From: Roseococcus suduntuyensis | Lineage (GTDB): Bacteria > Pseudomonadota > Alphaproteobacteria > Acetobacterales > Acetobacteraceae | Direction: 5' to 3' | Length of the DNA: 64,000 nt | Assembly: GCF_014196305.1 (NCBI RefSeq) | Contig: NZ_JACIDJ010000002.1 | Span: forward strand, 310,001 to 374,000 | In this document: positions 1 through 64,000 of the stretch, piece after piece | Numbering within the stretch: the stretch's first letter is position 1 | How the letters are laid out: each line of letters begins with the position of its first letter | Translations under genes and position numbers: made by a program | The notes under the pieces: model-generated | Seen by the model: only the letters and a program-made list of their open reading frames with translations | Told to the model about the DNA's origin: nothing | Database searches by the model: none

Positions 1-271
1 GATGGGTGTGCAGCTCCACGCGCCCCGCAACGGGCGAGGTGGCGGAAACCAGCCGGTCCGCCACCGTGCCGGTGTTGCGGATGGTCATGAAGCCCGCGCC
101 CTGGCGGCCTTCCAGCGCGGCGCGGGTCCAGGGTGCCTCGACGCGGAGCGGGCCGAGGCTGGTGGCGCCGTGCTGGTGCTGGACCGGCTGCACCTGGCCC
201 TGGTGGTGGTGGGCCTGCGCCGCCACGGGCAGCAGCGGCAGGGCGCCCAGAAGAATGCGGCGATGGATCAT
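1..271 (-). CDS. PCu(A)C-type periplasmic copper chaperone (3' part beyond window)
   Basis: The first 90 codons are visible; the gene runs off the left edge. It begins with a signal peptide (MIHRRILLGALPLLPVAAQA), then a His/Gln-rich stretch. The PCu(A)C fold core follows, with GAGFMTIRNTGTVADRL around residues 55-70 and VELHTH at the edge. In this family such Met and His residues form the Cu(I) site that delivers copper to cytochrome oxidase Cu-A. The ATG at 271-269 overlaps the stop of the upstream gene (ATGA), so the two are translationally coupled. Last visible gene of the copper operon. The family call is firm; the full set of copper ligands cannot be seen. Confidence 0.85.
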   Translation of the reverse strand, partial: MIHRRILLGALPLLPVAAQAHHHQGQVQPVQHQHGATSLGPLRVEAPWTRAALEGRQGAGFMTIRNTGTVADRLVSATSPVAGRVELHTH

Positions 272-612
272 GTCGAAGGCTCCTCTTGCGGGGAAGTGTT
301 GGGGATGTGGCGGGCCGCCTGGGCCGCTCGCGCCTCGATGCGGCCCGCGATGCGCGCCAGCGCCGGCGCTTGGCGCACGGCGACCACGGGGTCGCCCTCG
401 GTGCAGCCGCGGCGCAGCGTGGCGAGGCCGGCGACGAGCGTCGCCGCCTCCTCCGCGCTGGCGCGCGGCAGGGCGGCGGCGATGGCCACCTCCGCCCCTT
501 CCGCCGCGGCCTGGCAGATCTCGGTCATGGCGCGCTCCATCTCCTCCGGGTCGCAGGCCCAAACGGCGATGGGGGCGGCGATCAGCCCCAGCGCCAGCAG
601 CGCGCCCTTCAT
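268..612 (-). CDS. small secreted cysteine-containing protein of the copper operon
   Basis: A 114-residue protein with a clear signal peptide (residues 1 to about 19) ending at WAC. It has three cysteines (about 20, 33 and 70) in a mostly helical, Ala/Glu-rich chain. I do not recognise a family. It is tied to its neighbours by ATGA overlaps on both sides: with the YcnI-like gene upstream and the PCuAC gene downstream. A periplasmic copper-related role is therefore inferred from context only. If Cys20 is the mature N-terminus it could be a lipoprotein, but the lipobox is poor. Confidence 0.7.
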   Translation of the reverse strand: MKGALLALGLIAAPIAVWACDPEEMERAMTEICQAAAEGAEVAIAAALPRASAEEAATLVAGLATLRRGCTEGDPVVAVRQAPALARIAGRIEARAAQAARHIPNTSPQEEPST

Positions 613-1106
613 GGCGCGGCCCCCAGCCGCAGGGTGGGCGCGGGGCTGCGCGGGCGGGCCTGGCCGGCCGTCGCCACCTCCACCCAGTCATGCCGCGCGT
701 CATTGGCGCAAAGCTGCGCCACGGGGAAGAGCAGCGTCTCACCCGGGCGGTTGGGGGTGCGGATCATCACGACGAACTCCTCGAAGAAGGGGTCGGGCAG
801 GTTGCCGCCGCTCCAGGCGATGAAGCTGGGCGCCTCGCGGACCAGCCCATGGCCGCCGGCCACGGGCCGTTCCAGCGGGCGCATCCGCACGGTCAGCTCC
901 CAGCCCGGCTTGGGGCTGGGGCGGGCGGAGGTGATGCCCTCGGGCAGCGTCACCTCGATGGCGGTGGTGGGCTGCCCCGCGCAGCCATGCGGCACGCGGA
1001 AGGCGATGCGCTGGAAGCTGTTGGGGGCGGCCTCCGGCGGATCAATGGTGACATGGGCCCCGGCGGGCGCGCTGGCCAGCAGGAGCAGGGCGAGAAGCTT
1101 TCGCAT
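609..1106 (-). CDS. YcnI/DUF1775-family periplasmic copper-binding protein
   Basis: 165 residues. A signal peptide (about 1-17, ending PAGA) is followed at once by HVTIDPPEAAPNSFQ, so the mature protein starts with histidine. In Bacillus YcnI the N-terminal histidine binds Cu(II); here the same position and the later HDWVEV tryptophan segment are present. The beta-rich middle (LPEGITSARPSPKPGWEL) is typical of DUF1775. It sits between a TonB receptor and a PCuAC chaperone gene, a common grouping for copper uptake or delivery. The start overlaps nothing; the stop overlaps the next start by 4 nt. Confidence 0.87.
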   Translation of the reverse strand: MRKLLALLLLASAPAGAHVTIDPPEAAPNSFQRIAFRVPHGCAGQPTTAIEVTLPEGITSARPSPKPGWELTVRMRPLERPVAGGHGLVREAPSFIAWSGGNLPDPFFEEFVVMIRTPNRPGETLLFPVAQLCANDARHDWVEVATAGQARPRSPAPTLRLGAAP

Positions 1107-1127
1107 GATGTGTCTCTCTCCTGCGGG

Positions 1128-3179
1128 TCAGAAGCGGAAGGTGGTGCCGGCAAAGACGGCGCGGCCGAAGCCGGGTTCGAACAGGGCGGAGCTGGCCGTC
1201 GCCACCGGCGTGACCGAGGCCGAGCTGATGTAGCGGCGGTCCAGCAGGTTGCGGCCCTCGACGAAGACGGAGATGCCGCGCTCGGGCAGTTCGAAGCCCG
1301 CCCGCAGGCCCATCAGCGCGTAGCTATTGGTGCGCGTGGTGTTGGCGTTGTCCACGAAGAGGCCTTCCGGCACGTAGTCCACATTGGGCGCCACCCACCA
1401 GCCGGCGGGGTGGTTGTAGCGCGCCTCGGCCCGCAGCACGTGGCGGGGCACGCCGGGCAGGCGGTTGTCGCGGAAGGTCGGGTCGCCGTCGAAGCGGAAA
1501 TCGCTGAAGCTGTAGGCGCCGCGCAGCACGACACTGTCCTGCGCCGTGACCAGGCTTTGCGCCGCGCGCCAGGTGGCGGCCAGCTCCGCGCCCTGGTGGA
1601 TGGTGCGGCCGGCATTCATGGCGAAGCTCGACCCGGCCGTGGGGCCCTGGAAGAGCTGGATCTCGTTCCGCAGCCAGGCGTGCCAGATGGCGGCCTCGAT
1701 GTTGACCGGGCCCACCTCGCCCCGCACGCCCAGCTCGATGGTGGTGGCGCGCTGGGGCTTCAGCAGTTGGAAGCCGCCCAGCGGCACCAGCGACACGAGG
1801 TCCGACAGCGTCGGCGGCTCGGTGGACCAGGTCACATTGCCATAGGCCTGCAGCCCCGGCGTCGCCTGCCACAGCACGCCCAGGCGCGGGTTGGCGAAGG
1901 ACCAGTCGCCGGACCCGCTCAGCGCGGGGTTCAGGCGGTTGGAACTCTCCCGCCGCGCCTGCCCGCCCGAGATGCCCGTGACCAGCGCCAGGTTGTCCAG
2001 CACATAGAGGCTGTTCTCGACATAGGCGTCGAGGGTGGTGGCCGTCTCCCGCGCCGAGAAGGTCAGCGCCCCGCGCCGCCCGGACAGGTTCACGAAGCGG
2101 CGATTGTCCACATCGCCCATGGCCGCGTTCACCCCCATGACCACGCGGTTGCGAAGCCCGCCCAGCCGGCCATCCAGCGTCACCCGCGCGAAGAGGTTCA
2201 CGTCGTCGTTGCGGTTGTCGATCACCTGGAAGATCGGGTGGTCGAGGCGCCGATGCACGTAGCTGCCGCCGAATTCGAGCAAGCCCCCCTCGCCCAGCCG
2301 CACGGCGGTGCGTGAGCCCAGGCGCAGGCTCTCGATGTTGCGGGCATAGCGCAGCGCCACATTGGCCGCCGCCGCCTGGCGCGGGTTGGACAGCGCGGCC
2401 GCGCGGGTCAGCGAGCCCGGGATGTCCTGCCGGATGGAGTTGTAGGTGAAGAAGAGGCGCGTCTCGATGTCGTCATTCACGCGCCAGCCCAGGTTCATGT
2501 TCACCCGGGCGCTGTCGCCGCCGCTGTTGCGCCGGTAGCCATCCTGCCGCGCGCCGGTGATGCTGATGGCGCCGTCGAAGGGCCCGGACACCACCCCATG
2601 GGCGAGTTGCCCGCGGAACAGGCCGAAGCTGCCCGCCTCCAGCCGGACCATGGAGCCCTGGCGGTCCCGCCCCGTCGGCGTCACGAAGTTGATGGCCCCG
2701 CCCAGTGTGTTGGCGCCCAGCGCGAAGGCATTGCCGCCGCGAAAGACCTCGACCCGCTGGAAGGTGAGCGGGTCCAGCTCCTGGAAATCACCGCTGCCAT
2801 CGGCCTGGTTCACCGGGATGCCGTCCTGGGTGAGACGCACCCCCCGCAGATGGAAGCCGCGCGCGACGCCGGAGCCGCGGATGGAGAGGCGCGAATCCTC
2901 GCCCCATTTGGGCTGGGTGAAGACGCCGGGGACGAATTCCAGCACATCGCGCAGCGTGGTGGCGCCGGCGCGGTCCTGGAAATCGCTGGCGGGGACCACG
3001 GTGTTGTTGCCGGGGCTGAGCCATGCGCGCAGCCGCGCCTGCTCATTGGTGGGCACGGTGAGCGAGGGTGCGGGGGCCGTGACCAGCACGGAGGGCAGCT
3101 CGGCGGGAGCCTGCGCCCAGGCGGGAGCGGCGAGAACAACAAGCGGTGCGGCCCAGCAGGCGCGCGGCACGACGGACAT
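1128..3179 (-). CDS. TonB-dependent outer-membrane receptor, probably copper or metallophore
   Basis: 683 residues. The signal peptide ends near residue 22 (APAWAQ). The plug domain lies at about 60-165, with TLRDVLEFVPGVF, LSIRGSG and the conserved GGNAFALGANTLGGAINF. A 22-strand-type barrel follows and ends in the terminal aromatic FRF needed for outer-membrane insertion. Such receptors import ligands using TonB-ExbBD energy. The substrate cannot be read from sequence; operon partners (YcnI, PCuAC, DUF2946) suggest copper or a copper complex. The gap to the YcnI gene is 21 nt, so co-transcription is likely. No cobalamin-riboswitch-like leader is visible upstream. Confidence 0.9.
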   Translation of the reverse strand: MSVVPRACWAAPLVVLAAPAWAQAPAELPSVLVTAPAPSLTVPTNEQARLRAWLSPGNNTVVPASDFQDRAGATTLRDVLEFVPGVFTQPKWGEDSRLSIRGSGVARGFHLRGVRLTQDGIPVNQADGSGDFQELDPLTFQRVEVFRGGNAFALGANTLGGAINFVTPTGRDRQGSMVRLEAGSFGLFRGQLAHGVVSGPFDGAISITGARQDGYRRNSGGDSARVNMNLGWRVNDDIETRLFFTYNSIRQDIPGSLTRAAALSNPRQAAAANVALRYARNIESLRLGSRTAVRLGEGGLLEFGGSYVHRRLDHPIFQVIDNRNDDVNLFARVTLDGRLGGLRNRVVMGVNAAMGDVDNRRFVNLSGRRGALTFSARETATTLDAYVENSLYVLDNLALVTGISGGQARRESSNRLNPALSGSGDWSFANPRLGVLWQATPGLQAYGNVTWSTEPPTLSDLVSLVPLGGFQLLKPQRATTIELGVRGEVGPVNIEAAIWHAWLRNEIQLFQGPTAGSSFAMNAGRTIHQGAELAATWRAAQSLVTAQDSVVLRGAYSFSDFRFDGDPTFRDNRLPGVPRHVLRAEARYNHPAGWWVAPNVDYVPEGLFVDNANTTRTNSYALMGLRAGFELPERGISVFVEGRNLLDRRYISSASVTPVATASSALFEPGFGRAVFAGTTFRF

Positions 3180-3181
3180 GA

Positions 3182-3233
3182 GGGAATTTCCCGAAATGAC
3201 GTGAACGAGAATCCGCGCGGGATCACCGCGCGG
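3182..3233 (-). promoter_or_regulatory. inverted repeats in the leader of the TonB receptor gene
   Basis: Two small symmetric elements lie between the DUF2946 gene and the receptor ATG. One is GGGAATTTCCC at 3182-3192, touching the start region. The other is a hairpin whose 8-nt arms CCGCGCGG (3213-3220 and 3226-3233) flank a 5-nt loop. There is no T-run, so this is not a classic terminator; it could be an attenuator or an operator for a metal regulator. No clear Shine-Dalgarno precedes the ATG. Confidence 0.3.
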
Positions 3234-3242
3234 AGGGCGTGT

Positions 3243-3620
3243 TCAGGCCAGGACGGGCGGTGCGCGGGTGCTGTAGGGCGGCGCGCGGGCGCGCGGCGCC
3301 GGCAGGGCGGTGCCGGTCAGGGAAAAGCCGGGGGCGGCGGCGAACACAACCGGCTCCGACACCGCCGGCGCCGCCGGCAGCACCACGCCGGGCAGGCCGG
3401 CGCAGACGGGGCAGACGCCGGAACCGGCCTCGGCCGGCGCCTCCATGGGCTGGCCTTCATGGTCCAGCAGCGCGAGGCGCTTGCCCTCGATGGTGCAGAT
3501 CTCGACCAGCAGGCCATGGGCGGCGCCCAGGCCGCGCAGGCAATGCGCGGCACCCACCCCGGCCTGCATGAACAGGACGAAGGCGAAGGCCAGGCAGCTC
3601 AGGCGGCGGAAGGCTCCCAC
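3243..3620 (-). CDS. DUF2946-family small secreted/membrane protein
   Basis: About 125 residues from a GTG at 3620; in-frame TTG (3656) and GTG (3650) starts are also possible. A hydrophobic N-terminal segment (LSCLAFAFVLFMQAGVGA) acts as signal or anchor. A conserved CPVC motif follows mid-protein and then a Pro/Ala-rich tail. This matches DUF2946, a family often encoded beside TonB receptors and copper proteins; its biochemical role is not established. It heads the copper operon, 63 nt upstream of the receptor. Confidence 0.7.
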   Translation of the reverse strand: MGAFRRLSCLAFAFVLFMQAGVGAAHCLRGLGAAHGLLVEICTIEGKRLALLDHEGQPMEAPAEAGSGVCPVCAGLPGVVLPAAPAVSEPVVFAAAPGFSLTGTALPAPRARAPPYSTRAPPVLA

Positions 3621-3690
3621 ATGGGAGGGTCTAGGCCAGGGGCGCGCCACACTCAAGCTGCCCCCCGGGCGACCCCCTTGGGCGGCCCCC

Positions 3691-4227
3691 TCAGGCGGCC
3701 AGCATGTATTCCACCTCGGGCGTATAGACCGCCATCTCCTTGCCCAGCCGTGAGGAGAAGAGCACGAAATGCTCCACCATCACGGGCTCGGTGCGGAACA
3801 GGTTGTGCGCCTGGACGAAGCCCGCGAGCTTGTCGATGGGCACGAGGTCGGTCCGGGCCAGGGTCACATGGGGCGTGAAGCGGCGCTTCTCGGCCGGCAG
3901 GCCCGCGCGTTGCAGCGCCGTCTCGATCTTGGCCTGGAGGTGGGCAAGGCCCGGCGTGCGCTCCGCCACCGCGTGCAGCGACTGGACGCGGCCGGCCTTC
4001 TCGAAGGTACCAAGGCCCTGCAGACGCAGTTCGAAGGGCTTGGCGCGGATGGCGGCGAGTGCGAGGTCCACCTCCTCCGCCTCGATGGAGGTGACATTGC
4101 CGATGAAGCGCAGCGTAAGGTGGTAGTTGGCCGGCGGCACCCAGCGCACGCCGGGCAAGCCGCCCACCATCAGGGCCAGGCTGTCGCGCACCGCCTCCGG
4201 AAGTTCGAGAGCGACGAAGAGACGCAT
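3691..4227 (-). CDS. thpR: RNA 2',3'-cyclic phosphodiesterase (2H family)
   Basis: 178 residues. Two catalytic HxT motifs of the 2H phosphoesterase superfamily are present: HLTLRF near residue 41 and HVTLAR near 127. The protein opens MRLFVALELP, typical of ThpR/LigT. These enzymes hydrolyse 2',3'-cyclic phosphate ends of RNA and can join tRNA halves in vitro. The ATG at 4227 was chosen because GGAAGGGGG lies just upstream; a longer in-frame start at 4281 has no such site. Length fits the family (about 175-190). Confidence 0.88.
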   Translation of the reverse strand: MRLFVALELPEAVRDSLALMVGGLPGVRWVPPANYHLTLRFIGNVTSIEAEEVDLALAAIRAKPFELRLQGLGTFEKAGRVQSLHAVAERTPGLAHLQAKIETALQRAGLPAEKRRFTPHVTLARTDLVPIDKLAGFVQAHNLFRTEPVMVEHFVLFSSRLGKEMAVYTPEVEYMLAA

Positions 4228-4315
4228 GGGCACCCCCTTCCGGATTCGTCCGCTTTCGCCCCCACTGGGAGGGCGATTCACACCCTGGCCGATTCCAGCC
4301 AGGGTGATCGCGCAC

Positions 4316-4978
4316 CTATCCTGCCGGGGCGGCAGCCACCCGGTCCAGCAGTTGTTCCGTGACAGGCAGGATCTCCGCGATCATCTGCTCAACGCCCCGC
4401 GCATTGGGATGGATGCCGTCGGCCTGGTTCAGCGCCCGCTCGCCCGCCACGCCCTCCAGGAAGAAGGGCATGAACAGCATGTTCGGCCGGCGCCGGGCGG
4501 CCTCGGTGAAGACGGCGAAGAACTCCCGCCCGTAATCGGCGCCCAGATTGGGCGGCGCCTGCATGCCGGCCAGCAGGGTGGGGATGTTGCGCGCCTCCAG
4601 CCGGTCCAGGATGGAATTCAGCGCCTCCGCCATGCGCCCCACTGGCAGCCCGCGCAGCCCGTCATTGCCGCCGAGTGCCACGATGGCCGCCTGGGGCCGA
4701 TCGGCCAGCGCCCAGTCCAGCCGCGCGGCCCCGCCGGCCATGGTGTCGCCCGAGACGCCGCCATCCAGCACCCGCACCTGACGGCCGCGCGCGTTCAGCG
4801 CCGCCTCCAGCCGAGGCACGAAGCCCTCGCCGCGCGGCAGGCCGTAGCCCGCGGTCAGGCTGTCGCCCAGCGCCAGCAGCCGCACCGGCTCCCGCGCGGC
4901 GGCCTGACGCAGGCCGACACCCAAGGTTGCGGAAAGCAACAAACCCTTTTGCAGCGCAGCGCGGCGCCCATATCGCAA
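4316..4978 (-). CDS. tesA: GDSL/SGNH arylesterase-lysophospholipase (TesA-like)
   Basis: About 220 residues. Block I is LLALGDSLTAGYGL with catalytic Ser; block II has the oxyanion glycine (GGVSGDTMAGG); block III is ALGGNDGLRG; block V is DGIHPNARG with catalytic Asp and His. A signal-like stretch (LLLSATLGVGLRQAAA) precedes it, so the enzyme is probably periplasmic. No ATG fits. The likely start is TTG at 4978, giving MRYGRRAALQKGLLLS. That leaves only about 1-4 nt to the divergent transporter gene, the same tesA/ybbA/ybbP arrangement known from E. coli. The start remains uncertain. Confidence 0.85.
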   Translation of the reverse strand: MRYGRRAALQKGLLLSATLGVGLRQAAAREPVRLLALGDSLTAGYGLPRGEGFVPRLEAALNARGRQVRVLDGGVSGDTMAGGAARLDWALADRPQAAIVALGGNDGLRGLPVGRMAEALNSILDRLEARNIPTLLAGMQAPPNLGADYGREFFAVFTEAARRRPNMLFMPFFLEGVAGERALNQADGIHPNARGVEQMIAEILPVTEQLLDRVAAAPAG

Positions 4979-4982
4979 GGTG

Positions 4983-5699
<717 letters not shown>

Positions 5700-5701
5700 C
5701 C

Positions 5702-8200
5702 ATGCGCGATGTGATGATGGGGCTGCGCCTCGCTCGGCGGGAATTGCGCGGGGGTGCCCGCGGACTGTGGCTGGTGCTGGCCTGCCTCGCCCTGGGTGTG
5801 GCGGCCATCGCGGCCGTGGGCACGCTGCGCGCGGGTATCCAGGCCGGGTTGCAGGCGGATGGCGCGCGCATCCTGGGCGGCGACCTCGAAATCCGCGGCG
5901 GCTACCAGCCGGTGGATTCCGCCACCCTCGAATGGGTGCGGGCGCGGGGTGCCACCATCAGCGAGGTGCGGATGCTGCGCGCCATGCTGGTGGCTCCCTC
6001 GGGCGAGCGCAGCCTCGTGGAGCTCAAGGCCGCCGATGGCCTCTACCCCCTTTTCGGCGAGCTGCGGCTGGACCCGGCGGTGCCGCTTTCAGGCGCTGTG
6101 GTGGTGGCCGAACCCGCTGTGGCCGACCGCCTGGGCCTCACCACCGGTGACGCGGTGCGCCTGGGCGAGGCGCAATTCACCTTCGCCGCGCGCATCACGG
6201 AGGAACCGGACCGCGTCGCCACCCCCACCGTCTTCGGCCCGCGCGCCATCATTCCGCTGGACCAACTGGCGGCCACGGGGCTGGCGCAGCCGGGCAGCCT
6301 GATCAGCCACGAATACCGCATCCGCCTGCCCGAGGGTGTCTCGGCGCGGGCCTTCGGCAATGACCTCCGCGCGGCCTTCCCCTCCGCCCCCTGGCGCGTC
6401 CGCCTCGCCGAACAGGCCGAGCCGGGGGTGAACCGCTTCCTCGACCGCGCCGCCTCATTCCTGACCTTGGCGGGGCTTACGGCGCTGCTGGTGGGCGGCA
6501 TCGGCGTGGCGACGGGCGTGCGCGCCTGGCTCGACGCACGGGCGCGCACCATCGCCACCCTGCGCTGCATGGGCGCGCCGAGCACGGCCATCTTCTCGGC
6601 CTATCTGTTCCAGGTGCTGGCGCTCTCCACCGTGGGCATCCTGTTCGGCCTGCTGGCCGGCTGGGGCCTCACCTTCCTGGCCGCGCAATTGCTGGCGGGA
6701 GCGCTGCCCGTGCCGCCGCGCATGGGCTTCTATCCGGCGCCGCTGGGGCTGGCCGCCCTCTATGGGCTGTTGACGGCGCTGACCTTTGCCCTCTGGCCGC
6801 TCGGCCGCGCGGGGCGCATCCCGGGCGCGGCCCTGTTTCGTGACATGTTCCGCACCGAGGCCCGCCGCCCCGGCTGGCGCGTCATGGCGCTGAACGCGCT
6901 GACCGCCGCCGCCCTGGTGGCGCTGGTGATCCTGACCGCCGAACAGCCCTTCTTCGCCATGGCCTTCTGCGCCGGCGCGGCGGTGGCGCTGGTGCTCTTC
7001 CGCCTGGGTGCGGCGGTGCTGATGTGGGGGGCGAAGCGGTTGTCGCACATCCGCCGGCCCGCCATCCGGCTGGGGCTGGCCAATCTGCACCGGCCGGGGG
7101 CAGCCACGCCCATCATGCTGGTGGCGCTGGGGCTCGGGCTGACCACGCTCGCCGCCATCGCGCAGATCGAAGGCAATCTGCGCGCCGCCATCGGCAATGA
7201 GATGCCCAACCGGGCGCCCAATTTCTTCTTCATCGACATCCAGCCCGACCAGGTGCGCGACTTCGACCGCCTGGCCCGTGAAACCCCCGGCGTGGAGGAA
7301 GTCCGCCGGGTCGCCAGCCTGCGCGCCCGCATCAGCGCCGTGCGCGGCATCCCGGCCGAGGAATACCAGACCACCCCCGACACCGCCTGGGCGCTGCGCG
7401 GCGAGCGCGGCCTGACCTACACGGCCGAGATGCCCGAGGGCACGCGGCTGGTCGAGGGCCAGTGGTGGGCGCCCGACCACTCCGGGCCCACCTTGCTCTC
7501 CTTCGACGCCAATCTCGCGCGCGGCTGGGGGGTGGGCATCGGCGACACCATCACGGTGAACGTGCTGGGGCGCGAGGTGGAGATGACCATCGCGAACCTG
7601 CGCCAGGTGGAATGGCGCAGCCTGGCCATGAACTTCACACTGGTGGCCTCCCCCGGCTTGCTCTCGGCCGCCCCCCACACCCATATCGCGACGGTGCGGG
7701 GTGACCCGGCGCAGGATGGGCTGCTGCTGCGGCGCATCACGGACGCGTTGCCCAATGTCTCGGGCGTGCGGGTGCGCGATGCGCTGGCCCAGGTGGCGGA
7801 GCTGCTGGGGCGAATCGCCACCGCGCTGACGGCCACGGGCTCCGTGACCTTGCTGGCCGGCGCCCTGGTGCTGGCGGGCGCCGTGGCCGCCGGGCAACGC
7901 CGCCGCGTGCGCGAGGCGGTGGTGCTCAAGACCGTCGGCGCCACGCGCGGCCAGATCCGCCGGGCCTTCCTGGTGGAGTTCGGGGCGCTCGGCGCCTTCG
8001 CGGGGCTGCTGGCCGCCGCGGCGGGCACGGCGGCCGCCTGGGGCGTGGTGCGGGGCATCATGCGGCAGGAATGGCTCTTCCTGCCCGGCACCCTGGCCTT
8101 GACGGTTCTGGGCTGCATGGTTCTGGTATTGGCCTTCGGCTATGCCGGCACCGCGCTGGCGCTGCGCGCCCGCCCTGGCCCGCTGCTGCGGAACGACTAG
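5702..8200 (+). CDS. ybbP: FtsX-like ABC transporter permease (YbbP family)
   Basis: 832 residues. An N-terminal membrane anchor (about 18-40) and a periplasmic MacB-type domain come first. They are followed by hydrophobic helices near 255-285, 300-330 and 350-370, a central helix pair near 400-440, a second periplasmic domain, and a C-terminal FtsX domain (about 700-820). The two-copy FtsX layout and length fit YbbP. It follows the ATPase gene by 2 nt and forms its cognate permease. Predicted inner-membrane machine acting on envelope lipids or proteins; substrate unknown. Confidence 0.88.
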   Translation: MRDVMMGLRLARRELRGGARGLWLVLACLALGVAAIAAVGTLRAGIQAGLQADGARILGGDLEIRGGYQPVDSATLEWVRARGATISEVRMLRAMLVAPSGERSLVELKAADGLYPLFGELRLDPAVPLSGAVVVAEPAVADRLGLTTGDAVRLGEAQFTFAARITEEPDRVATPTVFGPRAIIPLDQLAATGLAQPGSLISHEYRIRLPEGVSARAFGNDLRAAFPSAPWRVRLAEQAEPGVNRFLDRAASFLTLAGLTALLVGGIGVATGVRAWLDARARTIATLRCMGAPSTAIFSAYLFQVLALSTVGILFGLLAGWGLTFLAAQLLAGALPVPPRMGFYPAPLGLAALYGLLTALTFALWPLGRAGRIPGAALFRDMFRTEARRPGWRVMALNALTAAALVALVILTAEQPFFAMAFCAGAAVALVLFRLGAAVLMWGAKRLSHIRRPAIRLGLANLHRPGAATPIMLVALGLGLTTLAAIAQIEGNLRAAIGNEMPNRAPNFFFIDIQPDQVRDFDRLARETPGVEEVRRVASLRARISAVRGIPAEEYQTTPDTAWALRGERGLTYTAEMPEGTRLVEGQWWAPDHSGPTLLSFDANLARGWGVGIGDTITVNVLGREVEMTIANLRQVEWRSLAMNFTLVASPGLLSAAPHTHIATVRGDPAQDGLLLRRITDALPNVSGVRVRDALAQVAELLGRIATALTATGSVTLLAGALVLAGAVAAGQRRRVREAVVLKTVGATRGQIRRAFLVEFGALGAFAGLLAAAAGTAAAWGVVRGIMRQEWLFLPGTLALTVLGCMVLVLAFGYAGTALALRARPGPLLRND

Positions 8201-8243
8201 ATCGCACCGCAGCGTAACGAAGGGTTGAGGGCGTGAAATGGCG

Positions 8244-8272
8244 TTGAATTCGGATTACAGCCGGTCCATATA
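8244..8272 (+). promoter_or_regulatory. candidate sigma-70-type promoter for the BI-1 family gene
   Basis: TTGAAT (8244-8249) is followed after 17 nt by CATATA (8267-8272), in the AT-richer stretch before a good ribosome site AGGAGG (8298-8303) and the ATG at 8316. Spacing is ideal but the -10 match is only partial. Confidence 0.35.
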
Positions 8273-8315
8273 GCGGCATGACGGGCATCGCCCGATTCAG
8301 GAGGACACTTTACCC

Positions 8316-9104
8316 ATGGCACTCCAACCCCAATCTCGGTGGACTCAGCCGCAGCAAGGCTGGGGCCGCGCCGGCGCGCTCGATCAGGCGGTCCTCGACG
8401 AGGGGCTGCGCAGCTACATGCTCCGCGTCTTCAACTGGATGGCGTCGGGCCTGCTGCTCACGGCCATCGTGGCCTATCTGATCGCGAGCACGCCTGCCGT
8501 CGCCGAACTCTTCTACACCACGGTCCGCACGCCGCGGGGGCTGGCCACCGCGCCGACCATCCTCGGCTGGATCGCGATGTTCTCGCCGCTGGCCTTTGTC
8601 CTCGCCCTCTCCTTCGGCATCAACCGGATGAGCAAGACGACGGCGCAGGCGCTGTTCTGGGTGTTCGCCGCCGTGATGGGCGCGAGCATGTCGAACATCT
8701 TCGTCATCTACACGTCGTCCTCGATCGCGAGCACCTTCTTCGCCACCTCGGCGATGTTCGCGGCGATGAGCCTGATCGGCTACACGACGAAGCGTGACCT
8801 GACGAAGCTGGGCAGCTTCATGATGATGGGCCTCATCGGCATCATCATCGCGATGGTGGTGAACATCTTCCTCGCCTCGCCGGCGATCGCCTTCATCGTC
8901 TCGATCCTGGGCGTCGTCATCTTCTGCGGCCTGACGATGTGGGACACGCAGCGGATCAAGAATGACTACATCGAACACGCCTATGCCGAGGGCTCGGAGA
9001 TGGCGGGCAAGCGCAGCGTGATGGACGCGCTGGGCCTCTACCTGAACTTCATCAACCTGTTCCAGTTCCTGCTGCAGTTCATGGGCATGCGGAACCAGGA
9101 GTAG
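8316..9104 (+). CDS. Bax inhibitor-1/YccA family integral membrane protein
   Basis: 262 residues. A soluble Gln-rich N-terminus (about 1-40) leads into seven hydrophobic helices starting near residue 45. Signature pieces of the family are present: FWVFAAVMGASMSNIF, the Lys-rich loop GYTTKRDLTKLGSFMMMGLIG, and GLTMWDTQRIKN with its conserved aspartate. BI-1/YccA proteins are pH-sensitive Ca2+ leak channels or protease modulators (E. coli YccA inhibits FtsH). AGGAGG lies 12 nt upstream. It is a single-gene unit, ended by a strong terminator. Confidence 0.92.
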   Translation: MALQPQSRWTQPQQGWGRAGALDQAVLDEGLRSYMLRVFNWMASGLLLTAIVAYLIASTPAVAELFYTTVRTPRGLATAPTILGWIAMFSPLAFVLALSFGINRMSKTTAQALFWVFAAVMGASMSNIFVIYTSSSIASTFFATSAMFAAMSLIGYTTKRDLTKLGSFMMMGLIGIIIAMVVNIFLASPAIAFIVSILGVVIFCGLTMWDTQRIKNDYIEHAYAEGSEMAGKRSVMDALGLYLNFINLFQFLLQFMGMRNQE

Positions 9105-9130
9105 TCTCTTCCCCTATCGGGGGACCATCG

Positions 9131-9161
9131 GGCCCGGCGGAGCGATCCGCCGGGCCTTTTT
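9131..9161 (+). terminator. rho-independent terminator after the BI-1 gene
   Basis: A perfect 11-bp stem (GGCCCGGCGGA / TCCGCCGGGCC) with a 4-nt GCGA loop is followed by five T's at 9157-9161. It lies 27 nt past the BI-1 stop and just before the convergent mccA stop. It suits the plus strand; on the minus strand the T-run is missing. Confidence 0.9.
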
Positions 9162-9166
9162 GCTGT

Positions 9167-11143
9167 TCAGGGGTCGGCGAGCGTGACCACCTCGGTGCCT
9201 TCCTCGATGGAATCACCCGCCGCGCAGCCCAGATGCGCCACCACCCCGTCGCGCGGGGCGGTGATCTTGATCTCGGTCTTCATGGCCTCCAGCACCGCCA
9301 GCAATTGCCCGCGCGTCACGGCATCGCCGGGCGCCACCAGCATCTGCACCACCCGGCCCGGAATGGGCGCGGCAAGGCGACTTTCCGATGCCCCGCCCTC
9401 CTCGACCGGCGCGTAGGGGTCGCGGCGATGCAGCCGCCAGGCTTCGCCGCCGAGGCGCAGTGTGACCCCGTCCTCCTCGGGCTGGAGGATGAAGGCACTC
9501 AGCCGGTCGCCCTCGCCCAGGGCCAGGCGACCGTCTTGCAGCGTGATGGTGATGTGGCGGGGCGCCTCGCCCTCCACCTCGGCCTCGAAGCCATCGGCAC
9601 GCCAGCGCAGCATCACGCGCCGCGGGGCCACGCCATCTTCCCAAAGCGAGACCGTCTCCGCCCCGCCCTGCAGACGCCAGCCGGCGGCCTGGGCCCAGGG
9701 TGTGGCCTGCGCCGCGCGCTGCCGCGCCAGCATGGCCTCGCCCGCCGCCGCTGCGATCAGCACCTTTGGCGGCGCAGCCACGGGCAGGGCCAGCAGCGCC
9801 TCGCCATGTCGGGCGATGAAACCGGTGTCGAGTTCGGCGGCCCGCAGCGCCTCGGTGCCCAGCAGGCGCCGGAGGAAGCGCAGGTTGTTGCCCAGCCCCT
9901 CCACCTCCAGCGCCGCCAGCGCCTGGGCGAGGCGCAGCAGCGCCGCCCCCCGGTCCGGGCCCCAGGCGATGAGCTTCGCCAGCATGGGGTCATAGAAGGG
10001 CGTCACGCTGTCGCCGGCCGTGAAGCCCGTGTCCATCCGCACATCGGCGCCGAGGCTGGGGAGGGACAGTTTGCGCAGCCGCCCGGTGGCGGGCCGGAAG
10101 TTGTGTTCGGGCTCCTCGGCGTAGAGGCGCACCTCCACCGCGTGGCCATGCGGCACGGGGGGCCAGGCTGCCGGCAGGTGTTCCCCGGCGGCCACGCGCA
10201 ACTGCCACTCCACCAGATCGAGGCCCGTCACCATCTCCGTGACCGGATGCTCCACCTGCAGGCGGGTGTTCATCTCCAGGAAGAAGGCGTCCTCCCCCTC
10301 CACCACGAACTCCACCGTGCCGGCATTCACATAGCCCACGGCGGCGGCGGCGTTCACCGCGGCCTCGTGCAGCCGCGCGCGCAGGGCGTCCGAGAGCGCG
10401 GGGGCCGGCGCCTCCTCCAGCACCTTCTGGTGGCGGCGCTGGATGGAGCAATCGCGCGTGTGCAGGTGGACGATGCGGCCATGGGTGTCGCCCATGACCT
10501 GCACCTCCACATGGCGCGGCTTGGTGAGGTATTTCTCGATCAGCACGCGATCATCGCCGAAGGCGGCCAGCGCCTCGCGCCGCGCGCCTTCCAGTTCGCG
10601 CGCAAAGTCGGCGGCGTCATACACGGGGCGCATCCCCTTCCCGCCCCCGCCGGCGCTGGCCTTGATCAACACGGGGAAGCCTATGCGCTGTGCTTCCTCC
10701 GCCAGTAGGTCGTCGTGCTGCGCCTGCCCGTGATAGCCGGGCACGGTGGGCACGCCGGCCGCCACCATCAGACGCTTGCTCTCGGCCTTGCTGCCCATGG
10801 CGCGGATGGCGTGGGGCGTGGGGCCGATGAAGGCGATGCCGGCCTGGGCGCAGGCTTCGGCGAACTCCGCGTTCTCCGAAAGGAAGCCGTAGCCTGGATG
10901 GATGGCCTCGGCGCCGCTGGCCCGGGCCACCTCCAGGATGGCCTCGGCGCGCAGGTAGCTTTCGCGCGCGGGGGCGGGGCCGATAAAATACGCCTCATCC
11001 GCCTCGCGCACATGCAGCGCGCGGCGGTCGGCCTCGCTGAAGACGGCGACGGTGGAGATGCCCATGCGGCGGGCGGTGCGCATGATGCGGGCGGCGATCT
11101 CGCCGCGATTGGCGATCAGGATCTTGCGGAACATGCGCGTCAC
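9167..11143 (-). CDS. mccA: methylcrotonyl-CoA carboxylase, biotin carboxylase/BCCP subunit
   Basis: 658 residues. The biotin carboxylase domain opens [15 protein letters not shown] and carries the ATP-grasp glycine loop [11 protein letters not shown], the catalytic [17 protein letters not shown] and EVRLYAEEP. The C-terminal biotinyl domain has EAMKTE; its Lys (about 622) should carry biotin, and Thr replaces the more usual Met after it. It carboxylates 3-methylcrotonyl-CoA in leucine breakdown together with MccB. The GTG start at 11143 overlaps the mccB stop (GTGA); an ATG at 11134 is the alternative. Context (ivd, mccB) selects MccA over propionyl-CoA carboxylase. Confidence 0.9.
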
Positions 11144-12741
11144 ATCCGGAACAGGCCGAACTTCGTCGGCGGAGTGGGCGCGTGCAGCGCGGCGTTGAAG
11201 GCGAGGCCCAGCACGTCCCGCGTCATGGCCGGCGGGATGATGCCGTCATCCCAGAGGCGGGCGGTGGCGTAGTAGGGATCGCCCTCGCGCTCATACTTTT
11301 CGCGAATGGGTGCCTTGAAGGCGTCCTCCTCCTCCGCGCTCCAGGCGCGGCCGGAGGCTTCGAGGTTGTCCCGCCGCAGCGTGGCCAGCACCGAGGCCGC
11401 CTGCTCGCCCCCCATCACGCTGATGCGCGCATTGGGCCAGGTGAAGAGGAAGCGCGGAGAATAGGCGCGGCCGCACATGCCGTAGTTCCCCGCGCCGAAG
11501 CTGCCGCCGATGATGACCGTGATCTTGGGCACCTGCGCGGTGGCGACGGCCGTCACCAGCTTGGCGCCATCCTTGGCGATGCCGCCGCTCTCATACTTCC
11601 GGCCCACCATGAAGCCCGAGATGTTCTGCAGGAACAGCAGCGGGATGCCGCGCTGGCAGCACAGCTCGATGAAATGCGCCCCCTTCTGCGCGCTCTCGCT
11701 GAAGAGAATGCCGTTGTTGGCGATGATGCCAACCGGCATGCCCCAGATGCGCGCGAAGCCCGTCACAAGGGTGGTGCCGTAGCGCGGCTTGAACTCGTCG
11801 AGCACGCTGCCGTCCACGATGCGTGCGATCACCTCGCGCACCTCGAAGGGCGCGCGGACATCGGACGGGATGACGCCGTTCAGTTCGGCGGGGTCATGGG
11901 CGGGGGCCTCGGGCGCGAAGGGCGGCGCGGGCGGGGCTGCGGCGTTGAGGTTGCCCACAATGCGCCGCATCAGCCCCAGCGCGTGCATATCGTCCTGCGC
12001 CAGGTGATCCGCCACGCCCGAAAGCCGCGTGTGCACATCGCCGCCGCCCAGATCCTCGGCCGTCACCACCTCGCCCGTGGCGGCCTTCACCAGCGGCGGG
12101 CCGCCCAGGAAGATGGTGCCCTGGTTGCGGACGATCACGGCCTCGTCGCACATGGCGGGCACATAGGCGCCGCCCGCGGTGCAGCTTCCCATGACGGCGG
12201 CGATCTGCGGGATGCCGGAAGCCGACATGTTCGCCTGGTTGAAGAAGATGCGGCCGAAATGCTCGCGGTCGGGGAAGATTTCGTCCTGGTTGGGCAGGTT
12301 GGCCCCGCCGCTGTCCACGAGATACAGGCAGGGCAGCCGGTTCTGCGCCGCCACCTCCTGCGCGCGGAGGTGCTTCTTCACCGTCATGGGGTAGTAGCTG
12401 CCGCCCTTCACCGTGGCGTCATTGGCCACGATGACGCAGGCGCGACCCGCGACGGTGCCGATGCCGGTGATAAGGCCGGCCCCCGCGATCTCCTCGCCAT
12501 ACATGCCATGCGCGGCGAGCGGCGAGAGTTCGAGGAAGGGCGCGCCGGGGTCGAGCAGCCGCTCCACCCGCTGCCGCGGCAAGAGCTTGCCGCGCGACAC
12601 ATGCCGGGCGCGCGCAGCCTCGGGCCCGCCCAGCGCCGCGCGCGCCGTCCGCGCGCTGAGTTCGTCCAGCAATTCCTGCGTGCGTGCCGCCTGCGCGCGG
12701 AAATCCCGCCCGCGCGTGTCCAGGCTGGAGGTGATGCGCAT
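11140..12741 (-). CDS. mccB: methylcrotonyl-CoA carboxylase, carboxyltransferase subunit
   Basis: 533 residues, the usual MccB length. Tandem crotonase-like carboxyltransferase domains are present: [16 protein letters not shown] and [16 protein letters not shown] in the N-half, [24 protein letters not shown] and [19 protein letters not shown] in the C-half. The LPNQDE stretch is characteristic of MCC rather than PCC beta chains. It transfers carboxylate from biotin on MccA to 3-methylcrotonyl-CoA in the cytosol. It begins 2 nt after ivd ends and overlaps mccA, so the three genes are one translational unit. Confidence 0.93.
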
Positions 12742-12743
12742 GG

Positions 12744-13919
12744 CTATGCGGTCTCGCGGAAGAGTTCACGCCCGATCAGCAGGCGGCGGATCTCGCTGGT
12801 GCCCGCGCCGATCTCATAGAGCTTGGCATCCCGCAGCAGGCGGCCCGTCGGGTAGTCATTGATGTAGCCATTGCCGCCCAGGATCTGGATGGCGTCCAGC
12901 GCCGCGCGTGTCGCTTCCTCGGCGGCAAACAGGATGGCGCCGGCCGCGTCCTTGCGCGTGGTCTGCCCGGCGTCACACGCCCGTGCCACGGCATAGACAT
13001 AGGCGCGCGCCGCGTTGAAGCGCGTGTACATGTCGGCGACCTTGCCCTGGATGAACTGGAACTCGCCGATCGCCTGGCCGAACTGCTTGCGTTCGTGGAT
13101 GTAGGGCACCACCACGTCCAGGCAGGCCTGCATGATGCCGAGCGGCCCCGCCGCCAGCACCACGCGCTCATAGTCCAGGCCCGACATCAGCACCCGCACC
13201 CCGCCATTCACCTGGCCCAGCACGTTCTCCTCCGGCACCTCGCAATCCTCGAAGACGAGTTCGCTCGTGGGGGAGCCGCGCATGCCGAGCTTGTCGAGCT
13301 TCTGCGCGGGCGTGAAACCCTTGAAGCCGCGCTCGATCAGAAAGGCGGTGATGCCCTTGGGACCCGCCTCCGGGTCGGTCTTGGCATAGACGATCAGCGT
13401 CTCGGCGTAATGCGCGTTGGTGATCCACATCTTCGTGCCGTTCAGCACGTAGCGGTCGCCGCGCTTCTCGGCGCGCAGCTTCATGGACACCACGTCCGAG
13501 CCCGCGCCCGGCTCGCTCATGGCCAGCGCGCCCAGATGTTCGCCGCTGATCAGCTTGGGGAGGTATTTGGCACGCTGGGCGGGGGTGCCGTTGCGCTCGA
13601 TCTGGTTCACGCAGAGATTGGAATGCGCGCCGTAGCTTAGCCCCACGCTGGCGCTGGCCCGGCTGATCTCCTCCACCGCCACGCAATGCGCGACATAGCC
13701 CATGCCGGCGCCGCCCCGCGCCTCGTCCACCGTGATGCCGTGCAGACCTAGCGCGCCCATCTCGGGCCAGAGGTGGCGCGGGAATTCATCGGTCCGGTCG
13801 ATCTCGGCGGCCAGCGGCGCCACGCGGTCGGCGGCGAAGGCGCGCACCGTCTCGCGCAGCGCGTCAATCTCGGGCCCCAGGCCGAAATCCAGCGAGGGGA
13901 GGTGGGCGTTTCCGGACAT
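12744..13919 (-). CDS. ivd: isovaleryl-CoA dehydrogenase
   Basis: 391 residues, an acyl-CoA dehydrogenase with FAD/substrate segments [17 protein letters not shown] and [18 protein letters not shown] and the C-terminal [21 protein letters not shown]. The [11 protein letters not shown] helix carries a Glu where isovaleryl-CoA dehydrogenases place the catalytic base. It oxidises isovaleryl-CoA to 3-methylcrotonyl-CoA, passing electrons to ETF. First gene of the ivd-mccB-mccA unit. The ATG at 13919 has GGAAGGGA about 6 nt upstream, inside a hairpin (see regulatory entry). Confidence 0.93.
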
Positions 13920-13925
13920 TTTGTT

Positions 13926-13941
13926 CCCTTCCTCGGAAGGG
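13926..13941 (-). promoter_or_regulatory. hairpin enclosing the ivd ribosome-binding site
   Basis: CCCTTCC and GGAAGGG are perfect complements separated by 2 nt. Read on the minus strand, the second arm is the Shine-Dalgarno of ivd, ending 6 nt before its ATG. Folding would mask the ribosome site. It could alternatively be a remnant terminator of the upstream phosphodiesterase gene; no T-run is present. Confidence 0.35.
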
Positions 13942-13948
13942 AGGCAGG

Positions 13949-14737
13949 CTAGCGCGGATTCTGGGCCGCCGGAACGCCCGATGCACGCAAACGCAGCGCC
14001 AGCGGCGGGTCATCGGTCGCCATCGCGTCCACCCCCAGGCGCAGGGCACGGTGGATGGTGGGCGCGTGGTTCGCCCCCCAGACGGAAAGCCGCAGCCCCT
14101 CGGCCCGCAGCGCGTCGCGCAGCGCGGCGTCGGACAGGCCCTCGGGCACGCCCAGTTCGGTCGCGCCGCAGCTGCGGCACATGGCCGCCGCGTCGCGCGG
14201 ACGGATGCCGCGCAGCGCACGCCCCTCGGCCAACCAGACCGTCTGGGCGAAACCGCCAATGGCCGCGGCCTCGGCGACACTCGCCGCCTCGAAGCTCATG
14301 AAGACGGTGCGGGCCCGCATGCCGTGCTGGTCCACCACCGCGGCGCAGCGGGCGACCAGGCCCGGATAGGGCCGGCCCTGGGCATCGGCCTTCACCTCCA
14401 GCCGCAGCACCTGCCCGCCCTCATGGATCAGCCGCGCGGCGTGGGAGAGGTGCGGGATGGTCTCGCCCCCCGTGCCGCGCACGCGAAGCTGGGCCAGCGC
14501 CTCCCAGGATTGGGCCACGACCGGCCCCTGCCCGTCCGTCATGCGCTCCAGCGTGGCGTCGTGCATGACCACCGGCTCGCCATCGGCCGAGGCGTGGACA
14601 TCCAGCTCCACCTGCTCGGTGGGCCATTTCAGCGCCTCGCGGATGGCGAGAAGGCTGTTCTCAGGCCAGAGGAAGGCACCGCCCCGATGACTTGCGATTT
14701 CAGGGCTGGCGGTCTCGGGAAGGTGGGGGTTGTCCAT
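13949..14737 (-). CDS. glycerophosphodiester phosphodiesterase
   Basis: 262 residues with GDPD catalytic landmarks at the N-terminus: [25 protein letters not shown] and the catalytic His in [14 protein letters not shown]. Later EVKADAQG and the C-terminal [10 protein letters not shown] complete the TIM barrel. It hydrolyses glycerophosphodiesters to glycerol-3-phosphate and an alcohol. No signal peptide, so cytosolic. The ATG at 14737 was chosen because the longer in-frame start (14866) would run far into the preceding glycosyltransferase gene; even so, 14737 keeps 63 nt clear of it. A second GDPD lies at 32353. Confidence 0.87.
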
Positions 14738-14799
14738 GCATATTGCTGGCCGGGAGGCGGCCTGCTCGTCAAGCGGGTCGCCCTCGGGGCGCGACAGGA

Positions 14800-17058
14800 T
14801 CAGCGCTGTTCCCAGGCCTGCCGCAACGCCCGCCCAAGGTTTTGTCCAAAGCGCGGCCCATCGCACAGCGGCGAGGCCGCCATCCGCGCCCGCAGCCCGG
14901 CGCGCAGTTCAGCAAGCGCCGGCAGGTCCGCCACCCGGCGCAGCGCCTCGGCGACATAGGCCTCCTCATCGGGCACGGCCCAATCCGGCAGGCCCACGTT
15001 GGACAGGTGGGACAGGGCATGGCGGCCCGCGAAACCCTCGCTGACCTTGGTCAGCACAGGCACACCCATCCAGAGCGATTCGCAGACCGTCAGGCCGCCC
15101 GTATAGGGAAAGGGGTCCAGCGAGAGGTCTATCTCGCCATAGGCCGCCAACAGCACCTCATGCGGCACGGCGCCGTGCAGTTCCAGCCGGTCCAGCGGCA
15201 TGCCCAGCGCGGCGGCGCGTTCCAGGAAGGCGGCGCGCGTGGGATCATCGCCCAGCGCATGGGTCCGCAGCACCAGGCGCGCCGTGGGCAGCGCGGCCAG
15301 GATGCGCGCCCAGGCGGACAGCACCGCGGGCGTCACCTTCGCCAGGTTGTTGTAGCAGCCGAAGGTGACATGGCCGCGTGCCAAGGCGGGCAACGGTGAC
15401 ACATCCGGCGCGCGGTCGGGCGGGACGTAGCAGCAATAGCCATCGGGCATGCGCAGCAGGCGTTCGGTGTAGTGGGGTTCGAAGCCCTCGGGCGTTTCCC
15501 AGCGGTCGGTCAGCATCCAGTCCATGTTGGGCACGCCGGAGCTGGCCGATTGCGAACCCACCCATTTGATCTGCACCGGCGCCGCGCGGTGGCGCAGCAC
15601 CCGCACCCGCCCACCCTGCCCATGGCCGCTGAGGTCAATCAGGATGTCCAGCGCCTCCGCGCGCAGGCGTTCCAGCACCAGCTGGTCCCTCGCCCCCGGC
15701 TCGAAGCTGATCCAGCGGTCGGCGCGCGCACGGAAGCGCCGCGCCAACGGGTCTTCCCGGTCAGTGAGGCTGAAGGCCACCACCTCGAATTCCTCACGCG
15801 ACAGGTGTTCAATCGCCGGCAGGGTCAGCCAACCCACCGGATGCCGGCCGAGATTGGACGAAAGCAGCCCCACCCGCAGGCGCTCGCCGGGCGGGCGCGC
15901 CACGGGCACATAGGGGTTGATGCCCTGCGACAGCCGCTGCCGCAGCGCGCGGGCGGCTTCCCCCAGCGCCTTGGACGTCGCCATGTCGGGGTGGTAGGGG
16001 CCGACATTGCACAGCGCATGGACCAGCGCGTTCTCACCCCCCGCGGCCTCGGTGGCGATCCGCGCCTCCTCCTGCAGGCCCTGAGAAACGAGCACGAGCG
16101 CCAGCGTGGCATGGGTGCGCTCATCCCCGCCCAGGTCGGCCAGCGTGGCGCGCAGCGCCTCCGCCGCCTCGGCCAGGCGGTGCAGGCGGAACAGGATTTC
16201 GCCGTGGCCCACGCGCAGGCTTCGCTCGCCGGGGGCCAAGGCCACCGCGCGCTCGAAGACCGGCAGGGCGGCCTTGTAGGCGCGCTCCCGCCACAGGCCA
16301 TGGGCGAGGCCCGAGAGAATGGCGACATCCTCCGGCGCCAGAGCCTCGGCGAGGTGCCAATGGCGCAGCCCCTCCCGCGTCTGCCCGAAGGCGTCGAGCA
16401 GGGTGGCATGGGCCGCGATCCGCGCGGGGGAGAGCGGGTCCTCCGCCAGCGCGGCCTCGCTGGCCGCGCGCGCGCCATCAGGCCCTTCCCGCGCCAGCAC
16501 CGCCTCGCTCCAGACGACACCGGCCAGGCCCGGGGCGCCTTCCCTGGCCAGCAGCGGCGCGGCGAGGGCCAGGGCCTCGGCGGGCTGGTTCGCCGCCACA
16601 TGGGCGCGGGCCAGTTCCAGCGCGATGCCCTCATCCTGAGGGGCGTGCAGCAGCGCCTCGCGCAGGAGTGTGACCGAAGCTTCCGCCCGGCCCTCGGCAC
16701 GGGCCAGCTCGGCCAGGCCGCAAAGAGCCGCGACATGGCCGGGGTCCCGCACCAGCGCGGCCTCATAACCCTGGCGCGCGGCCTCGGCCTGGCCCCGCAG
16801 ATGCGCGAGGCGGCCGCGGCGAAAATGCGCCTCGGGGTGATGGGGCAGCCGTTCCAGCGCGGTGGCGAGAGGGCCCGACGCGGCGTCGAGCCGGCCCAGA
16901 TCCATCCGTGCCATGGCAAGATTCAGCGCGGCCAGCCCATGCCAGGGCGCTTCCTCCAGCGCGGCCTCCAGCAGGGGCAGCGCGTCCTGGGTGCGCCCCT
17001 CGCGCAGCAGGACCAATGCGGCCTGGAAGGCCGAGGCCTCGCCGGGCAGGCCGTCCAT
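14800..17058 (-). CDS. TPR-containing O-GlcNAc transferase, SPINDLY family (GT41)
   Basis: 752 residues. TPR-like helical repeats span about 10-380. The GT41 catalytic region follows: LRVGLLSSNLGRHPVGWL, DILIDLSGHGQGGRV, APVQIKWVGSQSASSG, FGCYNNLAKVTP and the donor-binding DLSLDPFPYTGGLT with GVPVLT. This is the bacterial O-linked GlcNAc-transferase type, which glycosylates Ser/Thr of proteins. The ATG at 17058 begins 4 nt after the stop of the TPR-methyltransferase gene. Its place in a run leading from flagellin and flaF suggests flagellin as the acceptor, an inference from context. Confidence 0.85.
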   Translation of the reverse strand: MDGLPGEASAFQAALVLLREGRTQDALPLLEAALEEAPWHGLAALNLAMARMDLGRLDAASGPLATALERLPHHPEAHFRRGRLAHLRGQAEAARQGYEAALVRDPGHVAALCGLAELARAEGRAEASVTLLREALLHAPQDEGIALELARAHVAANQPAEALALAAPLLAREGAPGLAGVVWSEAVLAREGPDGARAASEAALAEDPLSPARIAAHATLLDAFGQTREGLRHWHLAEALAPEDVAILSGLAHGLWRERAYKAALPVFERAVALAPGERSLRVGHGEILFRLHRLAEAAEALRATLADLGGDERTHATLALVLVSQGLQEEARIATEAAGGENALVHALCNVGPYHPDMATSKALGEAARALRQRLSQGINPYVPVARPPGERLRVGLLSSNLGRHPVGWLTLPAIEHLSREEFEVVAFSLTDREDPLARRFRARADRWISFEPGARDQLVLERLRAEALDILIDLSGHGQGGRVRVLRHRAAPVQIKWVGSQSASSGVPNMDWMLTDRWETPEGFEPHYTERLLRMPDGYCCYVPPDRAPDVSPLPALARGHVTFGCYNNLAKVTPAVLSAWARILAALPTARLVLRTHALGDDPTRAAFLERAAALGMPLDRLELHGAVPHEVLLAAYGEIDLSLDPFPYTGGLTVCESLWMGVPVLTKVSEGFAGRHALSHLSNVGLPDWAVPDEEAYVAEALRRVADLPALAELRAGLRARMAASPLCDGPRFGQNLGRALRQAWEQR

Positions 17059-17062
17059 CACC

Positions 17063-18490
17063 TCAGCCCCCGCGGCGGGCGAGGGCGATGACGCCGGGCA
17101 CCGTGGCCTCGCCCTCCCAGCGCAGCGTCTCCTCGCGGAACTCCAGCGTGGCGAGCCCCGCGCGCTCCAGCACGGCGCGCAGGTAGCCGGGGTCATGGCG
17201 GTAGCGGGCACTGGCCTGCAATTCCCACCCGCCCTCGGCCGCGCCGGATTCGATGCTCAGCGCGACAAGGCCGCCCGGCTTGAGGCGGGAGGCGACAGCA
17301 CCGAGAACCGCATCCAGGCGGCCAAAGTAGCAGAGCACATCCGACAGCAGGATCAGATCATAGAGGGTGGTGTCGGCGGCCATCGCCGTGGTGATCTCGG
17401 CGCAGCGCAGCTCGGTGTAGACGCCCTTGGCACCCGCCTCCCCCAGCATGCGCGGCGAAAGGTCCACGCCCACCAGACGGCCGCCCAGCATGTCGTGCAG
17501 GGTGGCGCCCATCAGGCCGGTGCCGCAGCCAAGGTCGAGCACATCGCCCAGATGCCGGCCGCCAGGGGCATAGCCCTGGCTCTCGATCAGCTTCAGCATG
17601 ACGCCCGGCACCCGGTAGCCGAGCGCGAAGAGCGCGGCCTCGAAGCGGTTCGCGTAGCCGTCGAAGACGTCGGTCACGTAGCGGTCGCTCGCGCGGTCCG
17701 GGGCGGCGCCGGCATTGGCCATCGCCGCCGCGAGGTGCTGGAGATAAGTGTCCGCCGGGTCGAGCCGCGCGGCCTCGGCATAGGCCTCGGCCGCGGCTTC
17801 ATGCTGACCAAGCCTCTGCCGCGCCTGGCCGAGCACGGAATAGAGCGCCGCCTCGCCCTGCTGATGCCCGAGCGCTCCCTCGATCAGCGCAATGGCCTTG
17901 TGCGGGTCACCATCCAGCAGCGCGTTCTGCGCGCGCAGCGGAACGATACCCCGCGCATAGGGGGCCATCGAATGCGCCAGCGCGTAAAGTTCCTCGGCCG
18001 CGGCATGGCGCCCACCGCGCATCATGGCCATGGCCAGCATGGCCGAGCGGTGCGGTGCCTCGGGCTCGGCCACGAAGGCCTGGTGAAAGAGGAAGATGGC
18101 CTCGTCATGCCGCCCCGCCTCGGAGAGGCAGGTGGCCAGCAGCGCCTTGGCGTCGCGGTCGGAGGGGGCAGCCATCACGGCCGCTGCCGCGTCATCCATG
18201 GCGCCATCCGCATGGCCCAGGACGCGGCGGATACGGGCGCGGAGCAGGCGCAGCGCGGCATCATCGCGCAGGGCGAGTGCCGCGTCGGCGGCGACCAGGG
18301 CAGCCGGCGGGTCGTCGCTTTCCATCAGCGCCTCGGCCAACAGGCCATGCGCCTCGGCGGGTGCGGCCGGCAGGGCGGCGGCGCGCGAGAGCAGCAGCGC
18401 GGCATCGGCTGGCCGGCGGTCGCGCAGCAGGTCGCGCCCGCGGTCGAGGAGGCGCAGGGCGGCCGCGTCATGCGTGGCGTGGATGTTCAT
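17063..18490 (-). CDS. TPR-domain SAM-dependent methyltransferase
   Basis: 475 residues. The N-terminal 260 residues are TPR-like Ala-rich helical pairs. The C-terminal part is a class I methyltransferase with the SAM loop VLDLGCGTGLMGATL (about 295-310), the acidic GVDLSPRML and the LILLSDVLCYFGRL segment. Such TPR-methyltransferase fusions accompany protein glycosylation loci and may methylate the added sugar or the flagellin itself. It sits between flaF (10 nt upstream) and the SPINDLY glycosyltransferase (4 nt downstream), so one operon is likely. Confidence 0.82.
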   Translation of the reverse strand: MNIHATHDAAALRLLDRGRDLLRDRRPADAALLLSRAAALPAAPAEAHGLLAEALMESDDPPAALVAADAALALRDDAALRLLRARIRRVLGHADGAMDDAAAAVMAAPSDRDAKALLATCLSEAGRHDEAIFLFHQAFVAEPEAPHRSAMLAMAMMRGGRHAAAEELYALAHSMAPYARGIVPLRAQNALLDGDPHKAIALIEGALGHQQGEAALYSVLGQARQRLGQHEAAAEAYAEAARLDPADTYLQHLAAAMANAGAAPDRASDRYVTDVFDGYANRFEAALFALGYRVPGVMLKLIESQGYAPGGRHLGDVLDLGCGTGLMGATLHDMLGGRLVGVDLSPRMLGEAGAKGVYTELRCAEITTAMAADTTLYDLILLSDVLCYFGRLDAVLGAVASRLKPGGLVALSIESGAAEGGWELQASARYRHDPGYLRAVLERAGLATLEFREETLRWEGEATVPGVIALARRGG

Positions 18491-18500
18491 GGCCGCCCCC

Positions 18501-18839
18501 TCAGTTCCACAGCGCGCCGGCCATCTGCTCGTTCATCTCGATGATGAACGCCGCATCAGGCGCCTCGGCGTCGAGCTCGCGCAGCACGGCGCGGGCGAGC
18601 GAGGCGATCTGCGCGCGCAACGGCAAGGCCAGGCGGTTGGTGGGGTCCAGCACCGAGTCGAGAACGGCGTCCCAGAGGCGCCGGTTGTCCGCGATGGCGC
18701 GCGCCTGCGCGATGCCACCTTCGGCGCCCGCCTCGCGCAGCGCGCGGGTTGCGCGGGCGAAAACCTCGGCCTCCATCTGCTTGGGCGTGAGCTGGCGGCG
18801 GTAGCGGCCGGCGGAGGATGTGTTGCTGGCAAAGGACAT
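18501..18839 (-). CDS. flaF: flagellar biosynthesis regulator FlaF
   Basis: 112 residues. It matches FlaF in length and in motifs: YRRQLTPKQMEAEVFARATRAL near the N-terminus, NRRLWDAVLDSVLDPTNRLP-like core, and a helical C-terminus ending MNEQMAGALWN. In Caulobacter FlaF is needed for flagellin production and secretion, acting opposite FlbT; no flbT is seen here. The ATG at 18839 has GGGAGG about 9 nt upstream on the minus strand. It lies 150 nt downstream of the flagellin gene in the same direction. Confidence 0.85.
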   Translation of the reverse strand: MSFASNTSSAGRYRRQLTPKQMEAEVFARATRALREAGAEGGIAQARAIADNRRLWDAVLDSVLDPTNRLALPLRAQIASLARAVLRELDAEAPDAAFIIEMNEQMAGALWN

Positions 18840-18989
18840 GGTGGGAAACCTCCCGCGATGGATTTCGGAACCCAAACGGGCGCGCCCTCAGGGCCGCGGC
18901 GCCGTGCATGGGGAAAATTCGGGACGCATCAGCCAAGGGGCTGCGCGGAAGGGGGGAAGGCGGCCTCCTGCCAGCCTCCGTTCAAGGTC

Positions 18990-19895
18990 TTACCGGAAGA
19001 GCGAGAGCAGAACCTGCGGCGCCTGGTTGGCGATGCCGAGTGCCTGGGAACCGAGCTGCTGACGGATCTGCAGGGACTGCAGCCGCGCGGATTCCTTGGC
19101 GAGATCGGCGTCGATCAGGGCGCCCATGCCGGCTTCCTGCGCGTCCATCTTGGCCTTGTTGAAGTTGATCTGGCTGTCCACGTAACGGCTGTAGCTGCCG
19201 AGGTTGTTCAGCGAGGTCAGGGTGTTGTTGATGGCGACGTTGACCGCGCCGCCGGTGGTCAGGGCGTTGCTGAATTCAGTCAGGGCGGCCAGAAGCGAGG
19301 CCCCCGTCAGCATCGTGGCGCCATTGTAGCCGGCGGTGGTCAATCCGGTGAAGGCAGCCGCGCCGTTGATGGCCGCGGTCGCGACCTTGGCGAAGGAGTA
19401 GGTCGCGCCCTCGCCGTTACGCACCGTGCGGATTTCACCCAGCGTGGTCCCACCCGCCGTCGCCGCGGCGGCCGTCACCAGCATGGACTGCCCGTTGTAG
19501 CGCGTATCGGTGATGAAGTTCGCGATCTGCGAGAAGGTCTCCTTCAGCCCCGCCATGTACTGCTCGCGCTGGGCGGGCGTGATGTTGCTGTCCGAAAGCT
19601 TCACGACCGTGGCCTTCACGTCCTGCAACGCCTTGGAGACGTTCTCAAGACCGGTCCGGGTCGTGTCGAGCAGCCCCTTCGCCCCACCCAGCTGCTGGTT
19701 CGCTGAGGTGGTGGCCGCGAGGTCGCCGCGGATGCGCTCGGCCACGGCGAAAGCCGCGCCGTCATCCCGCGCATCCGCCACGCGCGAGCCGGTGGAGATG
19801 CGCTTTTGCGTCGCCGCCATCTCCTCGTTCGTGCGGTTGAGCGACTGCAGCGCCACCATGGCGCCCAGGTTGGTATTCACGGAGTTCAGCGACAT
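18990..19895 (-). CDS. flagellin
   Basis: 301 residues, the short alphaproteobacterial form. The conserved D0/D1 N-terminus (SVNTNLGAMVALQSLNRTNEEM, RISTGSRVADARDDGAAFAVAERIR in overlapping pieces) and C-terminus (INFNKAKMDAQEAGMGALID, ANQAPQVLLSLFR) build the filament core. The middle 140-220 is Ala/Thr/Gly-rich and exposed, with many Ser/Thr residues available for O-glycosylation. AAAGGAAAAA lies just before the ATG. It is exported by the flagellar type III system. Downstream genes look like its export and modification factors. Confidence 0.95.
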   Translation of the reverse strand: MSLNSVNTNLGAMVALQSLNRTNEEMAATQKRISTGSRVADARDDGAAFAVAERIRGDLAATTSANQQLGGAKGLLDTTRTGLENVSKALQDVKATVVKLSDSNITPAQREQYMAGLKETFSQIANFITDTRYNGQSMLVTAAAATAGGTTLGEIRTVRNGEGATYSFAKVATAAINGAAAFTGLTTAGYNGATMLTGASLLAALTEFSNALTTGGAVNVAINNTLTSLNNLGSYSRYVDSQINFNKAKMDAQEAGMGALIDADLAKESARLQSLQIRQQLGSQALGIANQAPQVLLSLFR

Positions 19896-19991
19896 TGGTC
19901 TTTTTCCTTTGTCAGATGCGGCCCTCGGATTTCGGGGACCATCCGCCGTGTAGGAGACGAAGGGTTAAGGAAGGCTTGCGCCGCCTCCCCT

Positions 19992-20993
19992 TCAGAACAT
20001 GCGCTGCGTCCAGGTGCGCGGTGTCCTGTCGCTGACGATCTCGATGTCGAGGTGGTAGCGAAACTTGCGCGGCCCCACCTTGCGGATGAAGTCGGTGATG
20101 GAGGCCAGCCCATCCTCCAACTTCGTCGTGGTCCGATAGCCCAGCAGACGCCGCGCCTTGTCGGCCGAGCAGGTGGCGAACTTCACCTCCTGCGGCCGGC
20201 CGGGGACGTAGATGGGCGTGCCGGTAAAGTTGGTGAGCTTGGCAAGCACCCGCGACAGCTCATTGATGCTCACGAACTCCTCATCGGGACCGATATTCAC
20301 CGTCTCGCCCAGCGCCACGTCGTCGAGGCCCATGGCCAGCAGGCAGGAGAGGCAGTCCTCGACGTAGGAGAAGCAGCGCTTCTGCTCGCCATCGCCGTAG
20401 ATGATGGGCGGGCGGCCTTGCAGCATCAGGTTCGCCATGATGGAGGCCACGTTGCGGTAGGGATCGTCGAATTTCTGCCGCGGGCCGATGATGTTGTGCG
20501 GCACCGCGATGGACCACTCCACGCCATGCACGGCGCAGAGGTTCTTCAGCGCCTCCTCCGCCGCCACCTTCGCGATGCCATAGGGGTCCTGCGGACGGGG
20601 CGTGTAGTCCTCGCGGAATGGCACCTCATTGCTGCCATAGCGCGCCATGGAGGAGCAGAAGACGATGCGCCGCGCCTTGTTCGCGATGGCCGCCGAGAAC
20701 AGCGAGACCGAGCCGCTGACGATGTTGTCCATCACCAGCGCGGGCGAGAAGACGGACAGCCCCTCATAAGCCGTGGCCGCGCAGTGGTAGACCAGCTCGC
20801 AGCCCTGCGAGATCTTCTGCATCGCGTTGAAGTCGCGGCAGTCATACTGGTAGAACTCGGCCTCAGGCGGGACGTGCCACAGCTCGCCGCCCAGCAGCGT
20901 GTCACAGCCCACGACATGATGGCCCATGCCGATCAGCCGCTCGGCCAGGTGGCTGCCGAGAAAGCCCGCGATGCCGCTGACGAAGATTCGCAT
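19992..20993 (-). CDS. NAD-dependent nucleotide-sugar epimerase/dehydratase
   Basis: 333 residues, extended SDR fold. The NAD loop is VSGIAGFLGSHLAERL, the catalytic Ser region IVFCSSMARYG, and the YxxxK pair sits in DPYGIAKVAAEE. Substrate-domain pieces NIIGPRQKFDDPYRN and VPGRPQEVKFATCSADKARRLLGY resemble UDP-glucose 4-epimerase-like enzymes. The exact nucleotide sugar cannot be told. Probably provides the sugar donor for the surrounding glycosylation genes. It lies upstream of flagellin with a 96-nt gap, and 9 nt after the preceding methyltransferase. Confidence 0.87.
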   Translation of the reverse strand: MRIFVSGIAGFLGSHLAERLIGMGHHVVGCDTLLGGELWHVPPEAEFYQYDCRDFNAMQKISQGCELVYHCAATAYEGLSVFSPALVMDNIVSGSVSLFSAAIANKARRIVFCSSMARYGSNEVPFREDYTPRPQDPYGIAKVAAEEALKNLCAVHGVEWSIAVPHNIIGPRQKFDDPYRNVASIMANLMLQGRPPIIYGDGEQKRCFSYVEDCLSCLLAMGLDDVALGETVNIGPDEEFVSINELSRVLAKLTNFTGTPIYVPGRPQEVKFATCSADKARRLLGYRTTTKLEDGLASITDFIRKVGPRKFRYHLDIEIVSDRTPRTWTQRMF

Positions 20994-21002
20994 GGGGTGC
21001 TC

Positions 21003-21545
21003 CTAGCGGGTGATGAGGGCGCGGATGGCCTGGCCGCCCTTGTTGTGAAGGGTGTGCTGGCGAACCTCCGCGAAGCCCGCCAGCGCGGCCACGTCGCGAA
21101 TCTTGCCCTGGGTGTAGGCCGATTTGTGGAACTGCCCGGCGCCGTTCTGATTGCCGAAGAACATCGTCTGCACGATGCCCCAGCGCTGCCCGGTGTCGCG
21201 GCCCGATCCGAAGTAGTGGTCGAGTGCACCCGTCCGGTAGAAGGCACGGAAGCTGTCCTCGCCGGCCAGGAAGGCCCGGCAGACCCATTCGAAATCCGGC
21301 ACCTCGATTTCCAGCAGCCCGCCCGGACGCAACACGCGGGCGCATTCGCGCCAGAGGCGTTCCTCCTCCGCGAAGGCGAAATGCTCGAAGACGTGCTCGG
21401 CCAGGATGTGCTCCACGCTGGCATCGCCGAAGGGCATGGCCAGCACGTCCACATCGGTGCGAACGCCGGGCGCGCGCGCCACGCTGTCGATGTTGACCCA
21501 GCCCTCCAGCACCTTGGGGCCACAGCCGATGTGAAGCCGCGTCAT
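21003..21545 (-). CDS. class I SAM-dependent methyltransferase (glycan-associated)
   Basis: 180 residues. It starts MTRLHIGCGPKVLEGWVNID, the compact SAM loop seen in methyltransferases of polysaccharide clusters, followed by VEHILAEHVFEHF and ARVLRPGGLLEIEVPDFEW. The ATG at 21545 overlaps the stop of the GT2 gene (ATGA). An in-frame start further upstream would lie inside that gene. Likely methylates a sugar residue made by the neighbouring enzymes; the substrate is unknown. Confidence 0.85.
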   Translation of the reverse strand: MTRLHIGCGPKVLEGWVNIDSVARAPGVRTDVDVLAMPFGDASVEHILAEHVFEHFAFAEEERLWRECARVLRPGGLLEIEVPDFEWVCRAFLAGEDSFRAFYRTGALDHYFGSGRDTGQRWGIVQTMFFGNQNGAGQFHKSAYTQGKIRDVAALAGFAEVRQHTLHNKGGQAIRALITR

Positions 21546-22630
21546 GCCGCCACCTCCGGCCCCACCGCGAGCCCGGTCTGCGCGCGCCATGTGGCGGCCA
21601 GCGCCTCGGCCTCCCGACCGGGTTCGAGCACCCAGAGAAGGGCCTCCACCAGCCGCATCGCTTCGACGCGCAGCCGCGTGGCCGCGCCGGTCGCGCCGCC
21701 GCGCGCCACCTCCCGCGCCTGGGCCAGCAGCGCCGGCAGCCGGGCCGTGACAAGCGCCGCCTCACGCACGAAGGGGCCCGACCAGCGGGCGCGCAGGATG
21801 TCACGCGCCGCCTCGATCAGGCCCGCGCGTTCGGGGGCGCTCAGGCGGGCCAGGCTGAAGGTCTCCACATGCGCCCAGGCGCAGGAGGCGCTTGGCGCCA
21901 GCGGCCCGACATCGGCGAAGACATCGCGTTCGGAACGCACGCGCGCCCAGGCCATGCCGGCATTGCGCGCCAACCGCCACAGCGGCGCGGGGCCGCCACG
22001 CCGCAGGAAGAGCGGCTCCGGAACATGACGAATGTGGCCGTAGAGCGCGATCTCGGCCAGGAAGGCATGGTCCCAGCCGCCACAGGCCATAGGCTGGCTG
22101 GCAAGGTCCAGGGCCTCGCGGCGATAGATTCCCCAGAAGCTCGGCGAATAGGCGTAGCGCTGCATCACATGCATGGCGCGCTGCAACGGCCCGCCATCGG
22201 GCGTGTCGAGGCGGGTATGCGCCGGCACCTCGCCCAGCACCGCGCCGGCCTCGTCGATGTTCAGCGCCCCGGCATGGCACATGGCCACGTCGCGATCCGC
22301 CTGCAGCACCGCCATCAGCTTCGCCATGAAGTCCGGGGCGATGAGGTCGTCGGCGCTCTTCGGCATCACGAAATCGGCGTCGCCATGGGTGAAGGCGCGG
22401 CGATAGGCGCCCACGATGCCCTGGTTCGCGCGGTGGCGCTTCAGTGCGATGCGCCCATCCCGCGCCGCCCAGAAGGCCGCGATGGCCGGCCCGCCATCGG
22501 TGGAGCCGTCATCCAGCAGGGTGAGGCGCCAATGCGGCCAGCTCTGCCCCACCACCGAGGCGATGGCACCGTCCAGCGTCGCCTCCGCGTTGTGGTAGAT
22601 CAGGTTCACGTCCAGCACGTGCTCGGACAT
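21542..22630 (-). CDS. family 2 glycosyltransferase
   Basis: 362 residues. The N-terminal GT-A fold is visible: DVNLIYHNAEATLDGAIASV, then WRLTLLDDGSTDGG, and a further acidic stretch MPKSADDLIAPDFM where the metal-binding DxD is expected. The C-terminal 120 residues are helical and Arg/Ala-rich. It transfers a sugar from a nucleotide donor, probably onto the flagellar glycan. It is coupled to the downstream methyltransferase by ATGA and starts 3 nt after the TylF-like gene ends. Confidence 0.87.
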   Translation of the reverse strand: MSEHVLDVNLIYHNAEATLDGAIASVVGQSWPHWRLTLLDDGSTDGGPAIAAFWAARDGRIALKRHRANQGIVGAYRRAFTHGDADFVMPKSADDLIAPDFMAKLMAVLQADRDVAMCHAGALNIDEAGAVLGEVPAHTRLDTPDGGPLQRAMHVMQRYAYSPSFWGIYRREALDLASQPMACGGWDHAFLAEIALYGHIRHVPEPLFLRRGGPAPLWRLARNAGMAWARVRSERDVFADVGPLAPSASCAWAHVETFSLARLSAPERAGLIEAARDILRARWSGPFVREAALVTARLPALLAQAREVARGGATGAATRLRVEAMRLVEALLWVLEPGREAEALAATWRAQTGLAVGPEVAA

Positions 22631-22633
22631 GTC

Positions 22634-23413
22634 TCAGGCCTTCACGATCAGCCCCTGCCCCGTGGGCAGCGGCAGGACCAGCGCGCCGCGCGCGGCCGCG
22701 AAGTCCTGGAAGGCCAGCATCTGCTCCTCATGGCCGGCATAGGCGTAGTCATCCAGGATGATGACGCCGCCGGGCGAGAGCCTGTCCCAGAAAAACTCCG
22801 CCGCCGCGATCTCGGGCAGGGTGATGTTCATGTCGATGTGCAGCCAGGCCACGCGCGCGGGTGCCGCCTCGTGCAGCGTGTCGGGCACCATGCCGGGCAC
22901 CAGCCGCGCATTGGGGAAGGGTGCGAAGCGGTGCCGCGCGATGGGCAGCACGTCCTCGGTGTAGTTGTTGCGGTTGTGCCAGGTGCCGAGGCCCTTGGCC
23001 TCGCGCGCGCTCATCTGCTCCGTCGGGATGCCCTGGAAGGTGTCATAGAGCCAGAGCGTGCGGTCCGGGTGGGAGGCGAGGTCGATATAGGCCGCCGTGG
23101 TGCGCGACAGCAGGCCGTAATTCACCCCGCACTCGACGAAGTCACCCTCGATCAGGAGGGCCTGGCGCGCGGCCCAGCAGCAGACATAGGCCTTCCACTC
23201 GATGCGGAGAACCTCGGGCGTCTTGTGCTGGATGAGGGGAATGAGCGGCACGGCCGAAGCCCGGAAGGCGGCCTTGAAGGCCTCGTCCCGCGCATAGGGC
23301 ACGTTCAGCCCCCAGATGGCGAAGCGGTCCGCCACATGCGTGAACTTCGGCATCCGCGACGGCGAAGGCGTCTCGGTGGGCGATGGCAGGTTTTCTGCCA
23401 GGTCGGAACACAT
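22634..23413 (-). CDS. TylF/MycF-family sugar O-methyltransferase
   Basis: 259 residues from ATG 23413 (a TTG at 23422 is in frame). Family landmarks: LLIEGDFVECGVNYG at the SAM site, LWLYDTFQGIP, and the metal-binding WLHIDMNITLPEIAAAEFFW followed by LSPGGVIILDDYAYAG, whose Asp residues bind Mg2+. MycF and TylF methylate deoxysugar hydroxyls in macrolide biosynthesis. In a flagellar locus the equivalent is methylation of a flagellin sugar, an inference. A strong inverted repeat sits directly upstream of the start. Confidence 0.85.
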   Translation of the reverse strand: MCSDLAENLPSPTETPSPSRMPKFTHVADRFAIWGLNVPYARDEAFKAAFRASAVPLIPLIQHKTPEVLRIEWKAYVCCWAARQALLIEGDFVECGVNYGLLSRTTAAYIDLASHPDRTLWLYDTFQGIPTEQMSAREAKGLGTWHNRNNYTEDVLPIARHRFAPFPNARLVPGMVPDTLHEAAPARVAWLHIDMNITLPEIAAAEFFWDRLSPGGVIILDDYAYAGHEEQMLAFQDFAAARGALVLPLPTGQGLIVKA

Positions 23414-23454
23414 CGGGCGCAAGCTCCATGTCCTGAGACCGGAACTTGCGCCCG
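23414..23454 (-). promoter_or_regulatory. 10-bp inverted repeat abutting the TylF-like start codon
   Basis: CGGGCGCAAG (23414-23423) and CTTGCGCCCG (23445-23454) are perfect complements separated by 21 nt. The repeat ends right at the ATG of the methyltransferase gene. It could fold in mRNA and occlude initiation, or serve as an operator. No T-run follows, so a terminator is unlikely. Confidence 0.4.
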
Positions 23455-23463
23455 TGGTGGTTA

Positions 23464-23494
23464 ACGAAAGCCTGACGCCAAGCCCGCGTCAGGC
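23464..23494 (-). terminator. terminator-like hairpin after ilvD
   Basis: GCCTGACGC and GCGTCAGGC (23470-23478, 23486-23494) form a perfect 9-bp stem with a 7-nt loop. Read on the minus strand it is followed by TTTCGTT. It lies 8 nt past the ilvD stop, as expected for a rho-independent terminator separating ilvD from the glycan genes. Confidence 0.65.
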
Positions 23495-23501
23495 AGAAAC
23501 T

Positions 23502-25220
23502 TCAGATATCCGCGTAGGTGTGCGTCTCGGCCTTCGCCCCCGGCTGGGTCACGGCGCCATAGCGCGCCGGGCCCACCGTCTGCGCATACTTCCAGAGAAC
23601 GCCCGAATTGTAGTTGTGGCCGCGCGGCTTCCATTCGGCGCGGCGCTTGGCCAGTTCCTCGTCGGAGAGCGCCACCTCGATGGTGCCGGCCTGGGCGTCC
23701 AGGATGATCTTGTCGCCATTCTTCAGCAGGCCGATGGGCCCGCCCACCGCGGCCTCCGGCCCCACATGGCCGATGCAGAAGCCGCGCGTGGCGCCCGAGA
23801 AGCGCCCATCGGTGATCAGCGCCACCTTGTCGCCCATGCCCTGGCCATAGATGGCGGAGGTGGTGGACAGCATCTCGCGCATGCCCGGGCCGCCCTTGGG
23901 GCCTTCGTAGCGGATGACGATGACGTCGCCGGGCTTGTAGGCACGGGCTTCCACGGCGGCGAAGGCGTCCTCCTCGCAGTCGAAGCAGAGCGCCGTGCCC
24001 TCGAAGCGCAGCTTCTGCATGCCCGCGATCTTCACGATGGCGCCATCGGGGGCCAGGTTGCCGAAGAGGCTCACCACGCCGCCGATCTGGCTGATCGGGT
24101 TGGAGACGGGATGCACCACGTCCTGGTCCTTCGGGAACACCACGTCCTTGTGGTTTTCCTCCAGCGTCTTGCCGGTGGCGGTGATGCAGTCGCCATGCAG
24201 CAGCCCGCCCTCCAGCAGCGCCTTGATGATGATGGGCACGCCACCGATGCGGTGCACATCCTGCGCCACATACGTGCCGCCTGGCTTGAGGTCCGCGATG
24301 TGCGGCGTGTCGCGCATCAGCCGCGCCACCTCCTCCAGCGGGAAATCAATGCCGGCCTCATGCGCGATGGCGGGCAGGTGCAGCGCCGCGTTGGTCGAAC
24401 CGCCCGTGGCGCCCACGATGCGCGCCGCATTCTCCAGCGCCTTGCGGGTGACGATATCGCGCGGGCGAAGCTGGCTGCGGATCAGGTCCACCACCGCGCG
24501 GCCGGACTTGTAGGCGTATTCGTCGCGCTCCGTGTCCGGCGCCGGGGCGCCGGCCGAGAACGGGATGGCAAGGCCGATCACCTCGCTGATGCAGGCCATG
24601 GTGTTGGCGGTGAACTGGCCGCCGCAGGCGCCGGCGCCGGGGCAGGCGTGCTGCTCCAGCTCCTCCAGCTCCTCGTCGGACATGTTGCCGCCGGCGTGCG
24701 TTCCCACCGCCTCGAACACGTCCAGCACCGTCACGTCGCGGCCCCTGTGCTGGCCGGGGCGGATGGAGCCGCCGTACATGAAGACGCTGGGCACGTTCAG
24801 CCGCACCATGGCCATCATCACGCCCGGCAGCGACTTGTCGCAGCCCGCGAGGCCCACCAGCGCGTCATAGCAATGGCCGCGCATGGTCAGCTCGATGGAA
24901 TCCGCGATCACGTCGCGCGACACCAGCGAGGACTTCATGCCCTGGTGGCCCATGGCGATGCCGTCGGTGACCGTGATGGTCGTGAACTCGCGCGGCGCGG
25001 CCCCGGCGTCACTCACGCCGCGCTTGGCGGCCTGCGCCTGGCGGTTCAGCGCGATGTTGCAGGGCGCCGCCTCGTTCCAGCAGGTGGCCACACCGACCAG
25101 CGGCGAGGCGATCTGCTCCTTCGTCATGCCCATCGCGTAGTAGTAGCTGCGATGCGGCGCGCGCTCGGGGCCCACGCTGACATGGCGGCTCGGCAGGCGG
25201 GATTTGTCCCAGGTGGTCAT
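23502..25220 (-). CDS. ilvD: dihydroxy-acid dehydratase
   Basis: 572 residues, near the family norm. Iron-sulfur and active-site motifs are present: GVATCWNEAAPCN, VGLAGCDKSLPGVMMAM, and ACPGAGACGGQFTANTM. The C-terminal half has GAIVKIAG, EDAFAAV, and ALITDGRFSGATRGFCIGHVGPEA. It dehydrates 2,3-dihydroxy-isovalerate and -methylvalerate in valine and isoleucine biosynthesis. It begins 18 nt downstream of valS and ends at its own hairpin terminator. Confidence 0.96.
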   Translation of the reverse strand: MTTWDKSRLPSRHVSVGPERAPHRSYYYAMGMTKEQIASPLVGVATCWNEAAPCNIALNRQAQAAKRGVSDAGAAPREFTTITVTDGIAMGHQGMKSSLVSRDVIADSIELTMRGHCYDALVGLAGCDKSLPGVMMAMVRLNVPSVFMYGGSIRPGQHRGRDVTVLDVFEAVGTHAGGNMSDEELEELEQHACPGAGACGGQFTANTMACISEVIGLAIPFSAGAPAPDTERDEYAYKSGRAVVDLIRSQLRPRDIVTRKALENAARIVGATGGSTNAALHLPAIAHEAGIDFPLEEVARLMRDTPHIADLKPGGTYVAQDVHRIGGVPIIIKALLEGGLLHGDCITATGKTLEENHKDVVFPKDQDVVHPVSNPISQIGGVVSLFGNLAPDGAIVKIAGMQKLRFEGTALCFDCEEDAFAAVEARAYKPGDVIVIRYEGPKGGPGMREMLSTTSAIYGQGMGDKVALITDGRFSGATRGFCIGHVGPEAAVGGPIGLLKNGDKIILDAQAGTIEVALSDEELAKRRAEWKPRGHNYNSGVLWKYAQTVGPARYGAVTQPGAKAETHTYADI

Positions 25221-25238
25221 TGGCTGTTTCCTCGGTGG

Positions 25239-27935
25239 TCAGCTGGAAATACGGGTCAGCGCGGCGTCGAGGCGCGCGACCTCGGCGGCGGCGTCGGCCA
25301 TGCGCTGCTCGGTCTCGGCGATGACGGCCTCCTCGGCCTTGGCGCGGAAACCCGGGTTGGCGAGCTTGGCTTCAAGCTTGGCGCGCTCGCCCTCGGCCTT
25401 GGCACGGTCCTTCGCCAGGCGCTTGGCCTCGGCGGCGAGGTCCACCACGCCCGAGAGCGGCAGGAAGAGCGGCACGTCACCCGCCACGGCACTGGCGCCA
25501 GGCCCCGCGCCCTCGGCGGCATCGGGCAGGAATTGCGGCGCCTCGACACGCGCGAGGCGCATGATCTGCGGCGCGAAGTCGCGCAGCGCCTGCAGCGCGG
25601 CCGCACTCCCCTGCCCCACGCGCAGCGGCAGCACCGCCGCGGCCGGCACGTTCAGCGCGGAACGTGCGGAGCGGATGGCCGTGATGGCGGCGATGGCGAG
25701 GTCCACCTCCGCGCTCGCCGTCCCCTGCCCTTCCGCCTTCGGATAGGCCGAAGTGGTCAGCGCCACCGCCTCGCCATAGCCCAACTTCTCGAACAGCTCG
25801 GCGGTGATGAAGGGCATCACCGGGTGCAGCAGCCGCAGCACCTGCCCCAGCACATGCTGCGCCACGCCGCGCACCTCATCCTTCTCGGCGCCATCGGGGC
25901 CGTTCAGCACAGGTTTCGCGAACTCGATGAACCAGTCGCAATAGGTGTTCCAGGTGAAGCCGTAGAGCGTGCTGGCGTAGTCGTCGAAGCGGAAGGCGTC
26001 GAGCGCGGCCGTGGCATCGCGCGCGGCGTCATCGGCCTTGGCCAGCAGCCAGCGGGCCAGCACGCCCTGGGCCTGCGCAGGCTGCCAGGACGCATCCACC
26101 CGCACGCCGTTCATCTCCAGGAAGCGCGCGGCATTCCACAGCTTGGTGGCAAAGGCGCGGTAGCCCTCCAACCGCTGCGGGTCGAGCTTCACGTCACGCC
26201 CGGGCGAGGCCAGCGCGCAGAGGGTTAGGCGCACCGCATCCGCGCCGTGCTGGTCGATCAGCTCCAGCGGGTCGAGCACGTTGCCCTTGGACTTGCTCAT
26301 CTTCTGGCCGCGCGCGTCGCGCACCAGGCCATGGATGACCACGTGCTTGAAGGGCACCTCGCCGTCCATGAAGTGCAGCCCCATCATCATCATCCGGGCG
26401 ACCCAGAAGAAGATGATGTCGAAGCCCGTCACCAGCACGTCGGTCGGGTAGTGCTTCTTCAGCTCGGCCGTCTGCTCGGGCCAGCCCAGCGTCGAGAAGG
26501 GCCAGAGCGCGCTGCTGAACCAGGTGTCCAGCACGTCCGGGTCGCGCGTGAGTTCCGCCGCATGGCCGTAATGGGCCGTGGCGGCGGCCAGCGCCTCCGC
26601 CTCGCTGCGCTCCACGAAGACCTGCCCATCCGGCCCATACCAGGCCGGAATGCGGTGCCCCCACCAGAGCTGGCGCGAGACGCACCAGGGCTGGATGTCG
26701 CGCATCCAGGCGAAGAACAGGTTCTCGTATTGCCGCGGCACGAATTGCGTGCGGCCATCCTCGACGGCCGCGATGGCGGGCTTCGCCAGCGTGGCCGCGT
26801 CGCAATACCATTGCAGCGTCAGCCGCGGCTCGATCGGCACGCCCGAGCGGTCGCCGTGCGGCACCTGGTGGGTGTGCGGCTCGATGGCCTCCAGCAGTTC
26901 CAGACGTTCCAGCTCGGCCAGGATCGCCTTGCGCGCGGCGAAGCGGTCCTGGCCCGCCAGCGAACGCACGAAAGCGGGATCGGCCACGCCTTCCACGGCG
27001 GCGAGCTCGGCCTCAATTTCGGAAAGAATCACCCGCGCCTCGGCGTCCAGCACGGACGGCATGGGCAGGTTGTGGCGGCGGCCCACCTCATAGTCGTTGA
27101 AGTCGTGCGCGGGCGTGATCTTCACCGCGCCCGTGCCCTTCTCCGGGTCCGAATAGGTGTCGGCGACGATGGGAATGCGCCGCCCCGTCAGCGGCAGGAT
27201 GGCGTGCTTGCCGACAAGGTCCGCGAAGCGGGCATCCTCGGGGTGCACGGCCACGGCGGTATCGCCCAGCATGGTCTCCGGGCGCGTGGTCGCCACGCGG
27301 ATGAAGCGGCCGGGCTGGCCCTCCACCGGGTAGCGCAGCGTCCAGAGGTTCCCCTTCACCTCGCGGCTTTCCACCTCGAGGTCGCTGATCGCGGATTGGA
27401 ACACCGGGTCCCAGTTCACCAGCCGCGTGTCGCGGTAGATCAGCCCTTCCTTGTGCAGGCGGACAAACACCTCCAGCACGGCGGCGGAGAGGCCCTCATC
27501 CATGGTGAAGCGCTCGCGCTCCCAGTCGAGGGAGGCACCGAGGCGGCGAAGCTGGCGCGTGATGGTGCCGCCGCTCTCGCCCTTCCACTGCCAGACGCGC
27601 TCCAGGAAAGCCTCGCGCCCCATCTCCTGCCGCTTCTTGCCTTCGCCCGCCAGCAGGCGCTCCACCACCATCTGGGTGGCGATACCGGCATGGTCGGTGC
27701 CGGGCATCCACAGCGCGTCGCGCCCCTGCATGCGGCGGAAGCGCACCAGCACGTCCTGCAGGGTGTTGTTCAGCGCATGGCCGATATGGAGGCTGCCCGT
27801 GACATTGGGCGGCGGGATGACGATGGTGAAGGGCGCGGCATTGCGCGCCGGATCGGCATGGAAGGCACCGGAGCCCTCCGAAGCGGCGTAGAGTCGGGCT
27901 TCCAGCGTGGCTGGGTCGAAGGCCTTGTCGAGCAT
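25239..27935 (-). CDS. valS: valyl-tRNA synthetase
   Basis: 898 residues, class I synthetase. The HIGH signature is in PPPNVTGSLHIGHALNNT, KMSKS in GQKMSKSKGNVLDPLELI, and the insertion (editing) domain contains the conserved TTRPETMLGDTAVAVHP. The C-terminal 80 residues are a Lys/Ala/Glu-rich coiled coil, as in other ValRS. It charges tRNA-Val. The ATG at 27935 gives MLDKAFDPATLEARLY; an in-frame GTG at 27950 is possible. The order pcm-like, tolC, popZ-like, valS is common in alphaproteobacteria. Confidence 0.97.
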   Translation of the reverse strand: MLDKAFDPATLEARLYAASEGSGAFHADPARNAAPFTIVIPPPNVTGSLHIGHALNNTLQDVLVRFRRMQGRDALWMPGTDHAGIATQMVVERLLAGEGKKRQEMGREAFLERVWQWKGESGGTITRQLRRLGASLDWERERFTMDEGLSAAVLEVFVRLHKEGLIYRDTRLVNWDPVFQSAISDLEVESREVKGNLWTLRYPVEGQPGRFIRVATTRPETMLGDTAVAVHPEDARFADLVGKHAILPLTGRRIPIVADTYSDPEKGTGAVKITPAHDFNDYEVGRRHNLPMPSVLDAEARVILSEIEAELAAVEGVADPAFVRSLAGQDRFAARKAILAELERLELLEAIEPHTHQVPHGDRSGVPIEPRLTLQWYCDAATLAKPAIAAVEDGRTQFVPRQYENLFFAWMRDIQPWCVSRQLWWGHRIPAWYGPDGQVFVERSEAEALAAATAHYGHAAELTRDPDVLDTWFSSALWPFSTLGWPEQTAELKKHYPTDVLVTGFDIIFFWVARMMMMGLHFMDGEVPFKHVVIHGLVRDARGQKMSKSKGNVLDPLELIDQHGADAVRLTLCALASPGRDVKLDPQRLEGYRAFATKLWNAARFLEMNGVRVDASWQPAQAQGVLARWLLAKADDAARDATAALDAFRFDDYASTLYGFTWNTYCDWFIEFAKPVLNGPDGAEKDEVRGVAQHVLGQVLRLLHPVMPFITAELFEKLGYGEAVALTTSAYPKAEGQGTASAEVDLAIAAITAIRSARSALNVPAAAVLPLRVGQGSAAALQALRDFAPQIMRLARVEAPQFLPDAAEGAGPGASAVAGDVPLFLPLSGVVDLAAEAKRLAKDRAKAEGERAKLEAKLANPGFRAKAEEAVIAETEQRMADAAAEVARLDAALTRISS

Positions 27936-27999
27936 GGACCAGAGGTCCACCGCGCGGGCGCGCGCGTCAAGGGGTGCGCGCGGCCTGTCTGGGCTGAAC

Positions 28000-28019
28000 G
28001 GCGCGGATGGCGCCGCGCC
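28000..28019 (-). terminator. weak hairpin after the PopZ-like gene
   Basis: GGCGCGG (28000-28006) and CCGCGCC (28013-28019) form a 7-bp stem with a 6-nt loop immediately past the stop at 28020. No T-tract follows on the minus strand, so it may only stabilise or partly attenuate transcription into valS. Confidence 0.3.
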
Positions 28020-28541
28020 TCAACCGGCGCGGGACATCACGCGCTCGATCTCGGCGCGCACCAGGCGTTCCACCAGGGGTGGCAGATGGGTGTCCAGCCA
28101 TTCCTTCAGCAGGGGCCGCAGCTCATCGCGCACCACATCCTCGATGGAGAGGCCGGGCGCGCGGGAGATGATGGCAGCGCGATCCTGCGCCACCGCGCGC
28201 GAGAGCTGGCCCAGCGCCGCCGCCGCCGCCGCCGCCGCGGGCGCCGAGACCAGCGGGGATGCCACAGGCGGCTCTGGCAGGGGGGCGGGCGGCGGTGGCA
28301 TGGGTGGGGGGGCGGGCTCCATTTGCAGAAGCTGGGGCGGAGCGGGCGGCGGCGCAACCTCGGGCGGCGCGATCATCATGTCGGGCGTGAGGTCGAGTGC
28401 CTCCTCCGCCGGCTCCACCGCGGCCGGGGCGGTGGCCGCCGCCGGCTGGGCCTCATCCTCGTTCAGGATCTTGCGGATCGAGGCGAGGATGTCGTCCATC
28501 GAGGGGTCAGCCCCGGAGCCCGAGGGAGGTGTGGCGGCCAT
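28020..28541 (-). CDS. PopZ-like polar organizing protein (DUF2497)
   Basis: 173 residues. The N-terminal helix SMDDILASIRKILNEDE is the hallmark of PopZ/DUF2497. A disordered Pro/Ala/Glu-rich linker spans about 35-105. The conserved C-terminal helical part (LSRAVAQDRAAIISRAPGLS, ELRPLLKEWLDTHLPPLVER) drives oligomerisation. In Caulobacter PopZ forms a polar matrix that anchors the ParB-centromere complex. It lies 4 nt after tolC and upstream of valS, the standard alphaproteobacterial neighbourhood. Confidence 0.87.
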   Translation of the reverse strand: MAATPPSGSGADPSMDDILASIRKILNEDEAQPAAATAPAAVEPAEEALDLTPDMMIAPPEVAPPPAPPQLLQMEPAPPPMPPPPAPLPEPPVASPLVSAPAAAAAAAALGQLSRAVAQDRAAIISRAPGLSIEDVVRDELRPLLKEWLDTHLPPLVERLVRAEIERVMSRAG

Positions 28542-28545
28542 GGCG

Positions 28546-30006
28546 TCAGCGCCGCGCGGCCGCGGGGATGGAGTAATCCCCGAGGCCCACCCAGCGGTTC
28601 CGCACGGCGTTGTAATAGGCCGTCATGTCATATTGCTCGACCGGAAGGCCCAGATCCTGCGCCGTCAGCCGCCCGATGGAGCCGGCGAGCGCGTAGGAGG
28701 CGTTGATCACGGTGGCCAGCGCGTTCACGAGGTTGGTGCGCGCGTTCAGCAATTCCTGCTCGGCGTTCAGCACGTCGAGCGTGGTCCGGCTGCCCACGAT
28801 GGCCTCGCGCTGCACGCCATCCAGCGCGATCTCGGCCGCGCGGATCTGCGAGCGGACGCTCTCCACCGTGGAGCGGGCACTGCGCAGGCTCTCCCAGTTG
28901 GAGGCGGCCTGCTGCGCCACGAGGCGCCGCGCCTCGTCCACCTGCTGCAGGCTCTGCTGCGCCGTCTGGCGCGCCTGGCGCACCAGGGCGTGCTCGGCCC
29001 CGCCCTGGAAGATGGGCACCGAGAGGTTCAACGTGGCCTGGCCGCCCGTGGTGGTGTTGCCCGCCGTCTGCTGGTTCTCCTGCCGGAAGGCCTGGGCCGA
29101 GGCGGAGAGCGTGGGCAGCAGGGTGGACATCTGCACATCAATATTGTCACGCGCGCCGGCCGCGGCGAAAAGCGCGGCCACCACGGTCGGGTTGTTGGTG
29201 GCCGCCAGCGCCTGGGCCTCGGTCGCGCTGGTCACGGGCACGCGCAGCGGCTGCGGGTTCACGAGCCGGCCCGGTGCCTCGCCCACCACGCGCTGGAAGG
29301 TGGCGCGCGCCACCTGGAGGTTGCCCTCGGCCTGGGTGCGGCTGGTCCGCGCGCCGGCCAGCCGGCTTTCGGCCTGGGCCACGTCGGTGCGGGTGATCTC
29401 ACCCACCCGGAAACGCTCATTGGTGGCCTGGAGCTGGCGGGAGAGAACCTGCTCGTTGTTGATGTTCAGGCGAACCAGCTCCGCCTGCTGGATCACGGAG
29501 ATATAGGCGTTCACCGCCTCGCCCAGCACCTGCTGCTCGGTGGCCAGCAGGCGGGCGCGCTGGGCCAGCACCCCATTCTCGGCCTGGCGCGTCTGCGCCA
29601 CGGTTCGCCCGCCGCGGTAGAGGGGCTGGGTGACGGTCGCGGTCAGCGCGGTGGGGGAGCGTTCCACGGTGGTGGAGCGGCCCTGCTGGTCCACCCGAGT
29701 CTGGGCGGTGCCGACGGAGCCGCTGAGAACCACGGTGGGCCGCCAGCCGGCCAGGGCCTGGGGCACGTTTTCGTCCACGGCGCGCAGCTGGGCGCGGGCG
29801 GCGAGCAAGGTGGGGTTGTTGCTGTAGGCGCGGGCCAGCGCCTCCTGCAGGGTCTGCGCCGAGGCGGGGGTGGCCAGCAACCATGCCCCGGCCAGGGCCA
29901 GGGTGGCGGCCGCCCAGCCGATTCGCGGTCGTGCGGCGCGGGCCAGGGAGTGCTGCGGGCGTGCGGCAAGGTGCGCCGGAAGGGGGCGGAGCGTGCGGTC
30001 GGACAT
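28546..30006 (-). CDS. tolC: TolC-family outer-membrane efflux channel
   Basis: 486 residues. The signal peptide ends about residue 50 (ATPASAQ). Two OEP repeats follow: TLQEALARAYSNNPTLLAARAQLRA opens the first, with VTQPLYRGGRTVAQTRQAE. The second carries NPTVVAALFAAAGARDNID and VPIFQGGAEHALVRQARQTA. TolC trimers form the exit duct for type I secretion and tripartite efflux. The ATG at 30006 (MSDRTLRPLP) is preferred over the longer frame to 30078, which leaves no room for a promoter after the upstream gene. Confidence 0.92.
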   Translation of the reverse strand: MSDRTLRPLPAHLAARPQHSLARAARPRIGWAAATLALAGAWLLATPASAQTLQEALARAYSNNPTLLAARAQLRAVDENVPQALAGWRPTVVLSGSVGTAQTRVDQQGRSTTVERSPTALTATVTQPLYRGGRTVAQTRQAENGVLAQRARLLATEQQVLGEAVNAYISVIQQAELVRLNINNEQVLSRQLQATNERFRVGEITRTDVAQAESRLAGARTSRTQAEGNLQVARATFQRVVGEAPGRLVNPQPLRVPVTSATEAQALAATNNPTVVAALFAAAGARDNIDVQMSTLLPTLSASAQAFRQENQQTAGNTTTGGQATLNLSVPIFQGGAEHALVRQARQTAQQSLQQVDEARRLVAQQAASNWESLRSARSTVESVRSQIRAAEIALDGVQREAIVGSRTTLDVLNAEQELLNARTNLVNALATVINASYALAGSIGRLTAQDLGLPVEQYDMTAYYNAVRNRWVGLGDYSIPAAARR

Positions 30007-30096
30007 GCGGCGCACACTAAACCGGCGCGAAACGCCGCGCCACTCTGACGAATCTGCCTCAACCGTCAGTCGAGGCAAGTAGACATGACGACTTTT

Positions 30097-30819
30097 TCAG
30101 AAGTTAAAGCGCGGCGGGGCGGCGAAGTCCGGCAGGGGGTGGGAGGCGGTCTCGAAGGCCCAGCTTTCGCTCAAGCCCCCACCGGCCCGACGTAGCAGCA
30201 CGCCACGCGCCACAGGGCCGCCCGCCTCGCCGGCACGCAGCAGGGCAAGCCGCCCGCCCTCGCCCAGCTGGTTGGTCAGCGCCTCGGGAAGTGCCGCCAC
30301 CGCGCCCTCGATCAGGATGAGGCGCCAGGGGGCACCGCCAGGCATTCCCGCGGCGGGGGCGCCCTCGATCCATTCCGGCGCCGTGGCAAGGCCCGCGGCC
30401 GCGAAGCCGCGCCGCGCCGCGTCACCCAGCCGGGCGTCGGATTCGATGGCGGTGACGGACAGCCCCATCCGCGCCAGCACGGCCGCGCCATAGCCCACGC
30501 CAGCGCCGAGCACGAGGGCGCGTTCACCGGGCTGGGGCATGGTCAGCTGGATCATCCGCGCCAGCACCATGGGCGAGAGCATCACGCGTCCGCCGCCCAG
30601 CGCCAGGTGTTCGTCGGCATAGGCGCGCACGGCGAGCGCGGGGGGCAGGAAGGCCTCGCGCGGGACCTCGCGCAGGGCCTCGATCAGCAGCGGGTCGATC
30701 ACGCCATTGGGAGTGATCTGCCCCAGCACCATCAGCCGGCGCGCCGCCGCGTGGTCGTGCGGACGCGCCTCCATGCCTGCGGGAAGCCCTGCCTGTTCCG
30801 CCTGGGTCTGCGCGTTCAT
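30097..30819 (-). CDS. protein-L-isoaspartate O-methyltransferase family protein
   Basis: 240 residues. N-terminal RRLMVLGQITPNGVIDPLLIEALREVPREAFLP (seen in pieces) is typical of the alphaproteobacterial PCMT-like branch, with the SAM loop RALVLGAGVGYGAAVLARMG and VTAIESDARLGDAARR. True Pcm repairs isoaspartate residues, but this branch lacks parts of the substrate motif, so the activity is unproven. The ATG at 30819 has an AGG 8 nt upstream; a GTG at 30825 is in frame. It is consistently found before tolC. Confidence 0.82.
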   Translation of the reverse strand: MNAQTQAEQAGLPAGMEARPHDHAAARRLMVLGQITPNGVIDPLLIEALREVPREAFLPPALAVRAYADEHLALGGGRVMLSPMVLARMIQLTMPQPGERALVLGAGVGYGAAVLARMGLSVTAIESDARLGDAARRGFAAAGLATAPEWIEGAPAAGMPGGAPWRLILIEGAVAALPEALTNQLGEGGRLALLRAGEAGGPVARGVLLRRAGGGLSESWAFETASHPLPDFAAPPRFNF

Positions 30820-30925
30820 CGTCACATCCTGCCTTTCCGGCGGCGGTTATACGGGCCTGCGCGCGGCGCGGAAAGCCGGGACGCTTGACCCCGGGCGCCG
30901 GGCATTCGATACAGCGCCCGCATGG

Positions 30926-30999
30926 GGTCCGGTGGCCGAGTGGTCAGGCAAGGGTCTGCAAAACCCTCTACGGCGGTTCAATTCCGCCCCGGACCTCCA
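30926..30999 (+). tRNA. tRNA-Cys (GCA)
   Basis: All arms pair: acceptor GGTCCGG/CCGGACC, D stem GCC/GGC, anticodon stem AGGGT/ACCCT around loop CTGCAAA, and T stem GGCGG/CCGCC around TTCAATT. The discriminator is T, the identity base of tRNA-Cys, and CCA is encoded. Confidence 0.96.
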
Positions 31000-31095
31000 G
31001 CGCACCCTATCCTCCTTGTCGCTTTCCGCACAGGAAGGCCGGGGGGTGTGGTTGCGGGACCGGGCGGCCTCTGGTATCAGCCCGCCACCGCATGA

Positions 31096-31170
31096 TCCGG
31101 CGTGGCGCAGCGGTAGCGCAGCGGACTGTTAATCCGTTGGTCGTAGGTTCGAATCCTACCGCCGGAGCCA
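31096..31170 (+). tRNA. tRNA-Asn (GTT), integration target of the island
   Basis: Acceptor TCCGGCG pairs with CGCCGGA; anticodon loop CTGTTAA reads GTT; T arm GTAGG/CCTAC around TTCGAAT; discriminator G; CCA encoded. Its last 16 nt plus 9 nt beyond recur at 50022-50046, so this gene is the attachment target of the adjacent genomic island. The tRNA itself remains intact. Confidence 0.97.
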
Positions 31171-31179
31171 TCATGCCAG
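31155..31179 (+). repeat. attL: tRNA-Asn 3'-end copy of island attachment repeat
   Basis: It begins CCTACCGCCGGAGCCA (T-stem 3' strand through CCA) and continues 9 nt past the tRNA. It differs from the 50022 copy at one base only (A at 31173 versus G at 50040). Divergence is complete on both outer sides. Confidence 0.82.
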
Positions 31180-31568
31180 GTTTTCTGCGGGTTTGCAGCC
31201 CGCCCTTCTCCCAGCCCACAAGTCGAGGCTCTGTTGCCGGCCTGGCTCATACGCGGCCGCGGATGTGTCAGTTGACCGGGTGCGTGCCATGAATGGAGCG
31301 GTTGGCGTTCTGCCGGCTCCTCGGCTGCCGCGTACGGGGCAAGCTGATCGCGCCCACGGGAGCACACTGCGTGTGATCAAGGCGAGTGGGTGGTCGTGAC
31401 CCCCGACCGGCTCGGGCACGCGGCTCCCGCCGGGAGAGCGACCGTCCGCCAGCCGAAGGCTCGAAGGCCACGCCGGGCCACTGCCTTGCTCCGACCCGCG
31501 GGGCAGCGATAGCGTTCCAGCCCGCGCCATCATGCGGAAGCGACGCATCGCAGCTCCAGGGGCCGACC
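31180..31568. other. gene-poor left end of the island
   Basis: Nearly 390 nt between tRNA-Asn and the GST gene. Open frames on both strands are short, Arg/Pro-rich and resemble no family. A short GCGGG/CCCGC hairpin at 31187-31203 could help end the tRNA transcript. An integrase would normally sit here; none is recognisable, even as fragments. Confidence 0.6.
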
Positions 31569-32228
31569 ATGATCCTCTACGACACGCGCCGCTCGGGAAA
31601 TGCCTGGAAGGTCCGGCTGCTGGCGGGGTTCCTGGGCCTGCCGCTCCGGCGCCGGACGCTGTCGATAGACCGGGGCGATCTGCGCGATCCGGGCTTCCTG
31701 CAGAAATTCCCGTTCGGGCAGGTGCCCGCGCTCGAGCTGGAGGATGGCCGCCTCCTCGCGGAATCCGCCGCCAGCCTGCAGTTCCTGGCGCGGGACACGC
31801 CCTGGTGGCCCACCAACCCCTTCGCCCAGGCGCAGGCGCTCGCCTGGATGTCCTTCGAGCAGGAGCGGCATATGCCACCGCTGGCCCAGCTCCGGCTGCG
31901 CCTGGCGCTGCACCGGGATGCCGACCCGGGCGAGCCGCGGATCCTGTCCTGGTCGGCACAGGCGCGCCATGCCCTGGCCCTGCTGGAACGCCAACTCGCC
32001 GGCGCCGGACCCTCGGGATGGCTCATCACGGCCGACCACCCCAGCATCGCCGACCTGGCGCTCTACCCCTACACGCGCTTCGCGCCGATGGGCGGCATCT
32101 CGCTCGATGCCTATCCCGCCACGAACGCCTGGGTGGACCGCATCCGGCAGTGGCCGGGCTACCAGCCGCTGTTTCCCGGCCAGCCCGACATGGACTTCGC
32201 CACCAGCGAGGCGGAGCTTCCCGCGTAG
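31569..32228 (+). CDS. glutathione S-transferase family protein
   Basis: 219 residues. A thioredoxin-like N-domain starts MILYDTRRSGNAWKVRLLAG, with the cis-Pro GQVPALE and the glutathione-contacting ESAASLQFLA. The C-terminal helical domain contains the conserved N-capping box region HPSIADLALYPYTRFA. It conjugates or reduces substrates with glutathione in the cytosol; the substrate is unknown. First gene inside the island. The ATG at 31569 marks the family-typical N-terminus; the frame is open further upstream but lacks homology-like sequence. Confidence 0.88.
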   Translation: MILYDTRRSGNAWKVRLLAGFLGLPLRRRTLSIDRGDLRDPGFLQKFPFGQVPALELEDGRLLAESAASLQFLARDTPWWPTNPFAQAQALAWMSFEQERHMPPLAQLRLRLALHRDADPGEPRILSWSAQARHALALLERQLAGAGPSGWLITADHPSIADLALYPYTRFAPMGGISLDAYPATNAWVDRIRQWPGYQPLFPGQPDMDFATSEAELPA

Positions 32229-32352
32229 CGCCACGCTGGATGGACAGTCAGAGGCGGAGGATGACGCCAGGCGGCGCCAATTGGCGCAGGCGCTGCCCCC
32301 GGGCTATGCTGGGCTTGCAAGACAAGCGCCAGAACAAGGCCCAGGACACGCC

Positions 32353-33306
32353 ATGCCCAAGCACCTTTCCAGTCTCGCCCTGGCGCTGTTCGTCGCACTC
32401 ACCTGCACCGCCGCGGCCCAGCCGGCCATCGAGCGCCCTCTGGTCATCGCCCATCGCGGCGCCAGCCAGTATCTGCCGGAGCACACGATGGAGGCCTATC
32501 GCCTCGCCATCCGCCAGGGCGCCGATTTCATCGAGCCCGACCTGCTGCTGACCGCGGATGGCATCGCGGTGGCGCGGCATGACCGCGCCCTGGCGCTGAC
32601 CACGAACATCGCCGCCCACCCCACCCTGCCGAGCAACATCGACCAGATCACCTTCGAACAGCTGCGCGGCCTGCAGGCCACCTCGCGCGGGGGCGCCGCC
32701 TATGCGCCGCTTGGGGCCGGCCCCACGGGCCTGTTGGTGCCGAGCTTCGCCGAGGTGCTGGACGAGTTGCGCGCGCTCCACGCCTCCACCGGGCGCATCG
32801 TGGGCGTCTATCCGGAGGTGAAGACGATCGGCGGGGGTCTCAACACCTACAACCGCGCCCTGGCGGATGCCATGCTGGCCGAGCTCGCGCATCCCCGCCA
32901 TGGCGGGCTGTTCGACGGAAGCCGCGGCAACGTCATCCTGCAATCCTTCGACCCCGAGGTGGTGGCCTATCTCGGGCGCGGATCATCGCTGCCGGTGGTG
33001 CAGCTCTCCCCGCAATGCCCGTCCGAGGCCGATACCGCGGCGATCGCCGCGCGTGCGGATGGCGTCGGCATGCAGGCGGCCCGGGCAAATGCGGAGTGCC
33101 TGCACCGGCTGCGGGCGGCGGGTCTGTTCGTGCATGTCTACACCCTCTCCAACGCCAACCCGGACTTGCACGCCCTGATGTTCCGCAACGGCGTGGATGG
33201 GGTGTTTACGAACGCGCCCGACACGGCGATCGCCCAGCGCGAGCAGGCGCTGCCCGGTGTCCCGCCGCGGGAGTGGATCGCCCCGGTGCGGCGCCGCCGC
33301 GACTGA
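32353..33306 (+). CDS. periplasmic glycerophosphodiester phosphodiesterase (GlpQ-like)
   Basis: 317 residues. The signal peptide (1 to about 22, LTCTAAAQ) is followed by VIAHRGASQYLPEHTMEAY, DFIEPDLLLTADG and the catalytic His of VARHDRALALTT; later YPEVKTIG and the C-terminal GVDGVFTNAPDTA. Long GlpQ-type enzymes of this kind release glycerol-3-phosphate from glycerophosphodiesters in the periplasm. It differs clearly from the short cytosolic GDPD at 13949. It lies 124 nt after the GST gene, inside the island. Confidence 0.92.
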   Translation: MPKHLSSLALALFVALTCTAAAQPAIERPLVIAHRGASQYLPEHTMEAYRLAIRQGADFIEPDLLLTADGIAVARHDRALALTTNIAAHPTLPSNIDQITFEQLRGLQATSRGGAAYAPLGAGPTGLLVPSFAEVLDELRALHASTGRIVGVYPEVKTIGGGLNTYNRALADAMLAELAHPRHGGLFDGSRGNVILQSFDPEVVAYLGRGSSLPVVQLSPQCPSEADTAAIAARADGVGMQAARANAECLHRLRAAGLFVHVYTLSNANPDLHALMFRNGVDGVFTNAPDTAIAQREQALPGVPPREWIAPVRRRRD

Positions 33307-33404
33307 TACTGTGGCGCGGCAGCCCCGCCAAAGCCGCTGCACAGCATCAGCGCGACGAACGGGTCCTTCAAGCCGCAACACTCGGACGGAGTTGCACCTC
33401 GCAG

Positions 33405-33825
33405 ATGCTGACCGTGCGGGTGCCGCTGGCGGCCCGGAAGCAGCGGGGCGGGCGGAAGCTGGTGCTGACGCCGGTCAGCACCACGAACCGGGGCTCCTCG
33501 GCTGCGGACATCACGTTGGTGAAGGCATTGGCCCGGGCGTTCCGGTGGCGGCGCATGATGGAGGCGGGGCGCTATGGCACAATCGACGAACTGGCGGCCG
33601 CAGAGATGATCAACTCGTCCTACGTGTCCCGCTTGCCGCGCCTGACGCTGCTGGCAGCCGGAGATCGTGGAGGCCATCCTGGACGGGCGGCAACCTGAGG
33701 GGATGACGCTGCCGGCGCTGATGGAGCCGTTACCGCTGCGCTGGAACAAGCAGCTAGATTACAGTTTCGCCACGGCGGCCACACCTCCACCGGTCAGGCC
33801 GCGACTCATGCCACCCCTGCCATGA
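33405..33825 (+). pseudogene. frameshifted recombinase-associated small protein
   Basis: Frame one reads LTVRVPLAARKQRGGRKLVL, LVKALARAFRWRRMMEAGRY and MINSSYVSRLPRLTLLA. One extra base near 33656 then shifts it, and the continuation PEIVEAILDGRQPEGMTLPA is in another frame to a TGA at 33823-33825. From memory, intact homologues of this roughly 130-residue protein sit directly downstream of serine recombinases in alphaproteobacterial mobile regions. No recombinase remains here. I take it as a decayed relic of the machinery that moved or rearranged the island. Confidence 0.65.
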
Positions 33826-34163
33826 TCGTCATGAGCGAGATTGCGCGGCCGTCTAAACGTTGATCTTACGGTAGCCGCCGCATTTGCGGCTTAGCTACAC
33901 GGTCTTTGCCTTCCTCATCGGCAGCGATCGGTAGCGAGATTGTCCTAACAGGCCGGGCAAGCCTCAGTTGTCACCGATGCTGCTACGCGCACACGTGCGG
34001 GGAATTCGCTTCGTCTGGGATATATGAAAAACAAGGGCAATTTCGCTATGTGTCTCACGCGCGCGTAGCGACATTGGTGACAGGATTGCTTTCGTCGATG
34101 CTACGCCGCAGGCGCGCTTCCGACCTTCGCCCGAGCCTGCGAACGCTCAAGTTCAGCGTTTGG
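33826..34163. other. non-coding, lower-GC stretch with an inverted repeat
   Basis: About 340 nt without a plausible gene on either strand. GC is visibly lower than in the flanks. It contains an imperfect inverted repeat at 33871-33897 (GTAGC...GCTAC outside, GCCGC...GCGGC inside). It is probably decayed mobile DNA between the pseudogene and the convergent amidohydrolase. Confidence 0.5.
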
Positions 34164-35615
34164 TCAGCCCCCTTCTGGATAATTTCGGAAATCCAGCCCC
34201 GTGGATCGTGTGGCGCGCTGCGTCAGGCTCTCCATTGCGGCGTTGGTGCCGTCCACGATGCGGCCCTCATCGGCGCTCAGCAGCCGGCCATCGGCCACCA
34301 CCACGCGTCCCGCCACCACGGTCAACTTGGCGCTGCTGTCGGCCCCGCACATTAGCAGCGCGCCCAGCGGGTCCAGCATCGCCCCGGCATAGGCGGCGCG
34401 CCGCAGGTCGAAGGCCGCGATATCGGCCGCCATGCCGGGCGCGAGGTGGCCGAGCTCCGGCCGGTTCAGAACGCCGGCTGCCACCCGCGTGCACATCAGC
34501 AGCAGGTCGTAGGGCTTCAGCCAGTCGCGCAGCGGCACCGTCTCCGCCCCCGCATTCGTGCGGTGGTAGAGCAGGCCCAGCCGCATGTCGCCGAGCATCG
34601 AGCCGTCATCATTGCTGGCGCCGCCATCGATGCCGATGGTGACCGCAATGCCGGCCTGGCGCATCGCGGCGATGCGCGGCACCGGGTAGCCGAGGCGGAC
34701 GGCCGTGCGGGGACAATGCGCCACGCCGCAGCCGGCCGCACCCAGCCCCGCAATCTCGGCGTCGTCAAGCGAGACGCTGTGCGCGAACCAGCTACGCGGC
34801 GTCAGCCAGCCCACGCTGCGCAGGAAATCCACTGTCTCCATCCCGTTATGCTGGCGACAGAGCGCGCGCTCGATCTCGCGCGGAAGGAAGTGGGCGTGCA
34901 GGCCCAGATCGTTGGCGGCTGCCATCTCGCCGAAGCGGCGCATCATTTCCGGCATGGCGTAGGTGATCACGGTGGGCCCGAGGTCGAGCCGAAGCATGGA
35001 GTGGCGCGAGGCATCGTGGAACCGGGCGAGATCACGCTCGATGCGTGGAAACAATGTCTCGGCCTTGTCGAGCATTGCCTCCATCTTCTCGCCCATGATC
35101 GGCCTGAGCCGCGTGGCGAGGTCGCCTTCGATGGTGGGCATGCAGCTGCGAACCAGGTGTAGCCGCAGGCCGAGCTCGCGCGCCGCGCCGATCTCGGCCT
35201 CCATCATCTCGCTTCCCGCGCCAGGCAGTAGGTAGGAGTGGTCCACCGAGGTGGTCGCGCCGGTCAGCAGCATCTCGGCACCCGCGGCAAGCGTCGCCCA
35301 GTGCAGGCAGTCCGCGTCCAGTTCGGACCACAGCGGATACATGCCGAACAGCCATTCCAGCGTGACGGCACGCTGCGCATGTGGCGTGGCGCGCGTCACC
35401 TGCTGGAAGAAGTGGTGATGCATGTTGATCAGGCCGGGCAGCACGATGCACCCCGCCATCTCCCGGACGTCATCGGCGTCCGGGCAGGGACAGGGCTCGG
35501 CGCCCAGCGCCACCATCACGCCATCCTCGCAGCGCAGCCACGCATCGCGGAGCACCTGGTCCCGGTCATCGCAGGTGTAGAGCCACCCGATATTGCGCAG
35601 CAGCAGCGATGGCAT
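34164..35615 (-). CDS. amidohydrolase, 8-oxoguanine deaminase/chlorohydrolase type (unit 1)
   Basis: 483 residues, amidohydrolase superfamily. The metal site uses LPGLINMHHHFFQQ, HAHF, and SWFAHSVSLDD. The catalytic Asp is in IGIDGGASNDDGSMLGDMRL. This pattern, including GATTSVDHSYLLP, resembles 8-oxoguanine deaminase and s-triazine hydrolases such as AtzB, so a deaminase or dechlorinase acting on an N-heterocycle is likely. The ATG at 35615 follows AAAGGAGC. It is divergent from the polyamine-type importer with a shared promoter region. Exact substrate unknown. Confidence 0.85.
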   Translation of the reverse strand: MPSLLLRNIGWLYTCDDRDQVLRDAWLRCEDGVMVALGAEPCPCPDADDVREMAGCIVLPGLINMHHHFFQQVTRATPHAQRAVTLEWLFGMYPLWSELDADCLHWATLAAGAEMLLTGATTSVDHSYLLPGAGSEMMEAEIGAARELGLRLHLVRSCMPTIEGDLATRLRPIMGEKMEAMLDKAETLFPRIERDLARFHDASRHSMLRLDLGPTVITYAMPEMMRRFGEMAAANDLGLHAHFLPREIERALCRQHNGMETVDFLRSVGWLTPRSWFAHSVSLDDAEIAGLGAAGCGVAHCPRTAVRLGYPVPRIAAMRQAGIAVTIGIDGGASNDDGSMLGDMRLGLLYHRTNAGAETVPLRDWLKPYDLLLMCTRVAAGVLNRPELGHLAPGMAADIAAFDLRRAAYAGAMLDPLGALLMCGADSSAKLTVVAGRVVVADGRLLSADEGRIVDGTNAAMESLTQRATRSTGLDFRNYPEGG

Positions 35616-35653
35616 GAAATGCTCCTTTGGAATGCAATTCGTGCACAATTACG

Positions 35654-35674
35654 GCAGATAGGACGGTATCTGCA
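35654..35674. promoter_or_regulatory. operator-like inverted repeat between unit-1 divergent genes
   Basis: GCAGATA (35654-35660) and TATCTGC (35667-35673) are a perfect 7-bp inverted repeat with a 6-nt spacer. It is centred in the 140-nt gap between the amidohydrolase and the solute-binding protein gene. The right arm lies in GTATCTGCA, which recurs at 43239-43247. This is a typical size for a dimeric regulator site; no regulator gene is nearby. Confidence 0.5.
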
Positions 35675-35755
35675 CAGCGACCATGCAGGTTGAGCTTGCC
35701 ACTCCCCCGGGGCGGCGTCCAATATCCTCGGCGTATGGCGAATGGGAAAAGACTG

Positions 35756-36772
35756 ATGACGGGATCCATGGGGCGACGCACGGTGCTGCTGGGGGCAGGC
35801 GCGCTGGCGGCGCCGGCGGTGCTGGCCCAGGAACTGCCCGTGCTGCGCGTCACCCATTTCGGCGGGCCCTACAACGCGCTCACCTCCGTCATCGCCGAGC
35901 CCTTCGCCGCCGCGCGGCTCGGGCGCGTGGTGTACGAGACGGAGAACTCCGTCACCGCGCTGACCAAGCTGCAGGCCCAGCGGGAGGCACCGCCCTTCGA
36001 CATCGTGATGCTCTCGCGCGGATTCACAGGGCGTGTGGGTGGGGCGGGCTTTCTCTCGCCGCTCGACCCCGCGCGGAGCGACCTGGTGGATGGCGCGATC
36101 GCGCCGCGCAACTGGGGGGCGGCGATGCTGATCGACGGCATCGACATCATGTACGACCGCACCAAGGTCACGACCCCGATCGAAAGCTGGCTCGACCTCT
36201 GGCGGCCGGACCTGCGGGGCCTCGTCACGATGCCCTCCGCCTCCCTGCCGGTGTATTTTGTGGTAATGCAGATCGCCCGCGCCCTGGGCGGCGACCCCAC
36301 GCAGCCCGCCGCGATCGACGCCGCGTTTGCCAAGCTGCGCGAGATCAAGCCGAACATCCGCACCTTCTACAGCGACCCGGTGCAGGGCTCGCAGATGATC
36401 GAGCGCGGCGAGGTGGCGGCCGCCATCCAGTTCGCCGGGCGCATCGCGCCGGTGATGCGCGGCAACCCCAACATCGTCCGCGCCTCGCCGCGCGAGGGTG
36501 TGGTGGGCGCGCCCTACGACCTTTGCCTGGTCAACAACGGCCGTAACCGCGAGGCCGCGATTGCCTACATCGACTTCTGCCTGGCCGAGCCGCAGCAATC
36601 CGCCCTGGCCGCGCGGCTGCTGGTGGCGCCCTCCCATCGCCGCGCCACGGTGCCGGAGGCGGCGCAGAACTTCCTCGTGCCGCTCGACAAAGTGTGGTTC
36701 CCCGATGAAGAATTCGCCGCCAGCCGGGCCGCCGAATGGTCGCGCCGGTGGCAGCGCGAGGTGCAGTCCTAG
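35756..36772 (+). CDS. ABC importer solute-binding protein, polyamine/iron type (unit 1)
   Basis: About 338 residues. The twin-arginine-like signal GRRTVLLGAGALAAPAVLA leads to a mature start ELPVLRVTHFGGPYNAL. The fold is of the spermidine/putrescine-binding (PotD-like) group, with FDIVMLSRG, LIDGIDIMYDRTKV and a C-terminal YIDFCLAEPQQSALA. It delivers substrate to the permeases encoded downstream. Starts at 35735, 35756 and 35768 are all in frame; none has a strong ribosome site. Confidence 0.85.
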   Translation: MTGSMGRRTVLLGAGALAAPAVLAQELPVLRVTHFGGPYNALTSVIAEPFAAARLGRVVYETENSVTALTKLQAQREAPPFDIVMLSRGFTGRVGGAGFLSPLDPARSDLVDGAIAPRNWGAAMLIDGIDIMYDRTKVTTPIESWLDLWRPDLRGLVTMPSASLPVYFVVMQIARALGGDPTQPAAIDAAFAKLREIKPNIRTFYSDPVQGSQMIERGEVAAAIQFAGRIAPVMRGNPNIVRASPREGVVGAPYDLCLVNNGRNREAAIAYIDFCLAEPQQSALAARLLVAPSHRRATVPEAAQNFLVPLDKVWFPDEEFAASRAAEWSRRWQREVQS

Positions 36773-36778
36773 GCGGCG

Positions 36779-37819
36779 ATGCCTCCGCACCTGGAGGTCC
36801 GCGGGCTGGAACGCCGCTTCGGCGCCACGCGGGCCGTCGCGGATTGCAGCTTCTCGCTTGCCCGCGGCGAGGTATTCGCGCTGCTTGGCCCCAGCGGATG
36901 CGGCAAGACCACGCTGCTGAACCTGCTGGCGGGATTTGAACTGCCCGATGCAGGGGAGGTGCTTCTGGACGGCGTCTCGATCGGCGACCAGCCGGCGCAC
37001 CGGCGCGGCATCGGAGTGGTGTTCCAAAGCTATGCGCTGTTCCCGCACATGACGGTCGCGAGCAACATCGCCTATGGACTGAAGCGGCTACGCGGGGCGG
37101 AGCGTGACGCGCGCGTGGCCGAATGCGTCGCGCTGCTAAAGCTCGAGGGGCTGGAGGGCCGCTATCCTGCGGCGCTGAGCGGCGGGCAGAAACAGAGAGT
37201 GGCGGTCGCGCGCGCGCTGGCGCCCCGGCCGGCCCTCCTCCTGCTCGACGAGGCGTTCAGCGCCCTGGACCGCAACCTGCGCGAGGCCACGCAGGTCGAG
37301 CTTTCGCTGCTGCTGCGGCGTCTCGGCATAACCACCATCCTGGTCACGCATGACCAGCGCGAGGCCTTCTCGCTGGCCGACCGCATTGCGGTGATGGAGG
37401 GCGGGCGGATCGTCCAGCAGGGGCCGGCGCGGGAGGTCTATGGCCAGCCGGTCTCGGCCTTCGTGCACGGGTTCCTCGGGACGGCCAACACGGCACCTGG
37501 CCGGGTGGCCGGCGGAGTGGCGCGGATCGAGGGCGGCATCGCCTTCCCCACACCCGAGCGGCGAGACGGACCCATCATGGCACGGCTCCGCAGCGAGGAT
37601 GTGCGGCTTTCCCCGATCCCCACGCCGGTGCATGGGGACGCGCCCGGCACCGTGGCGCTCGCCACCTTCATGGGCACGGCGGAACGCTATGTGGTGGAGC
37701 TGGCCGGCCAGCGCTGGGTGGTGGATGCCGCGGCCGACGCGCCTGTTCTGACCTTGGGTCAATCGGTCTTCCTGGAGTTCGACCCTGCGCGCTGCCACAT
37801 CACCGCCGAGGGCGCGTGA
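36779..37819 (+). CDS. ABC importer ATPase, PotA/FbpC-like (unit 1)
   Basis: 346 residues. Walker A GPSGCGKTT, Q-loop VFQSYALFPHMTV, signature LSGGQKQRVAVARAL, Walker B LLLDEAFSALD, and H-loop LVTHDQREAF. The C-terminal 110 residues form the TOBE-type regulatory domain of importer ATPases. In the Walker B/D-loop region, DEAFSALD replaces the usual DEPLSALD. It lies 6 nt after the binding-protein gene and overlaps the next permease by 4 nt. Confidence 0.92.
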   Translation: MPPHLEVRGLERRFGATRAVADCSFSLARGEVFALLGPSGCGKTTLLNLLAGFELPDAGEVLLDGVSIGDQPAHRRGIGVVFQSYALFPHMTVASNIAYGLKRLRGAERDARVAECVALLKLEGLEGRYPAALSGGQKQRVAVARALAPRPALLLLDEAFSALDRNLREATQVELSLLLRRLGITTILVTHDQREAFSLADRIAVMEGGRIVQQGPAREVYGQPVSAFVHGFLGTANTAPGRVAGGVARIEGGIAFPTPERRDGPIMARLRSEDVRLSPIPTPVHGDAPGTVALATFMGTAERYVVELAGQRWVVDAAADAPVLTLGQSVFLEFDPARCHITAEGA

Positions 37820-38676
37820 GGCTGCGCGCCCTCACCCCATGGCTGTGGCTGGCGCCGGCGCTGCTGGTGCTGGTGCCCTTCTTCGCCCTGCCGCTCGGTT
37901 TGCTGCTACGCAACAGCCTGGGCAGGGATGAGCCGAGCGGCGGCGTCGAGCCGGTGTTCACGCTGGAAAACTATGGCTCCGTCCTGACTGACCCCTTTTA
38001 CGCCACTGTCTTCCTCAACACCGCAGGGATGGCGGCGGGGGTGGGGCTCGCAGCGCTCGTGGTGGGTTTTCCCTATGCCTACGCGGTCGTTCGCTGCTCC
38101 GCCCGGTGGCGCGGCGTGCTGCTATGGGCCGTCTACACGCCGCTGCTGGTGAGCGTGATCGTGCGGGTGCTGGGCTGGATCGCCATAACCGCGGATGGTG
38201 GGCTCATCAACGCTGCGCTGCTGGCGACGGGCCTAAGCAGCCGGCCCCTACGCATCTTGTACGAGGTGGAGGGCATGGGCGTCGGCATGCTGCACCGCTA
38301 CCTGCCGCTCATGGTGCTGCCGCTGGTGAATGCCCTGCAGCGCGTGCCGTGGGACCTGCTGCGTGCCTCTTCCAGTCTCGGTGCGGGTCCTGGGGAGGGC
38401 ATCCTGCGCATCATCCTGCCGCTATCGCTGCCCGGCGCGGTCATCGGGTTTCAGCTCGTCTTCGCCAGTGTGTTAAGCGATTACGTGCTGCCCACGCTGA
38501 TGGGCACCACGCGCTTCCGCATGCTTGCGCCCGCGCTCTATGACGAGGCCGTGACCAACCTCGCCACCGCCACGGCCGCCGCGATGGCGGTCTGTGCCCT
38601 GCTTCTCGTCGTGCTGATGCTGGGGCTGGGCAACCTCGCGGTGCGCCGCCTGGCGCCCTGGGCGCGCACGTTGTGA
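37816..38676 (+). CDS. ABC importer permease, PotB-like (unit 1)
   Basis: 286 residues with six hydrophobic segments. The EAA loop that contacts the ATPase is LRASSSLGAGPGEGILRIILPLSLPG (about 180-205, in pieces). It starts at GTG overlapping the ATPase stop by 4 nt. It forms the inner-membrane channel with the next gene product. Confidence 0.9.
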   Translation: MRLRALTPWLWLAPALLVLVPFFALPLGLLLRNSLGRDEPSGGVEPVFTLENYGSVLTDPFYATVFLNTAGMAAGVGLAALVVGFPYAYAVVRCSARWRGVLLWAVYTPLLVSVIVRVLGWIAITADGGLINAALLATGLSSRPLRILYEVEGMGVGMLHRYLPLMVLPLVNALQRVPWDLLRASSSLGAGPGEGILRIILPLSLPGAVIGFQLVFASVLSDYVLPTLMGTTRFRMLAPALYDEAVTNLATATAAAMAVCALLLVVLMLGLGNLAVRRLAPWARTL

Positions 38677-39464
38677 GGAGCGCCTGGCTCCTGGGCGCAT
38701 TCGTGGCACTGGTGCTGCTGTTCCTTCTAGGCCCCTTGCTCATCGCGATCGCCGTCGCCTTCAGCAGCGGCGAGCGCATCGGATTCCCGCCGCCCGGCCT
38801 CAGCCTGCGCTGGTTCGCCGATGCGCTCGGCAATGAACAGTTCCGAGATGCCGCGGCGCGCAGCCTGTGGGTGGCGCTCGCGGCGACTGTGATTTCGGTG
38901 GTCGCGGGGACCGGCGCCGCCGTGGCGCTAACCCAAGGGCAGGGCCGCTTCGCCGGCCGTGCCTGGGTGCAGGCGTTCATCATGCTGCCGCTGGCCATCC
39001 CCGGCATCGTGCTGGGGCTGGCGCTGCTGCCCACCGCAATCATGCTGGGGCTGCGCCCGGGCTTCTGGGCAACCGTGCTCGGCCATGCGGTGGTCGGCAT
39101 CCCCTACAGCGCCTACCTCGTGCTCGCCGCCTTCGCGCAATATGACCCGGCGCTGGACCGTGCCTCGGCCTCGCTTGGCGTGGGGCCATGGCGCAGCTTC
39201 TTGCGCGTAACCTTGCCGCTGATCAGGCCGGGAATCGTTTCCGCCGCAATTTGCACCTTTTTACTCTCCTTCGATAATGTGGCGCTCTCGCTGTTCCTTT
39301 CGCGCGGGGACACGCTGCCGCTCCGGCTGATGCAGCACATCCAATTTACCGCGACGCCGGCGGTGGCGGCGGCCTCAGTCATGCTAGTGCTGCTGTCATT
39401 GGGGGCGATGCTGATGCTGGGGCGCGTGCTGCGCGGGCGCGGGACAATCCGCATAGCGGGATAA
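38673..39464 (+). CDS. ABC importer permease, PotC-like (unit 1)
   Basis: 263 residues, six transmembrane segments. The EAA motif is LDRASASLGVGPWRSFLRVT followed by LPLIRPGIVSA, then a C-terminal SFDNVALSLFLSRGDTLPLR, typical of PotC/CysW partners. GTG start overlapping the preceding permease by 4 nt. Last gene of the unit-1 importer operon; a 147-nt gap with moderate GC follows before unit 2. Confidence 0.9.
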   Translation: MRSAWLLGAFVALVLLFLLGPLLIAIAVAFSSGERIGFPPPGLSLRWFADALGNEQFRDAAARSLWVALAATVISVVAGTGAAVALTQGQGRFAGRAWVQAFIMLPLAIPGIVLGLALLPTAIMLGLRPGFWATVLGHAVVGIPYSAYLVLAAFAQYDPALDRASASLGVGPWRSFLRVTLPLIRPGIVSAAICTFLLSFDNVALSLFLSRGDTLPLRLMQHIQFTATPAVAAASVMLVLLSLGAMLMLGRVLRGRGTIRIAG

Positions 39465-39611
39465 CGAGCTTCAATGCGACTTGCTTACGCGAGGGGCATG
39501 GATGCTCATCCAGCAAGCTGTTTTAGTGCGGCGGCGCCATTGTGCTTACGGTTACAGCTTGAGGCGCGAGAGGTTCCGCCCCACTCAGGCAGCGCAACCG
39601 GGAGGTCCATC

Positions 39612-40448
39612 ATGTCCGTTCGTCGCCGCACCGCCCTCGCCACGCCCTTCCTACTGGCCGCAGGCGCGGCCGCCGCGCAGTCGGGCCCGCTGACGCTCGA
39701 GCAGATCCGCCGCAACGGAAAGCTGCGCATCGGCTGCGAGGCCACCTATCCACCCTTCACCTACCGCGATGCCGGCGTCATCACCGGCTATGACGTGGAA
39801 CTGGCCACGACCATGTGCCGCAGCCTCGGCGTCGAGGCGGAGTTCATCGACACCCAGTGGTCCGGCGTCATCCCCGCGCTCTATGCCGGCCGCTTCGACA
39901 TCATCATGTCGTCCATGAGCTACACCCGCGCCCGCATGGAGCGCGTGGCCTTCACCATCCCCTATGCCGAGGCCGGCCAGGCGCTGCTCATCCGCGGCCG
40001 CGACGAGGGCCGCATCCGCACCCTGGCCGACATGGGCGGGCGCAGCCTGGGCGTGAAGCTGGGCTCGCCCGGCGAGACGCTTCACCCGCGCCTCGCGGAG
40101 CGCATGCGCGCGGATGGCGGCCAGCCCTTCAGCGGTGTGCGCACCTATGACGAGCACCCGGCGGCCTACCTGGCTCTGATGCAAGGCACGGTGGATGGCG
40201 TGCTCAACACGCTGCCCACGCTCGCCTTCGTGGTGCGAAGCCAGCCCGGCCGTTTCAGCATCGTGCGCGGCATCGGTGCGGACAACTGGGCCGGCATCGC
40301 GCTGCGCCGCGAGGACCCCGAGGTGCTGGCCTGGCTGAACGAGCGGCTGATGGCCATGCGCGCGGATGGCTCGCTCAAGGCGCTGCAGATGAAGTGGTTC
40401 GGCCTGGAGTTCAACCTGCCCGACGCCATCCCGACACCCGCGGCGTGA
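39612..40448 (+). CDS. amino-acid-type ABC solute-binding protein (unit 2)
   Basis: 278 residues, SBP family 3. Signal segment RRRTALATPFLLAAGAAAAQ, then LRIGCEATYPPFTYRD, ITGYDVELATTMC, and IIMSSMSYTRARMERVAFTI, all classic polar amino-acid-binding motifs. GGAGG at 39601-39605 fixes the ATG at 39612. It feeds the permease starting 16 nt downstream. The ligand may be an amino acid or a related nitrogen compound, given the amidohydrolase in the same operon. Confidence 0.9.
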   Translation: MSVRRRTALATPFLLAAGAAAAQSGPLTLEQIRRNGKLRIGCEATYPPFTYRDAGVITGYDVELATTMCRSLGVEAEFIDTQWSGVIPALYAGRFDIIMSSMSYTRARMERVAFTIPYAEAGQALLIRGRDEGRIRTLADMGGRSLGVKLGSPGETLHPRLAERMRADGGQPFSGVRTYDEHPAAYLALMQGTVDGVLNTLPTLAFVVRSQPGRFSIVRGIGADNWAGIALRREDPEVLAWLNERLMAMRADGSLKALQMKWFGLEFNLPDAIPTPAA

Positions 40449-40464
40449 CCGGCCCGCTGCGGCC

Positions 40465-41118
40465 ATGATCTTCGATTGGGCAGTGGTGCAGTACGCCGCG
40501 CCGCTACTGGCGCATGGCGTGGTGATGACGCTGCAGGTCAGTTCGGTCGCAGCCGTGCTCGGGCTCGTCATCGGGCTGGCGGCGGGGCTGGGTTCGCTGT
40601 CCAACAGCCTGCTGCTGCGCGGCATAATCCGCTTCTATGTGGAGTTCATCCGCGGGACGCCGCTGCTCATCCAGATCTTCCTGGTGTTCTTTGCGCTGCC
40701 CGTCGTGGGCGTGCGCCTGCCGGAGTTCTGGGCCGGCGTGGTGGCGCTGGCGCTGAACGCCGGCGCCTACATCGCGGAGGTGGTGCGCGGCACCGTCGGC
40801 AGCATCGAGAAGGGCCAGAGCGAGGCCGCGCTCTCCATCGGCATGACGCGCCGCGGCGCCCTGCTGTGGGTGCTGCTGCCGCAGGCCTGGCGCCCCATGC
40901 TGCCGGCATTGACCAATGACCTCATCACGCTGACCAAGAACTCCTCCCTGCTGTCGGTGATCTCGGTCTATGAGCTGACGCGGGCGGGGCAGGCCATCAT
41001 CGCCACGCATTTCGCGCCCTTCGAGATCTTCCTGCTGCTGGCGCTGTATTATTGGGCACTGATCTCGGCCCTGGCCTGGGTCTCGCGCCGCATCGAGGCG
41101 GCGCTGCCATCATGGTGA
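40465..41118 (+). CDS. amino-acid-type ABC permease (unit 2)
   Basis: 217 residues, HisM/GlnP-type. Hydrophobic start, conserved YVEFIRGTPLLIQIF, LNAGAYIAEVVRGTVGSIEKGQSEAA, and the EAA loop LSIGMTRRGALLWVLLPQAW, followed by TKNSSLLSVISVYEL. A single permease type, probably a homodimer. Its stop overlaps the ATPase start by 7 nt (ATGGTGA). Confidence 0.93.
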   Translation: MIFDWAVVQYAAPLLAHGVVMTLQVSSVAAVLGLVIGLAAGLGSLSNSLLLRGIIRFYVEFIRGTPLLIQIFLVFFALPVVGVRLPEFWAGVVALALNAGAYIAEVVRGTVGSIEKGQSEAALSIGMTRRGALLWVLLPQAWRPMLPALTNDLITLTKNSSLLSVISVYELTRAGQAIIATHFAPFEIFLLLALYYWALISALAWVSRRIEAALPSW

Positions 41119-41885
41119 CGCCCGTCCTGGTGGAGGCGCGCGGCATCACCAAGCGCTTCGGCCCGCGCACGGTTCTGGAGGATGTGGACCTCGACGTGCA
41201 CGAGGGCGAGACGGTGGTCATCATCGGCGCCTCGGGCTCCGGCAAGACGACCTTCCTGCGCTGCCTGAACCGGCTGGAGACGCCCGAGACCGGGCAGGTG
41301 CGCATCGCCGACGTGACGCTGGGCCGGCGCAGCGACGGGCGCCCAGCCGATGAACGGGAGCTGTCGCAGCAGCGGCGCCTCTTCGGCTTCGTCTTTCAGC
41401 GCTTCAACCTGTTCCCGCACCTGACGGCCATGCAGAACGTGGCGCTGGGTCCGCGCCGCGTGCTGGGCGTGCGGCGCGCGGAGGCGGAGGCGCGGGCGGT
41501 TCATGAGCTGACGCGGCTCGGCCTCGCGGAGCATGTGGGCAAGCGGCCGGGCCAGCTGTCCGGCGGGCAGCAGCAGCGCGTGGCCATCGCCCGCGCGCTG
41601 GCCATGGACCCGCGCGTCATCCTGTTCGACGAGCCCACCTCCGCCCTCGACCCCGAGCTGGTGCAGGAGGTGCTGGACGCCATGCGCGCGCTGGCCGGCG
41701 AGGGCATGACCATGGTCGTGGTCACGCACGAGATGCGCTTCGCACGCAGCGTGGCCCACCGTGCCGTCTTCATGGCCGATGGCCGCATTGTGGAGCAGGG
41801 CGTGCCGAACGATCTCTTCGGCGCCCCGCGCGACGAGCGCCTGCGCCGCTTCCTCCGCCACCTGGAACCGCATCATGACCGCTGA
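41112..41885 (+). CDS. amino-acid-type ABC ATPase, GlnQ/HisP-like (unit 2)
   Basis: 257 residues. Walker A GASGSGKTT, signature [15 protein letters not shown], Walker B VILFDEPTSALDPELV, and the polar-amino-acid hallmark HEMRFARSVAHRAVFMADG. There is a small insertion around DVTLGRRSDGRPADERELSQ relative to GlnQ. Start ATG 41112 lies inside the permease end; the stop lies inside the next gene, giving tight coupling of transporter and hydrolase. Confidence 0.93.
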   Translation: MVTPVLVEARGITKRFGPRTVLEDVDLDVHEGETVVIIGASGSGKTTFLRCLNRLETPETGQVRIADVTLGRRSDGRPADERELSQQRRLFGFVFQRFNLFPHLTAMQNVALGPRRVLGVRRAEAEARAVHELTRLGLAEHVGKRPGQLSGGQQQRVAIARALAMDPRVILFDEPTSALDPELVQEVLDAMRALAGEGMTMVVVTHEMRFARSVAHRAVFMADGRIVEQGVPNDLFGAPRDERLRRFLRHLEPHHDR

Positions 41886-43224
41886 GGCCTTCGACCTGCT
41901 GATCGAGGGCATCACCCTCGTCCCCGACGCCTTCGCCGCGCCCATCGAGGACGCGGCACTCGGCATCACCGGCGGGCGCTTCGCTTTCGTCGGCCGCGCG
42001 GCGGACCTGCCCTTGGGCGCCACCGCCACAAGGCGGTTGCGTCTGGCGGGGCACCTGGTGGTGCCGGGGCTGGTCAACGTCCACACCCACACCATCCTGA
42101 GCATGGTGCGCGGCGTGGCGGAGGACATGGGCTTTGCGCCCGCCTACACGCCCGGCGTGCCGCAGGGCCATATGGTGCGCGAGGACGAGGCGGTAGCGCT
42201 GGCGCGGCTGGGCGCGCTGGAGGCGATGCTGGCGGGCTCCACCCTCATCAATGACACCTATGTCCACACCGACCTTACCCTGCCCGCGATGGCCGATCTG
42301 GGCCTGCGTGTCTACTCCTGCAACCGCATCCACGACGTGGATTTCTCCGGCGTCTCGCGCGGCCGTTGGACGCATGAGCGCGGGATCGGCGAGCAGACGC
42401 TGAACCAGGCGCTGGGCCTCGCGCAGCGCTTCCATGGCAAGCCAGATGCGCGCACCGGCGTGCAGCTGGCGGCGCACGCGCCGGACACCTGCTCCACCCC
42501 CTTCCTGCGCGATGTGGCGCAGGCGGCGCAGCGCACCGGGCTGCGCGTGCAGACGCATGTCAGCCAGAGCAAGGTGGAGGTCGCGCGCATCCGTGAGCGC
42601 GACGGCTGCACCCCGCCCGAATTGCTGGAGAGCGTGGGACTGCTGAACGACCGCCTGGTCGCCGCGCATTGCATCCACCTGACCGACAGTGACATCGCCC
42701 GTATCGGCGCCGCGGGCGTCCATGTTGCGCACATCCCCAAGGGCAATGCGACGGGCGGCACCATCGCGCCCACGCGGCGCTTGGTGGAGGCCGGTGCGCG
42801 CCTCACGCTCGCCACTGACAACATGCACGCCGACATGGTCGAGGTGCTGCGTTGGGCGCTGTGCATGGGCCGGGTGCAGACAGGCGCGGTGGAGGATGGC
42901 TGGCAGCCCGAGCACATGCTGCACGCCGCCACCGCCGGCGGCGCCGCGGCCATGGGCATGGAGGCGGAGATCGGCCGCATCGCGCCGGGCTTCCGCGCCG
43001 ATTGCGTGGCGCTGGACCTGCGCCGCCCGCATCTGGTGCCGCACAATGACCCTCTGGGAACCATGGTGCACACCGGCATGGGGCGCGACGTCAGCCATGT
43101 GGTCGTGGAGGGCGAGGTCGTGGTCGAGGACGGAAGACCCACACGCTGCGACATGGAGGAGGTGATGCGGGCAGGCGGGGATGCCGCCGCCGCCTTGTGG
43201 GCGCGTGCCCGCGCCAGCATCTGA
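41875..43224 (+). CDS. amidohydrolase, TRZ/ATZ-like deaminase (unit 2)
   Basis: 449 residues. Metal-binding VPGLVNVHTHTILSM near residue 63, QTHVSQSK (third His), AAHCIHLTDSDI, and the Asp-containing LATDNMHADMVEVLRWAL. This is a variant of the usual chlorohydrolase motif. The C-terminus has the composite beta sandwich VVVEGEVVVEDGRP. Predicted cytosolic hydrolase of a C-N bond in a heterocycle or amidine. Its start is 11 nt inside the ATPase gene, so it is made together with importer unit 2. Confidence 0.85.
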   Translation: MTAEAFDLLIEGITLVPDAFAAPIEDAALGITGGRFAFVGRAADLPLGATATRRLRLAGHLVVPGLVNVHTHTILSMVRGVAEDMGFAPAYTPGVPQGHMVREDEAVALARLGALEAMLAGSTLINDTYVHTDLTLPAMADLGLRVYSCNRIHDVDFSGVSRGRWTHERGIGEQTLNQALGLAQRFHGKPDARTGVQLAAHAPDTCSTPFLRDVAQAAQRTGLRVQTHVSQSKVEVARIRERDGCTPPELLESVGLLNDRLVAAHCIHLTDSDIARIGAAGVHVAHIPKGNATGGTIAPTRRLVEAGARLTLATDNMHADMVEVLRWALCMGRVQTGAVEDGWQPEHMLHAATAGGAAAMGMEAEIGRIAPGFRADCVALDLRRPHLVPHNDPLGTMVHTGMGRDVSHVVVEGEVVVEDGRPTRCDMEEVMRAGGDAAAALWARARASI

Positions 43225-43238
43225 CGTCGCGGCATCCC

Positions 43239-43305
43239 GTATCTGCATGCTATTTTATCAATTGCACATGCAGCGTGCGGTGCATGGTAAGACATCCTAT
43301 TTTTT
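43239..43305 (+). promoter_or_regulatory. AT-rich regulated promoter region of unit 3
   Basis: A sharply AT-richer block. It contains GTATCTGCA (43239-43247, shared with the unit-1 operator), a 7-bp inverted repeat CTGCATG/CATGCAG (43243-43249, 43267-43273), and a possible -35 TTGCAC (43262-43267) with TGGTAA 17 nt later. The repeat overlaps the candidate -35, as an operator would. Confidence 0.45.
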
Positions 43306-43347
43306 GTGCATTTTTCTACTTTTGGCCTTGATACGATCAGGCAGGGC

Positions 43348-44274
43348 GTGAACTACTTTGGCCATGGATCCTTCGCGCCATCGGCCAGCTCCAGGCTCCC
43401 GACATTGAGTGCCGCAAGCACCACCTTCGCCGCACAACCGCGGCGCGGCTTTCGCGGCTTCTACGTGCTCATGCTCGCACCGGCGCTGGTGCTCCTACTT
43501 GGTCTCTACGTGCTGCCGCTGTTCGGCGTGGTGCTCATCAGCGTGACGGAGCCGCGCCCAGGGCTCGGCAACTACGAACTGCTGCTGACCAGCGCCTCGG
43601 TACAGCGGGCGCTCTGGACCACCGGGCGCATCGCGGTGCTGACCACACTCATCACGCTCATCCTCGGGTACATCGTCGCCTATGCCATGCGCATGGCGTC
43701 GGAGGGCGCGCAGCGCTGGATGCTGTTCTGCGTGCTGTTCCCCTTCTGGATCTCCGTGCTGGTGCGCAGCTTCGCCTGGATCACTCTCCTGCGCAGCGAG
43801 GGCGTCCTCAACACCGCGCTGCGCGGCACAGGCCTGATCGAGGAGCCGCTGATGCTCGTCCGCAACGAGACGGGCGTGCTCATCGGCATGGTCCACGCCA
43901 TGCTGCCCTACGCCATCCTCACCCTCTACGCGAACATGCGCGGCATCGACCTCAGGCTGATGACGGCGGCGCGCGGCCTGGGCGCAGGACCGGTTGCGGC
44001 CTTCCTTCGCGTGTTCCTGCCGATGACGCGGCCAGGCATCCTCGGCGCCACCGTCCTCGTCTTCATCATCTCGCTCGGCTTCTACGTGACGCCCGCCATC
44101 CTGGGCGGCGGCCGCACGCTGATGATCGCGGAATACGTCGCGCTGCAGATCAACGAGACGCTGCGCTGGGGGCTGGGCACCATGCTCGCCACCACGCTTG
44201 GTATCAGCGTCATGGGCATCATGTGGCTCATGTCGCGGGTGCTGGACGTGAAGCGCCTGTTCGGGCCCGCCTGA
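43348..44274 (+). CDS. ABC importer permease, PotB-like (unit 3)
   Basis: About 308 residues from GTG 43348; a GTG at 43306 is in frame but has no ribosome site. The N-terminal 35 residues are polar, then six transmembrane segments start at MLAPALVLLLGLYVLPLFG. EAA loop: LMTAARGLGAGPVAAFLRVF then LPMTRPGILGA; also YVTPAILGGGRTLMIAEYVA, typical of PotB homologues. Its stop overlaps the next ATG by one base. Confidence 0.88.
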   Translation: MNYFGHGSFAPSASSRLPTLSAASTTFAAQPRRGFRGFYVLMLAPALVLLLGLYVLPLFGVVLISVTEPRPGLGNYELLLTSASVQRALWTTGRIAVLTTLITLILGYIVAYAMRMASEGAQRWMLFCVLFPFWISVLVRSFAWITLLRSEGVLNTALRGTGLIEEPLMLVRNETGVLIGMVHAMLPYAILTLYANMRGIDLRLMTAARGLGAGPVAAFLRVFLPMTRPGILGATVLVFIISLGFYVTPAILGGGRTLMIAEYVALQINETLRWGLGTMLATTLGISVMGIMWLMSRVLDVKRLFGPA

Positions 44275-45074
44275 TGGCGCAGGATGGCGGGGCGCTGCGC
44301 CGGGTGCTGGCCGGGTTGATCCTGGCCTTCCTGGTGCTGCCGGCCTTCGTCGTGTTCCCGGTCTCGCTCACGCCCAACCGCTACCTGTCGCTGCCCAGCG
44401 GCGGCGTGTCCTGGCAGCATTGGCAAACCCTGTTCACAGACCCGGTGTGGCTAAGTGGCATCAGGGAAAGCGTGCTGATCGCGTCCCTGTCCACCGCCCT
44501 GGCGCTGGCGGCTGGAACGGCTTGCGCCATCGGCTGCTGGCGCCTGGGCTCGCGCCTGACCGACATGGTGCGCTCGGCCATGATCCTGCCGCTGATGATC
44601 CCGACCATCGTCTACGCGCTGGGCATCTACCGCTTCTACGTGGAGTTGGACCTCATCGGCACCATGCTGGGCGTCATCCTCGCCCATGCGGTGACCGGCC
44701 TGCCCTATGTGGTGCTGACGGTGACGGCCTCGCTCGCCAACCTCGACCCGGCGCTGGAGCGCGCGGCGCGCAGCCTGGGCGCGAGCGTGCCACAGACGCT
44801 CACGCGGGTGATCGTGCCGAACATCATCCCGGGCATCCTCTCGGGCGGCATCTTCGCCTTCATCCATTCCTGGGACGAGCTGATCATCGTCATCTTCATC
44901 GGCGGGCGGGAGCTTTTCACGCTGCCGCAGCTGATCTGGGACGGGATCAACGAGAACCTCGACCCCGCCATCGCCGCCGTCGCCTCCGCCCTCATCCTCT
45001 TCACGCTGGCAGTGCTGTTGGTGGAGCTCGGCCTGCGCCGCCGCCGCCAGTTCCGCGCCGCGCGCGACACCTGA
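44274..45074 (+). CDS. ABC importer permease, PotC-like (unit 3)
   Basis: 266 residues, six membrane segments. The EAA loop is LERAARSLGASVPQTLTRVI then VPNIIPGILSG, followed by FIHSWDELIIVIFIGGREL, the PotC-type C-terminus. The TGATG overlap with the first permease points to one operon. It pairs with the ATPase encoded about 3.8 kb downstream. Confidence 0.92.
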   Translation: MAQDGGALRRVLAGLILAFLVLPAFVVFPVSLTPNRYLSLPSGGVSWQHWQTLFTDPVWLSGIRESVLIASLSTALALAAGTACAIGCWRLGSRLTDMVRSAMILPLMIPTIVYALGIYRFYVELDLIGTMLGVILAHAVTGLPYVVLTVTASLANLDPALERAARSLGASVPQTLTRVIVPNIIPGILSGGIFAFIHSWDELIIVIFIGGRELFTLPQLIWDGINENLDPAIAAVASALILFTLAVLLVELGLRRRRQFRAARDT

Positions 45075-45096
45075 TCCCCCAAGGAGAGACCCCGCG

Positions 45097-46221
45097 ATGA
45101 CCCAGGAGCCCGCCCAGGACCACCTCGACGCACTGGACCACTTCCGCGAGCGCACGGAAGGCCGTGTCATCGACCGCCGAGGCTTCCTTGCTATCTGCGC
45201 GGCCATCGGCATGCCCGCGGGGTTGGCGCGGCTGACGCCCGCCGCCGCCCAGGGCACGAACCGCGAGCTGGTGCTGGTGAACTGGGGCGGTGATGCGGTG
45301 CGCGGCATGCGCGCGCATTTCGTCGAGCCCTACATCCGCGCCAACCCCGGCCGCCGCGTGGCGATCGACGGCACCGGCCCTTCCTCCGGCCGCATCCGGC
45401 TGATGGTGCAGAGCGGCCGCGTCACCTGGGACGTGATGGACCGCAACCTGCACACTGCGCTGGAACTCGGCCGCGAGAACATCCTGGAGGACATCGACTA
45501 CGCCATCGTGGACCGCTCCAAGGTGCGGCCGGAGCATGCCAACCAGTGGGGCATCGGCAATTACACCTATGCCCATGTGCTGACCTACAACACGCGCCGC
45601 TGGGGCGGGCGCGTGCCCACCACCTGGAAGGACGTATGGGATCTGCGCGGCTTCCCCGGCCGCCGCGCCTTCCGCCGCACCATCGACGGCGCGCTGGAGG
45701 CGGCGCTGATGGCCGATGGCGTGGCGAAGGAGAGCATCTATCCCATCGACATGAAGCGCGCGCTGGACGGCCACAAGGCCATCAAGAACCAGACCATCTA
45801 CTACAATGCCATCGCCGAGGGGCAGGCGGCCTTCCGCGACAACGAGGTGCAGCTGGGCCTGCTGCTCAATACGCGGTCCTGGCCACTGAAGAACGACACC
45901 AACGGCGTGTGCGACTACACCTTCAACGAGGGCATCGTCTGGGTTGCGGCCTGGATGGTGCCGAAGGGCGCGCAAGGTGGCCGCGCCATCTGGGAATTCA
46001 TCGCCTCCACGCAGGAACCGCAGCGCCAGATCGAGCTGCTGCGCAGCAACGGCTACGGCCCGGTGAACCCCGCCGCCTCCGCGGCCCTGCCCGAGGATCT
46101 GCGCCCGCTCGACCCCGGCCGCGAAGAGAACTACGCGCGCATGCTGCCCGGCGGCGTCGCCTGGTACGCCGAGCACGCGACCAACGCCCTGCAGCAATAT
46201 CTCGACGCCATCTCGTCCTGA
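45097..46221 (+). CDS. ABC importer solute-binding protein, polyamine type (unit 3)
   Basis: 374 residues. A long N-region with twin-arginine motif (IDRRGFLAICAAIGMPAGLA) suggests Tat export. The mature part has ELVLVNWGGDAVRGM, SSGRIRLMVQSGRVTWDVMD and YNTRRWGGRVPTTWKDVWDL, as in PotD-like proteins. AAGGAGA lies 9 nt upstream of the ATG. It binds the substrate for unit 3; the same operon encodes a dioxygenase and an amidohydrolase that may act on it. Confidence 0.9.
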   Translation: MTQEPAQDHLDALDHFRERTEGRVIDRRGFLAICAAIGMPAGLARLTPAAAQGTNRELVLVNWGGDAVRGMRAHFVEPYIRANPGRRVAIDGTGPSSGRIRLMVQSGRVTWDVMDRNLHTALELGRENILEDIDYAIVDRSKVRPEHANQWGIGNYTYAHVLTYNTRRWGGRVPTTWKDVWDLRGFPGRRAFRRTIDGALEAALMADGVAKESIYPIDMKRALDGHKAIKNQTIYYNAIAEGQAAFRDNEVQLGLLLNTRSWPLKNDTNGVCDYTFNEGIVWVAAWMVPKGAQGGRAIWEFIASTQEPQRQIELLRSNGYGPVNPAASAALPEDLRPLDPGREENYARMLPGGVAWYAEHATNALQQYLDAISS

Positions 46222-46249
46222 ACCCCACCCGCAAAGAGGAGGAACCGCC

Positions 46250-47341
46250 ATGTCATCCAACGTCACCGAGGCCGCATCCGGGCCCGCCGCGCCCGCCTTC
46301 GCGCGCTGGGCCACGCCCAATGAACTGCCGGTGATCGACTTCGCCCCGCTGGCCGGCGGCAACGCCTCGGCCATCGAGGCGGTGGCGCGCGAGGTGGATG
46401 CCGCCTGCCGCGAGATCGGCTTCCTGACGGTGGTGAACCACCCGGTGCCGGCCGCGCAGATCAAGGACATCTTCCATCAGGCGGCGCGCTTCTTCGCCCT
46501 GCCCGAGGCCGAGAAGATGAAGAGCTGGATGGGCAATTCCCGCAACTTCCGCGGCTTCCTGCCGATGGACCAGGGGGCCGACCAGCGCAACTTCGCGGGC
46601 GCCGCCGTGCCCGGCTTCCAGCAGCACATCACCGGCGAGAAGCTGAAGGCGCGCAAGCCCAACCGCAACGAGGCCTTCCAGGTTGCGGCCGAGCCCGCGC
46701 CCGACGATGCGGACGTGGGCGCCGGCACGCCGCTGCACGGCCCCAACCAGTGGCCGGCCGACCTGCCGGGCTTCAAGGAGGCGGTGCTGGGCTACCACAC
46801 CACCATGGTGGGCTTCGCGGGGCTGATGGCGAGCCTGTTTGCGCGCGGCCTGGGCATGCCGGCCGACTACTTCGCGCAGTTCTACAAGAAGCCGCTGATC
46901 CAGCTGCGCCTGCTTCACTATTTGCCGCACAAGGAGGACATCGACGCGCTGGAGGGCGGCGACAGCCGTGCCCATTGCGACGCCGGCGGCTTCACCATGT
47001 TGCAGCAGGACGATGTGGGCGGCCTCGAGATCAAGAGCCGCTCGGGCGAATGGCTCGTGGTGCCACCGGTGGAGAACAGCTTCGTCATCAACATCGGTGA
47101 CAGCATGAAGATGTGGACCAACCACCGCTACGCCTCCACGCTGCACCGCGTGGTGAACCGCTATGGGCGCGAGCGCTTCTCGGTCGGTGTCTTCGCCAAC
47201 CCGGACTACCACACCATCATCCGCCCGCTGCCCACCTGCGTGGACGCCGACAACCCGCCGAAGTTCGACGAGATGAAGTCGGGTGAGGCGCTGCGCTTCC
47301 TCTACAGCCGCGTCTGGCCCTCCGCGCCCGCGCCGAACTGA
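46250..47341 (+). CDS. isopenicillin N synthase-like Fe(II)/2-oxoglutarate dioxygenase (unit 3)
   Basis: 363 residues. N-terminal DIOX_N domain (LPVIDFAPLAGG, REIGFLTVVNHPVP). The jelly-roll core has the iron ligands in AHCDAGGFTMLQQD (His, Asp) and STLHRVVNRY (distal His), then the co-substrate RFSVGVF (RxS motif). Enzymes of this group hydroxylate or oxidatively cleave small molecules using Fe(II) and O2. AGGAGGAA lies upstream of the ATG. In an operon with an importer and a deaminase, it probably oxidises the imported compound. Confidence 0.9.
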   Translation: MSSNVTEAASGPAAPAFARWATPNELPVIDFAPLAGGNASAIEAVAREVDAACREIGFLTVVNHPVPAAQIKDIFHQAARFFALPEAEKMKSWMGNSRNFRGFLPMDQGADQRNFAGAAVPGFQQHITGEKLKARKPNRNEAFQVAAEPAPDDADVGAGTPLHGPNQWPADLPGFKEAVLGYHTTMVGFAGLMASLFARGLGMPADYFAQFYKKPLIQLRLLHYLPHKEDIDALEGGDSRAHCDAGGFTMLQQDDVGGLEIKSRSGEWLVVPPVENSFVINIGDSMKMWTNHRYASTLHRVVNRYGRERFSVGVFANPDYHTIIRPLPTCVDADNPPKFDEMKSGEALRFLYSRVWPSAPAPN

Positions 47342-47351
47342 AGGACCGTCC

Positions 47352-48893
47352 ATGACCACCACGCTGATCCGCGGCAAATGGGTGATCTGCCGCGCGCTCG
47401 ACCGGGACCGCGCCGAGATCATTGAGCACGGCGCGGTGCTGGTCCGCGACGGCATGGTGGTGGAGGTCGGCGGCTTCGAGGACCTCGTGCGCCGCCACCC
47501 GCAGGCGGACATGCTGGGGTCAGACCAGCACGTGGTGATGCCCGGCTTCGTGAACGCGCACCACCACGTCGGGCTGACGCCGCTGCAGCTGGGTTCGCCC
47601 GACCTGCCGCTGGAGCTGTGGTTCGGCAGCCGGCTCGCCGCGCGCCCGGTGGACCTGCACCTGGACACGCTCTACTCCGCCTTCGAGATGGTGGAGAGCG
47701 GCATCACCACCGTTCAGCACCTGCAAGGCCGCCTGCCGCCGCCGCTGGACAGCATGGTGGCCGGTGCCTCGGACACGCTGCGCGCCTACCAGGACATCGG
47801 CATGCGCGTCTCCTACGCGCACACCATCCGCGACCAGAACCTGCTGGTCTACGAGGCCGACCAGGATTTTCTCGCACGCCTCCCGCCCGACCTGGCGCGC
47901 GACCTGGCGCCGATGCTGGCGCGGCAGCTCGTGCCACTCGAAGACAACTTTTCTCTGTTTGACGCGCTACGCGCGAAGTTCGCCGATGATCCGCGCATTT
48001 CCATCCAGGTCTCGCCGGCCAACCTGCACTGGTGCAGCGACGCGGCACTCGAACGCGTGCGGCAGGTCTGCGAGGCGACCGGCGTGCCGCACCACATTCA
48101 TTTGCTGGAGACGCAGTATCAGAAGGAATACGCCCACAGGCGGGCAGGCATGGGTGCCCTGGCGCAGCTCGATCGCGCGGGCCTGCTCGGGCCACACTGC
48201 ACGCTGGGTCATGGCGTCTGGCTGACCGAGGCGGAGGTGGAGCGCGTGGCCGAGACGGGCACGCGCATCTGCCACAACTGCTCCTCCAACCTGCGGCTTC
48301 GCTCGGGCGTAGCCGCGCTGAACCATTGGGAAAAGCGCGGCGTGCGCGTCGCCATCGGCATTGACGAGGCGGGGCTCAACGACGACCGCGACATGCTGGT
48401 GGAGATGCGCATGGTGCTGCGCCAGCACCGCACGCCCGGCATGGACCCGGAGGACGTCCCCACGCCGGCCCAGGTCTTCCGCATGGCCACCGAGCACGGC
48501 GCGGCCACCACCGGCTTCGGTGAGAGCATCGGCCGCCTGGTGCCGGGCGCCCGGGCGGATGTGGTGCTGCTCGACTGGCGCCAGCTGGCCTACCCTTTCC
48601 TGGACGAGGACACGGATGTGCTCTCCGCCGTGGTCCAGCGCGCCAAGACGGGCGGCGTGGAGACCGTGATGGTGGAGGGCGAGGTCATCTACCGCGACCG
48701 CCGCTTCACCCGCGTGGACAAGGATGCCGCGCTGGCGGAGCTGGCCGCGCGCACGGGCCGCCCGCGCACACCGGAGGAGGAGCTGCGCCGCAGCGTTTCC
48801 CGCCGCGTGGCGCCCTATATGCGCGACTTCTACCGCGGCTATCTGCCCGACGCGGCGCCCACGCCCTTCTACGCCACCAGCGCGCGGAAGTGA
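47352..48893 (+). CDS. amidohydrolase, TRZ/ATZ-like deaminase (unit 3)
   Basis: 513 residues. Metal site: MPGFVNAHHHVGLT, HHIHLLETQYQKEYA, TLGHGVWLTEAEVE; then HNCSSNLRLRSG and the catalytic Asp in AIGIDEAGLNDDRDMLVEMR. This is the standard chlorohydrolase/deaminase pattern. The C-terminal about 60 residues form a longer Arg-rich tail (YMRDFYRGYLPDA). It is 10 nt after the dioxygenase gene. Likely deaminates or dehalogenates the unit-3 substrate or its oxidation product. Confidence 0.86.
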   Translation: MTTTLIRGKWVICRALDRDRAEIIEHGAVLVRDGMVVEVGGFEDLVRRHPQADMLGSDQHVVMPGFVNAHHHVGLTPLQLGSPDLPLELWFGSRLAARPVDLHLDTLYSAFEMVESGITTVQHLQGRLPPPLDSMVAGASDTLRAYQDIGMRVSYAHTIRDQNLLVYEADQDFLARLPPDLARDLAPMLARQLVPLEDNFSLFDALRAKFADDPRISIQVSPANLHWCSDAALERVRQVCEATGVPHHIHLLETQYQKEYAHRRAGMGALAQLDRAGLLGPHCTLGHGVWLTEAEVERVAETGTRICHNCSSNLRLRSGVAALNHWEKRGVRVAIGIDEAGLNDDRDMLVEMRMVLRQHRTPGMDPEDVPTPAQVFRMATEHGAATTGFGESIGRLVPGARADVVLLDWRQLAYPFLDEDTDVLSAVVQRAKTGGVETVMVEGEVIYRDRRFTRVDKDAALAELAARTGRPRTPEEELRRSVSRRVAPYMRDFYRGYLPDAAPTPFYATSARK

Positions 48894-50008
48894 TGCGGAT
48901 GGACATGAACCTTCCGCGCGAAGCCAACGCCACGGCGACCCAGGCCGGCGGCTTGCGCATCAGCGCCGTCAGCAAGAGCTATGGCGCGGTGGAGGTGCTG
49001 CACGATGTCTCGCTCGACGTGCGGCCGGGCAGCTTCGTCACGCTGCTCGGCCCCAGTGGTTCGGGCAAGAGCACGCTGCTGATGTGCATCGCGGGCTTCG
49101 AGGCGGTGGGGCGGGGCGACATCACGCTGGACGGCGCCTCCATCCTGGAACTGCCGCCCGAGCGCCGGGATTTCGGCATGGTGTTCCAGGGTTACGCACT
49201 GTTTCCCCACCTCAGCGTGGCGGAGAACGTGGCCTTTCCCCTCAGCATCCGCGGCATGGGCCGCGCTGAGCGCGAGCGGCGCGTGGCCGACGCCCTGGCC
49301 ATGGTGCGCCTGGAGGGGCTGTCGTCGCGGCTGCCGCGCCAGCTCTCCGGCGGGCAGCAGCAGCGCGTGGCACTGGCGCGCGCCATCGTGTTCTCGCCGC
49401 GGCTGCTGCTGCTGGACGAGCCGCTTTCGGCGCTGGACCGCGGCCTGCGCGCCGAGATGCAGGAGGAGCTGAAGCGGCTGCATGGCGAGCTGGGCCTTTC
49501 CTTCATCTATGTCACGCATGACCAGGAGGAGGCGCTGTTCCTCTCCGATCAGGTCGCCATCCTCAACCATGGCCGCATCCAGCAGATCGGCCCGCCCGAG
49601 GCGCTCTACGCCCGGCCGGTGAACCAGTTCGTCGCGGGCTTCCTGGGGCGCAGCAACCTGCTGCGCCTGCATGGCGAGGTGCGCGCCGGAATGTTCCACA
49701 CAGGGGGGCCGGTGCTGGCGGGAACGGAGATTGCCACGCCGGCGCTGCCGGATGGCGCGCACAGCTTCACCTTCTGCCACCGCCCTGAACGCGCCACGCT
49801 GGCCGCGCCGGGCGGGGGGCCTGGGCTGGAAGGCGTGGTGACCGACGTCGCCTACCACGGCACGACGCTCGACGTGACGGTGCGCCTGCCGGATGGCGCG
49901 TTGTTCCAGGTGGCGTTGCTGAACCGCGGCGCCCGCCCGGTGCAGGGCGACGCGGTGCGTGTGGTGCCGGACCCCGACAGCCTCACGCCACTTGCCGACG
50001 GGGAGTAG
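48893..50008 (+). CDS. ABC importer ATPase, PotA-like (unit 3)
   Basis: 371 residues. Walker [11 protein letters not shown]-loop [13 protein letters not shown], signature [15 protein letters not shown], Walker [17 protein letters not shown]-loop [11 protein letters not shown], and a C-terminal TOBE domain. The ATG at 48893 overlaps the amidohydrolase stop by one base; ATGs at 48899 and 48905 are also in frame. Its permeases are more than 3 kb upstream, so the enzymes sit in the middle of the transporter operon. Last gene of the island, 13 nt before attR. Confidence 0.93.
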
Positions 50009-50021
50009 GGCGGTAACGCGG

Positions 50022-50046
50022 CCTACCGCCGGAGCCATCGTGCCAG
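50022..50046 (+). repeat. attR: second copy of the tRNA-Asn-derived repeat
   Basis: It begins CCTACCGCCGGAGCCATC and matches 31155-31179 at 24 of 25 positions. No tRNA can be folded around it, since upstream sequence is unrelated. It marks the right end of the island. Confidence 0.82.
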
Positions 50047-50114
50047 CTCTCGCATCGCGGCTTGCCTGAACCCGACCCACAGCCACCGCGCTCCTGCCGC
50101 GCCGCGTGCCCCCC

Positions 50115-51008
50115 TCATGCGGCACCAGCCCGTCGCACATGCTCGATCAGCACCCGCAGCTTGGGCGCCATGTGGCGGCGCTGCGGGAAATACAGGAAGA
50201 AGCCCGGGAAGGGCGGCAGGAAGTCGCCCAGCAGCGGCACCAGTTCGCCCGCCTCGACATGGGGCCGGAAGACATCCTCCGGCGCGAAGGTGATCCCACC
50301 CCCCGCCAGTGCGGTGCGCAGCATCAGCGTCAGGTCATTGGTGGTGACCTGCGGCTCGACCGCCACGTCGAAGGGAATGCCACCCTCCGCGAATTCCCAG
50401 CGATAGGGCGGCACCTGGGGCGCGGGGCGCCAGCCGATGCAGCGGTGACGCACCAGCTCGCGCGGATGCGCGGGCGCGCCATGCGCCGCCAGGTAGGCCG
50501 GGCTCGCGACCGCCATCTCGCGCTGCTCCCCGGTGACGGGGATGGCGATCATGTCCTGCGCGATCACCTCGCCCAGCCGGACACCCGCATCATAGCCGGC
50601 GGCGACGATGTCGAATTCCTCATCCGTCACCGTCACGTCGAGGGTGACGCCCGGATGGGCGGCCGCGAAGGAGGCGATGAGCGGCCCCGAGAGGAAACGC
50701 TGCGCGATGGAGGTGACCGCGATCCGCAGCAGACCATGCGGCGCGTCCTGGGCCGCCACATCCTCCAGGGCTTGCGCCACCTCGCCCAGCGGGCGCGAGA
50801 GGGCGGCATGCAGGCGTTCCCCCGCCTCCGTCAGATGGACGGAACGCGTGGTCCGCATCACCAGCGCGATGCCGAGCCCATCCTCCAGCCGCCGGATCGC
50901 CTGGCTGACGGCGGAGCGCGTCACACCCAGCCGATCCGCGGCGGCGCGGAAACCGCGTTCCTTCGCCACGGCCAGGAACAGCGGCAGGAGGTTCAGGTCG
51001 GTCTTCAT
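50115..51008 (-). CDS. LysR-type transcriptional regulator
   Basis: 297 residues. The N-terminal winged helix (LLPLFLAVAKERGFRAAADR, GVTRSAVSQAIRRLEDGLGI) is followed by a LysR substrate-binding domain with LLRIAVTSIAQRFLSGPLIA. The ATG at 51008 is divergent from an SDR gene 97 nt away, the classic LysR target arrangement. It lies just outside the right end of the island, so control of island genes is not implied. Confidence 0.92.
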   Translation of the reverse strand: MKTDLNLLPLFLAVAKERGFRAAADRLGVTRSAVSQAIRRLEDGLGIALVMRTTRSVHLTEAGERLHAALSRPLGEVAQALEDVAAQDAPHGLLRIAVTSIAQRFLSGPLIASFAAAHPGVTLDVTVTDEEFDIVAAGYDAGVRLGEVIAQDMIAIPVTGEQREMAVASPAYLAAHGAPAHPRELVRHRCIGWRPAPQVPPYRWEFAEGGIPFDVAVEPQVTTNDLTLMLRTALAGGGITFAPEDVFRPHVEAGELVPLLGDFLPPFPGFFLYFPQRRHMAPKLRVLIEHVRRAGAA

Positions 51009-51105
51009 TGTCCAGCGTAGCTAACCACCAAGTCCAGCAGAAGGCGGATACCAGCACCAATCCGCCGGGTCCATCTGTTCCCACACACCGTTCAAGGAGA
51101 TGGAC

Positions 51106-51828
51106 ATGGACAAGATCATCCTCATCACGGGCGCCTCCAGCGGCATCGGCGAAGGCCTGGCGCGGGAGTTGGCGGGCGCGGGTGCCAAGGTGCTGCTGGG
51201 CGCGCGCCGGCTGGACCGCATCGAGGCCATCGCGGCACAGATCCAGGCCATGGGCGGCATCGCCGAGGCGCGGAAGCTGGACGTCACCTCCCGCCCCTCC
51301 ATGGCCGCCTTCGTGCAGGCGGCGGTGGAGAGATGGGGCCGCGTGGATGTGCTGATCAACAATGCGGGCGTCATGCCCCTATCGCCGCTCGCGGCCGGCA
51401 AGCAGGATGAGTGGGAGCGGATGGTGGACGTCAACATCAAGGGCGTGCTGTGGGGCATCGGGGCCGTGCTGCCGGTGATGGAGGCGCAGGCCAGCGGCCA
51501 CGTCATCAACATCGCCTCAATCGGGGCCCTGCAGGTGGTGCCGACGGCGGCGGTGTATTGCGCGACCAAGTTCGCCGTGCGGGCCATCTCGGACGGGCTG
51601 CGACAGGAAAGCCGGCACATCCGCGTCACCTGCGTCAATCCCGGCGTGGTCGAGAGTGAACTGGCCTCCACCATCACCCACGCCGAAACCATGGCGATGA
51701 TGGCGGGCTACCGTGCCACGGCCCTCCAGCCGGCCGACATTGCCCACGCGGTGCGCCAGGTGATCGAGGCGCCGGCGAATGTGGACACCACCGAGATCAC
51801 CATCCGGCCCACCGCCTCCGCGAACTGA
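51106..51828 (+). CDS. short-chain dehydrogenase/reductase
   Basis: 240 residues. TGASSGIGEGLA (NADP site), LINNAGVMP, NIASIGALQ (catalytic Ser region) and YCATKFAVRA (Tyr and Lys). AAGGAG at 51094-51099 fits ATG 51106 better than the in-frame ATG at 51100. A classical SDR oxidoreductase of unknown substrate, probably activated by the divergent LysR protein. Convergent with mscS, 10 nt between stops. Confidence 0.92.
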   Translation: MDKIILITGASSGIGEGLARELAGAGAKVLLGARRLDRIEAIAAQIQAMGGIAEARKLDVTSRPSMAAFVQAAVERWGRVDVLINNAGVMPLSPLAAGKQDEWERMVDVNIKGVLWGIGAVLPVMEAQASGHVINIASIGALQVVPTAAVYCATKFAVRAISDGLRQESRHIRVTCVNPGVVESELASTITHAETMAMMAGYRATALQPADIAHAVRQVIEAPANVDTTEITIRPTASAN

Positions 51829-51838
51829 GGCCCGCGCC

Positions 51839-52984
51839 TCAATTCCCGTCCAAGGCTGCCCGTGCCTTGGGCGGCGCATCGGGCATCCAGGCCGCGCCTT
51901 CGGGCAGGCTCGCGATCTCGGTGCGGCGGCGCGGCAGGGCGCCCGGATATTCGGCCTGCAGCCAGGCGATCAACTTCTCGCGCACCTCGCAGCGCAGGTC
52001 GAAGGCGCGGCCGGCGCTGGTGGCGCTGACCAGCATGCGGATTTCCATCGTGTCCTGCCGCAGCTCCAGCACCTGCAGCCCGGCCACGCGACGGTCCCAT
52101 AGCGCGGAGGCGGCCGTGATCTCCTCCAGCTTGCGGCGCATGGCGGCCACGGGCGCCGTGTAGTCCACATGAATCAGCACGGTGCCCAGCAGGGAGGAGC
52201 TTTCGCGCGTCCAGTTCTGGAAGGGCGTCTCGATGAAATAGGTCAGTGGCAGCACCATGCGCCGCCAGTCCCACAGCCGCACGACGACATAGGTGGAGGA
52301 GATCTCCTCCACATTGCCCCACTCATTCTCCACGATCACCGCGTCATCAATCCGGATGGGCTGCGTGATGGCGAGCTGGATGCCCGCCACCAGGTTCCGC
52401 AGCAGCGGCTGCAAGGCGAAGCCCACCACGATGCCCGCGGCACCGGCCGAGGCCAGTAGGCTCACGCCATATTGCCGCACGCCGTCGAAGGTCATCAGCG
52501 CGGCCGCGAAGGTCAGCACCAGCACCAGGAGCGTCGCCACCCGCTTCAGGATGGAAAGCTGGGTGGTGTGCTTGCGGGCCAGGAGATTGTCCTCCGCGTC
52601 CAGCTTGAAGCGGCGCAGGTAGAGGGTGGACCAGATATGGATGGCCGTTCGCGCGACCCAGCCCACCAGGAAGATGAAGCAGATCAATAGGAAGTGGCGC
52701 ACCATGCCGGTCTCGACCCGTGTGAGCGGCGCGATCCCCGCGGCGATGGACAGGCAGAACATGATGATGGCCAGCCGCGTGGGCCCGCGCGTCCGCGCGA
52801 CGATCGAGCGCCAAAACAGGTCCTGGTCCCGCGCGAGCCGCGTCATTCCGCGGAATACGAGCCGATGCAGCGCCAGCGCGACCAGGACCGCCACGATCAA
52901 CACGCCTGCACTGACAACCAATGGCGGCGCCCAGGAGAACATCAGCACGACACTTCGCGCGGCGGCATTGAACTGGTCGAACAC
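51839..52984 (-). CDS. MscS-family mechanosensitive ion channel
   Basis: About 381 residues. Four hydrophobic helices occur before residue 190. The pore-lining region is YGVSLLASAGAAGIVVGFAL, then QPLLRNLVAGIQLAITQPIR and the beta domain DDAVIVENEWGNVEEIS typical of MscS. The C-terminal domain is cytosolic. GTG at 52984 was chosen because AGGAG lies 7 nt upstream; a longer frame to 53047 has no ribosome site. It releases solutes on hypo-osmotic shock. Confidence 0.9.
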   Translation of the reverse strand: MFDQFNAAARSVVLMFSWAPPLVVSAGVLIVAVLVALALHRLVFRGMTRLARDQDLFWRSIVARTRGPTRLAIIMFCLSIAAGIAPLTRVETGMVRHFLLICFIFLVGWVARTAIHIWSTLYLRRFKLDAEDNLLARKHTTQLSILKRVATLLVLVLTFAAALMTFDGVRQYGVSLLASAGAAGIVVGFALQPLLRNLVAGIQLAITQPIRIDDAVIVENEWGNVEEISSTYVVVRLWDWRRMVLPLTYFIETPFQNWTRESSSLLGTVLIHVDYTAPVAAMRRKLEEITAASALWDRRVAGLQVLELRQDTMEIRMLVSATSAGRAFDLRCEVREKLIAWLQAEYPGALPRRRTEIASLPEGAAWMPDAPPKARAALDGN

Positions 52985-53092
52985 GGCAATACTCCTGGCT
53001 TCCCCCGGCGGTGCGCGCGGCACAGGCCGCAGCAGGCCCCGCGTCACCTCATCAGCGCGGCGCCCTGCCCAAGGTTGCGCGACGGGCTTGTC

Positions 53093-53920
53093 TCAGCCCT
53101 TCACCGCACCCGCCGTCAGCCCTGCCACCAGCCGCCGCTGGAACACCAGCACCAGCAGCACCAGCGGCACGGTCACGATGACGGAAGCCGCCATGATGAG
53201 CCCCCAGGGCAATTCATAGCGGCTCGACCCCGTGATCATCGCGATGGCGACGGGCACGGTGCGCATCTCGTTCGTCAGCGTGAGCGTGAGCGCGAAGAGG
53301 AACTCGTTCCAGGCCGCGATGAAGGCGAGCAGACCCGTCGTGACCATAGCCGGCGCCATCAGGGGCAGGAATATGCGGGTCAATGTGACAAAGGGGGTGG
53401 CGCCATCCATCGCCGCCGCCTCCTCCAGTTCGAGCGGCAATTCGCGCAGGAAGGCGGTCAGCACCCAGATGGTGAAGGGCAGCGTGAAGATGAGATAGCT
53501 CAGCACCAGGCCCAGCAGATTGTTGTAGAGACCCAGCGCCCGGATCAGTTCGAACAGCCCCGACAGCACCGCCACCTGCGGGAACATCGAGACACAGAGC
53601 AGCGTGCCCAGCAGCAGGCCCCGCCCGCGGAAGCTCACGCGCGCCAGCGCGAAAGCGGCCGAGGCCGCCAGCGCCAGCGAGACCAGCACCACCGCCCCGG
53701 CCACGAAGACCGAGTTCAGGATGTTCCGCCCGAAGGGCTGGTCCTGGAACACCGCCGTGTAGTTCCCCCAGGCGGGCGCGCGCGGCCAGGCCTCCACGAG
53801 GAAGAGGTCCGCCCCCGATTTCAGCGAGGACACCACCGCCCAGTAGAAGGGGAACAGCGTGTAGAACAGGATCAGCGCCACCAGCAGCGCGAAACCCAGC
53901 TTGCCGGCCCAGCGCCTCAT
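53093..53920 (-). CDS. sugar ABC transporter permease, MalG-like
   Basis: 275 residues, six helices. The EAA loop is LEEAAAMDGATPFVTLTRIF then LPLMAPAMVTTG, the carbohydrate-uptake-1 (MalG) pattern, with FIAAWNEFLFALTLT. Overlaps the MalF-like gene by 4 nt. Last gene of a three-gene importer operon with no ATPase. Confidence 0.92.
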   Translation of the reverse strand: MRRWAGKLGFALLVALILFYTLFPFYWAVVSSLKSGADLFLVEAWPRAPAWGNYTAVFQDQPFGRNILNSVFVAGAVVLVSLALAASAAFALARVSFRGRGLLLGTLLCVSMFPQVAVLSGLFELIRALGLYNNLLGLVLSYLIFTLPFTIWVLTAFLRELPLELEEAAAMDGATPFVTLTRIFLPLMAPAMVTTGLLAFIAAWNEFLFALTLTLTNEMRTVPVAIAMITGSSRYELPWGLIMAASVIVTVPLVLLVLVFQRRLVAGLTAGAVKG

Positions 53921-54795
53921 GCCCGCCCCGCCGGCGAAAGCCGCAGCCGCCCGAGCGTCACCAGCGCCACCGCCACCAGCGCCACCACCAGCGCCACCAT
54001 GGTGGCCGCGGCCGAGCCATAACCCACATCCTGGAAGTCCACGAGCAATTGCCGCGCATGGACGGACATGGAGGCCGTGGCGCGGCTGTTGCCCGTCAGC
54101 ACATACATCAGGTCGAAGACGCGCAGCGCATCCATCGTGCGGAACAGGATGGCCACCAGCAGCGCGGGCCAGATCAGCGGCAGGGTGATGCGGAAGAAGG
54201 TGCCGACGGGGCCGAGCCCGTCCACCTTCGCGGCCTCATACAGTTCATTGGGCACGAGTTGCAGCGCGGCCAGCATCAGCAGCGCCATGAAGGGCGTGGA
54301 CTTCCACACATCCACCGCGATGACGGCGGCGAGTGCCAGGCCCGGCTCCGCCGTCCAGGCCAGCGGCTGCGCGATCACGCCCATTCCCATCAGCGCCGCG
54401 TTCACCACCCCGTGCTGGTCATGCAGCATCCAGGCCCACATCTGCGCCGAGACCACGGTGGGAATGGCCCAGGGCACCAGCATGGCCGCCCGCACCAGCC
54501 CCCTGCCCCGCATGCGCGCGTTCAAGGTGAGCGCGATGACGAGGCCCAGCATCGTCTCGATGGAGACGGACACCACGGCAAACACCAGCGTCACCCGCAC
54601 CGCGCCCCACCAGTCGGGGTCCGTCAGCAGGAAGGCGTAGTTGGAGAGGCCCGCGAACCGCCATTCCTCCAGCGCATCCAGCCGCGCATCGGTCAGCGAG
54701 AAGAAGATGGTGCGCCCCAGCGGCCAGCCCGCCACCAGCGCCAGCACCAGCAGCGCGGGGGCCAGGAACAGCCAGGCGGTGCGCGGCGTCACCAT
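53917..54795 (-). CDS. sugar ABC transporter permease, MalF-like
   Basis: 292 residues with about six transmembrane helices. The EAA loop is LYEAAKVDGLGPVGTFFRIT then LPLIWPALLVA, and FDLMYVLTGNSRATASMSVH follows, as in ThuF/MalF-type permeases for trehalose or maltose. Its start overlaps the end of the binding-protein gene by 7 nt. Confidence 0.92.
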   Translation of the reverse strand: MVTPRTAWLFLAPALLVLALVAGWPLGRTIFFSLTDARLDALEEWRFAGLSNYAFLLTDPDWWGAVRVTLVFAVVSVSIETMLGLVIALTLNARMRGRGLVRAAMLVPWAIPTVVSAQMWAWMLHDQHGVVNAALMGMGVIAQPLAWTAEPGLALAAVIAVDVWKSTPFMALLMLAALQLVPNELYEAAKVDGLGPVGTFFRITLPLIWPALLVAILFRTMDALRVFDLMYVLTGNSRATASMSVHARQLLVDFQDVGYGSAAATMVALVVALVAVALVTLGRLRLSPAGRA

Positions 54796-56018
54796 TGGCC
54801 GTCGCGCCCCACGCGCGCCAGGATGCGATCCAGCCGGGCCAGGGCCACCTCCGCCTCCAGCCGGCCCGAAAGCGTGTTGTGCACCGCGTTCCAGAACTCC
54901 GCCGAGACCTGGTTGTAGCGGTTGCCCGTCACCGCCGATGGCCGCGCCACCGCCCCCTCCAGCGCGACGGCCAGCAGGGCGAAGGCCGGGTTGGCGGCCT
55001 GCAGCTCGGGGTCGTCATACAGGGCCGGCCGCGTGGGCGGGGCGCCGGCCGCCAGCGCGCGGCGGCGCTGCTCGGCCGCGCCGGTCAGGTGGCGCACCAG
55101 GCTGATGGCGGCCTCGGGCTGGCGCGAATGACGCGAGACGCCCAGTTGCTCGCCACCCAGCACGGCGCCGCCGCCGGGCAGCGGTGCCACGCCCACGCGG
55201 CCCGCGACGGCGCTGCCCTCCGCCTCCAGCAGCGGCCAAGCATAGGGCCAGTTCCGCATGAAGACGGCCTGGCCGGATTGGAAGATGCCTCGCGCATCCT
55301 CCTCCGCGTGGTTCAGCACGCCGCGCGGCGCGATGGTGCCGACCCAGCCGGCGGCGCGGCGCAGCACGGCCGCGGCCTCGGGGGTGGCGATGCTAACGCG
55401 GCCATCGGGTTCCACGATGCGGCCCGCACCCGCGGCGTGCAGCCATTCCAGCGCGTTCACCGTCAGCCCCTCATAGGCACGCCCCTGGAAGACGAGACCC
55501 CAGCCGCCCTCGACCGCCTGGATGTGCCGCGCCATCTCCTCCAGCGCCTCCCAGCTTTCGGGCACGCCGCGCCCATGCCGCGCCAGCAGGTCGGCGCGGT
55601 AGTAGAGCAGCCCGGCATTGGCGAGCCAGGGCAGCGCCACCAGCCGCCCGCCCACCGTGTTGTTGGCGATGAGGGATGGCAGGTGGGCCGCCACCTCCTC
55701 CGGCGGAAGATGCGGGGCGAGGTCCAGCAGATGCCGCGCCAGGATGCCCGGCCAGACGATGTCGAGCTGGAACACGTCGATATCGGCCGACCGCGCGGCC
55801 AGAAGCTGCTGGATCAGCGCCAGGCGCTCGGTGCTGCCGGCCGGCATGGCGACCAGCGCCACCTCACGCCCCTCGGCGCGGGCCCAGGCCTCGGCGCCCT
55901 CGCGGCACAGCGCGGCCTCCGTGCCCACCGCGCCGCAGGCAATGACCAGGCGGGCAGCGGCGGCCTGGCCGAGGCAGAGCCATGCCAGGGCGGCGATGAC
56001 AGGCGCCAGGCGAGGCAT
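54789..56018 (-). CDS. sugar ABC transporter solute-binding protein, ThuE/MalE-like
   Basis: 409 residues. Signal peptide to about residue 22 (LCLGQAAAARL), then VIACGAVGTEAALCREGAEA, STERLALIQQLLAARSADID and VFQLDIVWPGILARHLLDL, matching trehalose/maltose-type binding proteins. C-terminal YNQVSAEFWNAVHNTLSG is characteristic. GGAAGGAG precedes the ATG at 56018. The cognate ATPase gene is not in the operon, so a shared ATPase elsewhere is implied. Confidence 0.9.
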   Translation of the reverse strand: MPRLAPVIAALAWLCLGQAAAARLVIACGAVGTEAALCREGAEAWARAEGREVALVAMPAGSTERLALIQQLLAARSADIDVFQLDIVWPGILARHLLDLAPHLPPEEVAAHLPSLIANNTVGGRLVALPWLANAGLLYYRADLLARHGRGVPESWEALEEMARHIQAVEGGWGLVFQGRAYEGLTVNALEWLHAAGAGRIVEPDGRVSIATPEAAAVLRRAAGWVGTIAPRGVLNHAEEDARGIFQSGQAVFMRNWPYAWPLLEAEGSAVAGRVGVAPLPGGGAVLGGEQLGVSRHSRQPEAAISLVRHLTGAAEQRRRALAAGAPPTRPALYDDPELQAANPAFALLAVALEGAVARPSAVTGNRYNQVSAEFWNAVHNTLSGRLEAEVALARLDRILARVGRDGQW

Positions 56019-56341
56019 GGCGGTCTCCTTCCCAGCCGGTTGGGCCGGCAGGAAAAGCCATGCGGCAAGGGGCCGCAACCCGTGCGGCGACACAAGGAAC
56101 CGCAGGTGCCGGTTGGATTCCGGGCTTCCACCGCTGGTGTCCGCGCGCCCTTCGCACGGCCAGCGCTCACCCTGGCCAGCCGGGGCGGAGACCGAGGGGC
56201 ACGTTCCCGCGGCGGAGTTTGCCGTCTAGCCTCCAGCCTGGGGAAAGCCCGCAGGATCGCCCATGCCATTCCACCGCCCATGGGCGAAAGCACACAGCAG
56301 CCCAGGAACATCCACCCCCATTGGCCACGGGGCCCGCGCGG
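56019..56341. other. intergenic region between divergent genes
   Basis: About 320 nt. Frames in it are Arg/Pro-rich and show no family features. It should hold the promoters of the sugar importer operon (leftward) and the small membrane protein (rightward); I see no convincing promoter elements or operator. Confidence 0.5.
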
Positions 56342-56644
56342 ATGAGCCGCGGGGCATTCTTCGCCTGGGTCATCGTCCTTGGCGCGCCGACGGTCCTGTT
56401 GTTCGGTCTGCTGGGCGATTTCGGGGCCGCTTCCCCCGGGATCGGCGGCGGCGGCTATGACCTGTCGGGACCGGTCCATGCCCTCCTGCTGTTCGCGCTG
56501 ACGGGTATCTGGACCGTCGCGGCGCTGCTGGTCGCGCTGCTGCGGCGACGCGCCGGTGGGTGGGCCCTGGCATTCGCGGCGGTGGGGGCCGCCGCGCTGC
56601 TGGCGGCCCTCCTGTTCCACGGCCACCACCTCCCCTTGCGGTGA
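56342..56644 (+). CDS. small three-helix membrane protein of unknown function
   Basis: About 100 residues. Hydrophobic segments near 5-22, 42-65 and 73-92, separated by a Gly-rich loop (ASPGIGGGGYD) and an Arg-rich turn (RRRAGG). No family recognised. No clear ribosome site precedes the ATG; codon use fits its neighbours. Convergent with the serine hydrolase, 13 nt between stops. Confidence 0.5.
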   Translation: MSRGAFFAWVIVLGAPTVLLFGLLGDFGAASPGIGGGGYDLSGPVHALLLFALTGIWTVAALLVALLRRRAGGWALAFAAVGAAALLAALLFHGHHLPLR

Positions 56645-56657
56645 GGCGCGCCGCGCC

Positions 56658-57671
56658 TCAGCCCTGCGCCAGCAGTGGCAGAATGGTGCCTTCCATCAGC
56701 CCGTGCAGCGCCCGCGCATGGCCTTGCGCGCCGCCCGAGCGCTGGGTCGGGTCCGAGGTCATCACCACCGTGGCGCCCAGAGAGGGCACCACATGGATCA
56801 TCTGCCCGCCGAAACCCCATGCGTAGTGCCGTACCGGCCCGGGGCCGGTCGCGGTGAACCAGGCATAGCCATGCGCCGCCCCCGTGAAGACGGAGGCTGT
56901 GCGCGGCGCGAAGCAAGTGGCCACCCAGCCCTCGGGCAACACGCGGCGGCCCTCATGCAGGCCGCCCGCGCGGATCATCTCGCCAAAGACCAGCATGGAA
57001 CGCGGCGAGAGCAGCATGTCATTGCCGCCGAAGAAGATGCCCTGCGGGTCGCGCGGCCAGGGCGGGATGGCGATGCCGAGCGGCCGCCCCAGCCATTCCT
57101 CGGCCAGCGCATGGGTGGAGCGGCGCGCGACGCGCGTCAGGATGGCCGAGACCAGATGCGAATTGCCCGTGGAATACAGCATGGGCCCGCCTGGCTCCGC
57201 CACGAAGGGCCGCGCCAGCGCGTGGCGCACCCAGTCGGGGCTGGCCACCCAGCGGCCGTAGTTCACGCCCGAGGTGCGCTCCAGCCCCGACCGCATGGAG
57301 AGCAGGTGGTCCAGCGTGATGCGCTGCAGCCGCGGGTCGGCATCGCGCGGCAGGCGGTCGGCCAGAAGGGGGGCGATGCGCTGGTCCGGCCCCTCCAGCA
57401 GCCCGCGCGCGATCGCGGCACCCGCAAGTGCGGCGATGATGGCCTTGGAGACGGATTTCACATTCACCGGCCGGTCCAGCGCCGGGCCCGCGATACGCTG
57501 TTCCAACAAAATCTCGCCCTGGCGGGCCACGATCAGGCCGCGCAGGGGCTCCAGCCGCGCGGCGGCGGCGCGCACATCCTCCTGCGCGATGGCGGGACGG
57601 GCGAGGATCAGCGCGGGCGCCGCCAGAAGCGTGCGGCCCAGAAGCGTGCGGCGTAGAAGGGCGGAGGTCAT
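56658..57671 (-). CDS. serine hydrolase of the beta-lactamase/class C family
   Basis: 337 residues. A signal peptide with RRTLLGRTLLAAPALILARP (Tat-like) ends near AIAQ. The SxxK catalytic motif is SVSK (about 73-76); the tyrosine motif region LYSTGNSHL has Tyr-Ser-Thr rather than Tyr-Ser-Asn. The C-terminal WGFGGQMIHVVP replaces the KTG box with a GGQ-type segment. Family members include esterases and peptidases; true beta-lactamase activity is doubtful. Confidence 0.85.
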   Translation of the reverse strand: MTSALLRRTLLGRTLLAAPALILARPAIAQEDVRAAAARLEPLRGLIVARQGEILLEQRIAGPALDRPVNVKSVSKAIIAALAGAAIARGLLEGPDQRIAPLLADRLPRDADPRLQRITLDHLLSMRSGLERTSGVNYGRWVASPDWVRHALARPFVAEPGGPMLYSTGNSHLVSAILTRVARRSTHALAEEWLGRPLGIAIPPWPRDPQGIFFGGNDMLLSPRSMLVFGEMIRAGGLHEGRRVLPEGWVATCFAPRTASVFTGAAHGYAWFTATGPGPVRHYAWGFGGQMIHVVPSLGATVVMTSDPTQRSGGAQGHARALHGLMEGTILPLLAQG

Positions 57672-57737
57672 GCTTCGCAGATAACGCGCGGTCCCGTCCT
57701 GGCCAGCGGAGGGTTACCCTTCGTCACGCGCACCCGG

Positions 57738-58352
57738 TCAATCCGCCGGCAGCACGCGCCGCTGCCAGCGCCGCCATCCCCACCAGGCCAGGCCCCCGAG
57801 CGTCAACAGGGCCGCACCCAGCAGCAAGGGGTGGTCGGAGGCCGCCACCTGCTCCAGCCCGCGCGCCGCCGCATAGCCAGGCAGCAGCATGGCCGGCGCC
57901 CAGAGGAAGGCCGAGGCGATGTTGGCGGACTGGAAATGCCGCTCCCGCATGCGGGCCACGCCGGCCAGCAGGGGGGCTACCGCCCGCATGGGGCCCAGGA
58001 AGCGGCCGAAGAACACCGCGGCCCAGCCCCAGCGGCGGAACAGCAGCAGGCCGCGCGCGTAGTTGCGCCGCTGGCTGCGCGGCAGGATGCGGCGCACCGC
58101 CCGCGGCCCCAGCCAGCGCGACAGCCAGAACCCCACCGCATCGCCCAATATGGCGCCCGCGATGGCACCGCCCACCACCCCCCAGGGGTCGAGCGTGCCG
58201 GCGCCCAGCAGCGCGCCGGTCATCACCAGCAGCGCCGTGGCCGGTACGAGCAGGCTCACGCCGGGCAGTGATTCGAGGAAGGTGAGCAGGAACACCACGA
58301 GAGGCGCCCAGCCGCCATGGGCTGTGAGCCAGGCTTCGACGGTCTCGATCAA
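57738..58352 (-). CDS. DedA-family membrane protein
   Basis: About 204 residues. Family motifs: FLLTFLESLPGVSLLVPATA (FLEN-like plus GxxxPG-type), GGAIAGAILGDAVGFWLSRW, FFGRFLGPMRAVAPLLAG, and NIASAFLWAPAMLLPGYAAA. DedA proteins are lipid-carrier flippases or proton-dependent transporters of the SNARE-associated fold. TTG at 58352 is the likely start because GGAGG sits 9 nt upstream; an ATG at 58382 lies before that site. Confidence 0.88.
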   Translation of the reverse strand: MIETVEAWLTAHGGWAPLVVFLLTFLESLPGVSLLVPATALLVMTGALLGAGTLDPWGVVGGAIAGAILGDAVGFWLSRWLGPRAVRRILPRSQRRNYARGLLLFRRWGWAAVFFGRFLGPMRAVAPLLAGVARMRERHFQSANIASAFLWAPAMLLPGYAAARGLEQVAASDHPLLLGAALLTLGGLAWWGWRRWQRRVLPAD

Positions 58353-58506
58353 GCGGGGCGTCCTCCGGTCATGCACGCGCATATGGGCGGTGCGGATGGC
58401 AATTCCACGGCGGCGATGGGTCGCGGGAATGTCAAAGCCGCGGGGCAACGCCCACCCAGGGTAGCGCGTTGCAGCGACGGACCACGCACCGCGAAGGAAT
58501 ACCCCA

Positions 58507-59517
58507 CTGCCCCGCCTCGACGATTTCACGCGCCGCCTCATACAGTTCGGCGCCGTGGCCAGCGCCTTCGCGCTGTTATGGCTGCTGTCCCATGTGCTGC
58601 TGCTGCTTTTTGCCGGCATCCTGCTGGCCACCGCCGGCGCGGTCCTGGCGAACGCATTGTCGCGCCTGACGGGGCTGCCGCGCGGGCTGGCGCTGGCGGT
58701 GGTGGTCCTGGGGATCCCGGCGCTGCTCCTCGGCCTGGTGGCGCTGATGGGCCCGCAGATGGTGCGCGAGGTGAACGAACTCCGCACCGCGCTGCCCGAG
58801 GCGCTGGACACCGCCGATGCCTGGCTGCGGGAGGATTCGGGCCTCGGCATCGGCCTGCGCGAGGTGCTGGGCGATCCGGCCGATGCCACCGCGACCGTGC
58901 CCTGGGCCAGCCTCGCGGCCTATGTCGGCATCGGCGTGGGCGGCGTGGTGAACGCGGTGCTGATCGGCTTCATGGGCGTCTATCTGGCCGCGACACCCGA
59001 CTTCTACCTGCGCGGCTTCGTCTCGCTCATGCCCCATGACCTGCGGCCGCGCGTGGCGGACGCGATGCGCGCGGCGGGCGAGGGCCTGCAAGGCTGGCTG
59101 CTGGGCCAGGTCATGTCCATGGCCGTGATCGGCGTGCTGAGCGGCGTGGGGCTCTGGCTGCTGGGCGTGCCCATGGCGGCCTCGCTCGGCGTGCTGGCGG
59201 GGCTGCTGGGCTTCGTGCCCTTCATCGGGGCCGCGTTGTTCACGGCCATCGCCGTCATCTTCGCCTTCACGCAGGGGGGAATGCAGGCGCTCTACGTCCT
59301 GCTGCTGTGCATCGCCGTCCAGCAGCTGGAGGGCGAGGTGATCACGCCCCTCATCCAGCGCTGGGCGGTGGCGCTGCCGCCGCTGCTGACCATCATGGCC
59401 GTGCTGGTCTTCGGCACGCTGTTCGGCTTCATGGGCGTGCTGGTGGCGACGCCGCTGATGGTGGTCGTGATGATCATGGTGCAGCGGCTCTATCTGGACC
59501 AGCGGCCCGAGCTGTAG
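58507..59517 (+). CDS. AI-2E family transporter (PerM-like)
   Basis: About 336 residues. Hydrophobic segments near 15-45, 60-80, and five or more in the C-half (WLLGVPMAASLGVLAGLLGF, VPFIGAALFTAIAVIFAF, LLTIMAVLVFGTLFGFMGVL). The conserved central QMVREVNELRTALPEALD helix pair and the C-terminal LEGEVITPLIQRWAVALPP define the family. No ATG fits the N-terminus. CTG at 58507 has AAGGA 8 nt upstream; the next choice is GTG 58555, which would cut the first helix. Substrate unknown. Confidence 0.85.
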   Translation: MPRLDDFTRRLIQFGAVASAFALLWLLSHVLLLLFAGILLATAGAVLANALSRLTGLPRGLALAVVVLGIPALLLGLVALMGPQMVREVNELRTALPEALDTADAWLREDSGLGIGLREVLGDPADATATVPWASLAAYVGIGVGGVVNAVLIGFMGVYLAATPDFYLRGFVSLMPHDLRPRVADAMRAAGEGLQGWLLGQVMSMAVIGVLSGVGLWLLGVPMAASLGVLAGLLGFVPFIGAALFTAIAVIFAFTQGGMQALYVLLLCIAVQQLEGEVITPLIQRWAVALPPLLTIMAVLVFGTLFGFMGVLVATPLMVVVMIMVQRLYLDQRPEL

Positions 59518-59518
59518 G

Positions 59519-60211
59519 TCACACCGTCAGCAGCCGGCGCACCGCGGCCTCGTCCAGAGCAGGGGTAGGGCCAGCCAGCGCCACCTCGCCTCGGACCATG
59601 ACGGTGATGTGGTCCGCGAGGTCGCGCGCGAATTCGAAATACTGCTCGACCAGCACCACCGCGAAGTTGCGGTCCCGCGCCAGATGGCGGATCACCTTGC
59701 CGATGTCCTTGATGACATTGGGCTGGATGCCCTCGGTGGGTTCGTCAAGAATGAGCATGCGCGGCCGCGCCGTCATCGCCCGCGCGATGGCGAGCTGCTG
59801 CTGCTGCCCCCCCGACAGATCGCCACCCCGCCGCCGCAGGAATTGCCGCAGGATGGGAAAGAGGTCGAACACCTCCGGGTCCACCTTGCTGCCTCGGGGC
59901 GCGGCGGCCAGCGCCGTCTCCAAATTCTCCTGCACGGTGAGGAAGGGAAAGATCTCACGCCCCTGCGGCACATAGCCGATGCCCGCCCGCGCGCGGTCGG
60001 CGGGCGAGAGGCCCGCGAGGTTCCGCCCCTCCCAGGTGATGCTGCCGCCCTGGATGCGCTCCAGCCCCATGATGGCGCGCAGCAGCGAGGACTTGCCCAC
60101 CCCGTTGCGCCCCAGCACCGCGGCCACCTCGCCGGGCTTCACCGCCAGCGAGACGCCCCTCAGGCAGCGGCTCGCGCCATAGGAGAGATCCACGGTTTCC
60201 ACGGAGAGCAT
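59519..60211 (-). CDS. urtE: urea ABC transporter ATPase UrtE
   Basis: 230 residues. Walker A LGRNGVGKSS, signature LSGGQQQQLAIARAM, Walker B MLILDEPTEGIQPNVIKDIG; the EGIQPN stretch is typical of UrtE within the LivF-like group. It powers high-affinity urea import with UrtD. Last gene of urtABCDE; 3 nt after urtD. Convergent with the AI-2E gene, one base apart. Confidence 0.94.
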   Translation of the reverse strand: MLSVETVDLSYGASRCLRGVSLAVKPGEVAAVLGRNGVGKSSLLRAIMGLERIQGGSITWEGRNLAGLSPADRARAGIGYVPQGREIFPFLTVQENLETALAAAPRGSKVDPEVFDLFPILRQFLRRRGGDLSGGQQQQLAIARAMTARPRMLILDEPTEGIQPNVIKDIGKVIRHLARDRNFAVVLVEQYFEFARDLADHITVMVRGEVALAGPTPALDEAAVRRLLTV

Positions 60212-60214
60212 GGC

Positions 60215-60952
60215 TCAACGCCCCAGATAGACTTCGATGACGCGCGGGTCCGCCTGCACATGGGTGATGGAACCTTCGGACAGCACACTGCCCTCGTGCA
60301 GAACCGTGACCCGGCAATCGAGCGCGCGGACGAATTCCAGGTCGTGCTCCACCACCACCACGCTGCGCGTGCCCGCGATGCCGCGCAGCAGGGCGGCGGT
60401 CTGCTCGGTCTCGTGGTCGGTCATGCCGGCCACGGGTTCGTCCACCAGCAGGAGTTCGGGTTCCTGCATCAGCAGCATGCCGATCTCCAGCCATTGGCGC
60501 TGGCCATGGCTGAGCAGGCCGGCCAGATCCTCGCGCCGGGCGGCAAGGCCGATCTGTTCCATCGTGGCCTCGATGCGCGCGCGGGCGACCCCGGACAACA
60601 CCCAGCGCAGGCAGGCGATGGGCCCCCGCGGGGCCTTCAGCGCCAGTTCCAAATTCTCGAAGACGGTCAGCGCGTCGAACACCGTGGGCTTCTGGAATTT
60701 CCGCCCGATGCCCAGCGTGGCGATGGCCGCCTCGTCCAGCTTCGTGAGATCCCGCGCGGCGAAGCGGACGATGCCGGTGTCGGGCCGCGTCTTGCCGGTG
60801 ATGACGTCCATCATCGTCGTCTTGCCCGCGCCATTGGGGCCAATGACGGCGCGCAGCTCGCCGGGTTCGACCAGCAGGGAGAGGTTGTTCAGCGCGCGGA
60901 AGCCGTCGAAGGTGACGGTGACGCCGTCCACATAGAGGCCCTGGCTGGTCAT
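60215..60952 (-). CDS. urtD: urea ABC transporter ATPase UrtD
   Basis: 245 residues, LivG-like. Walker A IGPNGAGKTT, then VITGKTRPDTG, IGRKFQKPTVF, the atypical signature LSHGQRQWLEIGMLL (His for Gly after Ser, as in UrtD), Walker B LLLVDEPVAGMTDHE, and EHDLEFVRAL. Overlaps urtC by 4 nt. Confidence 0.94.
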   Translation of the reverse strand: MTSQGLYVDGVTVTFDGFRALNNLSLLVEPGELRAVIGPNGAGKTTMMDVITGKTRPDTGIVRFAARDLTKLDEAAIATLGIGRKFQKPTVFDALTVFENLELALKAPRGPIACLRWVLSGVARARIEATMEQIGLAARREDLAGLLSHGQRQWLEIGMLLMQEPELLLVDEPVAGMTDHETEQTAALLRGIAGTRSVVVVEHDLEFVRALDCRVTVLHEGSVLSEGSITHVQADPRVIEVYLGR

Positions 60953-61998
60953 GACCCGCGCCTCCGCAACAGGCCGATGAGCCCCTTGGGCAGCAACAGC
61001 GTCACGATGACAAACAGCAACCCCAGCACGATCAGCCAGAGGTCCGGCGCCACCGAGGTCAGCCAGGTCTTGAGCGCATTGACGGAGAAGGCGCCCAGCA
61101 CCGCCCCCACCAGCGTGCCGCGGCCGCCGAAGGCCACCCAGACCACCGCCTCGATGGAGTTGCCCGGCGAGAATTCCGAGGGGTTGATGATGCCCACCTG
61201 CGGCACGTAGAGCGCGCCGGCGAGCCCCGCGATCATGGCCGAGAGCACGAAGACGAAGAGCTTGTGCCGGGTCACGTTGTAACCCAGGAAGCGCGTGCGG
61301 CTCTCGGCGTCACGGATGGCTGTCAGCACGCGGCCAAGCTTCGTCTGCGTCAGATGCGCGCAGCCCCAGAACACCAGCACCAGCGTCACCAGCGAGGCAT
61401 AGAACAGCACCGCGCGCGTGGCGCCGGTGTTGAGCGGCATGCCCAGCAATTCCTTGAAGTCGGTGAAGCCGTTGTTGCCGCCGAAGCCCATGTCGTTGCG
61501 GAAAAAGGCCAGCATCAGCGCATAGGTCATGGCCTGGGTGATGATGGACAGATAGACGCCCGTGATGCGGCTGCGAAACGCGAGCCAGCCCACCACCAGC
61601 GCGAGCAGCCCGGGCACGACCAACGCCATGAGGAAGGCGAAGGCGAACCAGTCGAAGCCGAGCCAATACCAGGGCAGTTCGGTGTAGCCGAGGAACACCA
61701 TGAAGTCCGGCAGCACCGGGTGGCCATAGACGCCGCGCGGGCCGATCAGGCGCATCAGGTGCATCCCGATCGCGTAGCCGCCCAGCGCGAAGAAGGCCCC
61801 ATGGCCCAGAGAGAGAATGCCCGCATAGCCCCAGGCGAGATCAATGGCCAAGGCGAGAATGGCGTAGCAGATCCACTTGCCCACCACGCTCACGAGGAAA
61901 TCCGGGACATGCAGCGGATGGTCGGCCGGCAGCGCGTTGAAGGCCGGAAGTGCCGCCAGCGCCAGCACGCACAGCATCAGGACGAGGCGACGGTTCAT
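60949..61998 (-). CDS. urtC: urea ABC transporter permease UrtC
   Basis: 349 residues, LivM-like. About nine hydrophobic helices; WGYAGILSLGHGAFFALGGYA and the C-terminal LGAFSVNALKTWLTSVAPDLW are UrtC hallmarks. The ATG at 61998 overlaps the urtB stop (ATGA). The frame remains open upstream inside urtB, but that part is not urtC. Confidence 0.94.
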   Translation of the reverse strand: MNRRLVLMLCVLALAALPAFNALPADHPLHVPDFLVSVVGKWICYAILALAIDLAWGYAGILSLGHGAFFALGGYAIGMHLMRLIGPRGVYGHPVLPDFMVFLGYTELPWYWLGFDWFAFAFLMALVVPGLLALVVGWLAFRSRITGVYLSIITQAMTYALMLAFFRNDMGFGGNNGFTDFKELLGMPLNTGATRAVLFYASLVTLVLVFWGCAHLTQTKLGRVLTAIRDAESRTRFLGYNVTRHKLFVFVLSAMIAGLAGALYVPQVGIINPSEFSPGNSIEAVVWVAFGGRGTLVGAVLGAFSVNALKTWLTSVAPDLWLIVLGLLFVIVTLLLPKGLIGLLRRRGS

Positions 61999-63545
61999 TG
62001 GTCGGCCGCGCGCCCCTTCAGCGCAAACAGGCCCTTGGGCCTGCGCTGGATGAACAGCATGATGCCGACCAGCACCGCCACCTTGGCCAGCACCACGCCC
62101 GCATAGGGCTCGAGCACCTTGTTCAGCAGGCCCAGGCTGAAAGCCCCGATCAGCGTGCCCATCAGCGACCCCACGCCACCGAACACCACCACCATGAAGC
62201 TGTCGATGATGTAGCCCGTGCCGAGGTTGGGCGAGACATTGTCGATCTGGCTCAGCGCCACGCCGGCCAACCCCGCAAGGCCCGATCCGAAGGCGAAGGT
62301 CATCGCGTCCACACGCCCCGTGCGGATGCCCATGGTGGCCGCGATGCGCCGGTTCTGCACCACGGCGCGCATCTCCAGCCCGAAGCGCGTGAGCCGGATG
62401 GCGGCGAAGCAGGCCAGCAGCACGGCCAACGCGAAGAGGATGATCCAGAGGCGGTTCTGCGTGACCGCGACGCCTCCGGGCAGCAGCAGCGTGCCCATCA
62501 TCCAGTCGGGGCTGATGACCTCGCGGTTCTGCGCGCCGAAGGCGAGGCGCACCACCTGCTGCAAGATCATCCCCACGCCGAAGGTCAGCAGCAGCGTCTC
62601 CAGCGGGCGGCCGTAGAGGTGGCGGATCAGCCCGCGCTCCATCGCGGCGCCGATGGCGGCCGTCACCAGGAAGGCGGCCGGCACGGCCAAGGGCAGCGAC
62701 CACGGCGCGAGTTCGGGAATGCCACGGCAAAGTTCCTGCACCACCACGGTGGTGTAGGCGCCCAGCATCACGAACTCGCCATGGGCCATGTTGATGACGC
62801 CCATCACGCCGAAGGTGATGGCGAGCCCCAGCGCCGCCAGCAGCAGCACCGAGCCGAGCGAGAGCCCTTGGAACACCGTCTCCGCCGCACGGCGCAGTTG
62901 CAGGCGGCGATCGATGGCGGCGATGGCGGCCTCGATGTCCGGCAGCAACTCGGCGTTCGCGGCGCGGGCGGCGAGCAACTGTCCCCGCGCCTCGGGCGAG
63001 GCGGAGGCGCCAAGCGCCGCGATCCCCTCCCGCCGCACCGCCACATCCTCCGACGCGAGGCGCGCCCCGCCCAGCGCCAGTTCCAGCCGCGCGCGGATGG
63101 GCGGCTGCGCCTCCCGCGCCAGCGCGGCCTCGATCAGCGGGATGTCGGCGGCACTGCGGTTGCGCAGGATACCCTCCGCGGCGCGCGACCGTTCGGCCGG
63201 GTCGGGCGAGACCAGTTGCAGCCGCCCCAGCGCACCGCGCAACGCGCCGCGCACGCGGTTGTTGATGCGGATGAGCGTGGCGCCCTCCGGCGGGGTGGCA
63301 CCCTGTTGTGGGGCGAGACTGCCATCCGCCAGGCGCAACAGCCGCGCATCGGCCATGGCCTGCAACAGCGGAATGGCACGCGGGTCGCCCAGCAGGCCCA
63401 GCCGCTCCACCGTCTCGGCCTGCTGCGCGAAGCCGCCGGCCAGGCCCGGCAGCAGCGCCTCATACTCCTGCGCCCGCGCGGGCGCGGAGAGGAACAACAA
63501 CAAGGCCAGCGCGGCGGCGAGGCCGCGCGGGATGAGCCAGGGCAT
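61995..63545 (-). CDS. urtB: urea ABC transporter permease UrtB
   Basis: 516 residues. Signal peptide to about residue 26 (LFLSAPARAQ). A helical periplasmic N-domain of about 170 residues follows (LLPGLAGGFAQQAETVERLG), an extension specific to proteobacterial UrtB. Then the LivH-like membrane domain: GVMGVINMAHGEFVMLGAYT, NLGTGYIIDSFMVVVFGGVG. ATG 63545 is preferred over GTG 63575. It forms the urea channel with UrtC. Confidence 0.93.
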   Translation of the reverse strand: MPWLIPRGLAAALALLLFLSAPARAQEYEALLPGLAGGFAQQAETVERLGLLGDPRAIPLLQAMADARLLRLADGSLAPQQGATPPEGATLIRINNRVRGALRGALGRLQLVSPDPAERSRAAEGILRNRSAADIPLIEAALAREAQPPIRARLELALGGARLASEDVAVRREGIAALGASASPEARGQLLAARAANAELLPDIEAAIAAIDRRLQLRRAAETVFQGLSLGSVLLLAALGLAITFGVMGVINMAHGEFVMLGAYTTVVVQELCRGIPELAPWSLPLAVPAAFLVTAAIGAAMERGLIRHLYGRPLETLLLTFGVGMILQQVVRLAFGAQNREVISPDWMMGTLLLPGGVAVTQNRLWIILFALAVLLACFAAIRLTRFGLEMRAVVQNRRIAATMGIRTGRVDAMTFAFGSGLAGLAGVALSQIDNVSPNLGTGYIIDSFMVVVFGGVGSLMGTLIGAFSLGLLNKVLEPYAGVVLAKVAVLVGIMLFIQRRPKGLFALKGRAADQ

Positions 63546-63585
63546 CAGGTCAGCCGCTTCCCTTCTTCGCGCCACGGGACGGGAC

Positions 63586-63606
63586 GGGGCGGCGCGGAGC
63601 CGCCCC
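63586..63606 (-). promoter_or_regulatory. stem-loop between urtA and urtB
   Basis: GGGGCGGC and GCCGCCCC (63586-63593, 63599-63606) form a perfect 8-bp stem around a 5-nt loop, placed between the urtA stop and the urtB start. With no T-run it is not a full terminator. Such intercistronic hairpins after binding-protein genes usually stabilise the upstream message so that more binding protein than permease is made. Confidence 0.55.
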
Positions 63607-63618
63607 CATGCTTGCGCC

Positions 63619-64000
63619 TCAGCGGCGGCGGTTCGCGTTCTCGGGGATGAAGGGCGACCAATTCTCGGCCACGATGGCGGTGGGCGTGCGGCTCACGATG
63701 TCGAACTGCCCATCGGCACGGATTTCGCCGATCATCACCGGCTTCGAGAGGTGGTGGTTGCGGTGCATCTCCACCTCATAGCCCGAGGGGGCCGCCACCT
63801 TCTGCCCGTAGAGCGCCTCGCGCACCGCATCCACGCCCGTGCCGCGCGCGGCGGTGACGGCCTGCGCCCACATCTTGAAGCCGATGAGGGTGGCCTCCAT
63901 CGGGTCGTTGGTCACGCGGCGCGGGTTGCGGATGTAGTTGCGCCACATGGTCAGGAACTCGGTGTTGGCGGGCGACTGCACGGACATGAAGTAGTTCCAG
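63619..64000 (-). CDS. urtA: urea ABC transporter substrate-binding protein UrtA (C-terminal part)
   Basis: The last 127 or so residues of UrtA; the gene begins beyond the right edge. Motifs DPMEATLIGFKMWAQAV, AREALYGQ-like VREALYGQKVAAPSGYEV, and EMHRNHHLSKPVMIGEIRAD with FDIVSRT are typical of the UrtA C-lobe. Periplasmic urea receptor of the urtABCDE system, separated from urtB by the stem-loop above. Confidence 0.93.
   Translation of the reverse strand, partial: WNYFMSVQSPANTEFLTMWRNYIRNPRRVTNDPMEATLIGFKMWAQAVTAARGTGVDAVREALYGQKVAAPSGYEVEMHRNHHLSKPVMIGEIRADGQFDIVSRTPTAIVAENWSPFIPENANRRR

Follow-up and report, generated by a model that had tools for sequence, protein, structure and literature searches.

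A genomic island of 18.9 kb is located at the 3' end of a tRNA-Asn gene of Roseococcus suduntuyensis, within a 64,000-nucleotide stretch of DNA that is referred to here as the window (GCF_014196305.1, NZ_JACIDJ010000002.1, 310,001-374,000, forward strand; the positions below are those of the window). An empty site in a related genome defines the borders of the island with single-base precision, its cargo includes three modules that each combine an ABC importer with an amidohydrolase, and no integrase is recognisable in it. It is very probable that site-specific recombination of the tyrosine-integrase type placed the segment 31171-50021 in the tRNA-Asn gene, that the integrase was later lost or never carried, and that the cargo serves the import and the deamination or hydrolysis of nitrogen-rich heterocycles. 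The features are collected in Table 1.

Table 1. Features of the tRNA-Asn island and its borders (window positions).
Feature	Position	Strand	Evidence or remark
tRNA-Asn (GTT), intact, integration target	31096..31170	+	ARAGORN
Left att repeat (16 nt of tRNA 3' end + 9 nt)	31155..31179	+	Repeat comparison, genome search, empty-site alignment
Left inner end, no recognised gene	31180..31568		First 60 nt after the tRNA match the G011 island
Glutathione S-transferase-like gene (start by eye)	31569..32228	+	Pfam GST_N/GST_C on ORF 31386-32225
Glycerophosphodiester phosphodiesterase-like gene (start from Shine-Dalgarno scan)	32353..33306	+	Pfam GDPD 1.3e-36, ORF 31744-33303
Broken small gene (relic), like the gene after the recombinase in a DUF2924/recombinase cassette	33405..33750	+	Homologue comparison
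Amidohydrolase 1	34164..35615	-	Pfam; nearest solved structures 3hpa (amidohydrolase) and 7ww2 (named 8-oxoguanine deaminase)
Importer 1 substrate-binding protein, PotD-like (below cut-off)	35627..36772	+	
Importer 1 ATPase with TOBE domain	36779..37819	+	Pfam
Importer 1 permease	37816..38676	+	Pfam
Importer 1 permease	38673..39464	+	Pfam
Importer 2 amino-acid-type substrate-binding protein (SBP_bac_3)	39612..40448	+	Pfam
Importer 2 permease	40465..41118	+	Pfam
Importer 2 ATPase	41112..41885	+	
Amidohydrolase 2, TRZ/ATZ type (start by eye)	41875..43224	+	Pfam
Importer 3 permease	43306..44274	+	Pfam
Importer 3 permease	44223..45074	+	Pfam
Importer 3 substrate-binding protein	45097..46221	+	Pfam
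2-oxoglutarate/Fe(II) oxygenase	46250..47341	+	Pfam DIOX_N + 2OG-FeII_Oxy
Amidohydrolase 3, TRZ/ATZ type	47352..48893	+	Pfam
Importer 3 ATPase with TOBE domain	48890..50008	+	Pfam; stop 13 bp before right att
Right att repeat	50022..50046	+	Repeat comparison, genome search, empty-site alignment

An island in tRNA-Asn with matching att repeats and exact borders had been proposed in a sequence-only reading, and the comparisons made here bear this out. That reading did not mention the lack of a recognisable integrase, the use of this tRNA as a hotspot across the genus or the make-up of the cargo from three distinct importer-amidohydrolase modules. The two repeats are identical at 24 of 25 positions and have the same orientation, with a single A/G difference in the spacer part, and an intact tRNA gene is thus paired with a displaced fragment of its own 3' end. 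When up to three mismatches are allowed, the 25-mer is found at two places in the 4,138,894-base genome, compared to none for the reversed control; under an order-1 Markov model, the expected number of chance matches with at most one mismatch is 7.7e-8 for the window and 5e-6 for the genome. The congener G004 contains the exact empty site, in which window positions 29198-31179 run straight on into 50022-63999 with one 25-bp copy in common, so that the sequence beyond 50046 directly adjoins the tRNA-Asn gene with its single repeat. The flanks are collinear between both genomes at 92.5-95.4% identity, and the right att copy runs on as in the empty site, whereas the left copy does not. The two genomic copies of the 25-mer, together with this empty site, identify the segment as a site-specific insertion. 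During entry, the tRNA gene would have been rebuilt with the 3'-end copy brought by the island, leaving the displaced copy at 50022-50046.

The single copy in G004 is also what would remain if the segment were ancestral and had been removed there when the two 25-bp repeats recombined. This alternative is very unlikely, as G003, another near relative, likewise carries the tRNA-Asn end only once and lacks an island at this site, and the distribution of the cargo is patchy. Under strict E limits, the oxygenase and amidohydrolase 1 are each found in one of 249 family genomes and one of 385 class genomes, each time the genome studied here, and they were not found in the five other congeners of the family sample (G003, G004, G008, G011 and G016). 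An ancestral segment would have to be lost repeatedly, which is less economical, and the att pair would still need an earlier insertion. Amidohydrolase 2 is present in 9 of the 249 family genomes and amidohydrolase 3 in 9 of 21 congeners, including the present genome. A location of the island on plasmids was rejected, since no single place in the 213 matching plasmid records accounts for 80% of it; each of the 15 matches listed spans 2%, at ABC transporter genes where annotated.

In composition, the island differs little from its host. Its GC content is 69.1%, a slight drop from the 70.7% and 70.2% of the flanks (1.5-kb blocks, p 0.03). The lower-GC filler that had been described from the sequence is marked only at 33751-34163 (58.6%). 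The recombinase-linked relic of the same reading is confirmed as a broken small gene, with the link to a recombinase seen in one of the four plasmid contexts opened (from eight matching records), where the homologue overlaps the end of a gene annotated as 'recombinase family protein' in a DUF2924/recombinase cassette. The recombinase itself was not found in the island. The relic is the only recombination remnant, and it points to this annotation and to no known tyrosine integrase. Its homology to the small gene after the recombinase gene could suggest that the recombinase of this cassette inserted the island instead of a tyrosine integrase. This is extremely unlikely, because the remnant is internal to the island and at neither end, the repeat is made up of a tRNA gene's 3' end and 9 further nt, and integration at tRNA targets is attributed to tyrosine integrases in PMC4383910. 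In addition, the three integrases found at tRNA-Asn in congeners belong to the tyrosine integrase family.

These congeners show that tRNA-Asn is a landing place shared within the genus. Among 20 other genus genomes searched, three (G006, G011 and G016) have a tRNA-Asn island, with a second copy of the tRNA 3' end 2.8, 16.1 and 12.9 kb downstream, respectively, and a tyrosine integrase gene in between. They share the site and the att core with the present island and differ from it in having an integrase and, in the parts scanned, a different gene content, such as Abi_alpha in G016 and a PAS-domain histidine kinase in G011. The left inner end of the present island resembles that of the G011 island, with 37 of 60 positions identical without gaps, whereas among 200,000 random pairs the highest value was 34; this ungapped comparison exceeded the random pairs, while in local alignment the match stayed below the cut-off. 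A left-end profile built from G009, G012, G014 and G015 did not detect the left end of the present island within the inclusion threshold (best E 1.2, on the wrong strand), and a genus-wide common left-end block was rejected, as only the G011 left end matches. A common origin with the G006 and G011 islands would have to be read from the left end, since both carry their integrase at the right end and the present island has none there.

The island yielded no integrase, intact or as a remnant, in Pfam analysis of its ORFs, in an integrase family search (E<=1e-10; none at C2:341155-360046, the island including its att repeats) or in tblastn. With the tRNA-Asn integrases of G006, G011 and G016 as queries, the best tblastn match in the window had an E value of 0.053 and was located outside the island; a remnant was rejected, as the matches are at chance level. 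No integrase gene of the kind that marks integrase-bearing (Islander-class), putatively active islands was thus found, and the Pfam matches of the ORFs scanned include no conjugation, relaxase or phage structural genes indicative of an ICE or prophage. If the integrase was lost or never carried, the island would now be fixed. It is probably immobile at present, because neither an integrase nor a remnant was found and the last gene ends only 13 bp before the right repeat.

The preserved repeats, a left end resembling one next to an integrase-bearing cargo (G011) and the failure to find an integrase inside would also fit a non-autonomous element that was integrated, and may still be movable, through an integrase provided in trans by a related tRNA-Asn element. 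This is rather unlikely, as the integrase of G011 has no match in the present genome at E<=1e-20 and, on the right side, the 13 bp before the repeat offer little space for arm sites. Action in trans by a resident integrase was rejected: of the six integrase-family genes of this genome, four are close to other tRNA genes (Ala, Thr, Met at 2.9 kb, and Lys) and two, on contig C1, are putative XerC/XerD. It is similarly doubtful that the three importer-amidohydrolase modules, one with a 2-oxoglutarate oxygenase, form a purpose-built catabolic element, for uptake and opening of a set of nitrogen-rich heterocycles, that was gathered at this hotspot and moves, or was moved, by the integrase of other tRNA-Asn islands.

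An insertion followed by immobility, as preferred here, can be compared with known systems. Islander islands, as described in PMC4383910, are bordered by an intact tRNA on one side and by a displaced fragment of the same orientation on the other, and measure 2-200 kb. The present island shares these properties, but an integrase gene is required within Islander islands and none was found here. An Islander search would miss it for this reason, as would other island finders that demand an integrase. PMC11476347 describes tRNA-Asn(GUU) (gene 030) as an integration hotspot in Sinorhizobium meliloti. Its att sites measure 27-28 bp, of which 17-18 bp belong to the tRNA 3' end and 10 bp to the spacer, point differences are confined to the spacer part, and the islands at this gene are connected with the Pseudomonas phage vB_PsyP_3MF5 integrase. 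The same tRNA is used here, with 16 + 9 nt and one spacer difference, whereas the bacterial family is another one, the cargo is metabolic and no integrase was found. The G016 integrase matches vB_PsyP_3MF5 weakly (E 2e-6 over 41% of its length), and other phages match better. Islands borne by tRNA genes, and a tRNA-Asn(GUU) hotspot in another alphaproteobacterium, are thus already known, and since the S. meliloti hotspot has been published, the present island is a further example of a familiar kind. No island in tRNA-Asn of Roseomonas or Acetobacteraceae was found in the literature; for Roseomonas or Roseococcus and islands, titles and abstract openings gave nothing on the point, and the search made on islands without integrase returned none.

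The cargo consists of a glutathione S-transferase gene, a glycerophosphodiester phosphodiesterase gene and three neighbouring sets of an importer and a TRZ/ATZ-type amidohydrolase, one of them with the 2-oxoglutarate oxygenase, and Pfam matches agree with the coherent accessory cargo read from the sequence. TRZ/ATZ-type deaminases have metal-ligand histidines and an aspartate, with a glutamate after the third histidine. On inspection by eye, the metal-ligand histidines and the aspartate are kept in all three amidohydrolases, and the glutamate, conserved in relatives, is kept in amidohydrolase 3 and replaced in 1 and 2; deamination by the latter two is therefore not assured. A specific substrate assignment was rejected, as the NCBIfam matches shown are all below their curated cut-offs and the nearest solved structures are mixed; a literature search on the substrate gave nothing related. 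Most likely, the cargo enables the host to take up small heterocycles rich in nitrogen and to deaminate or hydrolyse them, and the three modules are candidates for a pathway with a directly testable substrate. Modules 2 and 3 are found as units elsewhere. All four genes of module 2 occur together in three of five loci inspected. In Roseomonas sp. MO-31 (L054), neither the tRNA-Asn repeat core nor modules 1 and 2 were found in the 14,183 of 18,583 bases scanned, while an operon has the module 3 order of permease, permease, binding protein, 2-oxoglutarate oxygenase, amidohydrolase and ATPase, at 70-86% identity.

The island of the window is bounded by two copies of a 25-bp repeat that takes in the 3' end of a tRNA-Asn gene. 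The copies are identical at 24 of 25 bases, and the single A/G difference falls within the spacer part. When the whole genome (17 contigs, 4,138,894 bases) was searched allowing up to three mismatches, the repeat was found at these two places only and its reversed control gave no matches; about 5e-6 matches per genome are expected by chance at one mismatch or fewer.

Features of the island and of its insertion site
Feature	Position in the window	Remarks
tRNA-Asn, intact	31096-31170	
Left repeat	31155-31179	
Broken small gene	33.4-33.75 kb (33405-33750)	
Stretch adjoining the broken gene	33751-34163	58.6% GC
Right repeat	50022-50046	last 16 nt of the tRNA plus 9-nt spacer, same orientation as the tRNA copy
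Set 1		amidohydrolase 1 and importer 1, divergently oriented
Set 2		importer 2 and amidohydrolase 2
Set 3		importer 3, oxygenase and amidohydrolase 3

The neighbouring PCMT protein was used as a query in 60 genomes, the own genome included, and 54 matched; the proteins of two congeners, G003 and G004, are near-identical (97-98%). In G004, window stretches 29198-31179 and 50022-63999 adjoin, overlapping by one 25-bp copy (locus L034, 1957-1981). Past the right repeat, the window corresponds to what follows the tRNA in G004 (49 identities over the first 60 bases, ungapped), and the sequence after the left repeat is foreign relative to this congener. The simplest history is that the insertion took place in the window's lineage. 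G003 also has one copy of the tRNA-Asn end, but its 3' flank is unlike that of the window; homology starts again at about 51730, so G003 lacks the LysR gene and a portion of the stretch beyond it (locus L038, about 2440-2533). This points to a separate rearrangement at the same place.

The tRNA-Asn(GUU) gene of S. meliloti is a published hotspot (PMC11476347), with att sites of 27-28 bp consisting of 17-18 bp in the tRNA and a 10-bp spacer to which the differences are confined. Islander (PMC4383910) covers the class of tRNA-borne islands and demands an integrase. The island of the window therefore belongs to a known kind, within which it is unusual for its cargo and for having no recognisable integrase.

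Across 21 genomes of the genus, including the own genome, a second tRNA-Asn 3' end in the same orientation, on the same contig and at most 20 kb from the tRNA, was found in at least four, a lower bound because several of the assemblies are fragmented: the own genome, G006 (2.8 kb), G011 (16.1 kb) and G016 (12.9 kb). Eight more places in these genomes match with one mismatch, most of them at chance level, since the reversed control gave up to seven per genome and strand; one of the eight, on contig C151 of G001, has the last 16 bases exact and may mark the unplaced end of an island. One T-stem pair of tRNA-Asn varies within the genus, its 3' side reading CCTAC or CCAAC; the second copy carries the letter of the resident tRNA at this position in all four islands. 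The element of G006 (locus L043, 11035-13876) is very small, with little recognised except the integrase gene, and the island of G016 (locus L041, 6439-19368) has an Abi_alpha (abortive infection) gene near its far end. Four further tyrosine integrase genes are present in the own genome near tRNA-Ala, tRNA-Thr, tRNA-Met and tRNA-Lys genes (loci L121, L122, L123 and L124), which suggests other tRNA-borne islands there.

In G006 and G011, an integrase with Arm-DNA-bind_3, Phage_int_M and Phage_integrase domains adjoins the distal repeat, the two proteins being 39% identical. In G016, a DUF6538-Phage_integrase protein, which fell below the limit of the integrase family search (E<=1e-10), adjoins the tRNA. 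Immediately inside the right repeat of the window, where G006 and G011 carry the integrase, lies the final gene of the cargo operon; its stop codon is 13 bp from the repeat, and no integrase remnant was found in the island. The integrase may have been lost, perhaps through a deletion ending at the repeat. Over the first 60 nt past the tRNA, an ungapped comparison of the window with G011 gives 37 matching positions, among 300 pairs compared in all; the best of 200,000 random pairs from the same sequences gave 34. This left-end match connects the island with an element that carries an integrase. A profile made from the left ends of four other species did not recognise the left end of the island. 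Judged from sequence, the tRNA-Asn of the genus appears to have more than one family of ends. Likeness over these 60 nt is also observed between G009 and G015 (43/60; L047, L042), G014 and G015 (39/60; L103, L042) and G006 and G019 (42/60), and a similar stretch is present in G012 (L106).

The sequence-only reading had described a 'recombinase-linked relic' in the island, with which the findings agree in part. The gene is indeed broken, and its homologues were found in eight plasmid records, four of which were inspected. In the Agarilytica record, a DUF2924 gene is followed by a 'recombinase family protein' gene whose end overlaps the homologue, and the link holds there; no recombinase is annotated beside the homologue in the Bradyrhizobium and Paracoccus sp. 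MC1862 records. The Bradyrhizobium record has an IS110 transposase about 1.5 kb away, and the fourth record carries no annotation at this stretch.

Pfam assigned the island ORFs to one GST, one GDPD, three amidohydrolases, three ABC importers and one 2OG oxygenase. Set 3 is present in identical order in Roseomonas sp. MO-31 (70-86% identity). For set 2, five of the eight other genomes matching amidohydrolase 2 were opened: three have the complete set of four genes, one has three genes with a gap at the expected ATPase place, and G003 has the amidohydrolase only (66%).

Among solved structures, amidohydrolase 1 is closest to 3hpa (amidohydrolase) and 7ww2 (8-oxoguanine deaminase / hydroxydechloroatrazine ethylaminohydrolase); for amidohydrolases 2 and 3 the nearest is 4f0r (methylthioadenosine/S-adenosylhomocysteine deaminase). 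All NCBIfam scores shown are below the curated cut-offs, so the substrate cannot be named. By eye, all three have the histidines and the aspartate that act as metal ligands, and the glutamate following the third histidine in relatives is retained in amidohydrolase 3 only. For the oxygenase, the nearest solved structure is 9ovh, whose name, 'ethylene/succinate-forming enzyme', may be an automatic annotation.

Amidohydrolase 2 was found in 9 of 249 family genomes including the own genome (E<=1e-120). Under strict limits, the own genome alone, among 249 family and 385 class genomes, gave matches to amidohydrolase 1 and the oxygenase; these genes are to be regarded as rare, not unique, because only part of the first-look candidates was scored in some genomes (e.g., 6/20 or 4/20 for amidohydrolase 1 in the own genome) and because MO-31, which has the oxygenase, does not appear in these samples. 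Weaker homologues (<60% identity) are common on plasmids. Homologues of amidohydrolase 3 (E<=1e-60, 56-87% identical) are present in 8 of 20 other congeners, on contigs other than that of tRNA-Asn or about 1 Mb from it (G006, G015). In 7 of 24 named loci, MO-31 not counted, all from Bosea and other rhizobia-order records, amidohydrolase 3 lies near genes like the PotABCD-like importers of the island, and this arrangement supports a putative import-and-hydrolyse role.
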